DNA of 64,000 nt, taken from NCBI RefSeq assembly GCF_052324685.1, contig NW_027506876.1, forward strand, positions 310,001 through 374,000, written 5' to 3'. This document shows positions 1 through 64,000 of this stretch, one piece after another. The notes beneath the pieces are model-generated. The model saw only the letters and a list, made by a program, of their open reading frames with translations. It did no database searches and was not told the DNA's origin. Position 1 is the stretch's first letter, and every line of letters starts with the position of its first letter. The position numbers and the translations under genes were made by a program. The DNA is from Brachyhypopomus gauderio. Taxonomy: Eukaryota > Chordata > Actinopteri > Gymnotiformes > Hypopomidae.

Positions 1-278
1 AAAGTGAGCTGTCAGTCTCATGTGATCGATACAGGAATGTTTTAAATTGCCATGTACCTTGATAGCAGTACTAATGCAGCCGGTTCAATCAAAATGAAAC
101 TCAGTGGAAACGTACCTAGTGCTTTGTCATGTTGTCTCCCAACGTAGAAAATTCATGCCACTTGGTTGATTTGTAGACGTTTGTGTTATAAAGGGATCGA
201 ATGATGTCAACATTTGGTGTTTGGATGTGAATGTTTTGTCTTAAAGCAGAGTAGACCTACTGCTTAGCCAGTGTTGAT

Positions 279-476
279 CGGTTCAATCAAAATGAAACTC
301 AGTGGAAACGTACCTAGTGCTTTGTCATGTTGTCTCCCAACGTAGAAAACTCATGCTACTTGGTTGATTTGTAGACGTTTGTGTTATAAAGGTATCGAAT
401 GAAGTCAACATTTGGTGTTTGGATGTGAATGTTTTGTCTTAAAGCAGAGTAGACAGACTGCTTAGCAAGTGTTGAT
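279..476 (+). repeat. 198-bp spacer module, extra copy (example)
   Basis: In unit 1-908 the block starting CGGTTCAATC occurs at 81, 279 and 477, exactly 198 bp apart. It ends with the TATAAAG segment and GCTTAGCC. Extra copies start at about 279, 477, 1699, 2409, 2607, 3829, 4539, 5249, 6471, 7181, 8915, 10649, 12895, 15141, 15851, 18097 and 36726. Every extra copy is entered through the same joint, GTGTTGATCGG. Confidence 0.93.
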
Positions 477-743
477 CGGTTCAATCAAAATGAAACTCAG
501 TGGAAATGTACCTAGTGCTTTGTCATGTTGTCTCCAAACGTAGAAAACTCATGCTACTCGGTTGATTTGTAGACGTTTGTGTTATAAAGGTATCGAATGA
601 AGTCAACATTTGGTGTTTGGATGTGAATGTTTTGTCTTAAAGCAGAGTAGACCTACCGCTTAGCCATTGTTGACATGATGACTTCCATGCTCTGATTGTA
701 TGAGGAAACGCCCACGAGAGATGTGCCCATTCAGACAAGCAAG

Positions 744-816
744 GTTTCTGTAGTGTAGTGGTCATCACATTCGCCTAACACGCGAAAGGTCTCTGGTTCG
801 ATACCAGGCAGAAACA
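744..816 (+). tRNA. tRNA-Val (AAC), G26A C49T
   Basis: Unit 1-908 (908 bp, three modules, alpha). G26A is a CpG change; C49T leaves a T-G wobble in the T stem. Cloverleaf preserved. Confidence 0.92.
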
Positions 817-1094
817 TGCTTCTTGATAGAATTACAAACACACCACTGCTGTTTAGTGGTTTGTTGCCAGTGTAAAGGCTATCGGGGAGCTCTTCCCTTT
901 AGATCCTCAAAGTGAGCTCTCAGTCTCATGTGATCGATACAAGAATGTTCTAAATCGCCATGTACCTTGATAGCAGTACTAATGCAATCGGTTCAATCAA
1001 AATGAAACTCAGTGGAAACGTACCTAGTGCTTTGTCATGTTGTCTCCCAACGTAGAAAACTCATGCTACTCGGTTGATTTGTAGACGTTTGTGT

Positions 1095-1100
1095 TATAAA
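1095..1100 (+). promoter_or_regulatory. TATAAA motif in the spacer (representative unit)
   Basis: TTATAAAGG is conserved in the units inspected, 161 bp upstream of the tRNA here. The neighbouring bases vary between GTGTTATAAAG and GGTTTATAAAG. It is too far upstream to be a usual tRNA-gene TATA, and extra 198-bp modules each bring another copy. A promoter role is unproven. Confidence 0.35.
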
Positions 1101-1262
1101 GGTATCGAATGAAGTCAACATTTGGTGTTTGGATGTGAATGTTTTGTCTTAAAGCAGAGTAGACCTACCGCTTAGCCATTGTTGACATGATGACTTCCAT
1201 GCTCTGATTGTATGAGGAAACGCCCACGAGAGATGTGCCCATTCAGACCAGCAAGGTTTCTG

Positions 1263-1273
1263 TAGTGTAGTGG
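1263..1273 (+). promoter_or_regulatory. Pol III A box of a representative tRNA gene
   Basis: TAGTGTAGTGG at tRNA positions 8-18 fits the internal A box bound by TFIIIC. It is conserved in almost all copies; units 4971-5680 and 28256-28767 have changes at position 9 or 10. Confidence 0.85.
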
Positions 1274-1306
1274 TCATCACGTTCGCCTAACACGCGAAAG
1301 GTCCCT

Positions 1307-1317
1307 GGTTCGATACC
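1307..1317 (+). promoter_or_regulatory. Pol III B box of a representative tRNA gene
   Basis: GGTTCGATACC at tRNA positions 52-62 fits the B box consensus. Copies with A58T (GGTTCGTTACC), G57A, G53A or C62T have altered B boxes and may bind TFIIIC less well. Confidence 0.87.
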
Positions 1318-1331
1318 AGGCAGAAACATGC

Positions 1332-1336
1332 TTCTT
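1332..1336 (+). terminator. Possible non-canonical Pol III terminator TTCTT
   Basis: An interrupted T tract begins 4 nt after the tRNA end and recurs after nearly every copy (TTCAT after the T33G class). No run of four Ts follows for at least 130 bp. Interrupted T tracts can act as weak Pol III terminators; that it does so here is inference. Confidence 0.4.
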
Positions 1337-1354
1337 GATAGAATTACAAACACA

Positions 1355-1371
1355 CCACTGCTGTTTAGTGG
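1355..1371 (+). other. Conserved hairpin downstream of the tRNA
   Basis: CCACT, a 7-nt loop GCTGTTT, then AGTGG form a perfect 5-bp stem 27 nt after the tRNA end, followed by TTTGTTG. It is unchanged in nearly all units. It could mark the 3' region of read-through transcripts or be an accident fixed by homogenisation. Confidence 0.5.
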
Positions 1372-1965
1372 TTTGTTGCCAGTGTAAAGGCTATCGGGGA
1401 GCTCTTCCCTTTAGATCCTCAAAGTGAGCTCTCAGTCTCATGTGATCGATACAGGAATGTTCTAAATCGCCATGTACCTTGATAGCAGTACTAATGCAAT
1501 CAGTTCAAACAAAATGAAACTCAGTGGAAACGTACCTAGTGCTTTGTCATGTTGTCTCCCAACGTAGAAAACTCATGCTACTCGGTTGATTTGTAGACGT
1601 TTGTGTTATAAAGGGATCGAATGATGTCAACATTTGGTGTTTGGATGTGAATGTTTTGTCTTAAAGCAGAGTAGACCTACTGCTTAGCCAGTGTTGATCG
1701 GTTCAATCAAAATGAAACTCAGTGGAAACGTACCTAGTGCTTTGTCATGTTGTCTCCCAACGTAGAAAACTCATGCTACTTGGTTGATTTGTAGACGTTT
1801 GTGTTATAAAGGTATCGAATGAAGTCAACATTTGGTGTTTGGATGTGAATGTTTTGTCTTAAAGCAGAGTAGACCTACCGCTTAGCCATTGTTGACATGA
1901 TGACTTCCATGCTCTGATTGTATGACGAAACGCCCATGAGAGATGTGCCCATTCAGACAAGCAAG

Positions 1966-2038
1966 GTTTCTGTAGTGTAGTGGTCATCACGTTCGCCTAA
2001 CACGCGAAAGGTCCCTGGTTCGATACCAGGCAGAAACA
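1966..2038 (+). tRNA. tRNA-Val (AAC), consensus copy
   Basis: Unit 1421-2130 (710 bp, beta, one extra module at 1699). Consensus gene. The next TTTT is at 2170, in the following alpha spacer. Confidence 0.96.
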
Positions 2039-2873
2039 TGCTTCTTGATAGAATTACAAACACACCACTGCTGTTTAGTGGTTTGTTGCCAGTGTAAAGG
2101 CTATCAGGGAGCTCTTCCCTTTAGATCCTCAAAGTGAGCTGTCAGTCTCATGTGATCGATACAGGAATGTTTTAAATTGCCATGTACCTTGATAGCAGTA
2201 CTAATGCAGCCGGTTCAATCAAAATGAAACTCAGTGGAAACGTACCTAGTGCTTTGTCATGTTGTCTCCCAACGTAGAAAATTCATGCCACTTGGTTGAT
2301 TTGTAGACGTTTGTGTTATAAAGGGATCGAATGATGTCAACATTTGGTGTTTGGATGTGAATGTTTTGTCTTAAAGCAGAGTAGACCTACTGCTTAGCCA
2401 GTGTTGATCGGTTCAATCAAAATGAAACTCAGTGGAAACGTACCTAGTGCTTTGTCATGTTGTCTCCCAACGTAGAAAACTCATGCTACTTGGTTGATTT
2501 GTAGACGTTTGTGTTATAAAGGTATCGAATGAAGTCAACATTTGGTGTTTGGATGTGAATGTTTTGTCTTAAAGCAGAGTAGACCTACTGCTTAGCAAGT
2601 GTTGATCGGTTCAATCAAAATGAAACTCAGTGGAAATGTACCTAGTGCTTTGTCATGTTGTCTCCAAACGTAGAAAACTCATGCTACTCGGTTGATTTGT
2701 AGACGTTTGTGTTATAAAGGTATCGAATGAAGTCAACATTTGGTGTTTGGATGTGAATGTTTTGTCTTAAAGCAGAGTAGACCTACCGCTTAGCCATTGT
2801 TGACATGATGACTTCCATGCTCTGATTGTATGAGGAAACGCCCACGAGAGATGTGCCCATTCAGACAAGCAAG

Positions 2874-2946
2874 GTTTCTGTAGTGTAGTGGTCATCACAT
2901 TCGCCTAACACGCGAAAGGTCCCTGGTTCGATACCAGGCAGAAACA
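2874..2946 (+). tRNA. tRNA-Val (AAC), G26A
   Basis: Unit 2131-3038 (908 bp, alpha). Counterpart of the copy at 744 but without C49T, which is therefore the newer change. Confidence 0.94.
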
Positions 2947-3385
2947 TGCTTCTTGATAGAATTACAAACACACCACTGCTGTTTAGTGGTTTGTTGCCAG
3001 TGTAAAGGCTATCGGGGAGCTCTTCCCTTTAGATCCTCAAAGTGAGCTCTCAGTCTCATGTGATCGATACAAGAATGTTCTAAATCGCCATGTACCTTGA
3101 TAGCAGTACTAATGCAATCGGTTCAATCAAAATGAAACTCAGTGGAAACGTACCTAGTGCTTTGTCATGTTGTCTCCCAACGTAGAAAACTCATGCTACT
3201 CGGTTGATTTGTAGACGTTTGTGTTATAAAGGTATCGAATGAAGTCAACATTTGGTGTTTGGATGTGAATGTTTTGTCTTAAAGCAGAGTAGACCTACCG
3301 CTTAGCCATTGTTGACATGATGACTTCCATGCTCTGATTGTATGAGGAAACGCCCACGAGAGATGTGCCCATTCAGACCAGCAAG

Positions 3386-3458
3386 GTTTCTGTAGTGTAG
3401 TGGTCATCACGTTCGCCTAACACGCGAAAGGTCCCTGGTTCGATACCAGGCAGAAACA
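3386..3458 (+). tRNA. tRNA-Val (AAC), consensus copy
   Basis: Unit 3039-3550 (512 bp, gamma). Counterpart of the copy at 1256. Confidence 0.96.
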
Positions 3459-4095
3459 TGCTTCTTGATAGAATTACAAACACACCACTGCTGTTTAGTG
3501 GTTTGTTGCCAGTGTAAAGGCTATCGGGGAGCTCTTCCCTTTAGATCCTCAAAGTGAGCTCTCAGTCTCATGTGATCGATACAGGAATGTTCTAAATCGC
3601 CATGTACCTTGATAGCAGTACTAATGCAATCAGTTCAAACAAAATGAAACTCAGTGGAAACGTACCTAGTGCTTTGTCATGTTGTCTCCCAACGTAGAAA
3701 ACTCATGCTACTCGGTTGATTTGTAGACGTTTGTGTTATAAAGGGATCGAATGATGTCAACATTTGGTGTTTGGATGTGAATGTTTTGTCTTAAAGCAGA
3801 GTAGACCTACTGCTTAGCCAGTGTTGATCGGTTCAATCAAAATGAAACTCAGTGGAAACGTACCTAGTGCTTTGTCATGTTGTCTCCCAACGTAGAAAAC
3901 TCATGCTACTTGGTTGATTTGTAGACGTTTGTGTTATAAAGGTATCGAATGAAGTCAACATTTGGTGTTTGGATGTGAATGTTTTGTCTTAAAGCAGAGT
4001 AGACCTACCGCTTAGCCATTGTTGACATGATGACTTCCATGCTCTGATTGTATGACGAAACGCCCATGAGAGATGTGCCCATTCAGACAAGCAAG

Positions 4096-4168
4096 GTTTC
4101 TGTAGTGTAGTGGTCATCACGTTCGCCTAACACGCGAAAGGTCCCTGGTTCGATACCAGGCAGAAACA
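4096..4168 (+). tRNA. tRNA-Val (AAC), consensus copy
   Basis: Unit 3551-4260 (710 bp, beta). Counterpart of the copy at 1966; both units share GACGAAACGCCCATGAG upstream. Confidence 0.96.
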
Positions 4169-4805
4169 TGCTTCTTGATAGAATTACAAACACACCACTG
4201 CTGTTTAGTGGTTTGTTGCCAGTGTAAAGGCTATCAGGGAGCTCTTCCCTTTAGATCCTCAAAGTGAGCTGTCAGTCTCATGTGATCGATACAGGAATGT
4301 TTTAAATTGCCATGTACCTTGATAGCAGTACTAATGCAGCCGGTTCAATCAAAATGAAACTCAGTGGAAACGTACCTAGTGCTTTGTCATGTTGTCTCCC
4401 AACGTAGAAAATTCATGCCACTTGGTTGATTTGTAGACGTTTGTGTTATAAAGGGATCGAATGATGTCAACATTTGGTGTTTGGATGTGAATGTTTTGTC
4501 TTAAAGCAGAGTAGACCTACTGCTTAGCCAGTGTTGATCGGTTCAATCAAAATGAAACTCAGTGGAAACGTACCTAGTGCTTTGTCATGTTGTCTCCCAA
4601 CGTAGAAAACTTATGCTACTCGGTTGATTTGTAGACGTTTGTGTTATAAAGGGATCGAATGATGTCAACATTTGGTGTTTGGATGTGAATGTTTTGTCTT
4701 AAAGCAGAGTAGACCTACTGCTTAGCCATTGTTGACATGATGACTTCCATGCTCTGATTGTATGAGGAAACGCCCACGAGAGATGTGCCCATTCAGACAA
4801 GCAAG

Positions 4806-4878
4806 GTTTCTGTAGTGTAGTGGTCATCACGTTCGCCTAACACGCGAAAGGTCCCTGGTTCGATACCAGGCAGAAACA
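4806..4878 (+). tRNA. tRNA-Val (AAC), consensus copy
   Basis: Unit 4261-4970 (710 bp, alpha). Followed by AAGCTTCTTGATAGAAG, where CTTCT/AGAAG can form a 5-bp hairpin. Confidence 0.96.
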
Positions 4879-5515
4879 AGCTTCTTGATAGAAGTACAAA
4901 CACACCACTGCTGTTTAGTGGTTTGTTGCCAGTGTAAAGGCTATCGGGGAGCTCTTCCCTTTAGATCCTCAAAGTGAGCTCTCAGTCTCATGTGATCGAT
5001 ACAGGAATGTTCTAAATCGCCATGTACCTTGATAGCAGTACTAATGCAATCAGTTCAAACAAGATGAAACTCAGTGGAAACGTACCTAGTGCTTTGTCAT
5101 GTTGTCTCCCAACGTAGAAAACTCATGCTACTCGGTTGATTTGTAGACGTTTGTGTTATAAAGGGATCGAATGATGTCAACATTTGGTGTTTGGATGTGA
5201 ATGTTTTGTCTTAAAGCAGAGTAGACCTACTGCTTAGCCAGTGTTGATCGGTTCAATCAAAATGAAACTCAGTGGAAACGTACCTAGTGCTTTGTCATGT
5301 TGTCTCCCAACGTAGAAAACTCATGCTACTTGGTTGATTTGTAGACGTTTGTGTTATAAAGGTATCGAATGAAGTCAACATTTGGTGTTTGGATGTGAAT
5401 GTTTTGTCTTAAAGCAGAGTAGACCTACCGCTTAGCCATTGTTGACATGATGACTTCCATGCTCTGATTGTATGAGGAAACGCCCACGAGAGATGTGCCC
5501 ATTCAGACAAGCAAG

Positions 5516-5588
5516 GTTTCTGTTGTGTAGTGGTCATCACATACGCCTAACACGCGAAAGGTCCCTGGTTCGATACCAGGCAGAAACA
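5516..5588 (+). tRNA. tRNA-Val (AAC)-like, A9T G26A T28A, probably impaired
   Basis: Unit 4971-5680 (710 bp, beta). A9T alters the A box, and T28A puts A opposite A42 in the anticodon stem. The most divergent copy in domain A; likely a pseudogene. Confidence 0.82.
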
Positions 5589-6027
5589 TGCTTCTTGATA
5601 GAATTACAAACACACCACTGCTGTTTAGTGGTTTGTTGCCGGTGTAAAGGCTATCGGGGAGCTCTTCCCTTTAGATCCTCAAAGTGAGCTCTCAGTCTCA
5701 TGTGATCAATACAAGAATGTTCTAAATCGCCATGTACCTTGATAGCAGTACTAATGCAATCGGTTCAATCAAAATGAAACTCAGTGGAAACGTACCTAGT
5801 GCTTTATCATGTTGTCTACCAACGTAGAAAACTCATGTTACTCGGTTGATTTGTAGACGTTTGTGTTATAAAGGTATCGAATGAAGTCAACATTTGGTGT
5901 TTGGATGTGAATGTTTTGTCTTAAAGCAGAGTAGACCTACTGCTTAGCCATTGTTGACATGATTACTTCCATGCTCTGATTGTATGAGGAAACGCCCACG
6001 AGAGATGTGCCCATTCAGACAAGCAAG

Positions 6028-6100
6028 GTTTCTGTAGTGTAGTGGTCATCACGTTCGCCTAACATGCGAAAGGTCCCTGGTTCGATACCAGGCAGAAACA
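6028..6100 (+). tRNA. tRNA-Val (AAC), C38T
   Basis: Unit 5681-6192 (512 bp, gamma). Anticodon loop CTAACAT; otherwise consensus. Confidence 0.94.
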
Positions 6101-6737
6101 TGCTTCTTGATAGAATTACAAACACACCACTGCTGTTTAGTGGTTTGTTGCCAGTGTAAAGGCTATCGGGGAGCTCTTCCCTTTAGATCCTCAAAGTGAG
6201 CTCTCAGTCTCATGTGATCGATACAGGAATGTTCTAAATCGCCATGTACCTTCATAGCAGTACTAATGCAATCAGTTCAAACTAAATGAAACTCAGTGGA
6301 AACGTACGTAGTGCTTTGTCATGTTGTCTCCCAACGTAGAAAACTCATGCTACTCGGTTGATTTGTAGACGTTTGTGTTATAAAGGGATCGAATGATGTC
6401 AACATTTGGTGTTTGGATGTGAATGTTTTGTCTTAAAGCAGAGTAGACCTACTGCTTAGCAAGTGTTGATCGGTTCAATCAAAATGAAACTCAGTGGAAA
6501 CGTACGTAGTGCTTTGTCATGTTGTCTCCCAACGTAGAAAACTCATGCTACTTGGTTGATTTGTAGACGTTTGTGTTATAAAGGTATCGAATAAAGTCAA
6601 CATTTGGTGTTTGGATGTGAATGTTTTGTCTTAAAGCAGAGTAGACCTACCGCTTAGCCATTGTTGACATGATGACTTCCATGCTCTGATTGTATGAGGA
6701 AACGCCCACGAGAGATGTGCCCATTCAGACAAGCAAG

Positions 6738-6810
6738 GTTTCTGTAGTGTAGTGGTCATCACATTCGCCTAACACGCGAAAGGTCCCTGGTTCGATACCA
6801 GGCAGAAACA
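6738..6810 (+). tRNA. tRNA-Val (AAC), G26A
   Basis: Unit 6193-6902 (710 bp, beta). Spacer marks CTTCATAGC and GTACGTAG link it to the beta units of domain B. Confidence 0.94.
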
Positions 6811-7447
6811 TGCTTCTTGATAGAATTACAAACACACCACTGCTGTTTAGTGGTTTGTTGCCAGTGTAAAGGCTATCAGGGAGCTCTTCCCTTTAGATCC
6901 TCAAAGTGAGCTGTCAGTCTCATGTGATCGATACAGGAATGTTTTAAATTGCCATGTACCTTGATAGCAGTACTAATGCAGCCGGTTCAATCAAAATGAA
7001 ACTCAGTGGAAACGTACCTAGTGCTTTGTCATGTTGTCTCCCAACGTAGAAAACTCATGCCACTTGGTTGATTTGTAGACGTTTGGGTTATAAAGGGATC
7101 GAATGATGTCAACATTTGGTGTTTGGATGTGAATGTTTTGTCTTAAAGCAGAGTAGACCTACTGCTTAGCCAGTGTTGATCGGTTCAATCAAAATGAAAC
7201 TCAGTGGAAACGTACCTAGTGCTTTGTCATGTTGTCTCCCAACGTAGAAAACTCATGCTACTTGGTTGATTTGTAGACGTTTGTGTTATAAAGGTATCGA
7301 ATGAAGTCAACATTTGGTGTTTGGATGTGAATGTTTTGTCTTAAAGCAGAGTAGACCTACCGCTTAGCCATTGTTGACATGATGACTTCCATGCTCTGAT
7401 TGTATGAGGAAACGCCCATGAGAGATGTGCCCATTCAGACAAGCAAG

Positions 7448-7520
7448 GTTTCTGTAGTGTAGTGGTCATCACGTTCGCCTAACATGCGAAAGGTCCCTGG
7501 TTCGATACCAGGCAGAAACA
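7448..7520 (+). tRNA. tRNA-Val (AAC), C38T
   Basis: Unit 6903-7612 (710 bp, alpha). First unit of a 710-512-512 triplet; GTTTGGGTTATAAAG is a private spacer variant shared with unit 8637-9346. Confidence 0.94.
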
Positions 7521-7959
7521 TGCTTCTTGATAGAATTACAAACACACCACTGCTGTTTAGTGGTTTATTGCCAGTGTAAAGGCTATCAGGGAGCTCTTCC
7601 CTTTAGATCCTCAAAGTGAGCTGTCAGTCTCATGTGATCGATACAGGAATGTTTTAAATTGCCATGTACCTTGATAGCAGTACTAATGCAGCCGGTTCAA
7701 TCAAAATGAAACTCAGTGGAAACGTACCTAGTGCTTTGTCATGTTGTCTCCCAACGTAGAAAACTCATGCCACTTGGTTGATTTGTAGACGTTTGTGTTA
7801 TAAAGGGATCGAATGATGTCAACATTTGGTGTTTGGATGTGAATGTTTTGTCTTAAAGCAGAGTAGACCTACCGCTTAGCCATTGTTGACATGATGACTT
7901 CCATGCTCTGATTGTATGAGGAAACGCCCACGAGAGATGTGCCCATTCAGACAAGCAAG

Positions 7960-8032
7960 GTTTCTGTAGTGTAGTGGTCATCACGTTCGCCTAACATGCG
8001 AAAGGTCCCTGGTTCGATACCAGGCAGAAACA
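7960..8032 (+). tRNA. tRNA-Val (AAC), C38T
   Basis: Unit 7613-8124 (512 bp, alpha). Second unit of the triplet. Confidence 0.94.
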
Positions 8033-8471
8033 TGCTTCTTGATAGAATTACAAACACACCACTGCTGTTTAGTGGTTTGTTGCCAGTGTAAAGGCTATCG
8101 GGGAGCTCTTCCCTTTAGATCCTCAAAGTGAGCTCTCAGTCTCATGTGATCGATACAGGAATGTTCTAAATTGCCATGTACCTTGATAGCAGTACTAATG
8201 CAATCAGTTCAAACAAAATGAAACTCAGTGGAAACGTACGTAGTGCTTTGTCATGTTGTCTCCCAACGTAGAAAAGTCATGCTACTCGGTTGATTTGTAG
8301 ACGTTTGTGTTATAAAGGTATCGAATGAAGTCAACATTTGGTGTTTGGATGTGAATGTTTTGTCTTAAAGCAGAGTAGACCTACCGCTTAGCCATTGTTG
8401 ACATGATGACTTCCATGCTCTGATTGTATGAGGAAACGCCCATGAGAGATGTGCCCATTCAGACAAGCAAG

Positions 8472-8544
8472 GTTTCTGTAGTGTAGTGGTCATCACGTTC
8501 GCCTAACACGCGAAAGGTCCCTGGTTCGATACCAGGCAGAAACA
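8472..8544 (+). tRNA. tRNA-Val (AAC), consensus copy
   Basis: Unit 8125-8636 (512 bp, beta). Third unit of the triplet. Confidence 0.96.
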
Positions 8545-9181
8545 TGCTTCTTGATAGAATTACAAACACACCACTGCTGTTTAGTGGTTTGTTGCCAGTG
8601 TAAAGGCTATCAGGGAGCTCTTCCCTTTAGATCCTCAAAGTGAGCTGTCAGTCTCATGTGATCGATACAGGAATGTTTTAAATTGCCATGTACCTTGATA
8701 GCAGTACTAATGCAGCCGGTTCAATCAAAATGAAACTCAGTGGAAACGTACCTAGTGCTTTGTCATGTTGTCTCCCAACGTAGAAAACTCATGCCACTTG
8801 GTTGATTTGTAGACGTTTGGGTTATAAAGGGATCGAATGATGTCAACATTTGGTGTTTGGATGTGAATGTTTTGTCTTAAAGCAGAGTAGACCTACTGCT
8901 TAGCCAGTGTTGATCGGTTCAATCAAAATGAAACTCAGTGGAAACGTACCTAGTGCTTTGTCATGTTGTCTCCCAACGTAGAAAACTCATGCTACTTGGT
9001 TGATTTGTAGACGTTTGTGTTATAAAGGTATCGAATGAAGTCAACATTTGGTGTTTGGATGTGAATGTTTTGTCTTAAAGCAGAGTAGACCTACCGCTTA
9101 GCCATTGTTGACATGATGACTTCCATGCTCTGATTGTATGAGGAAACGCCCATGAGAGATGTGCCCATTCAGATAAGCAAG

Positions 9182-9254
9182 GTTTCTGTAGTGTAGTGGT
9201 CATCACATTCGCCTAACATGCGAAAGGTCCCTGGTTCGATACCAGGCAGAAACA
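9182..9254 (+). tRNA. tRNA-Val (AAC), G26A C38T
   Basis: Unit 8637-9346 (710 bp, alpha). Both changes are CpG transitions; stems intact. Confidence 0.93.
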
Positions 9255-9693
9255 TGCTTCTTGATAGAATTACAAACACACCACTGCTGTTTAGTGGTTT
9301 ATTGCCAGTGTAAAGGCTATCAGGGAGCTCTTCCCTTTAGATCCTCAAAGTGAGCTGTCAGTCTCATGTGATCGATACAGGAATGTTTTAAATTGCCATG
9401 TACCTTGATAGCAGTACTAATGCAGCCGGTTCAATCAAAATGAAACTCAGTGGAAACGTACCTAGTGCTTTGTCATGTTGTCTCCCAACGTAGAAAACTC
9501 ATGCCACTTGGTTGATTTGTAGACGTTTGTGTTATAAAGGGATCGAATGATGTCAACATTTGGTGTTTGGATGTGAATGTTTTGTCTTAAAGCAGAGTAG
9601 ACCTACCGCTTAGCCATTGTTGACATGATGACTTCCATGCTCTGATTGTATGAGGAAACGCCCACGAGAGATGTGCCCATTCAGACAAGCAAG

Positions 9694-9766
9694 GTTTCTG
9701 TAGTGTAGTGGTCATCACGTTCGCCTAACATGCGAAAGGTCCCTGGTTCGATACCAGGCAGAAACA
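9694..9766 (+). tRNA. tRNA-Val (AAC), C38T
   Basis: Unit 9347-9858 (512 bp, alpha). Counterpart of the copy at 7960. Confidence 0.94.
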
Positions 9767-10205
9767 TGCTTCTTGATAGAATTACAAACACACCACTGCT
9801 GTTTAGTGGTTTGTTGCCAGTGTAAAGGCTATCGGGGAGCTCTTCCCTTTAGATCCTCAAAGTGAGCTCTCAGTCTCATGTGATCGATACAGGAATGTTC
9901 TAAATTGCCATGTACCTTGATAGCAGTACTAATGCAATCAGTTCAAACAAAATGAAACTCAGTGGAAACGTACGTAGTGCTTTGTCATGTTGTCTCCCAA
10001 CGTAGAAAACTCATGCTACTCGGTTGATTTGTAGACGTTTGTGTTATAAAGGTATCGAATGAAGTCAACATTTGGTGTTTGGATGTGAATGTTTTGTCTT
10101 AAAGCAGAGTAGACCTACCGCTTAGCCATTGTTGACATGATGACTTCCATGCTCTGATTGTATGAGGAAACGCCCATGAGAGATGTGCCCATTCAGACAA
10201 GCAAG

Positions 10206-10278
10206 GTTTCTGTAGTGTAGTGGTCATCACGTTCGCCTAACACGCGAAAGGTCCCTGGTTCGATACCAGGCAGAAACA
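10206..10278 (+). tRNA. tRNA-Val (AAC), consensus copy
   Basis: Unit 9859-10370 (512 bp, beta). Counterpart of the copy at 8472. Confidence 0.96.
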
Positions 10279-10915
10279 TGCTTCTTGATAGAATTACAAA
10301 CACACCACTGCTGTTTAGTGGTTTGTTGCCAGTGTAAAGGCTATCAGGGAGCTCTTCCCTTTAGATCCTCAAAGTGAGCTGTCAGTCTCATGTGATCGAT
10401 ACAGGAATGTTTTAAATTGCCATGTACCTTGATAGCAGTACTAATGCAGCCGGTTCAATCAAAATGAAACTCAGTGGAAACGTACCTAGTGCTTTGTCAT
10501 GTTGTCTCCCAACGTAGAAAACTCATGCCACTTGGTTGATTTGTAGACGTTTGTGTTATAAAGGGATCGAATGATGTCAACATTTGGTGTTTGAATGTGA
10601 ATGTTTTGTCTTAAAGCAGAGTAGACCTACTGCTTAGCCAGTGTTGATCGGTTCAATCAAAATGAAACTCAGTGGAAACGTACCTAGTGCTTTGTCATGT
10701 TGTCTCCCAACGTAGAAAACTCATGCTACTTGGTTGATTTGTAGACGTTTGTGTTATAAAGGTATCGAATGAAGTCAACATTTGGTGTTTGGATGTGAAT
10801 GTTTTGTCTTAAAGCAGAGTAGACCTACCGCTTAGCCATTGTTGACATGATGACTTCCATGCTCTGATTGTATGAGGAAACGCCCATGAGAGATGTGCCC
10901 ATTCAGACAAGCAAG

Positions 10916-10988
10916 GTTTCTGTAGTGTAGTGGTCATCACGTTCGCCTAACATGCGAAAGGTCCCTGGTTCGATACCAGGCAGAAACA
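10916..10988 (+). tRNA. tRNA-Val (AAC), C38T
   Basis: Unit 10371-11080 (710 bp, alpha). Opens a 710-512-512-512 quartet. Confidence 0.94.
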
Positions 10989-11427
10989 TGCTTCTTGATA
11001 GAATTACAAACACACCACTGCTGTTTAGTGGTTTATTGCCAGTGTAAAGGCTATCAGGGAGCTCTTCCCTTTAGATCCTCAAAGTGAGCTGTCAGTCTCA
11101 TGTGATCGATACAGGAATGTTTTAAATTGCCATGTACCTTGATAGCAGTACTAATGCAGCCGGTTCAATCAAAATGAAACTCAGTGGAAACGTACCTAGT
11201 GCTTTGTCATGTTGTCTCCCAACGTAGAAAACTCATGCCACTTGGTTGATTTGTAGACGTTTGTGTTATAAAGGGATCGAATGATGTCAACATTTGGTGT
11301 TTGGATGTGAATGTTTTGTCTTAAAGCAGAGTAGACCTACCGCTTAGCCATTGTTGACATGATGACTTCCATGCTCTGATTGTATGAGGAAACGCCCACG
11401 AGAGATGTGCCCATTCAGACAAGCAAG

Positions 11428-11500
11428 GTTTCTGTAGTGTAGTGGTCATCACGTTCGCCTAACATGCGAAAGGTCCCTGGTTCGATACCAGGCAGAAACA
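11428..11500 (+). tRNA. tRNA-Val (AAC), C38T
   Basis: Unit 11081-11592 (512 bp, alpha). Second unit of the quartet. Confidence 0.94.
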
Positions 11501-11939
11501 TGCTTCTTGATAGAATTACAAACACACCACTGCTGTTTAGTGGTTTGTTGCCAGTGTAAAGGCTATCGGGGAGCTCTTCCCTTTAGATCCTCAAAGTGAG
11601 CTCTCAGTCTCATGTGATCGATACAGGAATGTTCTAAATTGCCATGTACCTTGATAGCAGTACTAATGCAATCAGTTCAAACAAAATGAAACTCAGTGGA
11701 AACGTACGTAGTGCTTTGTCATGTTGTCTCCCAACGTAGAAAACTCATGCTACTCGGTTGATTTGTAGACGTTTGTGTTATAAAGGTATCGAATGAAGTC
11801 AACATTTGGTGTTTGGATGTGAATGTTTTGTCTTAAAGCAGAGTAGACCTACCGCTTAGCCATTGTTGACATGATGACTTCCATGCTCTGATTGTATGAG
11901 GAAACGCCCACGAGAGATGTGCCCATTCAGACAAGCAAG

Positions 11940-12012
11940 GTTTCTGTAGTGTAGTGGTCATCACGTTCGCCTAACACGCGAAAGGTCCCTGGTTCGATAC
12001 CAGGCAGAAACA
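11940..12012 (+). tRNA. tRNA-Val (AAC), consensus copy
   Basis: Unit 11593-12104 (512 bp, beta). Third unit of the quartet. Confidence 0.96.
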
Positions 12013-12451
12013 TGCTTCTTGATAGAATTACAAACACACCACTGCTGTTTAGTGGTTTGTTGCCAGTGTAAAGGCTATCAGGGAGCTCTTCCCTTTAGAT
12101 CCTCAAAGTGAGCTGTCAGTCTCATGTGATCGATACAGGAATGTTTTAAATCGCCATGTACCTTGATAGCAGTACTAATGCAGCCGGTTCAATCAAAATG
12201 AAACTCAGTGGAAACGTACGTAGTGCTTTGTCATGTTGTCTCCCAACGTAGAAAACTCATGCTACTCGGTTGATTTGTAGACGTTTGTGTTATAAAGGTA
12301 TCGAATGAAGTCAACATTTGGTGTTTGGATGTGAATGTTTTGTCTTAAAGCAGAGTAGACCTACCGCTTAGCCATTGTTGACATCATGACTTCCATGCTC
12401 TGATTGTATGAGGAAACGCCCACGAGAGATGTGCCCATTCAGACAAGCAAG

Positions 12452-12524
12452 GTTTCTGTAGTGTAGTGGTCATCACGTTCGCCTAACACGCGAAAGGTCC
12501 CTGGTTCGATACCAGGCAGAAACA
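12452..12524 (+). tRNA. tRNA-Val (AAC), consensus copy
   Basis: Unit 12105-12616 (512 bp, alpha). Fourth unit; private mark GACATCATGAC is shared with unit 14351-14862. Confidence 0.96.
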
Positions 12525-13161
12525 TGCTTCTTGATAGAATTACAAACACACCACTGCTGTTTAGTGGTTTGTTGCCAGTGTAAAGGCTATCAGGGAGCTC
12601 TTCCCTTTAGATCCTCAAAGTGAGCTGTCAGTCTCATGTGATCGATACAGGAATGTTTTAAATTGCCATGTACCTTGATAGCAGTACTAATGCAGCCGGT
12701 TCAATCAAAATGAAACTCAGTGGAAACGTACCTAGTGCTTTGTCATGTTGTCTCCCAACGTAGAAAACTCATGCCACTTGGTTGATTTGTAGACGTTTGT
12801 GTTATAAAGGGATCGAATGATGTCAACATTTGGTGTTTGGATGTGAATGTTTTGTCTTAAAGCAGAGTAGACCTACTGCTTAGCCAGTGTTGATCGGTTC
12901 AATCAAAATGAAACTCAGTGGAAACGTACCTAGTGCTTTGTCATGTTGTCTCCCAACGTAGAAAACTCATGCTACTTGGTTGATTTGTAGACGTTTGTGT
13001 TATAAAGGTATCGAATGAAGTCAACATTTGGTGTTTGGATGTGAATGTTTTGTCTTAAAGCAGAGTAGACCTACCGCTTAGCCATTGTTGACATGATGAC
13101 TTCCATGCTCTGATTGTATGAGGAAACGCCCATGAGAGATGTGCCCATTCAGACAAGCAAG

Positions 13162-13234
13162 GTTTCTGTAGTGTAGTGGTCATCACGTTCGCCTAACATG
13201 CGAAAGGTCCCTGGTTCAATACCAGGCAGAAACA
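13162..13234 (+). tRNA. tRNA-Val (AAC), C38T G57A
   Basis: Unit 12617-13326 (710 bp, alpha). G57A turns TTCGATA into TTCAATA in the T loop and B box, again a CpG change; position 57 normally stays purine, so function is possible. Confidence 0.92.
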
Positions 13235-13673
13235 TGCTTCTTGATAGAATTACAAACACACCACTGCTGTTTAGTGGTTTATTGCCAGTGTAAAGGCTAT
13301 CAGGGAGCTCTTCCCTTTAGATCCTCAAAGTGAGCTGTCAGTCTCATGTGATCGATACAGGAATGTTTTAAATTGCCATGTACCTTGATAGCAGTACTAA
13401 TGCAGCCGGTTCAATCAAAATGAAACTCAGTGGAAACGTACCTAGTGCTTTGTCATGTTGTCTCCCAACGTAGAAAACTCATGCCACTTGGTTGATTTGT
13501 AGACGTTTGTGTTATAAAGGGATCGAATGATGTCAACATTTGGTGTTTGGATGTGAATGTTTTGTCTTAAAGCAGAGTAGACCTACCGCTTAGCCATTGT
13601 TGACATGATGACTTCCATGCTCTGATTGTATGAGGAAACGCCCACGAGAGATGTGCCCATTCAGACAAGCAAG

Positions 13674-13746
13674 GTTTCTGTAGTGTAGTGGTCATCACGT
13701 TCGCCTAACATGCGAAAGGTCCCTGGTTCGATACCAGGCAGAAACA
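13674..13746 (+). tRNA. tRNA-Val (AAC), C38T
   Basis: Unit 13327-13838 (512 bp, alpha). Counterpart of the copy at 11428. Confidence 0.94.
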
Positions 13747-14185
13747 TGCTTCTTGATAGAATTACAAACACACCACTGCTGTTTAGTGGTTTGTTGCCAG
13801 TGTAAAGGCTATCGGGGAGCTCTTCCCTTTAGATCCTCAAAGTGAGCTCTCAGTCTCATGTGATCGATACAGGAATGTTCTAAATTGCCATGTACCTTGA
13901 TAGCAGTACTAATGCAATCAGTTCAAACAAAATGAAACTCAGTGGAAACGTACGTAGTGCTTTGTCATGTTGTCTCCCAACGTAGAAAACTCATGCTACT
14001 CGGTTGATTTGTAGACGTTTGTGTTATAAAGGTATCGAATGAAGTCAACATTTGGTGTTTGGATGTGAATGTTTTGTCTTAAAGCAGAGTAGACCTACCG
14101 CTTAGCCATTGTTGACATGATGACTTCCATGCTCTGATTGTATGAGGAAACGCCCACGAGAGATGTGCCCATTCAGACAAGCAAG

Positions 14186-14258
14186 GTTTCTGTAGTGTAG
14201 TGGTCATCACGTTCGCCTAACACGCGAAAGGTCCCTGGTTCGATACCAGGCAGAAACA
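14186..14258 (+). tRNA. tRNA-Val (AAC), consensus copy
   Basis: Unit 13839-14350 (512 bp, beta). Counterpart of the copy at 11940. Confidence 0.96.
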
Positions 14259-14697
14259 TGCTTCTTGATAGAATTACAAACACACCACTGCTGTTTAGTG
14301 GTTTGTTGCCAGTGTAAAGGCTATCAGGGAGCTCTTCCCTTTAGATCCTCAAAGTGAGCTGTCAGTCTCATGTGATCGATACAGGAATGTTTTAAATCGC
14401 CATGTACCTTGATAGCAGTACTAATGCAGCCGGTTCAATCAAAATGAAACTCAGTGGAAACGTACGTAGTGCTTTGTCATGTTGTCTCCCAACGTAGAAA
14501 ACTCATGCTACTCGGTTGATTTGTAGACGTTTGTGTTATAAAGGTATCGAATGAAGTCAACATTTGGTGTTTGGATGTGAATGTTTTGTCTTAAAGCAGA
14601 GTAGACCTACCGCTTAGCCATTGTTGACATCATGACTTCCATGCTCTGATTGTATGAGGAAACGCCCACGAGAGATGTGCCCATTCAGACAAGCAAG

Positions 14698-14770
14698 GTT
14701 TCTGTAGTGTAGTGGTCATCACGTTCGCCTAACACGCGAAAGGTCCCTGGTTCGATACCAGGCAGAAACA
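14698..14770 (+). tRNA. tRNA-Val (AAC), consensus copy
   Basis: Unit 14351-14862 (512 bp, alpha). Counterpart of the copy at 12452. Confidence 0.96.
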
Positions 14771-15407
14771 TGCTTCTTGATAGAATTACAAACACACCAC
14801 TGCTGTTTAGTGGTTTGTTGCCAGTGTAAAGGCTATCAGGGAGCTCTTCCCTTTAGATCCTCAAAGTGAGCTGTCAGTCTCATGTGATCGATACAGGAAT
14901 GTTTTAAATTGCCATGTACCTTGATAGCAGTACTAATGCAGCCGGTTCAATCAAAATGAAACTCAGTGGAAACGTACCTAGTGCTTTGTCATGTTGTCTC
15001 CCAACGTAGAAAACTCATGCCACTTGGTTGATTTGTAGACGTTTGTGTTATAAAGGGATCGAATGATGTCAACATTTGGTGTTTGGATGTGAATGTTTTG
15101 TCTTAAAGCAGAGTAGACCTACTGCTTAGCCAGTGTTGATCGGTTCAATCAAAATGAAACTCAGTGGAAACGTACCTAGTGCTTTGTCATGTTGTCTCCC
15201 AACGTAGAAAACTCATGCTACTTGGTTGATTTGTAGACGTTTGTGTTATAAAGGTATCGAATGAAGTCAACATTTGGTGTTTGGATGTGAATGTTTTGTC
15301 TTAAAGCAGAGTAGACCTACCGCTTAGCCATTGTTGACATGATGACTTCCATGCTCTGATTGTATGAGGAAACGCCCATGAGAGATGTGCCCATTCAGAC
15401 AAGCAAG

Positions 15408-15480
15408 GTTTCTGTAGTGTAGTGGTCATCACGTTCGCCTAACATGCGAAAGGTCCCTGGTTCGATACCAGGCAGAAACA
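15408..15480 (+). tRNA. tRNA-Val (AAC), C38T
   Basis: Unit 14863-15572 (710 bp, alpha). Otherwise consensus. Confidence 0.94.
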
Positions 15481-16117
15481 TGCTTCTTGATAGAATTACA
15501 AACACACCACTGCTGTTTAGTGGTTTGTTGCCAGTGTAAAGGCTATCAGGGAGCTCTTCCCTTTAGATCCTCAAAGTGAGCTGTCAGTCTCATGTGATCG
15601 ATACAGGAATGTTTTAAATTGCCATGTACCTTGATAGCAGTACTAATGCAGCCGGTTCAATCAAAATGAAACTCAGTGGAAACGTACCTAGTGCTTTGTC
15701 ATGTTGTCTCCCAACGTAGAAAACTCATGCCACTTGGTTGATTTGTAGACGTTTGTGTTATAAAGGGATCGAATGATGTCAACATTTGGTGTTTGGATGT
15801 GAATGTTTTGTCTTAAAGCAGAGTAGACCTACTGCTTAGCCAGTGTTGATCGGTTCAATCAAAATGAAACTCAGTGGAAACGTACGTAGTGCTTTGTCAT
15901 GTTGTCTCCCAACGTAGAAAACTCATGCTACTCGGTTGATTTGTAGACGTTTGTGTTATAAAGGTATCGAATGAAGTCAACATTTGGTGTTTGGATGTGA
16001 ATGTTTTGTCTTAAAGCAGAGTAGACCTACCGCTTAGCCATTGTTGACATGATGACTTCCATGCTCTGATTGTATGAGGAAACGCCCACGAGAGATGTGC
16101 CCATTCAGACAAGCAAG

Positions 16118-16190
16118 GTTTCTGTAGTGTAGTGGTCATCACGTTCGCCTAACACGCGAAAGGTCCCTGGTTCGATACCAGGCAGAAACA
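16118..16190 (+). tRNA. tRNA-Val (AAC), consensus copy
   Basis: Unit 15573-16282 (710 bp, alpha). Its first module is typical alpha and its second carries the GTACGTAG mark. Confidence 0.96.
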
Positions 16191-16629
16191 TGCTTCTTGA
16201 TAGAATTACAAACACACCACTGCTGTTTAGTGGTTTGTTGCCAGTGTAAAGGCTATCGGGGAGCTCTTCCCTTTAGATCCTCAAAGTGAGCTCTCAGTCT
16301 CATGTGATCGATACAAGAATGTTCTAAATCGCCATGTACCTTGATAGCAGTACTAATGCAATCGGTTCAATCAAAATGAAACTCAGTGGAAACGTACCTA
16401 GTGCTTTGTCATGTTGTCTCCCAACGTAGAAAACTCATGCTACTCGGTTGATTTGTAGACGTTTGTGTTATAAAGGTATCGAATGAAGTCAACATTTGGT
16501 GTTTGGATGTGAATGTTTTGTCTTAAAGCAGAGTAGACCTACCGCTTAGCCATTGTTGACATGATGACTTCCATGCTCTGATTGTATGAGGAAACGCCCA
16601 CGAGAGATGTGCCCATTCAGACAAGCAAG

Positions 16630-16702
16630 GTTTCTGTAGTGTAGTGGTCATCACGTTCGCCTAACACGCGAAAGGTCCCTGGTTCGATACCAGGCAGAAA
16701 TA
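16630..16702 (+). tRNA. tRNA-Val (AAC), C72T
   Basis: Unit 16283-16794 (512 bp, gamma). C72T makes the terminal acceptor pair a G-T wobble (CAGAAAT, then A73), which may weaken 5'/3' end processing or charging. Confidence 0.9.
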
Positions 16703-17141
16703 AGCTTCTTGATAGAATTACAAACACACCACTGCTGTTTAGTGGTTTGTTGCCAGTGTAAAGGCTATCGGGGAGCTCTTCCCTTTAGATCCTCAAAGTG
16801 AGCTCTCAGTCTCATGTGATCGATACAGGAATGTTCTAAATCGCCATGTACCTTGATAGCAGTACTAATGCAATCAGTTCAAACAAAATGAAACTCAGTG
16901 GAAACGTACCTAGTGCTTTGTCATGTTGTCTCCCAACGTAGAAAACTTATGCTACTCGGTTGATTTGTAGACGTTTGTGTTATAAAGGGATCGAATGATG
17001 TCAACATTTGGTGTTTGGATGTGAATGTTTTGTCTTAAAGCAGAGTAGACCTACTGCTTAGCCATTGTTGACATGATGACTTCCATGCTCTGATTGTATG
17101 AGGAAACGCCCACGAGAGATGTGCCCATTCAGACAAGCAAG

Positions 17142-17214
17142 GTTTCTGTAGTGTAGTGGTCATCACGTTCGCCTAACACGCGAAAGGTCCCTGGTTCGAT
17201 ACCAGGCAGAAACA
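17142..17214 (+). tRNA. tRNA-Val (AAC), consensus copy
   Basis: Unit 16795-17306 (512 bp, beta). Spacer has AACTTATGC, shared with unit 4261-4970. Confidence 0.96.
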
Positions 17215-17653
17215 TGCTTCTTGATAGAATTACAAACACACCACTGCTGTTTAGTGGTTTGTTGCCAGTGTAAAGGCTATCGGGGAGCTCTTCCCTTTAG
17301 ATCCTCAAAGTGAGCTCTCAGTCTCATGTGATCGATACAAGAATGTTCTAAATCGCCATGTACCTTGATAGCAGTACTAATGCAATCGGTTCAATCAAAA
17401 TGAAACTCAGTGGAAACGTACCTAGTGCTTTGTCATGTTGTCTCCCAACGTAGAAAACTCATGCTACTCGGTTGATTTGTAGACGTTTGTGTTATAAAGG
17501 TATCGAATTAAGTCAACATTTGGTGTTTGGATGTGAATGTTTTGTCTTAAAGCAGAGTAGACCTACCGCTTAGCCATTGTTGACATGATGACTTCCATGC
17601 TCTGATTGTATGAGGAAACGCCCACGAGAGATGTGCCCATTCAGACGAGCAAG

Positions 17654-17726
17654 GTTTCTGTAGTGTAGTGGTCATCACGTTCGCCTAACACGCGAAAGGT
17701 CCCTGGTTCGATACCAGGCAGAAACA
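17654..17726 (+). tRNA. tRNA-Val (AAC), consensus copy
   Basis: Unit 17307-17818 (512 bp, gamma). Followed by the CTTCT/AGAAG hairpin form. Confidence 0.96.
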
Positions 17727-18363
17727 AGCTTCTTGATAGAAGTACAAACACACCACTGCTGTTTAGTGGTTTGTTGCCAGTGTAAAGGCTATCGGGGAGC
17801 TCTTCCCTTTAGATCCTCAAAGTGAGCTCTCAGTCTCATGTGATCGATACAGGAATGTTCTAAATCGCCATGTACCTTGATAGCAGTACTAATGCAATCA
17901 GTTCAAACAAAATGAAACTCAGTGGAAACGTACCTAGTGCTTTGTCATGTTGTCTCCCAACGTAGAAAACTCATGCTACTCGGTTGATTTGTAGACGTTT
18001 GTGTTATAAAGGGATCGAATGATGTCAACATTTGGTGTTTGGATGTGAATGTTTTGTCTTAAAGCAGAGTAGACCTACTGCTTAGCCAGTGTTGATCGGT
18101 TCAATCAAAATGAAACTCAGTGGAAACGTACCTAGTGTTTTGTCATGTTGTCTCCCAACGTAGAAAACTCATGCTACTTGGTTGATTTGTAGACGTTTGT
18201 GTTATAAAGGTATCGAATGAAGTCAACATTTGGTGTTTGGATGTGAATGTTTTGTCTTAAAGCAGAGTAGACCTACCGCTTAGCCATTGTTGACATGATG
18301 ACTTCCATGCTCTGATTGTATGAGGAAACGTCCACGAGAGATGTGCCCATTCAGACAAGCAAG

Positions 18364-18436
18364 GTTTCTGTAGTGTAGTGGTCATCACATTCGCCTAACA
18401 TGCGAAAGGTCCCTGGTTCGATACCAGGCAGAAACA
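18364..18436 (+). tRNA. tRNA-Val (AAC), G26A C38T
   Basis: Unit 17819-18528 (710 bp, beta). Last extended unit of domain A. Confidence 0.93.
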
Positions 18437-18875
18437 TGCTTCTTGATAGAATTACAAACACACCACTGCTGTTTAGTGGTTTGTTGCCAGTGTAAAGGCT
18501 ATCGGGGAGCTCTTCCCTTTAGATCCTCAAAGTGAGCTCTCAGTCTCATGTGATCGATACAAGAATGTTCTAAATCGCCATGTACCTTGATAGCAGTACT
18601 AATGCAATCGGTTCAATCAAAATGAAACTCAGTGGAAACGTACCTAGTGCTTTGTCATGTTGTCTCCCAACGTAGAAAACTCATGATACTCGGTTGATTT
18701 GTAGACGTTTGTGTTATAAAGGTATCGAATGAAGTCAACATTTGGTGTTTGGATGTGAATGTTTTGTCTTAAAGCAGAGTAGACCTACCGCTTAGCCATT
18801 GTTGACATGATGACTTCCATGCTCTGATTGTATGAGGAAACGCCCACGAGAGATGGGCCCATTAGGACAAGCAAG

Positions 18876-18948
18876 GGTTCTGTAGTGTAGTGGTCATCAC
18901 GTTCGCCTAACGTGCGAAAGGTCCCTGGTTCGATACCAGGCAGAAACA
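18876..18948 (+). tRNA. tRNA-Val (AAC), T2G A37G C38T
   Basis: Unit 18529-19040 (512 bp, gamma). First member of the T2G class, linked to GATGGGCCCATT upstream. G2 faces A71, a mismatch near the end of the acceptor stem; anticodon loop is CTAACGT. Confidence 0.88.
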
Positions 18949-19387
18949 AGCTTCTTGATAGAATTACAAACACACCACTGCTGTTTAGTGGTTTGTTGCC
19001 AGTGTAAAGGCTATCAGGGAGCTCTTCCCTTTAGATCCTCAAAGTGAGCTGTCAGTCTCATGTGATCGATACAGGAATGTTTTAAATCGCCATGTACCTT
19101 GATAGCAGTACTAATGCAGCCGGTTCAATCAAAATGAAACTCAGTGGAAACGTACGTAGTGCTTTGTCATGTTGTCTCCCAACGTAGAAAACTCATGCTA
19201 CTCGGTTGATTTGTAGACGTTTGTGTTATAAAGGGATCGAATGATGTCAACATTTGGTGTTTGGATGTGAATGTTTTGTCTTAAAGCAGAGTAGACCTAC
19301 TGCTTAGCCATTGTTGACATGATGACTTCCATGCTCTGATTGTATGAGGAAACGCCCACGAGAGATGTGCCCATTCAGACAAGCAAG

Positions 19388-19460
19388 GTTTCTGTAGTGT
19401 AGTGGTCATCACGTTCGCCTAACACGCGAAAGGTCCCTGGTTCGATACCAGGCAGAAACA
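19388..19460 (+). tRNA. tRNA-Val (AAC), consensus copy
   Basis: Unit 19041-19552 (512 bp, alpha). Confidence 0.96.
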
Positions 19461-19899
19461 TGCTTCTTGATAGAATTACAAACACACCACTGCTGTTTAG
19501 TGGTTTGTTGCCAGTGTAAAGGCTATCGGGGAGCTCTTCCCTTTAGATCCTCAAAGTGAGCTCTCAGTCTCATGTGATCGATACAGGAATGTTCTAAATC
19601 GCCATGTACCTTCATAGCAGTACTAATGCAATCAGTTCAAACAAAATGAAACTCAGTGGAAACGTACGTAGTGCTTTGTCATGTTGTCTCCCAACGTAGA
19701 AAACTCATGCTACTCGGTTGATTTGTAGACGTTTGGTTTATAAAGGGATCGAATGATGTCATCTTTTGGTGTTTGGATGTGAATGTTTTGTCTTAAAGCA
19801 GAGTAGACCTACTGCTTAGCCATTGTTGACATGATGACTTCCATGCTCTGATTGTATGAGGAAACGCCCACGAGAGATGTGCCTATTCAGACAAGCAAG

Positions 19900-19972
19900 G
19901 TTTCTGTAGTGTAGTGGTCATCACGTTCGCCTAACACGCGAAAGGTCCCTGGTTCGATACCAGGCAGAAACA
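19900..19972 (+). tRNA. tRNA-Val (AAC), consensus copy
   Basis: Unit 19553-20064 (512 bp, beta). GGTTTATAAAG and GTGCCTATTC spacer form; ATCTTTTGG gives a private TTTT well upstream of the gene. Confidence 0.96.
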
Positions 19973-20411
19973 AGCTTCTTGATAGAAGTACAAACACACC
20001 ACTGCTGTTTAGTGGTTTGTTGCCAGTGTAAAGGCTATCGGGGAGCTCTTCCCTTTAGATCCTCAAAGTGAGCTCTCAGTCTCATGTGATCGATACAGGA
20101 ATGTTCTAAATCGCCATGTACCTTCATAGCAGTACTAATGCAATCAGTTCAAACAAAATGAAACTCAGTGGAAACGTACGTAGTGCTTTGTCATGTTGTC
20201 TCCCAACGTAGAAAACTCATGCTACTCGGTTGATTTGTAGACGTTTGGTTTATAAAGGGATCGAATGATGTCAACATTTGGTGTTTGGATGTGAATGTTT
20301 TGTCTTAAAGCAGAGTAGACCTACTGCTTAGCCATTGTTGACATGATGACTTCCATGCTCTGATTGTATGAGGAAACGCCCACGAGAGATGTGCCTATTC
20401 AGACAAGCAAG

Positions 20412-20484
20412 GTTTCTGTAGTGTAGTGGTCATCACGTTCGCCTAACACGCGAAAGGTCCCTGGTTCGATACCAGGCAGAAACA
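20412..20484 (+). tRNA. tRNA-Val (AAC), consensus copy
   Basis: Unit 20065-20576 (512 bp, beta). Close duplicate of the preceding unit; the downstream hairpin arm has AGTGA instead of AGTGG. Confidence 0.96.
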
Positions 20485-20923
20485 AGCTTCTTGATAGAAG
20501 TACAAACACACCACTGCTGTTTAGTGATTTGTTGCCAGTGTAAAGGCTATCAGGGAGCTCTTCCCTTTAGATCCTCAAAGTGAGCTGTCAGTCTCATGTG
20601 ATCGATACAGGAATGTTTTAAATCGCCATGTACCTTGATAGCAGTACTAATGCAGCCGGTTCAATCAAAATGAAACTCAGTGGAAACGTACGTAGTGCTT
20701 TGTCATGTTGTCTCCCAACGTAGAAAACTCATGCTACTCGGTTGATTTGTAGACGTTTGTGTTATAAAGGTATCGAATGAAGTCAACATTTGGTGTTTGG
20801 ATGTGAATGTTTTGTCTTAAAGCAGAGTAGACCTACTGCTTAGCCATTGTTGACATGATGACTTCCATGCTCTGATTGTATGAGGAAACACCCACGAGAG
20901 ATGTGCCCATTCAGACAAGCAAG

Positions 20924-20996
20924 GTTTCTGTAGTGTAGTGGTCATCACGTTTGCCTAACTTGCGAAAGGTCCCTGGTTCGATACCAGGCAGAAACA
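20924..20996 (+). tRNA. tRNA-Val (AAC), C29T A37T C38T
   Basis: Unit 20577-21088 (512 bp, alpha). First member of this class: T29 wobbles with G41, and loop CTAACTT has a pyrimidine at 37, where tRNAs normally carry a purine. Linked to AAACACCCACGAG upstream. Confidence 0.9.
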
Positions 20997-21435
20997 TGCT
21001 TCTTGATAGAATTACAAACACACCACTGCTGTTTAGTGGTTTGTTGCCAGTGTAAAGGCTATCGGGGAGCTCTTCCCTTTAGATCCTCAAAGTGAGCTCC
21101 CAGTCTCATGTGATCGATACAGGAATGTTCTAAATCGCCATGTACCTTCATAGCAGTACTAATGCAATCAGTTCAAACAAAATGAAACTCAGTGGAAACG
21201 TACGTAGTGCTTTGTCATGTTGTCTCCCAACGTAGAAAACTCATGCTACTCGGTTGATTTGTAGACGTTTGTGTTATAAAGGGATCGAATGATGTCAACA
21301 TTTGGTGTTTGGATGTGAATGTTTTGTCTTAAAGCAGAGTAGACCTACTGCTTAGGCATTGTTGACATGATGACTTCCATGCTCTGATTGTATGAGGAAA
21401 CGCCCACGAGAGATGTGCCTATTCAGACAAGCAAG

Positions 21436-21508
21436 GTTTCTGTAGTGTAGTGGTAATCACGTTCGCCTAACACGCGAAAGGTCCCTGGTTCGATACCAGG
21501 CAGAAACA
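21436..21508 (+). tRNA. tRNA-Val (AAC), C20A
   Basis: Unit 21089-21600 (512 bp, beta, with GCTCCCAG). The single change lies in the D loop; fold unaffected. Confidence 0.94.
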
Positions 21509-21947
21509 AGCTTCTTGATAGAAGTACAAACACACCACTGCTGTTTAGTGGTTTGTTGCCAGTGTAAAGGCTATCAGGGAGCTCTTCCCTTTAGATCCTC
21601 AAAGTGAGCTGTCAGTCTCATGTGATCGATACAAGAATGTTTTAAATCGCCATGTACCTTGATAGCAGTACTAATGCAGCCGGTTCAATCAAAATGAAAC
21701 TCAGTGGAAACGTACGTAGTGCTTTGTCATGTTGTCTCCCAACGTAGAAAACTCATGCTACTCGGTTGATTTGTAGACGTTTGTGTTATAAAGGGATCGA
21801 ATGATGTCAACATTTGGTGTTTGGATGTGAATGTTTTGTCTTAAAGCAGAGTAGACCTACTGCTTAGCCATTGTTGACATGATGACTTCCATGCTCTGAT
21901 TGTATGAGGAAACGCCCACGAGAGATGTGCCCATTCAGACAATCAAG

Positions 21948-22020
21948 GTTTCTGTAGTGTAGTGGTCATCACGTTCGCCTAACACGCGAAAGGTCCCTGG
22001 TTCGATACCAGGCAGAAACA
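21948..22020 (+). tRNA. tRNA-Val (AAC), consensus copy
   Basis: Unit 21601-22112 (512 bp, alpha). Leader has GACAATCAAG instead of GACAAGCAAG. Confidence 0.96.
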
Positions 22021-22459
22021 TGCTTCTTGATAGAATTACAAACACACCACTGCTGTTTAGTGGTTTGTTGCCAGTGTAAAGGCTATCGGGGAGCTCTTCC
22101 CTTTAGATCCTCAAAGTGAGCTCTCAGTCTCATGTGATCGATACAGGAATGTTCTAAATCGCCATGTACCTTCATAGCAGTACTAATGCAATCAGTTCAA
22201 ACAAAATGAAACTCAGTGGAAACGTACATAGTGCTTTGTCATGTTGTCTCCCAACGTAGAAAACTCATGCTACTCGGTTGATTTGTAGACGTTTGTGTTA
22301 TAAAGGGATCGAATGATGTCAACATTTGGTGTTTGGATGTGAATGTTTTGTCTTAAAGCAGAGTAGACCTACTGCTTAGCCATTGTTGACATGATGACTT
22401 CCATGCTCTGATTGTATGAGGAAACGCCCACGAGAGATGTGCCTATTCAGACAAGCAAG

Positions 22460-22532
22460 GTTTCTGTAGTGTAGTGGTCATCACGTTCGCCTAACACGCG
22501 AAAGGTCCCTGGTTCGATACCAGGCAGAAACA
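22460..22532 (+). tRNA. tRNA-Val (AAC), consensus copy
   Basis: Unit 22113-22624 (512 bp, beta, GTACATAG mark). Confidence 0.96.
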
Positions 22533-22971
22533 AGCTTCTTGATAGAAGTACAAACACACCACTGCTGTTTAGTGGTTTGTTGCCAGTGTAAAGGCTATCA
22601 GGGAGCTCTTCCCTTTAGATCCTCAAAGTGAGCTGTCAGTCTCATGTGATCGATACAAGAATGTTTTAAATCGCCATGTACCTTGATAGCAGTACTAATG
22701 CAGCCGGTTCAATCAAAATGAAACTCAGTGGAAACGTACGTAGTGCTTTGTCATGTTGTCTCCCAACGTAGAAAACTCATGCTACTCGGTTGATTTGTAG
22801 ACGTTTGTGTTATAAAGGGATCGAATGATGTCAACATTTGGTGTTTGGATGTGAATGTTTTGTCTTAAAGCAGAGTAGACCTACTGCTTAGCCATTGTTG
22901 ACATGATGACTTCCATGCTCTGATTGTATGAGGAAACGCCCACGAGAGATGTGCCCATTCAGACAATCAAG

Positions 22972-23044
22972 GTTTCTGTAGTGTAGTGGTCATCACGTTC
23001 GCCTAACACGCGAAAGGTCCCTGGTTCGATACCAGGCAGAAACA
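22972..23044 (+). tRNA. tRNA-Val (AAC), consensus copy
   Basis: Unit 22625-23136 (512 bp, alpha). Near duplicate of unit 21601-22112. Confidence 0.96.
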
Positions 23045-23483
23045 TGCTTCTTGATAGAATTACAAACACACCACTGCTGTTTAGTGGTTTGTTGCCAGTG
23101 TAAAGGCTATCGGGGAGCTCTTCCCTTTAGATCCTCAAAGTGAGCTGTCAGTCTCATGTGATCGATACAGGAATGTTTTAAATCGCCATGTACCTTGATA
23201 GCAGTACTAATGCAGCCGGTTCAATCAAAATGAAACTCAGTGGAAACGTACGTAGTGCTTTGTCATGTTGTCTCCCAACGTAGAAAACTCATGCTACTCG
23301 GTTGATTTGTAGACGTTTGTGTTATAAAGGGATCGAATGATGTCAACATTTGGTGTTTGGATGTGAATGTTTTGTCTTAAAGCAGAGTAGACCTACTGCT
23401 TAGCCATTGTTGACATGATGACTTCCATGCTCTGATTGTATGAGGAAACGCCCACGAGAGATGTGCACATTCAGACAATCAAG

Positions 23484-23556
23484 GTTTCTGTAGTGTAGTG
23501 GTCATCACGTTCGCCTAACACGCGAAAGGTCCCTGGTTCGATACCAGGCAGAAACA
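23484..23556 (+). tRNA. tRNA-Val (AAC), consensus copy
   Basis: Unit 23137-23647 (511 bp, alpha). One base is missing downstream (ATTACAACAC), the only single-base length change I found in the array. Confidence 0.96.
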
Positions 23557-23994
23557 TGCTTCTTGATAGAATTACAACACACCACTGCTGTTTAGTGGTT
23601 TGTTGCCAGTGTAAAGGCTATCGGGGAGCTCTTCCCTTTAGATCCTCAAAGTGAGCTCTCAGTCTCATGTGATCGATACAGGAATGTTCTAAATCGCCAT
23701 GTACCTTCATAGCAGTACTAATGCAATCAGTTCAAACAAAATGAAACTCAGTGGAAACGTACATAGTGCTTTGTCATGTTGTCTCCCAACGTAGAAAACT
23801 CATGCTACTCGGTTGATTTGTAGACGTTTGTGTTATAAAGGGATCGAATGATGTCAACATTTGGTGTTTGGATGTGAATGTTTTGTCTTAAAGCAGAGTA
23901 GACCTACTGCTTAGCCATTGTTGACATGATGACTTCCATGCTCTGATTGTATGAGGAAACACCCACGAGAGATGTGCCCATTCAGACAAGCAAG

Positions 23995-24067
23995 GTTTCT
24001 GTAGTGTAGTGGTCATCACGTTTGCCTAACTTGCGAAAGGTCCCTGGTTCGATACCAGGCAGAAACA
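23995..24067 (+). tRNA. tRNA-Val (AAC), C29T A37T C38T
   Basis: Unit 23648-24159 (512 bp, beta). Same class as the copy at 20924 but on a beta spacer, so the tRNA and distal spacer have been reassorted. Confidence 0.9.
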
Positions 24068-24506
24068 TGCTTCTTGATAGAATTACAAACACACCACTGC
24101 TGTTTAGTGGTTTGTTGCCAGTGTAAAGGCTATCGGGGAGCTCTTCCCTTTAGATCCTCAAAGTGAGCTCCCAGTCTCATGTGATCGATACAGGAATGTT
24201 CTAAATCGCCATGTACCTTCATAGCAGTACTAATGCAATCAGTTCAAACAAAATGAAACTCAGTGGAAACGTACGTAGTGCTTTGTCATGTTGTCTCCCA
24301 ACGTAGAAAACTCATGCTACTCGGTTGATTTGTAGACGTTTGTGTTATAAAGGGATCGAATGATGTCAACATTTGGTGTTTGGATGTGAATGTTTTGTCT
24401 TAAAGCAGAGTAGACCTACTGCTTAGGCATTGTTGACATGATGACTTCCATGCTCTGATTGTATGAGGAAACGCCCACGAGAGATGTGCCTATTCAGACA
24501 AGCAAG

Positions 24507-24579
24507 GTTTCTGTAGTGTAGTGGTCATCACGTTCGCCTAACACGCGAAAGGTCCCTGGTTCGATACCAGGCAGAAACA
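24507..24579 (+). tRNA. tRNA-Val (AAC), consensus copy
   Basis: Unit 24160-24671 (512 bp, beta, GCTCCCAG mark). Confidence 0.96.
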
Positions 24580-25018
24580 AGCTTCTTGATAGAAGTACAA
24601 ACACACCACTGCTGTTTAGTGGTTTGTTGCCAGTGTAAAGGCTATCGGGGAGCTCTTCCCTTTAGATCCTCAAAGTGAGCTCCCAGTCTCATGTGATCGA
24701 TACAGGAATGTTCTAAATCGCCATGTACCTTCATAGCAGTACTAATGCAATCAGTTCAAACAAAATGAAACTCAGTGGAAACGTACGTAGTGCTTTGTCA
24801 TGTTGTCTCCCAACGTAGAAAACTCATGCTACTCGGTTGATTTGTAGACGTTTGTGTTATAAAGGGATCGAATGATGTCAACATTTGGTGTTTGGATGTG
24901 AATGTTTTGTCTTAAAGCAGAGTAGACCTACTGCTTAGGCATTGTTGACATGATGACTTCCATGCTCTGATTGTATGAGGAAACGCCCACGAGAGATGTG
25001 CCTATTCAGACAAGCAAG

Positions 25019-25091
25019 GTTTCTGTAGTGTAGTGGTCATCACGTTCGCCTAACACGCGAAAGGTCCCTGGTTCGATACCAGGCAGAAACA
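25019..25091 (+). tRNA. tRNA-Val (AAC), consensus copy
   Basis: Unit 24672-25183 (512 bp, beta). Near duplicate of the preceding unit; ends with CCCTTAAGATC. Confidence 0.96.
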
Positions 25092-25530
25092 AGCTTCTTG
25101 ATAGAAGTACAAACACACCACTGCTGTTTAGTGGTTTGTTGCCAGTGTAAAGGCTATCAGGGAGCTCTTCCCTTAAGATCCTCAAAGTGAGCTGTCAGTC
25201 TCATGTGATCGATACAAGAATGTTTTAAATCGCCATGTACCTTGATAGCAGTACTAATGCAGCCGGTTCAATCAAAATGAAACTCAGTGGAAACGTACGT
25301 AGTGCTTTGTCATGTTGTCTCCCAACGTAGAAAACTCATGCTACTCGGTTGATTTGTAGACGTTTGTGTTATAAAGGGATCGAATGATGTCAACATTTGG
25401 TGTTTGGATGTGAATGTTTTGTCTTAAAGCAGAGTAGACCTACTGCTTAGCCATTGTTGACATGATGACTTCCATGCTCTGATTGTATGAGGAAACGCCC
25501 ACGAGAGATGTGCCCATTCAGACAATCAAG

Positions 25531-25603
25531 GTTTCTGTAGTGTAGTGGTCATCACGTTCGCCTAACACGCGAAAGGTCCCTGGTTCGATACCAGGCAGAA
25601 ACA
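25531..25603 (+). tRNA. tRNA-Val (AAC), consensus copy
   Basis: Unit 25184-25695 (512 bp, alpha). GACAATCAAG leader. Confidence 0.96.
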
Positions 25604-26042
25604 TGCTTCTTGATAGAATTACAAACACACCACTGCTGTTTAGTGGTTTGTTGCCAGTGTAAAGGCTATCGGGGAGCTCTTCCCTTTAGATCCTCAAAGT
25701 GAGCTCTCAGTCTCATGTGATCGATACAGGAATGTTCTAAATCGCCATGTACCTTCATAGCAGTACTAATGCAATCAGTTCAAACAAAATGAAACTCAGT
25801 GGAAACGTACATAGTGCTTTGTCATGTTGTCTCCCAACGTAGAAAACTCATGCTACTCGGTTGATTTGTAGACGTTTGTGTTATAAAGGGATCGAATGAT
25901 GTCAACATTTGGTGTTTGGATGTGAATGTTTTGTCTTAAAGCAGAGTAGACCTACTGCTTAGCCATTGTTGACATGATGACTTCCATGCTCTGATTGTAT
26001 GAGGAAACGCCCACGAGAGATGTGCCTATTCAGACAAGCAAG

Positions 26043-26115
26043 GTTTCTGTAGTGTAGTGGTCATCACGTTCGCCTAACACGCGAAAGGTCCCTGGTTCGA
26101 TACCAGGCAGAAACA
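26043..26115 (+). tRNA. tRNA-Val (AAC), consensus copy
   Basis: Unit 25696-26207 (512 bp, beta). Confidence 0.96.
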
Positions 26116-26554
26116 AGCTTCTTGATAGAAGTACAAACACACCACTGCTGTTTAGTGGTTTGTTGCCAGTGTAAAGGCTATCAGGGAGCTCTTCCCTTTA
26201 GATCCTCAAAGTGAGCTGTCAGTCTCATGTGATCGATACAAGAATGTTTTAAATCGCCATGTACCTTGATAGCAGTACTAATGCAGCCGGTTCAATCAAA
26301 ATGAAACTCAGTGGAAACGTACGTAGTGCTTTGTCATGTTGTCTCCCAACGTAGAAAACTCATGCTACTCGGTTGATTTGTAGACGTTTGTGTTATAAAG
26401 GGATCGAATGATGTCAACATTTGGTGTTTGGATGTGAATGTTTTGTCTTAAAGCAGAGTAGACCTACTGCTTAGCCATTGTTGACATGATGACTTCCATG
26501 CTCTGATTGTATGAGGAAACGCCCACGAGAGATGTGCCTATTCAGACAAGCAAG

Positions 26555-26627
26555 GTTTCTGTAGTGTAGTGGTCATCACGTTCGCCTAACACGCGAAAGG
26601 TCCCTGGTTCGATACCAGGCAGAAACA
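26555..26627 (+). tRNA. tRNA-Val (AAC), consensus copy
   Basis: Unit 26208-26719 (512 bp, alpha). Alpha start but a beta-type end (GTGCCTATTC, GAAGAAC), so it is mosaic. Confidence 0.96.
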
Positions 26628-27066
26628 AGCTTCTTGATAGAAGAACAAACACACCACTGCTGTTTAGTGGTTTGTTGCCAGTGTAAAGGCTATCAGGGAG
26701 CTCTTCCCTTTAGATCCTCAAAGTGAGCTGTCAGTCTCATGTGATCGATACAGGAATGTTTTAAATCGCCACGTACCTTGATAGCAGTACTAATGCAGCC
26801 GGTTCAATCAAAATGAAACTCAGTGGAAACGTACGTAGTGCTTTGTCATGTTGTCTCCCAACGTAGAAAACTCATGCTACTCGGTTGATTTGTAGACGTT
26901 TGTGTTATAAAGGGATCGAATGATGTCAACATTTGGTGTTTGGATGTGAATGTTTTGTCTTAAAGCAGAGTAGACCTACTGCTTAGCCATTGTTGACATG
27001 ATGACTTCCATGCTCTGATTGTATGAGGAAACGCCCACGAGAGATGTGCCCATTCAGACAATCAAG

Positions 27067-27139
27067 GTTTCTGTAGTGTAGTGGTCATCACGTTCGCCTA
27101 ACACGAGAAAGGTCCCTGGTTCGATACCAGGCAGAAACA
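27067..27139 (+). tRNA. tRNA-Val (AAC), C40A
   Basis: Unit 26720-27231 (512 bp, alpha). C40A leaves G30 facing A40 in the anticodon stem. First unit of the 4096-bp block. Confidence 0.89.
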
Positions 27140-27578
27140 TGCTTCTTGATAGAATTACAAACACACCACTGCTGTTTAGTGGTTTGTTGCCAGTGTAAAG
27201 GCTATCGGGGAGCCCTTCCCTTTAGATCCTCAAAGTGAGCTCTCAGTCTCATGTGATCGATACAGGAATGTTCTAAATCGCCATGTACCTTCATAGCAGT
27301 ACTAATGCAATCAGTTCAAACAAAATGAAACTCAGTGGAAACGTACGTAGTGCTTTGTCATGTTGTCTCCCAACGTAGAAAACTCATGCTACTCGGTTGA
27401 TTTGTAGACGTTTGTGTTATAAAGGGATCGAATGATGTCAACATTTGGTGTTTGGATGTGAATGTTTTGTCTTAAAGCAGAGTAGACCTACTGCTTAGCC
27501 ATTGTTGACATGATGACTTCCATGCTCTGATTGTATGAGGAAACGCCCACGAGAGATGGGCCCATTCGGACAAGCAAG

Positions 27579-27651
27579 GGTTCTGTAGTGTAGTGGTCAT
27601 CACGTTCGCCTAACGTGCGAAAGGTCCCTGGTTCGATACCAGGCAGAAACA
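27579..27651 (+). tRNA. tRNA-Val (AAC), T2G A37G C38T
   Basis: Unit 27232-27743 (512 bp, beta). T2G class with ATTCGGAC leader. Confidence 0.88.
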
Positions 27652-28090
27652 AGCTTCTTGATAGAATTACAAACACACCACTGCTGTTTAGTGGTTTGTT
27701 GCCAGTGTAAAGGCTATCAGGGAGCTCTTCCCTTTAGATCCTCAAAGTGAGCTGTCAGTCTCATGTGATCGATACAGGAATGTTTTAAATCGCCATGTAC
27801 CTTGATAGCAGTACTAATGCAGCCGGTTCAATCAAAATGAAACTCAGTGGAAACGTACGTAGTGCTTTGTCATGTTGTCTCCCAACGTAGAAAACTCATG
27901 CTACTCGGTTGATTTGTAGACGTTTGTGTTATAAAGGGATCGAATGATGTCAACATTTGGTGTTTGGATGTGAATGTTTTGTCTTAAAGCAGAGTAGACC
28001 TACTGCTTAGGCATTGTTGACATGATGACTTCCATGCTCTGATTGTATGAGGAAACGCCCACGAGAGATGGGCCCATTCAGACAAGCAAG

Positions 28091-28163
28091 GTTTCTGTAG
28101 TGTAGTGGTCATCACGTTCGCCTAACACGCGAAAGGTCCCTGGTTCGATACCAGGCAGAAACG
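28091..28163 (+). tRNA. tRNA-Val (AAC), A73G
   Basis: Unit 27744-28255 (512 bp, alpha). The discriminator base is G instead of A; A73 is the usual valine discriminator, so charging could suffer. The counterpart at 32187 is consensus. Confidence 0.9.
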
Positions 28164-28602
28164 TGCTTCTTGATAGAATTACAAACACACCACTGCTGTT
28201 TAGTGGTTTGTTGCCAGTGTAAAGGCTATCGGGGAGCTCTTCCCTTTAGATCCTCAAAGTGAGCTCTCAGTCTCATGTGATCGATACAGGAATGTTCTAA
28301 ATCGCCATGTACCTTCATAGCAGTACTAATGCAATCAGTTCAAACAAAATGAAACTCAGTGTAAACGTACGTAGTGCTTTGTCATGTTGTCTCCCAACGT
28401 AGAAAACTCATGCTACTCGGTTGATTTGTAGACGTTTGGTTTATAAAGGGATCGAATGATGTCAACATTTGGTGTTTGGATGTGAATGTTTTGTCTTAAA
28501 GCAGAGTAGACCTACTGCTTAGCCATTGTTGACATGATGACTTCCATGCTCTGATTGTATGAGGAAACGCCCACGAGAGATGTGCCTATTCAGACAAGCA
28601 AG

Positions 28603-28675
28603 GTTTCTGTGATGTAGTGGTCATCATGTTCGCCTAACACGCGAAAGGTCCCTGGTTCGATACCAGGCAGAAACA
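28603..28675 (+). tRNA. tRNA-Val (AAC), A9G G10A C25T
   Basis: Unit 28256-28767 (512 bp, beta). G10A together with C25T replaces the G-C pair of the D stem by A-T. The A box starts TGATG instead of TAGTG, so transcription may be reduced. The counterpart at 32699 has only C25T. Confidence 0.87.
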
Positions 28676-29114
28676 AGCTTCTTGATAGAAGAACAAACAC
28701 ACCACTGCTGTTTAGTGGTTTGTTGCCAGTGTAAAGGCTATCAGGGAGCTCTTCCCTTTAGATCCTCAAAGTGAGCTGTCAGTCTCATGTGATCGACACA
28801 GGAATGTTTTAAATCGCCATGTACCTTGATAGCAGTACTAATGCAGCCGGTTCAATCAAAATGAAACTCAGTGGAAACGTACGTAGTGCTTTGTCATGTT
28901 GTCTCCCAACGTAGAAAACTCATGCTACTCGGTTGATTTGTAGACGTTTGTGTTATAAAGGGATCGAATGATGTCAACATTTGGTGTTTGGATGTGAATG
29001 TTTTGTCTTAAAGCAGAGTAGACCTACTGCTTAGGCATTGTTGACATGATGACTTCCATGCTCTGATTGTATGAGGAAACGCCCACGAGAGATGGGCCCA
29101 TTCAGACAAGCAAG

Positions 29115-29187
29115 GTTTCTGTAGTGTAGTGGTCATCACGTTCGCCTAACACGCGAAAGGTCCCTGGTTCGATACCAGGCAGAAACA
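29115..29187 (+). tRNA. tRNA-Val (AAC), consensus copy
   Basis: Unit 28768-29279 (512 bp, alpha, GATCGACAC mark). Confidence 0.96.
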
Positions 29188-29626
29188 TGCTTCTTGATAG
29201 AATTACAAACACACCACTGCTGTTTAGTGGTTTGTTGCCAGTGTAAAGGCTATCGGGGAGCTCTTCCCTTTAGATCCTCAAAGTGAGCTCTCAGTCTCAT
29301 GTGATCGATACAGGAATGTTCTAAATCGCCATGTACCTTCATAGCAGTACTAATGCAATCAGTTCAAACAAAATGAAACTCAGTGGAAACGTACGTAGTG
29401 CTTTGTCATGTTGTCTCCCAACGTAGAAAACTCATGCTACTCGGTTGATTTGTAGACGTTTGGTTTATAAAGGGATCGAATGATGTCAACATTTGGTGTT
29501 TGGATGTGAATGTTTTGTCTTAAAGCAGAGTAGACCTACTGCTTAGCCATTGTTGACATGATGACTTCCATGCTCTGATTGTATGAGGAAACGCCCACGA
29601 GAGATGTGCCTATTCAGACAAGCAAG

Positions 29627-29699
29627 GTTTCTGTAGTGTAGTGGTCATCACGTTCGCCTAACACGCGAAAGGTCCCTGGTTCGATACCAGGCAGAAACA
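29627..29699 (+). tRNA. tRNA-Val (AAC), consensus copy
   Basis: Unit 29280-29791 (512 bp, beta). Downstream GCCAATGTAAAG is a private variant. Confidence 0.96.
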
Positions 29700-30138
29700 A
29701 GCTTCTTGATAGAAGAACAAACACACCACTGCTGTTTAGTGGTTTGTTGCCAATGTAAAGGCTATCAGGGAGCTCTTCCCTTTAGATCCTCAAAGTGAGC
29801 TGTCAGTCTCATGTGATCGATACAGGAATGTTTTAAATCGCCACGTACCTTGATAGCAGTACTAATGCAGCCGGTTCAATCAAAATGAAACTCAGTGGAA
29901 ACGTACGTAGTGCTTTGTCATGTTGTCTCCCAACGTAGAAAACTCATGCTACTCGGTTGATTTGTAGACGTTTGTGTTATAAAGGGATCGAATGATGTCA
30001 ACATTTGGTGTTTGGATGTGAATGTTTTGTCTTAAAGCAGAGTAGACCTACTGCTTAGCCATTGTTGACATGATGACTTCCATGCTCTGATTGTATGAGG
30101 AAACACCCACGAGAGATGTGCCCATTCAGACAAGCAAG

Positions 30139-30211
30139 GTTTCTGTAGTGTAGTGGTCATCACGTTCGCCTAACACGCGAAAGGTCCCTGGTTCGATACC
30201 AGGCAGAAACA
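30139..30211 (+). tRNA. tRNA-Val (AAC), consensus copy
   Basis: Unit 29792-30303 (512 bp, alpha). The leader has AAACACCCACGAG, normally linked to the C29T/A37T/C38T class, yet the gene is consensus: a likely short conversion tract. Confidence 0.96.
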
Positions 30212-30650
30212 TGCTTCTTGATAGAATTACAAACACACCACTGCTGTTTAGTGGTTTGTTGCCAGTGTAAAGGCTATCGGGGAGCTCTTCCCTTTAGATC
30301 CTCAAAGTGAGCTCTCAGTCTCATGTGATCGATACAGGAATGTTCTAAATCGCCATGTACCTTCATAGCAGTACTAATGCAATCAGTTCAAACAAAATGA
30401 AACTCAGTGGAAACGTACGTAGTGCTTTGTCATGTTGTCTCCCAACGTAGAAAACTCATGCTACTCGGTTGATTTGTAGACGTTTGGTTTATAAAGGGAT
30501 CGAATGATGTCAACATTTGGTGTTTGGATGTGAATGTTTTGTCTTAAAGCAGAGTAGACCTACTGCTTAGCCATTGTTGACATGATGACTTCCATGCTCT
30601 GATTGTATGAGGAAACGCCCACGAGAGATGTGCCTATTCAGACAAGCAAG

Positions 30651-30723
30651 GTTTCTGTAGTGTAGTGGTCATCACGTTCGCCTAACACGCGAAAGGTCCC
30701 TGGTTCGATACCAGGCAGAAACA
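30651..30723 (+). tRNA. tRNA-Val (AAC), consensus copy
   Basis: Unit 30304-30815 (512 bp, beta). Last unit of the first 4096-bp block. Confidence 0.96.
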
Positions 30724-31162
30724 AGCTTCTTGATAGAAGAACAAACACACCACTGCTGTTTAGTGGTTTGTTGCCAGTGTAAAGGCTATCAGGGAGCTCT
30801 TCCCTTTAGATCCTCAAAGTGAGCTGTCAGTCTCATGTGATCGATACAGGAATGTTTTAAATCGCCACGTACCTTGATAGCAGTACTAATGCAGCCGGTT
30901 CAATCAAAATGAAACTCAGTGGAAACGTACGTAGTGCTTTGTCATGTTGTCTCCCAACGTAGAAAACTCATGCTACTCGGTTGATTTGTAGACGTTTGTG
31001 TTATAAAGGGATCGAATGATGTCAACATTTGGTGTTTGGATGTGAATGTTTTGTCTTAAAGCAGAGTAGACCTACTGCTTAGCCATTGTTGACATGATGA
31101 CTTCCATGCTCTGATTGTATGAGGAAACGCCCACGAGAGATGTGCCCATTCAGACAATCAAG

Positions 31163-31235
31163 GTTTCTGTAGTGTAGTGGTCATCACGTTCGCCTAACAC
31201 GAGAAAGGTCCCTGATTCGATACCAGGCAGAAACA
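31163..31235 (+). tRNA. tRNA-Val (AAC)-like, C40A G53A, probably impaired
   Basis: Unit 30816-31327 (512 bp, alpha). Besides the G30/A40 mismatch, G53A breaks the invariant G53-C61 pair and the B box. Likely a pseudogene. Confidence 0.84.
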
Positions 31236-31674
31236 TGCTTCTTGATAGAATTACAAACACACCACTGCTGTTTAGTGGTTTGTTGCCAGTGTAAAGGCTA
31301 TCGGGGAGCCCTTCCCTTTAGATCCTCAAAGTGAGCTCTCAGTCTCATGTGATCGATACAGGAATGTTCTAAATCGCCATGTACCTTCATAGCAGTACTA
31401 ATGCAATCAGTTCAAACAAAATGAAACTCAGTGGAAACGTACGTAGTGCTTTGTCATGTTGTCTCCCAACGTAGAAAACTCATGCTACTCGGTTGATTTG
31501 TAGACGTTTGTGTTATAAAGGGATCGAATGATGTCAACATTTGGTGTTTGGATGTGAATGTTTTGTCTTAAAGCAGAGTAGACCTACTGCTTAGCCATTG
31601 TTGACATGATGACTTCCATGCTCTGATTGTATGAGGAAACGCCCACGAGAGATGGGCCCATTCGGACAAGCAAG

Positions 31675-31747
31675 GGTTCTGTAGTGTAGTGGTCATCACG
31701 TTCGCCTAACGTGCGAAAGGTCCCTGGTTCGATACCAGGCAGAAACA
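31675..31747 (+). tRNA. tRNA-Val (AAC), T2G A37G C38T
   Basis: Unit 31328-31839 (512 bp, beta). Counterpart of the copy at 27579. Confidence 0.88.
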
Positions 31748-32186
31748 AGCTTCTTGATAGAATTACAAACACACCACTGCTGTTTAGTGGTTTGTTGCCA
31801 GTGTAAAGGCTATCAGGGAGCTCTTCCCTTTAGATCCTCAAAGTGAGCTGTCAGTCTCATGTGATCGATACAGGAATGTTTTAAATCGCCATGTACCTTG
31901 ATAGCAGTACTAATGCAGCCGGTTCAATCAAAATGAAACTCAGTGGAAACGTACGTAGTGCTTTGTCATGTTGTCTCCCAACGTAGAAAACTCATGCTAC
32001 TCGGTTGATTTGTAGACGTTTGTGTTATAAAGGGATCGAATGATGTCAACATTTGGTGTTTGGATGTGAATGTTTTGTCTTAAAGCAGAGTAGACCTACT
32101 GCTTAGGCATTGTTGACATGATGACTTCCATGCTCTGATTGTATGAGGAAACGCCCACGAGAGATGGGCCCATTCAGACAAGCAAG

Positions 32187-32259
32187 GTTTCTGTAGTGTA
32201 GTGGTCATCACGTTCGCCTAACACGCGAAAGGTCCCTGGTTCGATACCAGGCAGAAACA
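32187..32259 (+). tRNA. tRNA-Val (AAC), consensus copy
   Basis: Unit 31840-32351 (512 bp, alpha). Confidence 0.96.
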
Positions 32260-32698
32260 TGCTTCTTGATAGAATTACAAACACACCACTGCTGTTTAGT
32301 GGTTTGTTGCCAGTGTAAAGGCTATCGGGGAGCTCTTCCCTTTAGATCCTCAAAGTGAGCTCTCAGTCTCATGTGATCGATACAGGAATGTTCTAAATCG
32401 CCATGTACCTTCATAGCAGTACTAATGCAATCAGTTCAAACAAAATGAAACTCAGTGGAAACGTACGTAGTGCTTTGTCATGTTGTCTCCCAACGTAGAA
32501 AACTCATGCTACTCGGTTGATTTGTAGACGTTTGGTTTATAAAGGGATCGAATGATGTCAACATTTGGTGTTTGGATGTGAATGTTTTGTCTTAAAGCAG
32601 AGTAGACCTACTGCTTAGCCATTGTTGACATGATGACTTCCATGCTCTGATTGTATGAGGAAACGCCCACGAGAGATGTGCCTATTCAGACAAGCAAG

Positions 32699-32771
32699 GT
32701 TTCTGTAGTGTAGTGGTCATCATGTTCGCCTAACACGCGAAAGGTCCCTGGTTCGATACCAGGCAGAAACA
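32699..32771 (+). tRNA. tRNA-Val (AAC), C25T
   Basis: Unit 32352-32863 (512 bp, beta). C25T gives a G10-T25 wobble in the D stem. Confidence 0.92.
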
Positions 32772-33210
32772 AGCTTCTTGATAGAAGAACAAACACACCA
32801 CTGCTGTTTAGTGGTTTGTTGCCAGTGTAAAGGCTATCAGGGAGCTCTTCCCTTTAGATCCTCAAAGTGAGCTGTCAGTCTCATGTGATCGACACAGGAA
32901 TGTTTTAAATCGCCATGTACCTTGATAGCAGTACTAATGCAGCCGGTTCAATCAAAATGAAACTCAGTGGAAACGTACGTAGTGCTTTGTCATGTTGTCT
33001 CCCAACGTAGAAAACTCATGCTACTCGGTTGATTTGTAGACGTTTGTGTTATAAAGGGATCGAATGATGTCAACATTTGGTGTTTGGATGTGAATGTTTT
33101 GTCTTAAAGCAGAGTAGACCTACTGCTTAGGCATTGTTGACATGATGACTTCCATGCTCTGATTGTATGAGGAAACGCCCACGAGAGATGGGCCCATTCA
33201 GACAAGCAAG

Positions 33211-33283
33211 GTTTCTGTAGTGTAGTGGTCATCACGTTCGCCTAACACGCGAAAGGTCCCTGGTTCGATACCAGGCAGAAACA
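33211..33283 (+). tRNA. tRNA-Val (AAC), consensus copy
   Basis: Unit 32864-33375 (512 bp, alpha, GATCGACAC mark). Confidence 0.96.
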
Positions 33284-33722
33284 TGCTTCTTGATAGAATT
33301 ACAAACACACCACTGCTGTTTAGTGGTTTGTTGCCAGTGTAAAGGCTATCGGGGAGCTCTTCCCTTTAGATCCTCAAAGTGAGCTCTCAGTCTCATGTGA
33401 TCGATACAGGAATGTTCTAAATCGCCATGTACCTTCATAGCAGTACTAATGCAATCAGTTCAAACAAAATGAAACTCAGTGGAAACGTACGTAGTGCTTT
33501 GTCATGTTGTCTCCCAACGTAGAAAACTCATGCTACTCGGTTGATTTGTAGACGTTTGGTTTATAAAGGGATCGAATGATGTCAACATTTGGTGTTTGGA
33601 TGTGAATGTTTTGTCTTAAAGCAGAGTAGACCTACTGCTTAGCCATTGTTGACATGATGACTTCCATGCTCTGATTGTATGAGGAAACGCCCACGAGAGA
33701 TGTGCCTATTCAGACAAGCAAG

Positions 33723-33795
33723 GTTTCTGTAGTGTAGTGGTCATCACGTTCGCCTAACACGCGAAAGGTCCCTGGTTCGATACCAGGCAGAAACA
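33723..33795 (+). tRNA. tRNA-Val (AAC), consensus copy
   Basis: Unit 33376-33887 (512 bp, beta, GCCAATGTAAAG mark). Confidence 0.96.
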
Positions 33796-34234
33796 AGCTT
33801 CTTGATAGAAGAACAAACACACCACTGCTGTTTAGTGGTTTGTTGCCAATGTAAAGGCTATCAGGGAGCTCTTCCCTTTAGATCCTCAAAGTGAGCTGTC
33901 AGTCTCATGTGATCGATACAGGAATGTTTTAAATCGCCACGTACCTTGATAGCAGTACTAATGCAGCCGGTTCAATCAAAATGAAACTCAGTGGAAACGT
34001 ACGTAGTGCTTTGTCATGTTGTCTCCCAACGTAGAAAACTCATGCTACTCGGTTGATTTGTAGACGTTTGTGTTATAAAGGGATCGAATGATGTCAACAT
34101 TTGGTGTTTGGATGTGAATGTTTTGTCTTAAAGCAGAGTAGACCTACTGCTTAGCCATTGTTGACATGATGACTTCCATGCTCTGATTGTATGAGGAAAC
34201 ACCCACGAGAGATGTGCCCATTCAGACAAGCAAG

Positions 34235-34307
34235 GTTTCTGTAGTGTAGTGGTCATCACGTTTGCCTAACTTGCGAAAGGTCCCTGGTTCGATACCAGGC
34301 AGAAACA
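34235..34307 (+). tRNA. tRNA-Val (AAC), C29T A37T C38T
   Basis: Unit 33888-34399 (512 bp, alpha). Where the first 4096-bp block has a consensus gene. Confidence 0.9.
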
Positions 34308-34746
34308 TGCTTCTTGATAGAATTACAAACACACCACTGCTGTTTAGTGGTTTGTTGCCAGTGTAAAGGCTATCGGGGAGCTCTTCCCTTTAGATCCTCA
34401 AAGTGAGCTCTCAGTCTCATGTGATCGATACAGGAATGTTCTAAATCGCCATGTACCTTCATAGCAGTACTAATGCAATCAGTTCAAACAAAATGAAACT
34501 CAGTGGAAACGTACGTAGTGCTTTGTCATGTTGTCTCCCAACGTAGAAAACTCATGCTACTCGGTTGATTTGTAGACGTTTGGTTTATAAAGGGATCGAA
34601 TGATGTCAACATTTGGTGTTTGGATGTGAATGTTTTGTCTTAAAGCAGAGTAGACCTACTGCTTAGCCATTGTTGACATGATGACTTCCATGCTCTGATT
34701 GTATGAGGAAACGCCCACGAGAGATGTGCCTATTCAGACAAGCAAG

Positions 34747-34819
34747 GTTTCTGTAGTGTAGTGGTCATCACGTTTGCCTAACTTGCGAAAGGTCCCTGGT
34801 TCGATACCAAGCAGAAACA
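34747..34819 (+). tRNA. tRNA-Val (AAC), C29T A37T C38T G64A
   Basis: Unit 34400-34911 (512 bp, beta). G64A leaves C50 facing A64 in the T stem. The downstream hairpin reads AGTGTTTTG, the only copy with a TTTT run close behind the tRNA. Confidence 0.87.
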
Positions 34820-35258
34820 TGCTTCTTGATAGAATTACAAACACACCACTGCTGTTTAGTGTTTTGTTGCCAGTGTAAAGGCTATCAGGGAGCTCTTCCC
34901 TTTAGATCCTCAAAGTGAGCTGTCAGTCTCATGTGATCGATACAGGAATGTTTTAAATCGCCACGTACCTTGATAGCAGTACTAATGCAGCCGGTTCAAT
35001 CAAAATGAAACTCAGTGGAAACGTACGTAGTGCTTTGTCATGTTGTCTCCCAACGTAGAAAACTCATGCTACTCGGTTGATTTGTAGACGTTTGTGTTAT
35101 AAAGGGATCGAATGATGTCAACATTTGGTGTTTGGATGTGAATGTTTTGTCTTAAAGCAGAGTAGACCTACTGCTTAGCCATTGTTGACATGATGACTTC
35201 CATGCTCTGATTGTATGAGGAAACGCCCACGAGAGATGTGCCCATTCAGACAATCAAG

Positions 35259-35331
35259 GTTTCTGTAGTGTAGTGGTCATCACGTTCGCCTAACACGAGA
35301 AAGGTCCCTGGTTCGATACCAGGCAGAAACA
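35259..35331 (+). tRNA. tRNA-Val (AAC), C40A
   Basis: Unit 34912-35423 (512 bp, alpha). G30/A40 mismatch; GACAATCAAG leader. Confidence 0.89.
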
Positions 35332-35770
35332 TGCTTCTTGATAGAATTACAAACACACCACTGCTGTTTAGTGGTTTGTTGCCAGTGTAAAGGCTATCGG
35401 GGAGCTCTTCCCTTTAGATCCTCAAAGTGAGCTCTCAGTCTCATGTGATCGATACAGGAATGTTCTAAATCGCCATGTACCTTCATAGCAGTACTAATGC
35501 AATCAGTTCAAACAAAATGAAACTCAGTGGAAACGTACATAGTGCTTTGTCATGTTGTCTCCCAACGTAGAAAACTCATGCTACTCGGTTGATTTGTAGA
35601 CATTTGTGTTATAAAGGGATCGAATGATGTCAACATTTGGTGTTTGGATGTGAATGTTTTGTCTTAAAGCAGAGTAGACCTACTGCTTAGCCATTGTTGA
35701 CATGATGACTTCCATGCTCTGATTGTATGAGGAAACACCCACGAGAGATGTGCCCATTCAGACAAGCAAG

Positions 35771-35843
35771 GTTTCTGTAGTGTAGTGGTCATCACGTTTG
35801 CCTAACTTGCGAAAGGTCCCTGGTTCGATACCAGGCAGAAACA
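35771..35843 (+). tRNA. tRNA-Val (AAC), C29T A37T C38T
   Basis: Unit 35424-35935 (512 bp, beta, GTACATAG mark). Confidence 0.9.
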
Positions 35844-36282
35844 TGCTTCTTGATAGAATTACAAACACACCACTGCTGTTTAGTGGTTTGTTGCCAGTGT
35901 AAAGGCTATCGGGGAGCTCTTCCCTTTAGATCCTCAAAGTGAGCTCTCAGTCTCATGTGATCGATACAGGAATGTTCTAAATCGCCATGTACCTTCATAG
36001 CAGTACTAATGCAATCAGTTCAAACAAAATGAAACTCAGTGGAAACGTACGTAGTGCTTTGTCATGTTGTCTCCCAACGTAGAAAACTCATGCTACTCGG
36101 TTGATTTGTAGACGTTTGTGTTATAAAGGGATCGAATGATGTCAACATTTGGTGTTTGGATGTGAATGTTTTATCTTAAAGCAGAGTAGACCTACTGCTT
36201 AGCCATTGTTGACATGATGACTTCCATGCTCTGATTGTATGAGGAAACGCCCACGAGAGATGTGCCCATTCAGACAAGCAAG

Positions 36283-36355
36283 GTTTCTGTAGTGTAGTGG
36301 TCATCACGTTCGCCGAACACGTGAAAGGTCCCTGGTTCGTTACCAGGCAGAAACA
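36283..36355 (+). tRNA. tRNA-Val (AAC)-like, T33G C40T A58T, probably pseudo
   Basis: Unit 35936-36447 (512 bp, beta, TTTTATCTTAAAG mark). First member of a class that loses the U-turn base T33 and the T-loop A58. C40T leaves a G30-T40 wobble. Followed by CTTCATGATAG instead of CTTCTTGATAG. Confidence 0.84.
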
Positions 36356-36447
36356 TGCTTCATGATAGAATTACAAACACACCACTGCTGTTTAGTGGTT
36401 TGTTGCCAGTGTAAAGGCTATCGGGGAGCTCTTCCCTTTAGATCCTC

Positions 36448-37157
36448 AAAGTGAGCTCTCAGTCTCATGTGATCGATACAGGAATGTTCTAAATCGCCAT
36501 GTACCTTGATAGCAGTACTAATGCAATCAGTTCAAACAAAATGAAACTCAGTGGAAACGTACGTAGTGCTTTGTCATGTTGTCTCCCAACGTAGAAAACT
36601 CATGCTACTCGGTTGATTTGTAGGCGTTTGTGTTATAAAGGGATCGAATGATGTCAACATTTGGTGTTTGGATGTGAATGTTTTGTTTTAAAGCAGAGTA
36701 GACCTACTGCTTAGCAAGTGTTGATCGGTTCAATCAAAATGAAACTCAGTGGAAATGTACCTAGTGCTTTGTCATGTTGTCTCCCAACGTAGAAAACTCA
36801 TGCTACTCGGTTGATTTGTAGACGTTTGTGTTATAAAGGTATCGAATGAAGTCAACATTTGGTGTTTGGATGTGAATGTTTTGTCTTAAAGCAGAGTAGA
36901 CCTACCGCTTAGCCATTGTTGACATGATGACTTCCATGCTCTGATTGTATGAGGAAACGCCCACGAGAGATGTGCCCATTCAGACAAGCAAGGTTTCTGT
37001 AGTGTAGTGGTCATCACGTTCGCCTAACACGCGAAAGGTCCCTGGTTCGATACCAGGCAGAAACATGCTTCTTGATAGAATTACAAACACACCACTGCTG
37101 TTTAGTGGTTTGTTGCCAGTGTAAAGGCTATCGGGGAGCTCTTCCCTTTAGATCCTC
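36448..37157 (+). repeat. Isolated 710-bp unit
   Basis: The only unit right of 18528 with an extra 198-bp module. It uses the GCAAGTGTTGATCGG form of the joint and GGAAATGTACC, marks also seen in the third modules of units 1-908 and 2131-3038. This suggests exchange with domain A-like units. Confidence 0.9.
36993..37065 (+). tRNA. tRNA-Val (AAC), consensus copy
   Basis: Unit 36448-37157 (710 bp, beta). Gene of the isolated extended unit. Confidence 0.96.
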
Positions 37158-37504
37158 AAAGTGAGCTCTCAGTCTCATGTGATCGATACAAGAATGTTCT
37201 AAATCGCCATGTACCTTGATGGCAGTACTAATGCAATCGGTTCAATCAAAATGAAACTCAGTGGAAACGTACCTAGTGCTTTGTCATGTTGTCTCCCAAC
37301 GTAGAAAACTCATGCTACTCGGTTGATTTGTAGACGTTTGTGTTATAAAGGTATCGAATGAAGTCAACATTTGGTGTTTGGATGTGAATGTTTTGTCTTA
37401 AAGCAGAGTAGACCTACCGCTTAGCCATTGTTGACATGATGACTTCCATGCTCTGATTGTATGAGGAAACGCCCACGAGAGATGGGCCCATTTGGACAAG
37501 CAAG

Positions 37505-37577
37505 GGTTCTGTAGTGTAGTGGTCATCACGTTCGCCTAACGTGCGAAAGGTCCCTGGTTCGATACTAGGCAGAAACA
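37505..37577 (+). tRNA. tRNA-Val (AAC), T2G A37G C38T C62T
   Basis: Unit 37158-37669 (512 bp, gamma). T2G class with the added C62T (GATACTAGG), a G52-T62 wobble in the T stem. Upstream ATTTGGAC. Confidence 0.87.
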
Positions 37578-38016
37578 AGCTTCTTGATAGAATTACAAAC
37601 ACACCACTGCTGTTTAGTGGTTTGTTGCCAGTGTAAAGGCTATCAGGGAGCTCTTCCCTTTAGATCCTCAAAGTGAGCTGTCAGTGTCATGTGATCGATA
37701 CAGGAATGTTTTAAATCGCCATGTACCTTGATAGCAGTACTAATGCAGCCGGTTCAATCAAAATGAAACTCAGTGGAAACGTACGTAGTGCTTTGTCATG
37801 TTGTCTCCCAACGTAGAAAACTCATGCTACTCGGTTGATTTGTAGACGTTTGTGTTATAAAGGGATCGAATGATGTCAACATTTGGTGTTTGGATGTGAA
37901 TGTTTTGTCTTAAAGCAGAGTAGACCTACTGCTTAGGCATTGTTGACATGATGACTTCCATGCTCTGATTGTATGAGGAAACGCCCACGAGAGATGTGCC
38001 CATTCAGACAAGCAAG

Positions 38017-38089
38017 GTTTCTGTAGTGTAGTGGTCATCACGTTCGCCTAACACGCGAAAGGTCCCTGGTTCGATACCAGGCAGAAACA
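38017..38089 (+). tRNA. tRNA-Val (AAC), consensus copy
   Basis: Unit 37670-38181 (512 bp, alpha, TCAGTGTCATG mark). Confidence 0.96.
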
Positions 38090-38528
38090 TGCTTCTTGAT
38101 AGAATTACAAACACACCACTGCTGTTTAGTGGTTTGTTGCCAGTGTAAAGGCTATCGGGGAGCTCTTCCCTTTAGATCCTCAAAGTGAGCTCTCAGTCTC
38201 ATGTGATCGATACAGGAATGTTCTAAATCGCCATGTACCTTCATAGCAGTACTAATGCAATCAGTTCAAACAAAATGAAACTCAGTGGAAACGTACGTAG
38301 TGCTTTGTCATGTTGTCTCCCAACGTAGAAAACTCATGCTACTCGGTTGATTTGTAGACGTTTGGTTTATAAAGGGATCGAATGATGTCAACATTTGGTG
38401 TTTGGATGTGAATGTTTTGTCTTAAAGCAGAGTAGACCTACTGCTTAGCCATTGTTGACATGATGACTTCCATGCTCTGATTGTATGAGGAAACGCCCAC
38501 GAGAGATGTGCCTATTCAGACAAGCAAG

Positions 38529-38601
38529 GTTTCTGTAGTGTAGTGGTCATCACGTTCGCCTAACACGCGAAAGGTCCCTGGTTCGATACCAGGCAGAAAC
38601 A
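38529..38601 (+). tRNA. tRNA-Val (AAC), consensus copy
   Basis: Unit 38182-38693 (512 bp, beta). Downstream GAGCTCTGCCC is private. Confidence 0.96.
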
Positions 38602-39040
38602 AGCTTCTTGATAGAAGAACAAACACACCACTGCTGTTTAGTGGTTTGTTGCCAGTGTAAAGGCTATCAGGGAGCTCTGCCCTTTAGATCCTCAAAGTGA
38701 GCTGTCAGTCTCATGTGATCGATACAGGAATGTTTTAAATCGCCACGTACCTTGATAGCAGTACTAATGCAGCCGGTTCAATCAAAATGAAACTCAGTGG
38801 AAACGTACGTAGTGCTTTGTCATGTTGTCTCCCAACGTAGAAAACTCATGCTACTCGGTTGATTTGTAGACGTTTGTGTTATAAAGGGATCGAATGATGT
38901 CAACATTTGGTGTTTGGATGTGAATGTTTTGTCTTAAAGCAGAGTAGACCTACTGCTTAGCCATTGTTGACATGATGACTTCGATGCTCTGATTGTATGA
39001 GGAAACGCCCACGAGAGATGGGCCCATTCGGACAAGCAAG

Positions 39041-39113
39041 GGTTCTGTAGTGTAGTGGTCATCACGTTCGCCTAACGTGCGAAAGGTCCCTGGTTCGATA
39101 CCAGGCAGAAACA
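39041..39113 (+). tRNA. tRNA-Val (AAC), T2G A37G C38T
   Basis: Unit 38694-39205 (512 bp, alpha). T2G class without C62T. Confidence 0.88.
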
Positions 39114-39552
39114 AGCTTCTTGATAGAATTACAAACACACCACTGCTGTTTAGTGGTTTGTTGCCAGTGTAAAGGCTATCAGGGAGCTCTTCCCTTTAGA
39201 TCCTCAAAGTGAGCTGTCAGTCTCATGTGATCGATACAGGAATGTTTTAAATCGCCATGTACCTTGATAGCAGTACTAATGCAGCCGGTTCAATCAAAAT
39301 GAAACTCAGTGGAAACGTACGTAGTGCTTTGTCATGTTGTCTCCCAACGTAGAAAACTCATGCTACTCGGTTGATTTGTAGACGTTTGTGTTATAAAGGG
39401 ATCGAATGATGTCAACATTTGGTGTTTGGATGTGAATGTTTTGTCTTAAAGCAGAGTAGACCTACTGCTTAGGCATTGTTGACATGATGACTTCCATGCT
39501 CTGATTGTATGAGGAAACGCCCACGAGAGATGGGCCCATTAAGACAAGCAAG

Positions 39553-39625
39553 GTTTCTGTAGTGTAGTGGTCATCACGTTCGCCTAACACGCGAAAGGTC
39601 CCTGGTTCGATACCAGGCAGAAACA
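39553..39625 (+). tRNA. tRNA-Val (AAC), consensus copy
   Basis: Unit 39206-39717 (512 bp, alpha). Has the GATGGGCCCATT leader, normally of the T2G class, ahead of a consensus gene: mosaic. Confidence 0.96.
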
Positions 39626-40064
39626 TGCTTCTTGATAGAATTACAAACACACCACTGCTGTTTAGTGGTTTGTTGCCAGTGTAAAGGCTATCGGGGAGCT
39701 CTTCCCTTTAGATCCTCAAAGTGAGCTCTCAGTCTCATGTGATCGATACAGGAATGTTCTAAATCGCCATGTACCTTCATAGCAGTACTAATGCAATCAG
39801 TTCAAACAAAATGAAACTCAGTGGAAACGTACGTAGTGCTTTGTCATGTTGTCTCCCAACGTAGAAAACTCATGCTACTCGGTTGATTTGTAGACGTTTG
39901 GTTTATAAAGGGATCGAATGATGTCAACATTTGGTGTTTGGATGTGAATGTTTTGTCTTAAAGCAGAGTAGACCTACTGCTTAGCCATTGTTGACATGAT
40001 GACTTCCATGCTCTGATTGTATGAGGAAACGCCCACGAGAGATGTGCCTATTCAGACAAGCAAG

Positions 40065-40137
40065 GTTTCTGTAGTGTAGTGGTCATCACGTTCGCCTAAC
40101 ACGCGAAAGGTCCCTGGTTCGATACCAGGCAGAAACA
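40065..40137 (+). tRNA. tRNA-Val (AAC), consensus copy
   Basis: Unit 39718-40229 (512 bp, beta). Its second half closely matches the sequence right of the transposon at 46603. Confidence 0.96.
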
Positions 40138-40576
40138 AGCTTCTTGATAGAAGAACAAACACACCACTGCTGTTTAGTGGTTTGTTGCCAGTGTAAAGGC
40201 TATCAGGGAGCTCTTCCCTTTAGATCCTCAAAGTGAGCTGTCAGTCTCATGTGATCGATACAGGAATGTTTTAAATCGCCACGTACCTTGATAGCAGTAC
40301 TAATGCAGCCGGTTCAATCAAAATGAAACTCAGTGGAAACGTACGTAGTGCTTTGTCATGTTGTCTCCCAACGTAGAAAACTCATGCTACTCGGTTGATT
40401 TGTAGACGTTTGTGTTATAAAGGGATCGAATGATGTCAACATTTGGTGTTTGGATGTGAATGTTTTGTCTTAAAGCAGAGTAGACCTACTGCTTAGCCAT
40501 TGTTGACATGATGACTTCCATGCTCTGATTGTATGAGGAAACGCCTACGAGAGATGTGCCCATTCAGACAATCAAG

Positions 40577-40649
40577 GTTTCTGTAGTGTAGTGGTCATCA
40601 CGTTCGCCTAACACGAGAAAGGTCCCTGGTTCGATACCAGGCAGAAACA
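40577..40649 (+). tRNA. tRNA-Val (AAC), C40A
   Basis: Unit 40230-40741 (512 bp, alpha). Private CGCCTACGAG mark, shared only with unit 46875-47386. Confidence 0.89.
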
Positions 40650-41088
40650 TGCTTCTTGATAGAATTACAAACACACCACTGCTGTTTAGTGGTTTGTTGC
40701 CAGTGTAAAGGCTATCGGGGAGCTCTTCCCTTTAGATCCTCAAAGTGAGCTCTCAGTCTCATGTGATCGATACAGGAATGTTCTAAATCGCCATGTACCT
40801 TCATAGCAGTACTAATGCAATCAGTTCAAACAAAATGAAACTCAGTGGAAACGTACATAGTGCTTTGTCATGTTGTCTCCCAACGTAGAAAACTCATGCT
40901 ACTCGGTTGATTTGTAGACGTTTGTGTTATAAAGGGATCGAATGATGTCAACATTTGGTGTTTGGATGTGAATGTTTTGTCTTAAAGCAGAGTAGACCTA
41001 CTGCTTAGCCATTGTTGACATGATGACTTCCATGCTCTGATTGTATGAGGAAACACCCACGAGAGATGTGCCCATTCAGACAAGCAAG

Positions 41089-41161
41089 GTTTCTGTAGTG
41101 TAGTGGTCATCACGTTTGCCTAACTTGCGAAAGGTCCCTGGTTCGATACCAGGCAGAAACA
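41089..41161 (+). tRNA. tRNA-Val (AAC), C29T A37T C38T
   Basis: Unit 40742-41253 (512 bp, beta). Confidence 0.9.
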
Positions 41162-41600
41162 TGCTTCTTGATAGAATTACAAACACACCACTGCTGTTTA
41201 GTGGTTTGTTGCCAGTGTAAAGGCTATCGGGGAGCTCTTCCCTTTAGATCCTCAAAGTGAGCTCTCAGTCTCATGTGATCGATACAGGAATGTTCTAAAT
41301 CGCCATGTACCTTCATAGCAGTACTAATGCAATCAGTTCAAACAAAATGAAACTCAGTGGAAACGTACGTAGTGCTTTGTCATGTTGTCTCCCAACGTAG
41401 AAAACTCATGCTACTCGGTTGATTTGTAGACGTTTGTGTTATAAAGGGATCGAATGATGTCAACATTTGGTGTTTGGATGTGAATGTTTTATCTTAAAGC
41501 AGAGTAGACCTACCGCTTAGCCATTGTTGACATGATGACTTCCATGCTCTGATTGTATGAGGAAACGCCCACGAGAGATGTGCCCATTCAGACAAGCAAG

Positions 41601-41673
41601 GTTTCTGTAGTGTAGTGGTCATCACGTTCGCCGAACACGTGAAAGGTCCCTGGTTCGTTACCAGGCAGAAACA
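41601..41673 (+). tRNA. tRNA-Val (AAC)-like, T33G C40T A58T, probably pseudo
   Basis: Unit 41254-41765 (512 bp, beta, TTTTATCTTAAAG mark). G30-T40 wobble form. Confidence 0.84.
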
Positions 41674-42112
41674 TGCTTCATGATAGAATTACAAACACAC
41701 CACTGCTGTTTAGTGGTTTGTTGCCAGTGTAAAGGCTATCGGGGAGCTCTTCCCTTTAGATCCTCAAAGTGAGCTCTCAGTCTCATGTGATCGATACAAG
41801 AATGTTCTAAATCGCCATGTACCTTGATAGCAGTACTAATGCAATCGGTTCAATCAAAATGAAACTCAGTGGAAACGTACCTAGTGCTTTGTCATGTTGT
41901 CTCCCAACGTAGAAAACTCATGCTACTCGGTTGATTTGTAGACGTTTGTGTTATAAAGGTATCGAATGAAGTCAACATTTGGTGTTTGGATGTGAATGTT
42001 TTGTCTTAAAGCAGAGTAGACCTACCGCTTAGCCATTGTTGACATGATGACTTCCATGCTCTGATTGTATGAGGAAACGCCCACAAGAGATGGGCCCATT
42101 TGGACAAGCAAG

Positions 42113-42185
42113 GGTTCTGTAGTGTAGTGGTCATCACGTTCGCCTAACGTGCGAAAGGTCCCTGGTTCGATACTAGGCAGAAACA
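42113..42185 (+). tRNA. tRNA-Val (AAC), T2G A37G C38T C62T
   Basis: Unit 41766-42277 (512 bp, gamma, CCCACAAGAG mark). Opens the regular five-unit repeat. Confidence 0.87.
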
Positions 42186-42624
42186 AGCTTCTTGATAGAA
42201 TTACAAACACACCACTGCTGTTTAGTGGTTTGTTGCCAGTGTAAAGGCTATCAGGGAGCTCTTCCCTTTAGATCCTCAAAGTGAGCTGTCAGTGTCATGT
42301 GATCGATACAGGAATGTTTTAAATCGCCATGTACCTTGATAGCAGTACTAATGCAGCCGGTTCAATCAAAATGAAACTCAGTGGAAACGTACGTAGTGCT
42401 TTGTCATGTTGTCTCCCAACGTAGAAAACTCATGCTACTCGGTTGATTTGTAGACGTTTGTGTTATAAAGGTATCGAATGATGTCAACATTTGGTGTTTG
42501 GATGTGAATGTTTTGTCTTAAAGCAGAGTAGACCTACTGCTTAGGCATTGTTGACATGATGACTTCCATGCTCTGATTGTATGAGGAAACGCCCACGAGA
42601 GATGTGCCCATTCAGACAAGCAAG

Positions 42625-42697
42625 GTTTCTGTAGTGTAGTGGTCATCACGTTCGCCTAACACGCGAAAGGTCCCTGGTTCGATACCAGGCAGAAACA
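42625..42697 (+). tRNA. tRNA-Val (AAC), consensus copy
   Basis: Unit 42278-42789 (512 bp, alpha). Downstream CACCTCTGCTG breaks one pair of the conserved hairpin; shared with units 48923-49434 and 51483-51994. Confidence 0.96.
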
Positions 42698-43136
42698 TGC
42701 TTCTTGATAGAATTACAAACACACCTCTGCTGTTTAGTGGTTTGTTGCCAGTGTAAAGGCTATCGGGGAGCTCTTCCCTTTAGATCCTCAAAGTGAGCTC
42801 TCAGTCTCATGTGATCGATACAGGAATGTTCTAAATCGCCATGTACCTTCATAGCAGTACTAATGCAATCAGTTCAAACAAAATGAAACTCAGTGGAAAC
42901 GTACGTAGTGCTTTGTCATGTTGTCTCCCAACGTAGAAAACTCATGCTACTCGGTTGATTTGTAGACGTTTGTGTTATAAAGGGATCGAATGATGTCAAC
43001 ATTTGGTGTTTGGATGTGAATGTTTTGTCTTAAAGCAGAGTAGACCTACTGCTTAGCCATTGTTGACATGATGACTTCCATGCTCTGATTGTATGAGGAA
43101 ACACCCACGAGAGATGTGCCCATTCAGACAAGCAAG

Positions 43137-43209
43137 GTTTCTGTAGTGTAGTGGTCATCACGTTTGCCTAACTTGCGAAAGGTCCCTGGTTCGATACCAG
43201 GCAGAAACA
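43137..43209 (+). tRNA. tRNA-Val (AAC), C29T A37T C38T
   Basis: Unit 42790-43301 (512 bp, beta). Confidence 0.9.
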
Positions 43210-43648
43210 TGCTTCTTGATAGAATTACAAACACACCACTGCTGTTTAGTGGTTTGTTGCCAGTGTAAAGGCTATCGGGGAGCTCTTCCCTTTAGATCCT
43301 CAAAGTGAGCTCTCAGTCTCATGTGATCGATACAGGAATGTTCTAAATCGCCATGTACCTTCATAGCAGTACTAATGCAATCAGTTCAAACAAAATGAAA
43401 CTCAGTGGAAACGTACGTAGTGCTTTGTCATGTTGTCTCCCAACGTAGAAAACTCATGCTACTCGGTTGATTTGTAGACGTTTGTGTTATAAAGGGATCG
43501 AATGATGTCAACATTTGGTGTTTGGATGTGAATGTTTTATCTTAAAGCAGAGTAGACCTACTGCTTAGCCATTGTTGACATGATGACTTCCATGCTCTGA
43601 TTGTATGAGGAAACGCCCACGAGAGATGTGCCCATTCAGACAAGCAAG

Positions 43649-43721
43649 GTTTCTGTAGTGTAGTGGTCATCACGTTCACCGAACACGTGAAAGGTCCCTG
43701 GTTCGTTACCAGGCAGAAACA
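43649..43721 (+). tRNA. tRNA-Val (AAC)-like, G30A T33G C40T A58T, probably pseudo
   Basis: Unit 43302-43813 (512 bp, beta). G30A with C40T gives a full A-T pair in the anticodon stem; T33 and A58 are still lost. Confidence 0.83.
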
Positions 43722-44160
43722 TGCTTCATGATAGAATTACAAACACACCACTGCTGTTTAGTGGTTTGTTGCCAGTGTAAAGGCTATCGGGGAGCTCTTC
43801 CCTTTAGATCCTCAAAGTGAGCTCTCAGTCTCATGTGATCGATACAGGAATGTTCTAAATCGCCATGTACCTTGATAGCAGTACTAATGCAATCAGTTCA
43901 AACAAAATGAAACTCAGTGGAAACGTACGTAGTGCTTTGTCATGTTGTCTCCCAACGTAGAAAACTCATGCTACTCGGTTGATTTGTAGACGTTTGTGTT
44001 ATAAAGGTATCGAATGAAGTCAACATTTGGTGTTTGGATGTGAATGTTTTGTCTTAAAGCAGAGTAGACCTACCGCTTAGCCATTGTTGACATGATGACT
44101 TCCATGCTCTGATTGTATGAGGAAACGCCCACGAGAGATGTGCCCATTCAGACAAGCAAG

Positions 44161-44233
44161 GTTTCTGTAGTGTAGTGGTCATCACGTTCGCCTAACACGC
44201 GAAAGGTCCCTGGTTCGATACCAGGCAGAAACA
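44161..44233 (+). tRNA. tRNA-Val (AAC), consensus copy
   Basis: Unit 43814-44325 (512 bp, beta). Confidence 0.96.
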
Positions 44234-44672
44234 TGCTTCTTGATAGAATTACAAACACACCACTGCTGTTTAGTGGTTTGTTGCCAGTGTAAAGGCTATC
44301 GGGGAGCTCTTCCCTTTAGATCCTCAAAGTGAGCTCTCAGTCTCATGTGATCGATACAAGAATGTTCTAAATCGCCATGTACCTTGATAGCAGTACTAAT
44401 GCAATCGGTTCAATCAAAATGAAACTCAGTGGAAACGTACCTAGTGCTTTGTCATGTTGTCTCCCAACGTAGAAAACTCATGCTACTCGGTTGATTTGTA
44501 GACGTTTGTGTTATAAAGGTATCGAATGAAGTCAACATTTGGTGTTTGGATGTGAATGTTTTGTCTTAAAGCAGAGTAGACCTACCGCTTAGCCATTGTT
44601 GACATGATGACTTCCATGCTCTGATTGTATGAGGAAACGCCCACGAGAGATGGGCCCATTTGGACAAGCAAG

Positions 44673-44745
44673 GGTTCTGTAGTGTAGTGGTCATCACGTT
44701 CGCCTAACGTGCGAAAGGTCCCTGGTTCGATACTAGGCAGAAACA
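44673..44745 (+). tRNA. tRNA-Val (AAC), T2G A37G C38T C62T
   Basis: Unit 44326-44837 (512 bp, gamma, CCCACGAGAG form). Confidence 0.87.
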
Positions 44746-45184
44746 AGCTTCTTGATAGAATTACAAACACACCACTGCTGTTTAGTGGTTTGTTGCCAGT
44801 GTAAAGGCTATCAGGGAGCTCTTCCCTTTAGATCCTCAAAGTGAGCTGTCAGTGTCATGTGATCGATACAGGAATGTTTTAAATCGCCATGTACCTTGAT
44901 AGCAGTACTAATGCAGCCGGTTCAATCAAAATGAAACTCAGTGGAAACGTACGTAGTGCTTTGTCATGTTGTCTCCCAACGTAGAAAACTCATGCTACTC
45001 GGTTGATTTGTAGACGTTTGTGTTATAAAGGGATCGAATGATGTCAACATTTGGTGTTTGGATGTGAATGTTTTGTCTTAAAGCAGAGTAGACCTACTGC
45101 TTAGCCATTGTTGACATGATGACTTCCATGCTCTGATTGTATGAGGAAACGCCCACGAGAGATGTGCCCATTCAGACAAGCAAG

Positions 45185-45257
45185 GTTTCTGTAGTGTAGT
45201 GGTCATCACGTTTGCCTAACACGCGAAAGGTCCCTGGTTCGATACCAGGCAGAAACA
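45185..45257 (+). tRNA. tRNA-Val (AAC), C29T
   Basis: Unit 44838-45349 (512 bp, alpha). Single T29-G41 wobble, half-way to the C29T/A37T/C38T class. Last tRNA before the transposon. Confidence 0.93.
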
Positions 45258-45589
45258 TGCTTCTTGATAGAATTACAAACACACCACTGCTGTTTAGTGG
45301 TTTGTTGCCAGTGTAAAGGCTATCGGGGAGCTCTTCCCTTTAGATCCTCAAAGTGAGCTCTCAGTCTCATGTGATCGATACAGGAATGTTCTAAATCGCC
45401 ATGTACCTTGATAGCAGTACTAATGCAATCGGTTCAATCAAAATGAAACTCAGTGGAAATGTACCTAGTGCTTTGTCATGTTGTCTCCCAACGTAGAAAA
45501 CTCATGCTACTCGGTTGATTTGTAGACGTTTGTGTTATAAAGGGATCGAATGATGTCAACATTTGGTGTTTGGATGTGAATGTTTTGTC

Positions 45590-45593
45590 TTAA
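45590..45593. repeat. TTAA target-site copy, left
   Basis: TTAA directly abuts the CCCT end of the transposon. Uninterrupted units read GTCTTAAAGCAG here, so TTAA is the insertion target. Confidence 0.9.
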
Positions 45594-45796
45594 CCCTGAT
45601 GAGATCCGGGCGTGGTCTACCTTCTTGGGGTCCAGCAGGGTGTGGGGGACCCATTGCATTTTTTGTTAAAATAATCAGCAGATTTAGCCCAATTGCAAGT
45701 AAAATAAACAATACATATGTTAAATTAGTTTGCTCTCATTTATTTATTAGTTACTTTTTTATTAAAATGTAACACAATAAGGAAATGAATCATAAA

Positions 45797-46010
45797 TCAT
45801 GCTGGCTGACAGGCTGGTCCTATGGCTAGCTGCTGACGGGCTGGTGCTAACGGAGCTGGCTGCTGCTCATCCTCCTTTTCATTATCACTATCAGACTCTG
45901 ATATTTCAGAAATGTGATCCTGAAATTTCTTCTTCTGAATCACCATCAAAATCCTCTGTCTCTTCCAATAGCAGCTGTAAGGCAGTCTGAACTGAGAATC
46001 GCTTTGCCAT
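45797..46010 (-). pseudogene. piggyBac transposase N-terminal remnant
   Basis: Reading leftward from an ATG at 46010, the frame gives MAKRFSVQTALQLLLEET followed by acidic DFDGDSEEEIS and a stop near 45906. The opening resembles the N terminus of vertebrate piggyBac-type transposases, which start with a short basic/hydrophobic helix and an Asp/Glu/Ser-rich region. A shifted frame continues the acidic stretch (SESDSDNEKEDEQQ) to a stop at 45797, so there is a frameshift near 45925. The catalytic and C-terminal zinc-binding regions are absent. TATAAAAG sits immediately before the ATG, and AATAAA signals lie at 45739-45748 on this strand. Confidence 0.72.
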
Positions 46011-46013
46011 CTT

Positions 46014-46049
46014 TTATAGCATTTTTAGCATTTTTAGCATTTATAGCAT
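46014..46049. repeat. Short tandem repeat of a TTTTTAGCA-like motif
   Basis: About four imperfect 9-10-bp copies (ATAGCATTTTTAGCATT and on) just upstream of the transposase remnant start. It may be part of the old transposon promoter region or simple slippage. Confidence 0.6.
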
Positions 46050-46071
46050 CATGTCCCCATGATTGGATGAA

Positions 46072-46078
46072 ACACACA

Positions 46079-46130
<52 letters not shown>
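46072..46130. repeat. (CA)n microsatellite
   Basis: A pure (CA)25 tract at 46081-46130 preceded by a few imperfect CA units. It lies inside the transposon, upstream of the transposase remnant. Open frames crossing it are artefacts. Confidence 0.97.
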
Positions 46131-46133
<3 letters not shown>

Positions 46134-46602
46134 CCAGAGAGGAGGGAGGGATAATGAGGGCTGAGAGAAAAGATGCTTCTTTCAGATCTCACCCCTTTGT
46201 CTCTATAGAGATTCTTCGTCTGCTGTCTGACAATATGCAATCAACCCCTGATGTGACAACCATCAAAAGTGTTGATGGTTGCTCACCTTTGCATGCCAAA
46301 CTCCTCTGTCCTTTGTTTGTATATCCTTTAAAGTCATACAGACGACTATCAACTACCCAACCCAATGTTGATTGCCCACTTTGACTAGCCCAGGGCCCCG
46401 TGGACCCTGGACCCTGTATGTAATACAAATGTGAAGGGGGGGGTACGGGGGGGTGGTCATTGAAAATATTTTCTGATTTATGTTGCTCACAGAAAATGAG
46501 CCAAGGACCAATGAATCTCAGTTTGAAAAAAAAAAAATTGTAGAATTTTTTTAAGCTGATTTTTTTAAAATGGGTCCCACAGACCCTTGGACCATATAAG
46601 GG

Positions 46603-46606
46603 TTAA
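46603..46606. repeat. TTAA target-site copy, right
   Basis: TTAA follows the AGGG end and leads back into the array at AAGCAGAGTAG. Confidence 0.9.
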
Positions 46607-46709
46607 AGCAGAGTAGACCTACTGCTTAGCCATTGTTGACATGATGACTTCCATGCTCTGATTGTATGAGGAAACGCCCACGAGAGATGTGCCTATTCAG
46701 ACAAGCAAG

Positions 46710-46782
46710 GTTTCTGTAGTGTAGTGGTCATCACGTTCGCCTAACACGCGAAAGGTCCCTGGTTCGATACCAGGCAGAAACA
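46710..46782 (+). tRNA. tRNA-Val (AAC), consensus copy
   Basis: Unit 45350-46874 (512 bp of repeat plus 1013 bp of insertion and duplicated TTAA; gamma). The insertion lies 107 bp upstream of the gene and leaves its internal promoter intact. Confidence 0.95.
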
Positions 46783-47221
46783 AGCTTCTTGATAGAAGAA
46801 CAAACACACCACTGCTGTTTAGTGGTTTGTTGCCAGTGTAAAGGCTATCAGGGAGCTCTTCCCTTTAGATCCTCAAAGTGAGCTGTCAGTCTCATGTGAT
46901 CGATACAGGAATGTTTTAAATCGCCACGTACCTTGATAGCAGTACTAATGCAGCCGGTTCAATCAAAATGAAACTCAGTGGAAACGTACGTAGTGCTTTG
47001 TCATGTTGTCTCCCAACGTAGAAAACTCATGCTACTCGGTTGATTTGTAGACGTTTGTGTTATAAAGGGATCGAATGATGTCAACATTTGGTGTTTGGAT
47101 GTGAATGTTTTGTCTTAAAGCAGAGTAGACCTACTGCTTAGCCATTGTTGACATGATGACTTCCATGCTCTGATTGTATGAGGAAACGCCTACGAGAGAT
47201 GTGCCCATTCAGACAATCAAG

Positions 47222-47294
47222 GTTTCTGTAGTGTAGTGGTCATCACGTTCGCCTAACACGAGAAAGGTCCCTGGTTCGATACCAGGCAGAAACA
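47222..47294 (+). tRNA. tRNA-Val (AAC), C40A
   Basis: Unit 46875-47386 (512 bp, alpha). Shares CGCCTACGAG with unit 40230-40741. Confidence 0.89.
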
Positions 47295-47733
47295 TGCTTC
47301 TTGATAGAATTACAAACACACCACTGCTGTTTAGTGGTTTGTTGCCAGTGTAAAGGCTATCGGGGAGCTCTTCCCTTTAGATCCTCAAAGTGAGCTCTCA
47401 GTCTCATGTGATCGATACAGGAATGTTCTAAATCGCCATGTACCTTCATAGCAGTACTAATGCAATCAGTTCAAACAAAATGAAACTCAGTGGAAACGTA
47501 CATAGTGCTTTGTCATGTTGTCTCCCAACGTAGAAAACTCATGCTACTCGGTTGATTTGTAGACGTTTGTGTTATAAAGGGATCGAATGATGTCAACATT
47601 TGGTGTTTGGATGTGAATGTTTTGTCTTAAAGCAGAGTAGACCTACTGCTTAGCCATTGTTGACATGATGACTTCCATGCTCTGATTGTATGAGGAAACA
47701 CCCACGAGAGATGTGCCCATTCAGACAAGCAAG

Positions 47734-47806
47734 GTTTCTGTAGTGTAGTGGTCATCACGTTTGCCTAACTTGCGAAAGGTCCCTGGTTCGATACCAGGCA
47801 GAAACA
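47734..47806 (+). tRNA. tRNA-Val (AAC), C29T A37T C38T
   Basis: Unit 47387-47898 (512 bp, beta, GTACATAG mark). Confidence 0.9.
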
Positions 47807-48245
47807 TGCTTCTTGATAGAATTACAAACACACCACTGCTGTTTAGTGGTTTGTTGCCAGTGTAAAGGCTATCGGGGAGCTCTTCCCTTTAGATCCTCAA
47901 AGTGAGCTCTCAGTCTCATGTGATCGATACAGGAATGTTCTAAATCGCCATGTACCTTCATAGCAGTACTAATGCAATCAGTTCAAACAAAATGAAACTC
48001 AGTGGAAACGTACGTAGTGCTTTGTCATGTTGTCTCCCAACGTAGAAAACTCATGCTACTCGGTTGATTTGTAGACGTTTGTGTTATAAAGGGATCGAAT
48101 GATGTCAACATTTGGTGTTTGGATGTGAATGTTTTATCTTAAAGCAGAGTAGACCTACCGCTTAGCCATTGTTGACATGATGACTTCCATGCTCTGATTG
48201 TATGAGGAAACGCCCACGAGAGATGTGCCCATTCAGACAAGCAAG

Positions 48246-48318
48246 GTTTCTGTAGTGTAGTGGTCATCACGTTCGCCGAACACGTGAAAGGTCCCTGGTT
48301 CGTTACCAGGCAGAAACA
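48246..48318 (+). tRNA. tRNA-Val (AAC)-like, T33G C40T A58T, probably pseudo
   Basis: Unit 47899-48410 (512 bp, beta). Counterpart of the copy at 41601. Confidence 0.84.
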
Positions 48319-48757
48319 TGCTTCATGATAGAATTACAAACACACCACTGCTGTTTAGTGGTTTGTTGCCAGTGTAAAGGCTATCGGGGAGCTCTTCCCT
48401 TTAGATCCTCAAAGTGAGCTCTCAGTCTCATGTGATCGATACAAGAATGTTCTAAATCGCCATGTACCTTGATAGCAGTACTAATGCAATCGGTTCAATC
48501 AAAATGAAACTCAGTGGAAACGTACCTAGTGCTTTGTCATGTTGTCTCCCAACGTAGAAAACTCATGCTACTCGGTTGATTTGTAGACGTTTGTGTTATA
48601 AAGGTATCGAATGAAGTCAACATTTGGTGTTTGGATGTGAATGTTTTGTCTTAAAGCAGAGTAGACCTACCGCTTAGCCATTGTTGACATGATGACTTCC
48701 ATGCTCTGATTGTATGAGGAAACGCCCACAAGAGATGGGCCCATTTGGACAAGCAAG

Positions 48758-48830
48758 GGTTCTGTAGTGTAGTGGTCATCACGTTCGCCTAACGTGCGAA
48801 AGGTCCCTGGTTCGATACTAGGCAGAAACA
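48758..48830 (+). tRNA. tRNA-Val (AAC), T2G A37G C38T C62T
   Basis: Unit 48411-48922 (512 bp, gamma, CCCACAAGAG mark). Confidence 0.87.
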
Positions 48831-49269
48831 AGCTTCTTGATAGAATTACAAACACACCACTGCTGTTTAGTGGTTTGTTGCCAGTGTAAAGGCTATCAGG
48901 GAGCTCTTCCCTTTAGATCCTCAAAGTGAGCTGTCAGTGTCATGTGATCGATACAGGAATGTTTTAAATCGCCATGTACCTTGATAGCAGTACTAATGCA
49001 GCCGGTTCAATCAAAATGAAACTCAGTGGAAACGTACGTAGTGCTTTGTCATGTTGTCTCCCAACGTAGAAAACTCATGCTACTCGGTTGATTTGTAGAC
49101 GTTTGTGTTATAAAGGTATCGAATGATGTCAACATTTGGTGTTTGGATGTGAATGTTTTGTCTTAAAGCAGAGTAGACCTACTGCTTAGGCATTGTTGAC
49201 ATGATGACTTCCATGCTCTGATTGTATGAGGAAACGCCCACGAGAGATGTGCCCATTCAGACAAGCAAG

Positions 49270-49342
49270 GTTTCTGTAGTGTAGTGGTCATCACGTTCGC
49301 CTAACACGCGAAAGGTCCCTGGTTCGATACCAGGCAGAAACA
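49270..49342 (+). tRNA. tRNA-Val (AAC), consensus copy
   Basis: Unit 48923-49434 (512 bp, alpha, CACCTCTGCTG mark). Confidence 0.96.
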
Positions 49343-49781
49343 TGCTTCTTGATAGAATTACAAACACACCTCTGCTGTTTAGTGGTTTGTTGCCAGTGTA
49401 AAGGCTATCGGGGAGCTCTTCCCTTTAGATCCTCAAAGTGAGCTCTCAGTCTCATGTGATCGATACAGGAATGTTCTAAATCGCCATGTACCTTCATAGC
49501 AGTACTAATGCAATCAGTTCAAACAAAATGAAACTCAGTGGAAACGTACGTAGTGCTTTGTCATGTTGTCTCCCAACGTAGAAAACTCATGCTACTCGGT
49601 TGATTTGTAGACGTTTGTGTTATAAAGGGATCGAATGATGTCAACATTTGGTGTTTGGATGTGAATGTTTTGTCTTAAAGCAGAGTAGACCTACTGCTTA
49701 GCCATTGTTGACATGATGACTTCCATGCTCTGATTGTATGAGGAAACACCCACGAGAGATGTGCCCATTCAGACAAGCAAG

Positions 49782-49854
49782 GTTTCTGTAGTGTAGTGGT
49801 CATCACGTTTGCCTAACTTGCGAAAGGTCCCTGGTTCGATACCAGGCAGAAACA
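49782..49854 (+). tRNA. tRNA-Val (AAC), C29T A37T C38T
   Basis: Unit 49435-49946 (512 bp, beta). Confidence 0.9.
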
Positions 49855-50293
49855 TGCTTCTTGATAGAATTACAAACACACCACTGCTGTTTAGTGGTTT
49901 GTTGCCAGTGTAAAGGCTATCGGGGAGCTCTTCCCTTTAGATCCTCAAAGTGAGCTCTCAGTCTCATGTGATCGATACAGGAATGTTCTAAATCGCCATG
50001 TACCTTCATAGCAGTACTAATGCAATCAGTTCAAACAAAATGAAACTCAGTGGAAACGTACGTAGTGCTTTGTCATGTTGTCTCCCAACGTAGAAAACTC
50101 ATGCTACTCGGTTGATTTGTAGACGTTTGTGTTATAAAGGGATCGAATGATGTCAACATTTGGTGTTTGGATGTGAATGTTTTATCTTAAAGCAGAGTAG
50201 ACCTACTGCTTAGCCATTGTTGACATGATGACTTCCATGCTCTGATTGTATGAGGAAACGCCCACGAGAGATGTGCCCATTCAGACAAGCAAG

Positions 50294-50366
50294 GTTTCTG
50301 TAGTGTAGTGGTCATCACGTTCACCGAACACGTGAAAGGTCCCTGGTTCGTTACCAGGCAGAAACA
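50294..50366 (+). tRNA. tRNA-Val (AAC)-like, G30A T33G C40T A58T, probably pseudo
   Basis: Unit 49947-50458 (512 bp, beta). Restored A30-T40 pair; counterpart of the copy at 43649. Confidence 0.83.
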
Positions 50367-50805
50367 TGCTTCATGATAGAATTACAAACACACCACTGCT
50401 GTTTAGTGGTTTGTTGCCAGTGTAAAGGCTATCGGGGAGCTCTTCCCTTTAGATCCTCAAAGTGAGCTCTCAGTCTCATGTGATCGATACAGGAATGTTC
50501 TAAATCGCCATGTACCTTGATAGCAGTACTAATGCAATCAGTTCAAACAAAATGAAACTCAGTGGAAACGTACGTAGTGCTTTGTCATGTTGTCTCCCAA
50601 CGTAGAAAACTCATGCTACTCGGTTGATTTGTAGACGTTTGTGTTATAAAGGTATCGAATGAAGTCAACATTTGGTGTTTGGATGTGAATGTTTTGTCTT
50701 AAAGCAGAGTAGACCTACCGCTTAGCCATTGTTGACATGATGACTTCCATGCTCTGATTGTATGAGGAAACGCCCACGAGAGATGTGCCCATTCAGACAA
50801 GCAAG

Positions 50806-50878
50806 GTTTCTGTAGTGTAGTGGTCATCACGTTCGCCTAACACGCGAAAGGTCCCTGGTTCGTTACCAGGCAGAAACA
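50806..50878 (+). tRNA. tRNA-Val (AAC), A58T
   Basis: Unit 50459-50970 (512 bp, beta). Consensus up to the T loop, then A58T and CTTCATGATAG of the T33G class: a mosaic of neighbouring unit types. Loss of A58 weakens T-loop folding and the B box. Confidence 0.87.
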
Positions 50879-51317
50879 TGCTTCATGATAGAATTACAAA
50901 CACACCACTGCTGTTTAGTGGTTTGTTGCCAGTGTAAAGGCTATCGGGGAGCTCTTCCCTTTAGATCCTCAAAGTGAGCTCTCAGTCTCATGTGATCGAT
51001 ACAAGAATGTTCTAAATCGCCATGTACCTTGATAGCAGTACTAATGCAATCGGTTCAATCAAAATGAAACTCAGTGGAAACGTACCTAGTGCTTTGTCAT
51101 GTTGTCTCCCAACGTAGAAAACTCATGCTACTCGGTTGATTTGTAGACGTTTGTGTTATAAAGGTATCGAATGAAGTCAACATTTGGTGTTTGGATGTGA
51201 ATGTTTTGTCTTAAAGCAGAGTAGACCTACCGCTTAGCCATTGTTGACATGATGACTTCCATGCTCTGATTGTATGAGGAAACGCCCACAAGAGATGGGC
51301 CCATTTGGACAAGCAAG

Positions 51318-51390
51318 GGTTCTGTAGTGTAGTGGTCATCACGTTCGCCTAACGTGCGAAAGGTCCCTGGTTCGATACTAGGCAGAAACA
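51318..51390 (+). tRNA. tRNA-Val (AAC), T2G A37G C38T C62T
   Basis: Unit 50971-51482 (512 bp, gamma, CCCACAAGAG mark). Confidence 0.87.
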
Positions 51391-51829
51391 AGCTTCTTGA
51401 TAGAATTACAAACACACCACTGCTGTTTAGTGGTTTGTTGCCAGTGTAAAGGCTATCAGGGAGCTCTTCCCTTTAGATCCTCAAAGTGAGCTGTCAGTGT
51501 CATGTGATCGATACAGGAATGTTTTAAATCGCCATGTACCTTGATAGCAGTACTAATGCAGCCGGTTCAATCAAAATGAAACTCAGTGGAAACGTACGTA
51601 GTGCTTTGTCATGTTGTCTCCCAACGTAGAAAACTCATGCTACTCGGTTGATTTGTAGACGTTTGTGTTATAAAGGTATCGAATGATGTCAACATTTGGT
51701 GTTTGGATGTGAATGTTTTGTCTTAAAGCAGAGTAGACCTACTGCTTAGGCATTGTTGACATGATGACTTCCATGCTCTGATTGTATGAGGAAACGCCCA
51801 CGAGAGATGTGCCCATTCAGACAAGCAAG

Positions 51830-51902
51830 GTTTCTGTAGTGTAGTGGTCATCACGTTCGCCTAACACGCGAAAGGTCCCTGGTTCGATACCAGGCAGAAA
51901 CA
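51830..51902 (+). tRNA. tRNA-Val (AAC), consensus copy
   Basis: Unit 51483-51994 (512 bp, alpha, CACCTCTGCTG mark). Confidence 0.96.
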
Positions 51903-52341
51903 TGCTTCTTGATAGAATTACAAACACACCTCTGCTGTTTAGTGGTTTGTTGCCAGTGTAAAGGCTATCGGGGAGCTCTTCCCTTTAGATCCTCAAAGTG
52001 AGCTCTCAGTCTCATGTGATCGATACAGGAATGTTCTAAATCGCCATGTACCTTCATAGCAGTACTAATGCAATCAGTTCAAACAAAATGAAACTCAGTG
52101 GAAACGTACGTAGTGCTTTGTCATGTTGTCTCCCAACGTAGAAAACTCATGCTACTCGGTTGATTTGTAGACGTTTGTGTTATAAAGGGATCGAATGATG
52201 TCAACATTTGGTGTTTGGATGTGAATGTTTTGTCTTAAAGCAGAGTAGACCTACTGCTTAGCCATTGTTGACATGATGACTTCCATGCTCTGATTGTATG
52301 AGGAAACACCCACGAGAGATGTGCCCATTCAGACAAGCAAG

Positions 52342-52414
52342 GTTTCTGTAGTGTAGTGGTCATCACGTTTGCCTAACTTGCGAAAGGTCCCTGGTTCGAT
52401 ACCAGGCAGAAACA
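52342..52414 (+). tRNA. tRNA-Val (AAC), C29T A37T C38T
   Basis: Unit 51995-52506 (512 bp, beta). Confidence 0.9.
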
Positions 52415-52853
52415 TGCTTCTTGATAGAATTACAAACACACCACTGCTGTTTAGTGGTTTGTTGCCAGTGTAAAGGCTATCGGGGAGCTCTTCCCTTTAG
52501 ATCCTCAAAGTGAGCTCTCAGTCTCATGTGATCGATACAGGAATGTTCTAAATCGCCATGTACCTTCATAGCAGTACTAATGCAATCAGTTCAAACAAAA
52601 TGAAACTCAGTGGAAACGTACGTAGTGCTTTGTCATGTTGTCTCCCAACGTAGAAAACTCATGCTACTCGGTTGATTTGTAGACGTTTGTGTTATAAAGG
52701 GATCGAATGATGTCAACATTTGGTGTTTGGATGTGAATGTTTTATCTTAAAGCAGAGTAGACCTACTGCTTAGCCATTGTTGACATGATGACTTCCATGC
52801 TCTGATTGTATGAGGAAACGCCCACGAGAGATGTGCCCATTCAGACAAGCAAG

Positions 52854-52926
52854 GTTTCTGTAGTGTAGTGGTCATCACGTTCACCGAACACGTGAAAGGT
52901 CCCTGGTTCGTTACCAGGCAGAAACA
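52854..52926 (+). tRNA. tRNA-Val (AAC)-like, G30A T33G C40T A58T, probably pseudo
   Basis: Unit 52507-53018 (512 bp, beta). Third copy with the restored A30-T40 pair. Confidence 0.83.
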
Positions 52927-53365
52927 TGCTTCATGATAGAATTACAAACACACCACTGCTGTTTAGTGGTTTGTTGCCAGTGTAAAGGCTATCGGGGAGC
53001 TCTTCCCTTTAGATCCTCAAAGTGAGCTCTCAGTCTCATGTGATCGATACAGGAATGTTCTAAATCGCCATGTACCTTGATAGCAGTACTAATGCAATCA
53101 GTTCAAACAAAATGAAACTCAGTGGAAACGTACGTAGTGCTTTGTCATGTTGTCTCCCAACGTAGAAAACTCATGCTACTCGGTTGATTTGTAGACGTTT
53201 GTGTTATAAAGGTATCGAATGAAGTCAACATTTGGTGTTTGGATGTGAATGTTTTGTCTTAAAGCAGAGTAGACCTACCGCTTAGCCATTGTTGACATGA
53301 TGACTTCCATGCTCTGATTGTATGAGGAAACGCCCACGAGAGATGTGCCCATTCAGACAAGCAAG

Positions 53366-53438
53366 GTTTCTGTAGTGTAGTGGTCATCACGTTCGCCTAA
53401 CACGCGAAAGGTCCCTGGTTCGATACCAGGCAGAAACA
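53366..53438 (+). tRNA. tRNA-Val (AAC), consensus copy
   Basis: Unit 53019-53530 (512 bp, beta). Confidence 0.96.
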
Positions 53439-53877
53439 TGCTTCTTGATAGAATTACAAACACACCACTGCTGTTTAGTGGTTTGTTGCCAGTGTAAAGG
53501 CTATCGGGGAGCTCTTCCCTTTAGATCCTCAAAGTGAGCTCTCAGTCTCATGTGATCGATACAAGAATGTTCTAAATCGCCATGTACCTTGATAGCAGTA
53601 CTAATGCAATCGGTTCAATCAAAATGAAACTCAGTGGAAACGTACCTAGTGCTTTGTCATGTTGTCTCCCAACGTAGAAAACTCATGCTACTCGGTTGAT
53701 TTGTAGACGTTTGTGTTATAAAGGTATCGAATGAAGTCAACATTTGGTGTTTGGATGTGAATGTTTTGTCTTAAAGCAGAGTAGACCTACCGCTTAGCCA
53801 TTGTTGACATGATGACTTCCATGCTCTGATTGTATGAGGAAACGCCCACGAGAGATGGGCCCATTTGGACAAGCAAG

Positions 53878-53950
53878 GGTTCTGTAGTGTAGTGGTCATC
53901 ACGTTCGCCTAACGTGCGAAAGGTCCCTGGTTCGATACTAGGCAGAAACA
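53878..53950 (+). tRNA. tRNA-Val (AAC), T2G A37G C38T C62T
   Basis: Unit 53531-54042 (512 bp, gamma, CCCACGAGAG form). Confidence 0.87.
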
Positions 53951-54389
53951 AGCTTCTTGATAGAATTACAAACACACCACTGCTGTTTAGTGGTTTGTTG
54001 CCAGTGTAAAGGCTATCAGGGAGCTCTTCCCTTTAGATCCTCAAAGTGAGCTGTCAGTGTCATGTGATCGATACAGGAATGTTTTAAATCGCCATGTACC
54101 TTGATAGCAGTACTAATGCAGCCGGTTCAATCAAAATGAAACTCAGTGGAAACGTACGTAGTGCTTTGTCATGTTGTCTCCCAACGTAGAAAACTCATGC
54201 TACTCGGTTGATTTGTAGACGTTTGTGTTATAAAGGGATCGAATGATGTCAACATTTGGTGTTTGGATGTGAATGTTTTGTCTTAAAGCAGAGTAGACCT
54301 ACTGCTTAGCCATTGTTGACATGATGACTTCCATGCTCTGATTGTATGAGGAAACGCCCACGAGAGATGTGCCCATTCAGACAAGCAAG

Positions 54390-54462
54390 GTTTCTGTAGT
54401 GTAGTGGTCATCACGTTTGCCTAACACGCGAAAGGTCCCTGGTTCGATACCAGGCAGAAACA
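54390..54462 (+). tRNA. tRNA-Val (AAC), C29T
   Basis: Unit 54043-54554 (512 bp, alpha). Counterpart of the copy at 45185. Confidence 0.93.
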
Positions 54463-54901
54463 TGCTTCTTGATAGAATTACAAACACACCACTGCTGTTT
54501 AGTGGTTTGTTGCCAGTGTAAAGGCTATCGGGGAGCTCTTCCCTTTAGATCCTCAAAGTGAGCTCTCAGTCTCATGTGATCGATACAGGAATGTTCTAAA
54601 TCGCCATGTACCTTGATAGCAGTACTAATGCAATCGGTTCAATCAAAATGAAACTCAGTGGAAATGTACCTAGTGCTTTGTCATGTTGTCTCCCAACGTA
54701 GAAAACTCATGCTACTCGGTTGATTTGTAGACGTTTGTGTTATAAAGGGATCGAATGATGTCAACATTTGGTGTTTGGATGTGAATGTTTTGTCTTAAAG
54801 CAGAGTAGACCTACTGCTTAGCCATTGTTGACATGATGACTTCCATGCTCTGATTGTATGAGGAAACACCCACGAGAGATGTGCCCATTCAGACAAGCAA
54901 G

Positions 54902-54974
54902 GTTTCTGTAGTGTAGTGGTCATCACGTTTGCCTAACTTGCGAAAGGTCCCTGGTTCGATACCAGGCAGAAACA
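54902..54974 (+). tRNA. tRNA-Val (AAC), C29T A37T C38T
   Basis: Unit 54555-55066 (512 bp, gamma with GGAAATGTACC). Its first half matches the sequence left of the transposon at 45350-45593. Confidence 0.9.
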
Positions 54975-55413
54975 TGCTTCTTGATAGAATTACAAACACA
55001 CCACTGCTGTTTAGTGGTTTGTTGCCAGTGTAAAGGCTATCGGGGAGCTCTTCCCTTTAGATCCTCAAAGTGAGCTCTCAGTCTCATGTGATCGATACAG
55101 GAATGTTCTAAATCGCCATGTACCTTGATAGCAGTACTAATGCAATCGGTTCAATCAAAATGAAACTCAGTGGAAATGTACCTAGTGCTTTGTCATGTTG
55201 TCTCCCAACGTAGAAAACTCATGCTACTCGGTTGATTTGTAGACGTTTGTGTTATAAAGGGATCGAATGATGTCAACATTTGGTGTTTGGATGTGAATGT
55301 TTTATCTTAAAGCAGAGTAGACCTACTGCTTAGCCATTGTTGACATGATGACTTCCATGCTCTGATTGTATGAGGAAACGCCCACGAGAGATGTGCCCAT
55401 TCAGACAAGCAAG

Positions 55414-55486
55414 GTTTCTGTAGTGTAGTGGTCATCACGTTCGCCGAACACGTGAAAGGTCCCTGGTTCGTTACCAGGCAGAAACA
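55414..55486 (+). tRNA. tRNA-Val (AAC)-like, T33G C40T A58T, probably pseudo
   Basis: Unit 55067-55578 (512 bp, gamma). The only member of this class on a gamma spacer. Confidence 0.84.
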
Positions 55487-55925
55487 TGCTTCATGATAGA
55501 ATTACAAACACACCACTGCTGTTTAGTGGTTTGTTGCCAGTGTAAAGGCTATCGGGGAGCTCTTCCCTTTAGATCCTCAAAGTGAGCTCTCAGTCTCATG
55601 TGATCGATACAGGAATGTTCTAAATCGCCATGTACCTTGATAGCAGTACTAATGCAATCAGTTCAAACAAAATGAAACTCAGTGGAAACGTACGTAGTGC
55701 TTTGTCATGTTGTCTCCCAACGTAGAAAACTCATGCTACTCGGTTGATTTGTAGACGTTTGTGTTATAAAGGTATCGAATGAAGTCAACATTTGGTGTTT
55801 GGATGTGAATGTTTTGTCTTAAAGCAGAGTAGACCTACCGCTTAGCCATTGTTGACATGATGACTTCCATGCTCTGATTGTATGAGGAAACGCCCACGAG
55901 AGATGTGCCCATTCAGACAAGCAAG

Positions 55926-55998
55926 GTTTCTGTAGTGTAGTGGTCATCACGTTCGCCTAACACGCGAAAGGTCCCTGGTTCGATACCAGGCAGAAACA
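55926..55998 (+). tRNA. tRNA-Val (AAC), consensus copy
   Basis: Unit 55579-56090 (512 bp, beta). Confidence 0.96.
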
Positions 55999-56437
55999 TG
56001 CTTCTTGATAGAATTACAAACACACCACTGCTGTTTAGTGGTTTGTTGCCAGTGTAAAGGCTATCGGGGAGCTCTTCCCTTTAGATCCTCAAAGTGAGCT
56101 CTCAGTCTCATGTGATCGATACAAGAATGTTCTAAATCGCCATGTACCTTGATAGCAGTACTAATGCAATCGGTTCAATCAAAATGAAACTCAGTGGAAA
56201 CGTACCTAGTGCTTTGTCATGTTGTCTCCCAACGTAGAAAACTCATGCTACTCGGTTGATTTGTAGACGTTTGTGTTATAAAGGTATCGAATGAAGTCAA
56301 CATTTGGTGTTTGGATGTGAATGTTTTGTCTTAAAGCAGAGTAGACCTACCGCTTAGCCATTGTTGACATGATGACTTCCATGCTCTGATTGTATGAGGA
56401 AACGCCCACGAGAGATGGGCCCATTTGGACAAGCAAG

Positions 56438-56510
56438 GGTTCTGTAGTGTAGTGGTCATCACGTTCGCCTAACGTGCGAAAGGTCCCTGGTTCGATACTA
56501 GGCAGAAACA
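56438..56510 (+). tRNA. tRNA-Val (AAC), T2G A37G C38T C62T
   Basis: Unit 56091-56602 (512 bp, gamma). Last copy with C62T. Confidence 0.87.
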
Positions 56511-56949
56511 AGCTTCTTGATAGAATTACAAACACACCACTGCTGTTTAGTGGTTTGTTGCCAGTGTAAAGGCTATCAGGGAGCTCTTCCCTTTAGATCC
56601 TCAAAGTGAGCTGTCAGTGTCATGTGATCGATACAGGAATGTTTTAAATCGCCATGTACCTTGATAGCAGTACTAATGCAGCCGGTTCAATCAAAATGAA
56701 ACTCAGTGGAAACGTACGTAGTGCTTTGTCATGTTGTCTCCCAACGTAGAAAACTCATGCTACTCGGTTGATTTGTAGACGTTTGTGTTATAAAGGGATC
56801 GAATGATGTCAACATTTGGTGTTTGGATGTGAATGTTTTGTCTTAAAGCAGAGTAGACCTACTGCTTAGCCATTGTTGACATGATGACTTCCATGCTCTG
56901 ATTGTATGAGGAAACGCCCACGAGAGATGTGCCCATTCAGACAAGCAAG

Positions 56950-57022
56950 GTTTCTGTAGTGTAGTGGTCATCACGTTTGCCTAACACGCGAAAGGTCCCT
57001 GGTTCGATACCAGGCAGAAACA
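56950..57022 (+). tRNA. tRNA-Val (AAC), C29T
   Basis: Unit 56603-57114 (512 bp, alpha). Confidence 0.93.
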
Positions 57023-57461
57023 TGCTTCTTGATAGAATTACAAACACACCACTGCTGTTTAGTGGTTTGTTGCCAGTGTAAAGGCTATCGGGGAGCTCTT
57101 CCCTTTAGATCCTCAAAGTGAGCTCTCAGTCTCATGTGATCGATACAGGAATGTTCTAAATCGCCATGTACCTTGATAGCAGTACTAATGCAATCGGTTC
57201 AATCAAAATGAAACTCAGTGGAAATGTACCTAGTGCTTTGTCATGTTGTCTCCCAACGTAGAAAACTCATGCTACTCGGTTGATTTGTAGACGTTTGTGT
57301 TATAAAGGGATCGAATGATGTCAACATTTGGTGTTTGGATGTGAATGTTTTGTCTTAAAGCAGAGTAGACCTACTGCTTAGCCATTGTTGACATGATGAC
57401 TTCCATGCTCTGATTGTATGAGGAAACACCCACGAGAGATGTGCCCATTCAGACAAGCAAG

Positions 57462-57534
57462 GTTTCTGTAGTGTAGTGGTCATCACGTTTGCCTAACTTG
57501 CGAAAGGTCCCTGGTTCGATACCAGGCAGAAACA
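57462..57534 (+). tRNA. tRNA-Val (AAC), C29T A37T C38T
   Basis: Unit 57115-57626 (512 bp, gamma). Confidence 0.9.
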
Positions 57535-57973
57535 TGCTTCTTGATAGAATTACAAACACACCACTGCTGTTTAGTGGTTTGTTGCCAGTGTAAAGGCTAT
57601 CGGGGAGCTCTTCCCTTTAGATCCTCAAAGTGAGCTCTCAGTCTCATGTGATCGATACAGGAATGTTCTAAATCGCCATGTACCTTGATAGCAGTACTAA
57701 TGCAATCGGTTCAATCAAAATGAAACTCAGTGGAAATGTACCTAGTGCTTTGTCATGTTGTCTCCCAACGTAGAAAACTCATGCTACTCGGTTGATTTGT
57801 AGACGTTTGTGTTATAAAGGGATCGAATGATGTCAACATTTGGTGTTTGGATGTGAATGTTTTGTCTTAAAGCAGAGTAGACCTACTGCTTAGCCATTGT
57901 TGACATGATGACTTCCATGCTCTGATTGTATGAGGAAACACCCACGAGAGATGTGCCCATTCAGACAAGCAAG

Positions 57974-58046
57974 GTTTCTGTAGTGTAGTGGTCATCACGT
58001 TTGCCTAACTTGCGAAAGGTCCCTGGTTCGATACCAGGCAGAAACA
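57974..58046 (+). tRNA. tRNA-Val (AAC), C29T A37T C38T
   Basis: Unit 57627-58138 (512 bp, gamma). Direct duplicate of the preceding unit, in the slot where the five-unit repeat would put a T33G copy. Confidence 0.9.
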
Positions 58047-58485
58047 TGCTTCTTGATAGAATTACAAACACACCACTGCTGTTTAGTGGTTTGTTGCCAG
58101 TGTAAAGGCTATCGGGGAGCTCTTCCCTTTAGATCCTCAAAGTGAGCTCTCAGTCTCATGTGATCGATACAGGAATGTTCTAAATCGCCATGTACCTTCA
58201 TAGCAGTACTAATGCAATCAGTTCAAACAAAATGAAACTCAGTGGAAACGTACGTAGTGCTTTGTCATGTTGTCTCCCAACGTAGAAAACTCATGCTACT
58301 CGGTTGATTTGTAGACGTTTGTGTTATAAAGGGATCGAATGATGTCAACATTTGGTGTTTGGATGTGAATGTTTTGTCTTAAAGCAGAGTAGACCTACTG
58401 CTTAGCCATTGTTGACATGATGACTTCCATGCTCTGATTGTATGAGGAAACGCCCACGAGAGATGGGCCCATTCGGACAAGCAAG

Positions 58486-58558
58486 GGTTCTGTAGTGTAG
58501 TGGTCATCACGTTCGCCTAACGTGCGAAAGGTCCCTGGTTCGATACCAGGCAGAAACA
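58486..58558 (+). tRNA. tRNA-Val (AAC), T2G A37G C38T
   Basis: Unit 58139-58650 (512 bp, beta). First unit of domain D. Confidence 0.88.
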
Positions 58559-58997
58559 AGCTTCTTGATAGAATTACAAACACACCACTGCTGTTTAGTG
58601 GTTTGTTGCCAGTGTAAAGGCTATCGGGGAGCTCTTCCCTTTAGATCCTCAAAGTGAGCTCTCAGTCTCATGTGATCGATACAGGAATGTTCTAAATCGC
58701 CATGTACCTTCATAGCAGTACTAATGCAATCAGTTCAAACAAAATGAAACTCAGTGGAAACGTACGTAGTGCTTTGTCATGTTGTCTCCCAACGTAGAAA
58801 ACTCATACTACTCGGTTGATTTGTAGACGTTTGTGTTATAAAGGGATCGAATGATGTCAACATTTGGTGTTTGGATGTGAATGTTTTGTCTTAAAGCAGA
58901 GTAGACCTACTGCTTAGCCATTGTTGACATGATGACTTCCATGCTCTGATTGTATGAGGAAACGCCCACGAGAGATGGGCCCATTCGGACAAGCAAG

Positions 58998-59070
58998 GGT
59001 TCTGTAGTGTAGTGGTCATCACGTTCGCCTAACGTGCGAAAGGTCCCTGGTTCGATACCAGGCAGAAACA
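58998..59070 (+). tRNA. tRNA-Val (AAC), T2G A37G C38T
   Basis: Unit 58651-59162 (512 bp, beta). Direct duplicate of the preceding unit apart from CTCATACTAC. Confidence 0.88.
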
Positions 59071-59509
59071 AGCTTCTTGATAGAATTACAAACACACCAC
59101 TGCTGTTTAGTGGTTTGTTGCCAGTGTAAAGGCTATCGGGGAGCTCTTCCCTTTAGATCCTCAAAGTGAGCTGTCAGTCTCATGTGATCGATACAGGAAT
59201 GTTTTAAATCGCCATGTACCTTGATAGCAGTACTAATGCAGCCGGTTCAATCAAAATGAAACTCAGTGGAAACGTACGTAGTGCTTTGTCATGTTGTCTC
59301 CCAACGTAGAAAACTCATGCTACTCGGTTGATTTGTAGACGTTTGTGTTATAAAGGGATCGAATGATGTCAACATTTGGTGTTTGGATGTGAATGTTTTG
59401 TCTTAAAGCAGAGTAGACCTACTGCTTAGGCATTGTTGACATGATGACTTCCATGCTCTGATTGTATGAGGAAACGCCCACGAGAGATGTGCCCATTCAG
59501 ACAAGCAAG

Positions 59510-59582
59510 GTTTCTGTAGTGTAGTGGTCATCACGTTCGCCTAACACGCGAAAGGTCCCTGGTTCGATACCAGGCAGAAACA
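59510..59582 (+). tRNA. tRNA-Val (AAC), consensus copy
   Basis: Unit 59163-59674 (512 bp, alpha). Confidence 0.96.
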
Positions 59583-60021
59583 TGCTTCTTGATAGAATTA
59601 CAAACACACCACTGCTGTTTAGTGGTTTGTTGCCAGTGTAAAGGCTATCGGGGAGCTCTTCCCTTTAGATCCTCAAAGTGAGCTCTCAGTCTCATGTGAT
59701 CGATACAGGAATGTTCTAAATCGCCATGTACCTTCATAGCAGTACTAATGCAATCAGTTCAAACAAAATGAAACTCAGTGGAAACGTACGTAGTGCTTTG
59801 TCATGTTGTCTCCCAACGTAGAAAACTCATGCTACTCGGTTGATTTGTAGACGTTTGGTTTATAAAGGGATCGAATGATGTCAACATTTGGTGTTTGGAT
59901 GTGAATGTTTTGTCTTAAAGCAGAGTAGACCTACTGCTTAGCCATTGTTGACATGATGACTTCCAAGCTCTGATTGTATGAGGAAACACCCACGAGAGAT
60001 GTGCCCATTCAGACAAGCAAG

Positions 60022-60094
60022 GTTTCTGTAGTGTAGTGGTCATCACGTTTGCCTAACTTGCGAAAGGTCCCTGGTTCGATACCAGGCAGAAACA
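60022..60094 (+). tRNA. tRNA-Val (AAC), C29T A37T C38T
   Basis: Unit 59675-60186 (512 bp, beta, GGTTTATAAAG form). Private CCAAGCTCTG upstream. Confidence 0.9.
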
Positions 60095-60533
60095 TGCTTC
60101 TTGATAGAATTACAAACACACCACTGCTGTTTAGTGGTTTGTTGCCAGTGTAAAGGCTATCGGGGAGCTCTTCCCTTTAGATCCTCAAAGTGAGCTCTCA
60201 GTCTCATGTGATCGATACAGGAATGTTCTAAATCGCCATGTACCTTGATAGCAGTACTAATGCAATCAGTTCAAACAAAATGAAACTCAGTGGAAACGTA
60301 CGTAGTGCTTTGTCATGTTGTCTCCCAACGTAGAAAACTCATGCTACTCGGTTGATTTGTAGACGTTTGTGTTATAAAGGGATCGAATGATGTCAACATT
60401 TGGTGTTTGGATGTGAATGTTTTGTCTTAAAGCAGAGTAGACCTACTGCTTAGCCATTGTTGACATGATGACTTCCATGCTCTGATTGTATGAGGAAACG
60501 CCCACGAGAGATGGGCCCATTCGGACAAGCAAG

Positions 60534-60606
60534 GGTTCTGTAGTGTAGTGGTCATCACGTTCGCCTAACGTGCGAAAGGTCCCTGGTTCGATACCAGGCA
60601 GAAACA
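60534..60606 (+). tRNA. tRNA-Val (AAC), T2G A37G C38T
   Basis: Unit 60187-60698 (512 bp, beta). Confidence 0.88.
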
Positions 60607-61045
60607 AGCTTCTTGATAGAATTACAAACACACCACTGCTGTTTAGTGGTTTGTTGCCAGTGTAAAGGCTATCAGGGAGCTCTTCCCTTTAGATCCTCAA
60701 AGTGAGCTGTCAGTCTCATGTGATCGATACAGGAATGTTTTAAATCGCCACGTACCTTGATAGCAGTACTAATGCAGCCGGTTCAATCAAAATGAAACTC
60801 AGTGGAAACGTACGTAGTGCTTTGTCATGTTGTCTCCCAACGTAGAAAACTCATGCTACTCGGTTGATTTGTAGACGTTTGTGTTATAAAGGGATCGAAT
60901 GATGTCAACATTTGGTGTTTGGATGTGAATGTTTTGTCTTAAAGCAGAGTAGACCTACTGCTTAGCCATTGTTGACATGATGACTTCCATGCTCTGATTG
61001 TATGAGGAAACGCCCACGAGAGATGTGCCCATTCAGACAATCAAG

Positions 61046-61118
61046 GTTTCTGTAGTGTAGTGGTCATCACGTTCGCCTAACACGAGAAAGGTCCCTGGTT
61101 CGATACCAGGCAGAAACA
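61046..61118 (+). tRNA. tRNA-Val (AAC), C40A
   Basis: Unit 60699-61210 (512 bp, alpha). GACAATCAAG leader. Confidence 0.89.
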
Positions 61119-61557
61119 TGCTTCTTGATAGAATTACAAACACACCACTGCTGTTTAGTGGTTTGTTGCCAGTGTAAAGGCTATCGGGGAGCTCTTCCCT
61201 TTAGATCCTCAAAGTGAGCTCTCAGTCTCATGTGATCGATACAGGAATGTTCTAAATCGCCATGTACCTTCATAGCAGTACTAATGCAATCAGTTCAAAC
61301 AAAATGAAACTCAGTGGAAACGTACATAGTGCTTTGTCATGTTGTCTTCCAACGTAGAAAACTCATGCTACTCGGTTGATTTGTAGACGTTTGTGTTATA
61401 AAGGGATCGAATGATGTCAACATTTGGTGTTTGGATGTGAATGTTTTGTCTTAAAGCAGAGTAGACCTACTGCTTAGCCATTGTTGACATGATGACTTCC
61501 ATGCTCTGATTGTATGAGGAAACACCCACGAGAGATGTGCCCATTCAGACAAGCAAG

Positions 61558-61630
61558 GTTTCTGTAGTGTAGTGGTCATCACGTTTGCCTAACTTGCGAA
61601 AGGTCCCTGGTTCGATACCAGGCAGAAACA
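61558..61630 (+). tRNA. tRNA-Val (AAC), C29T A37T C38T
   Basis: Unit 61211-61722 (512 bp, beta, GTACATAG mark). Confidence 0.9.
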
Positions 61631-62069
61631 TGCTTCTTGATAGAATTACAAACACACCACTGCTGTTTAGTGGTTTGTTGCCAGTGTAAAGGCTATCGGG
61701 GAGCTCTTCCCTTTAGATCCTCAAAGTGAGCTCTCAGTCTCATGTGATCGATACAGGAATGTTCTAAATCGCCATGTACCTTCATAGCAGTACTAATGCA
61801 ATCAGTTCAAACAAAATGAAACTCAGTGGAAACGTACGTAGTGCTTTGTCATGTTGTCTCCCAACGTAGAAAACTCATGCTACTCGGTTGATTTGTAGAC
61901 GTTTGTGTTATAAAGGGATCGAATGATGTCAACATTTGGTGTTTGGATGTGAATGTTTTATCTTAAAGCAGAGTAGACCTACTGCTTAGCCATTGTTGAC
62001 ATGATGACTTCCATGCTCTGATTGTATGAGGAAACGCCCACGAGAGATGGGCCCATTCGGACAAGCAAG

Positions 62070-62142
62070 GGTTCTGTAGTGTAGTGGTCATCACGTTCGC
62101 CTAACGTGCGAAAGGTCCCTGGTTCGATACCAGGCAGAAACA
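62070..62142 (+). tRNA. tRNA-Val (AAC), T2G A37G C38T
   Basis: Unit 61723-62234 (512 bp, beta). Carries TTTTATCTTAAAG, elsewhere the mark of the T33G class: a mosaic unit. Confidence 0.88.
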
Positions 62143-62581
62143 AGCTTCTTGATAGAATTACAAACACACCACTGCTGTTTAGTGGTTTGTTGCCAGTGTA
62201 AAGGCTATCAGGGAGCTCTTCCCTTTAGATCCTCAAAGTGAGCTGTCAGTCTCATGTGATCGATACAGGAATGTTTTAAATCGCCACGTACCTTGATAGC
62301 AGTACTAATGCAGCCGGTTCAATCAAAATGAAACTCAGTGGAAACGTACGTAGTGCTTTGTCATGTTGTCTCCCAACGTAGAAAACTCATGCTACTCGGT
62401 TGATTTGTAGACGTTTGTGTTATAAAGGGATCGAATGATGTCAACATTTGGTGTTTGGATGTGAATGTTTTGTCTTAAAGCAGAGTAGACCTACTGCTTA
62501 GGCATTGTTGACATGATGACTTCCATGCTCTGATTGTATGAGGAAACGCCCACGAGAGATGGGCCCATTCAGACAAGCAAG

Positions 62582-62654
62582 GTTTCTGTAGTGTAGTGGT
62601 CATCACGTTCGCCTAACACGCGAAAGGTCCCTGGTTCGATACCAGGCAGAAACA
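62582..62654 (+). tRNA. tRNA-Val (AAC), consensus copy
   Basis: Unit 62235-62746 (512 bp, alpha). GATGGGCCCATT leader ahead of a consensus gene. Confidence 0.96.
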
Positions 62655-63093
62655 TGCTTCTTGATAGAATTACAAACACACCACTGCTGTTTAGTGGTTT
62701 GTTGCCAGTGTAAAGGCTATCGGGGAGCTCTTCCCTTTAGATCCTCAAAGTGAGCTCTCAGTCTCATGTGATCGATACAGGAATGTTCTAAATCGCCATG
62801 TACCTTCATAGCAGTACTAATGCAATCAGTTCAAACAAAATGAAACTCAGTGGAAACGTACGTAGTGCTTTGTCATGTTGTCTCCCAACGTAGAAAACTC
62901 ATGCTACTCGGTTGATTTGTAGACGTTTGGTTTATAAAGGGATCGAATGATGTCAACATTTGGTGTTTGGATGTGAATGTTTTGTCTTAAAGCAGAGTAG
63001 ACCTACTGCTTAGCCATTGTTGACATGATGACTTCCATGCTCTGATTGTATGAGGAAACGCCCACGAGAGATGTGCCTATTCAGACAAGCAAG

Positions 63094-63166
63094 GTTTCTG
63101 TAGTGTAGTGGTCATCACGTTCGCCTAACACGCGAAAGGTCCCTGGTTCGATACCAGGCAGGAACA
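63094..63166 (+). tRNA. tRNA-Val (AAC), A69G
   Basis: Unit 62747-63258 (512 bp, beta). A69G gives a T4-G69 wobble in the acceptor stem. Confidence 0.92.
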
Positions 63167-63605
63167 AGCTTCTTGATAGAAGAACAAACACACCACTGCT
63201 GTTTAGTGGTTTGTTGCCAGTGTAAAGGCTATCAGGGAGCTCTTCCCTTTAGATCCTCAAAGTGAGCTGTCAGTCTCATGTGATCGATACAGGAATGTTT
63301 TAAATCGCCACGTACCTTGATAGCAGTACTAATGCAGCCGGTTCAATCAAAATGAAACTCAGTGGAAACGTACGTAGTGCTTTGTCATGTTGTCTCCCAA
63401 CGTAGAAAACTCATGCTACTCGGTTGATTTGTAGACGTTTGTGTTATAAAGGGATCGAATGATGTCAACATTTGGTGTTTGGATGTGAATGTTTTGTCTT
63501 AAAGCAGAGTAGACCTACTGCTTAGGCATTGTTGACATGATGACTTCCATGCTCTGATTGTATGAGGAAACGCCCACGAGAGATGTGCCCATTCAGACAA
63601 GCAAG

Positions 63606-63678
63606 GTTTCTGTAGTGTAGTGGTCATCACGTTCGCCTAACACGCGAAAGGTCCCTGGTTCGATACCAGGCAGAAACA
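63606..63678 (+). tRNA. tRNA-Val (AAC), consensus copy
   Basis: Unit 63259-63770 (512 bp, alpha). Last complete unit. Confidence 0.96.
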
Positions 63679-63770
63679 TGCTTCTTGATAGAATTACAAA
63701 CACACCACTGCTGTTTAGTGGTTTGTTGCCAGTGTAAAGGCTATCGGGGAGCTCTTCCCTTTAGATCCTC

Positions 63771-64000
63771 AAATTGAGCTCTCAGTCTCATGTGATCGAT
63801 ACAGGAATGTTCTAAATCGCCATGTACCTTCATAGCAGTACTAATGCAATCAGTTCAAACAAAATGAAACTCAGTGGAAACGTACGTAGTGCTTTGTCAT
63901 GTTGTCTCCCAACGTAGAAAACTCATGCTACTCGGTTGATTTGTAGACGTTTGGTTTATAAAGGGATCGAATGATGTCAACATTTGGTGTTTGGATGTGA
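63771..64000 (+). repeat. Partial last unit, spacer only
   Basis: The first 230 bp of a beta-family unit, starting AAATTGAGCT (one base off the usual start). The window ends about 117 bp before the expected tRNA. Confidence 0.95.

Follow-up and report, generated by a model that had tools for sequence, protein, structure and literature searches.

The window, by which we mean the whole stretch of 64,000 nucleotides analysed here, is a slice of a tandem repeat of valine tRNA genes that is roughly one megabase long, and within this array the signals of constraint and of decay conflict. We give about even weight to the reading that it is a tRNA-Val satellite derived from a working isodecoder, which may function in part as a valine supply, probably of the oocyte type, and in which most of the copies would be decaying spares.

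Structure and extent of the array

ARAGORN identified 116 tRNA genes in the window, all of them tRNA-Val(AAC) on the + strand and comprising 23 sequence variants with 48 identical copies, in agreement with the preliminary description, which had claimed just such a head-to-tail series in one orientation. Rfam, run at the gathering threshold with fast filters, reported 107 of the 116. The spacings between tRNAs were 512 bp (99 cases), 710 bp (13), 908 bp (1), 511 bp (1) and 1525 bp (1), the 710- and 908-bp units containing one or two additional copies of a 198-bp segment. The unit match spans the entire window save for an insert of 1,009 bp (45594-46602), and a tandem tRNA-Val array of this kind is far beyond chance. 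Its features are:

1..45593, + strand: tandem array with one tRNA-Val(AAC) in each unit, unit length 512 bp (314 + 198) or 710/908 bp
81..673, + strand: internal 198-bp segment in three tandem copies
744..816, + strand: the window's first tRNA-Val(AAC) (ARAGORN)
1256..1328, + strand: modal tRNA-Val(AAC), an example of the 48 identical copies (ARAGORN)
39958..44217, + strand: 4,260-bp exact duplicate, copy one
45590..46606, no strand assigned: insert within one unit, flanked by TTAA at both ends
46603..50862, + strand: 4,260-bp exact duplicate, copy two
46603..64000, + strand: tandem array resumed, units five apart being most similar
63606..63678, + strand: the window's last tRNA-Val(AAC) (ARAGORN)

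Units 83-115 of the window form a higher-order repeat, the mean difference between units being lowest at lag 5 (6.1 sites), followed by lag 10 (9.3) and lag 15 (10.9), as against 12.3-14.5 for all remaining lags to 14. Having head-to-tail units, high identity and higher-order repeats, the array is satellite DNA, and the 198-bp length steps together with the higher-order repeats suggest growth by unequal exchange. The earlier proposal of a satellite that carries a tRNA holds in this respect, as a description of the mode of evolution, to which damaged alleles at spacer-like copy numbers also belong. The terminal inverted repeats of the insert are imperfect, with 78% complementarity across 18 nt, and it looks like a non-autonomous piggyBac-type remnant. 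Pfam searches with three frames of it gave nothing above the cut-off (best E 0.044, 13.7 bits vs 31.7), the gathering score was reached by tRNA only when Rfam was run at a relaxed E-value over 43600-47400, and the tRNA core had no relatives in the viral and prokaryote collections.

Follow-up searches covered the window's own genome (796.5 Mb), which by its size and the parallels with zebrafish is probably that of a fish. The array runs along contig C32 from base 1 to about 526.8 kb, interrupted by inserts, and is found again on contig C96. The unit pattern has at least 1,651 matches. The array crosses both window edges, as had been claimed, and the true copy number is higher. The array had also been described as having no end in sight, which does not hold: the last unit observed occupies C32:526283-526827, and no array shows in probes placed at 532 kb or further along. 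Other tRNA arrays are present in the same genome.

That a few units were merely expanded by misassembly is hardly credible. The 4,260-bp exact duplicate makes a local error possible and C32 and C96 both begin within the array; however, the window's 99 units of 512 bp include 67 distinct ones, inserts occur at single places, the array is divided into three anticodon blocks, and three pieces of C96, compared with the C32 stretches retrieved, reach only 95.5-97.3% identity in their longest matches. Assembly expansion of the window as a whole seems unlikely on these sequence comparisons.

Three anticodons on one tRNA body

All copies had been said to keep the AAC anticodon, which is true within the window but not array-wide, where CAC and TAC are common: 521 sampled copies comprised 316 AAC, 126 CAC, 75 TAC and 4 AAA, counted ungapped at a match of at least 58/73, so that truncated or gapped copies can be missed (five broken copies were seen). 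The uniformity of the window is no evidence of selection, because the chance of zero anticodon hits under neutral mutation is 0.42. Wobble base 34 of the modal body was found as A, C or T, with 178 exact cores for AAC and 306 for CAC, while GAC was found neither in the modal-body flank nor, as a core, anywhere in the genome (0). Block consensuses differ in the tRNA at position 34 only, except in the 15 AAC units below 100 kb, which differ also at 57, and between blocks of unlike anticodon the spacers show 8-18 differences over 439 sites. When 88 alleles are ordered by copy number, the two wobble alleles come first and third, an outcome with a chance of 0.0008 once two such alleles exist. The anticodon changes 16 times on a tree built from 256 spacer rows (AAC, CAC or TAC in 253), as compared with 80-94 in 50 shuffles, although this low number is not special to position 34, since positions 29, 38 and 64 change 17, 23 and 16 times. 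An MK-type test between anticodon blocks had no power (P = 0.34-1.0).

Among the matches listed, there are at least five dispersed valine genes (four AAC and one CAC), with a body unlike that of the array and, in all five, a terminator of four or more T within 19 nt; genome searches for a dispersed Val-TAC gene found none. In a check for a tRNA-derived SINE, the 40 matches listed for each of two queries all belong to C32 or to five separate genes; weaker, scattered copies may lie beyond these lists. The array body is marked by T6-A67, C20, T51-A63 and T59 and differs from the dispersed bodies at no fewer than six sites besides the anticodon, the differences including compensatory pairs (6-67 and 51-63 against both bodies, and 4-69 also against the AAC body). 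The array is a separate valine isodecoder family with three anticodons and few dispersed genes beside it, and its tandem genes have, among the matches listed, a body distinct from that of the dispersed genes, as in a maternal tDNA array. Going further, it is a rather doubtful possibility that the satellite is the only source of tRNA-Val(UAC) and the main source of tRNA-Val(CAC), that the anticodon set evolved in the repeat by wobble switching, and that two valine codons would depend on a megabase array kept whole while its copies mostly decay.

Drift, decay and long-term constraint

In the window, single copies appear to drift almost neutrally, an interpretation supported by the distribution of variants. 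Variable sites amount to 22/73 in the tRNA and 70/439 in the spacer (P = 0.008), a difference that is not significant at non-CpG sites only (P = 0.21); no purifying selection on single copies is detectable there, damaging alleles being no rarer than spacer alleles (P = 0.46) and reaching 15 copies. In the first 30 units, a set whose boundary was drawn post hoc, damage is low, one of seven alleles being damaging (P = 0.022). New structural lesions affect 46 of the 116 window copies, and lesions are found in 306 of the 521 sampled array copies, a lesion being a broken stem pair, the loss of U33, A58 or purine 37, or a changed A73. The rules for a sound copy (stem pairs and conserved bases) are our own set, taken from general tRNA knowledge, and the modal gene's lack of G at string position 19 was set aside in scoring. 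In the window, transitions have hit 18 of the 34 bases in CpG, compared with 24 of the 188 C/G elsewhere (odds ratio 7.7), which points indirectly to methylation. A surplus of mutations surrounding the gene, which would hint at transcription, is suggestive only (non-CpG P = 0.064).

These observations give weight to a serious though less probable alternative, namely that a captured tRNA gene was amplified by unequal exchange and is carried as a passenger in an inert satellite yielding little or no usable tRNA, as tRNA diversity is not lowered in the window and CpG decay and higher-order repeats are seen. The comparison of diverged units argues against this alternative. In the diverged edge unit the tRNA has changed at 4/73 sites and the spacer at 84/453 (Fisher P = 0.0037). 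In C36, two CAC units show 0/72 tRNA changes and 68-71 of about 429 in the spacer, but they were located by exact tRNA match and thus picked for identity; an unpicked AAC unit between them shows 4/72 against 71-77 of about 430 (Fisher P = 0.006-0.012), and a second AAC unit, which is incomplete, has 6 tRNA changes. Complete diverged units thus have 0-4 of 72-73 tRNA sites changed at 16-19% spacer divergence, and selection has probably acted on the array tRNA over the long term, as these comparisons support. An inert passenger would also fit poorly with three anticodons on one body that all still specify valine, with the abundance of exact CAC and AAC cores, and with the searches that found no dispersed TAC gene.

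The Pol III signals are mixed. The A-box stretch is kept in 114 of the 116 window copies and the exact B box in 99, with A58T in 8 copies and C62T in 7. The frequency of B boxes, and the implication of a human tRNA tandem repeat as a boundary (PMC4041453), would suit the chromatin boundary proposed earlier, or a TFIIIC-binding block, where B boxes and not the tRNA matter. We consider this improbable: B-box bases mutate too, wobble switching and body conservation would stay unexplained, and CTCF-like matches (to a general consensus) are at chance, 14 vs 14.55 expected, instead of one site per unit as in a boundary macrosatellite of the 1q23.3 type. Matches to the CENP-B box motif, allowing one mismatch, number 68 vs 3.7 expected, but all have the anticodon-arm form and follow from the tRNA.

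Runs of four T are rare shortly downstream: the first lies more than 130 nt away in 469 of 499 units, which favours the inert satellite, and within 40 nt in 25. Runs of four or more T within 20 nt occur in 24 of 455 units, all of them tRNA-damaged, and in 0 of the 181 sound units, an association that is weak because few lineages are involved. Two further features are relevant:

1329..1339, + strand: 3' trailer TGCTTCTTGAT, the same in the diverged edge unit
1355..1371, + strand: possible hairpin CCACT-GCTGTTT-AGTGG, with TTTA at +36

TTCTT lies near +4 in most of the 455 units and is a candidate weak Pol III terminator. In four diverged units (C36 and edge) a run of four or more T begins at +34 to +36, where the array consensus has TTTA. 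With TTCTT kept in the edge unit and these runs present, the argument that the copies have no terminator and are consequently dead has been softened.

Proposed origin and known systems

In the reading that we prefer, a functional tRNA-Val gene with a body of its own would have become the unit of a tandem repeat and grown to the number of units counted here, and the wobble base would have switched inside the array, probably from A to C and T, giving the AAC, CAC and TAC blocks observed on one body. The array may provide the germ line or the egg with tRNAs of all three valine anticodons, as the repetitive tDNA of zebrafish does, and may be methylated and mostly silent elsewhere; intact copies would do the work and the others would be decaying spares, with Pol III relying on the A and B boxes inside the gene and on a weak terminator at TTCTT or +36. 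The earlier idea of a dosage device is partly supported by the distinct three-anticodon family and by long-term constraint, the supply role itself being putative. With all three anticodons of one amino acid on one body in one homogenising repeat, the array is a naturally occurring system for tracing the switching of anticodons, the dosage of genes and the evolution of a satellite from one copy to the next. An array that feeds the egg would open the zebrafish oocyte/somatic split to testing in another genome by sequence marks alone, given the sites at which the array body differs; an array that is the sole source of UAC would place an essential decoding function in satellite DNA.

Arrays of tRNA genes are already known, and a valine array with three anticodon blocks on one body is a variant of them. 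The Xenopus oocyte-type unit holds multiple tRNAs, whereas the present array has a single tRNA per unit. According to a commentary, the Xenopus genes, which are likewise tandem, are active around the start of embryonic transcription and under cytosine-modification control (PMC11500080). The zebrafish tDNA clusters, chiefly on chromosome 4, resemble the array in having very many genes, almost every adjacent pair of them parallel, beside isolated ones (PMC11417395, PMC11574265, PMC2888827), although adjacent zebrafish pairs mostly differ in amino acid (PMC2888827) and the 512-bp unit holds almost only valine. Zebrafish egg isodecoders are reported to come from repetitive regions and later-rising ones from scattered genes; Val-AAC isodecoders gain share at 10-24 hpf and not in the egg (PMC11417395), which argues against an egg role for the window's AAC blocks. 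In the embryos described, large-cluster tRNA genes are near-completely methylated at early stages, most tRNA genes are without open chromatin, both of which would suit an inert satellite, and tRNA level does not follow from the number of gene copies (PMC11574265). Maize tRNASAT_ZM, a 91.95-kb array, is likewise a satellite classed by its tRNA content, but in a plant and at about a tenth of the length (PMC10335936). The human 1q23.3 VNTR also has tRNA genes in each unit and a variable copy number, but its unit, present in 9-43 copies, is 7.3 kb long and GC-rich and carries five tRNAs as well as CTCF sites (PMC4041453). Arabidopsis SYY, a methylated tandem tDNA used in one tissue, offers a model for arrays that are mostly silent but active locally, though with Ser and Tyr genes and in a plant (PMC12308677). 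Entamoeba, finally, devotes a large share of its DNA to tandem tRNA arrays, but is a protist with up to five tRNAs per unit and 25 unit types (PMC2652664).

Extent and composition of the array

The preliminary description had claimed 116 tandem copies of tRNA-Val(AAC) in one orientation, 48 of them identical, and the ARAGORN count and the grouping of variants proved it right: every one of the 116 tRNA genes in the window is a Val(AAC) gene on the + strand, and these fall into 23 sequence variants, one of them shared by 48 copies. Spacing from gene to gene was 512 bp in 99 cases, 710 bp in 13, and 908, 511 and 1525 bp in one case each, each unit combining a 314-bp part with a 198-bp segment that is present once, twice or three times. 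The sole stretch not matching the unit (45594-46602) belongs to an inserted element, which also holds an (AC)n run; a fragment inside it resembles an acidic transposase N-terminus, and a Pfam search of the element returned nothing above the cut-off. The longest exact repeat in the window, of 4,260 bp, either arose through recent duplication of the block or is an error of local assembly.

Features in the window
45590-46606: inserted element, TTAA at both ends, imperfect terminal inverted repeats
39958-44217 and 46603-50862: 4,260-bp exact duplicate, the second copy starting directly after the TTAA element

The order of units is periodic in places. Units 83-115 (from base 47222) differ on average at 6.1 sites at a lag of five units, 9.3 at lag 10 and 10.9 at lag 15, the other lags up to 14 giving 12.3-14.5, and units 40-65 differ less at even than at odd lags at short range (15.8 at lag 1, 8.2 at lag 2, 7.2 at lag 8).

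A search of the 796.5-Mb assembly placed the window at 310001-374000 of the contig C32. ARAGORN identified 187 Val genes in C32:1-100000 (106 CAC, 66 TAC, 15 AAC), and 142 AAC, one CAC and three genes with AAA in C32:374001-474000; over C32:1-530000, which comprises 300,237 known bases, 501 ungapped copies were counted (316 AAC, 115 CAC, 66 TAC, 4 AAA). Probes at 120-125 kb and near 150 kb showed both CAC and AAC genes, those at 170, 200, 270 and 520 kb contained two AAC genes apiece, and the one at 500 kb was mostly non-array sequence. The last unit seen (526283-526827, hereafter the edge unit) is strongly diverged, and the array was absent from probes at 532, 540, 550, 600 and 700 kb.

Inserts in the array on C32
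34284-36765
355594-356602
468962-474033: about 5 kb long, LINE-like on visual inspection

Genome-wide, a 31-bp spacer pattern (at most three mismatches) gave 831 forward and 820 reverse matches, with none for the control. Among the 100 places listed, the reverse ones fall on another contig, C96 (621,222 bp), whose start likewise lies in the array; of 20 copies sampled on C96, 11 were CAC and 9 TAC, and the array was absent from its pieces at 500001 and 620023. On the simplest reading, the array stretches on C32 and C96 would belong to a single array, about 1 Mb long, that an assembly gap interrupts. The exact 66-base AAC core has 178 matches in the genome, all forward, the CAC core has 306 (26 forward, 280 reverse), and GAC within the 29-base modal flank has none.

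Anticodons, terminators and dispersed valine genes

On C32, base 34 is the only difference between the modal AAC sequence and the modal TAC sequence. The modal body with C34 was found in 21 of 126 sampled CAC copies, and the commonest CAC variant on C32 has one further change relative to it. Consensus tRNAs of the blocks also differ at 34 alone, apart from the 15 AAC units before 100 kb, which differ at 57 as well, and spacers differ at 8-18 of 439 sites between blocks of unlike anticodon and at 4-11 among AAC blocks. The 521 sampled copies carry 88 derived alleles, of which the wobble alleles are the first and third by copy number, and copies free of structural lesions by our rule set amount to 158/316 AAC, 25/126 CAC, 32/75 TAC and 0/4 AAA. 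Mapped on a tree of the distinct spacers, the anticodon switches 16 times, as against 80-94 in shuffles; because positions 29, 38 and 64 do so at least as often, this clustering indicates linkage to spacer lineages and not selection at 34.

T4 was missing within 130 nt of the tRNA in 469 of 499 array units and lay within 40 nt in 25. Most of the 455 units checked have TTCTT, a candidate terminator, near +4, and the 24 among them with T4 or longer within 20 nt all carry a damaged tRNA. The edge unit has a T-run at +36, where the big-array consensus reads TTTA. Four T are enough for termination in humans (PMC5356446), and weak T-tracts can be aided by hairpins, according to mostly yeast evidence (PMC9278858).

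At least five Val genes lie outside the array among the best 40 matches listed for a canonical Val query, and in each of these five a run of T4 or longer occurs within 19 nt.

Dispersed Val genes
C4: CAC
C19: AAC
C16: AAC (two genes)
C1: AAC

Compensatory pairs at 6-67 and 51-63 (in the AAC genes also at 4-69) and sites 20 and 59 set these genes apart from the array body, and the AAC genes have a T-G pair at 50-64, unlike the array body. A human-type TAC query yielded only partial matches (84-86%), to the five dispersed genes and to two copies on C96. With at most two mismatches allowed, a TAC version of the dispersed T-arm matched no genes but these five, and the tRNA family search scored 63 of its 74,024 first-look candidates. 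These searches thus brought up no TAC gene outside the array, although they could miss a more divergent one.

Selection on the tRNA

A flaw was scored where a stem pair was broken or where U33, the purine at 37, a conserved base of the T-loop or A73 was changed. By these rules 70 of the 116 window copies have no new flaw, namely 29/30 of the first units, 22/35 of the middle and 19/51 of the rest, with boundaries set after the data were seen. Across 113 aligned window units, variable sites were more frequent in the tRNA than in the spacer (22/73 vs 70/439; p 0.008), and the difference was not significant at non-CpG sites only (p 0.21). CpG transitions affected 18/34 CpG bases vs 24/188 of the remaining C and G, as would be expected from germ-line methylation of the array DNA. 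Distinct tRNA alleles numbered 25 vs 14 predicted from spacer rates. Eleven of the 25 are singly damaging vs 14.7 under random placement (P = 0.07 for at most 11), which hints faintly at constraint. Given the variability of the tRNA sites, that damaging and spacer alleles have alike copy numbers (p 0.46), and that the chance of no anticodon mutation among all 116 copies is 0.42, purifying selection on single copies inside the window leaves no clear sign.

Over longer times the edge unit and a third locus of the array unit, on C36 near 797 kb, are informative. Between edge unit and array, 4/73 tRNA sites changed vs 84/453 spacer sites (p 0.0037), with full identity over the 11 bases 3' of the tRNA; the edge unit tRNA itself is damaged, having the anticodon AAA and a lost C56. 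At C36, spacer changes amount to 68-71 of about 429. The two CAC copies there, both picked by exact match, show zero tRNA changes, the AAC unit that separates these two has 4/72 (p 0.006-0.012), and a second, incomplete AAC unit has six. These counts indicate that the tRNA evolved more slowly than the spacer, with tRNA-only conversion between loci as a possible alternative cause. In the 1,800 bases read, C36:793-801 kb appears as a diverged relative of the array, intact CAC units alternating with changed AAC units; the three complete units there have T4 at +34 or +36, in place of the TTTA of the big-array consensus.

The signs of partial function are real (long-term constraint, wobble-base switching, no other TAC gene found), and so are those of decay (lesions, CpG loss, no canonical terminator). 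We give about even chances to the array being partly functional, as a putative valine supply most likely of oocyte type. That it is an inert satellite, with the decay in its favor and the partial-function evidence against it, is a serious possibility of less than even probability.

Other tRNA arrays and known systems

Two further arrays, read in pieces selected near top-scoring matches, show that tRNA arrays are a habit of the B. gauderio genome.

Other tRNA arrays
C71, 47.8-514 kb: Lys-TTT (+), Leu-TAG (+), Glu-CTC (-); unit of about 971 bp
C7, 24.156-24.287 Mb and 23.219 Mb: Thr-TGT; unit of about 1,219 bp

The 11 C7 Thr copies read all have the TGT anticodon and TTTT at +8 (7/11 identical). 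In the Leu, Glu and Thr copies read, T4 or longer begins at +6 to +11; it is absent within 40-56 nt of the Lys copies, so that a near T4 is missing from both Val and Lys array units. A Lys-TTT copy at C1:52113808 shares its 3' flank with the C71 array. Further tRNA matches lie thousands of bases apart, namely Cys-GCA at C2:47.63-47.65 Mb and one at C4:23030905 that ARAGORN labels Thr-TGT and that lacks T4 within 60 nt.

In zebrafish, according to PMC11417395, egg isodecoders are encoded in repetitive regions and those that rise later by scattered genes, Val-AAC isodecoders increasing their share only at 10-24 hpf. PMC11574265 describes large zebrafish tRNA clusters as near-completely methylated in early embryos and tRNA levels as not predicted by copy number. 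Among the papers listed by text searches of the open literature, none showed an array that unites three isoacceptors for a single amino acid. Neighbouring zebrafish tRNA pairs are mostly of unlike amino acids (PMC2888827). A 92-kb tRNA satellite is known in maize (PMC10335936) and a tRNA VNTR in human (PMC4041453). The Val array is a tRNA satellite of this known general kind, and it is unusual in its build, with one body and three valine anticodons in blocks over about 1,650 units.
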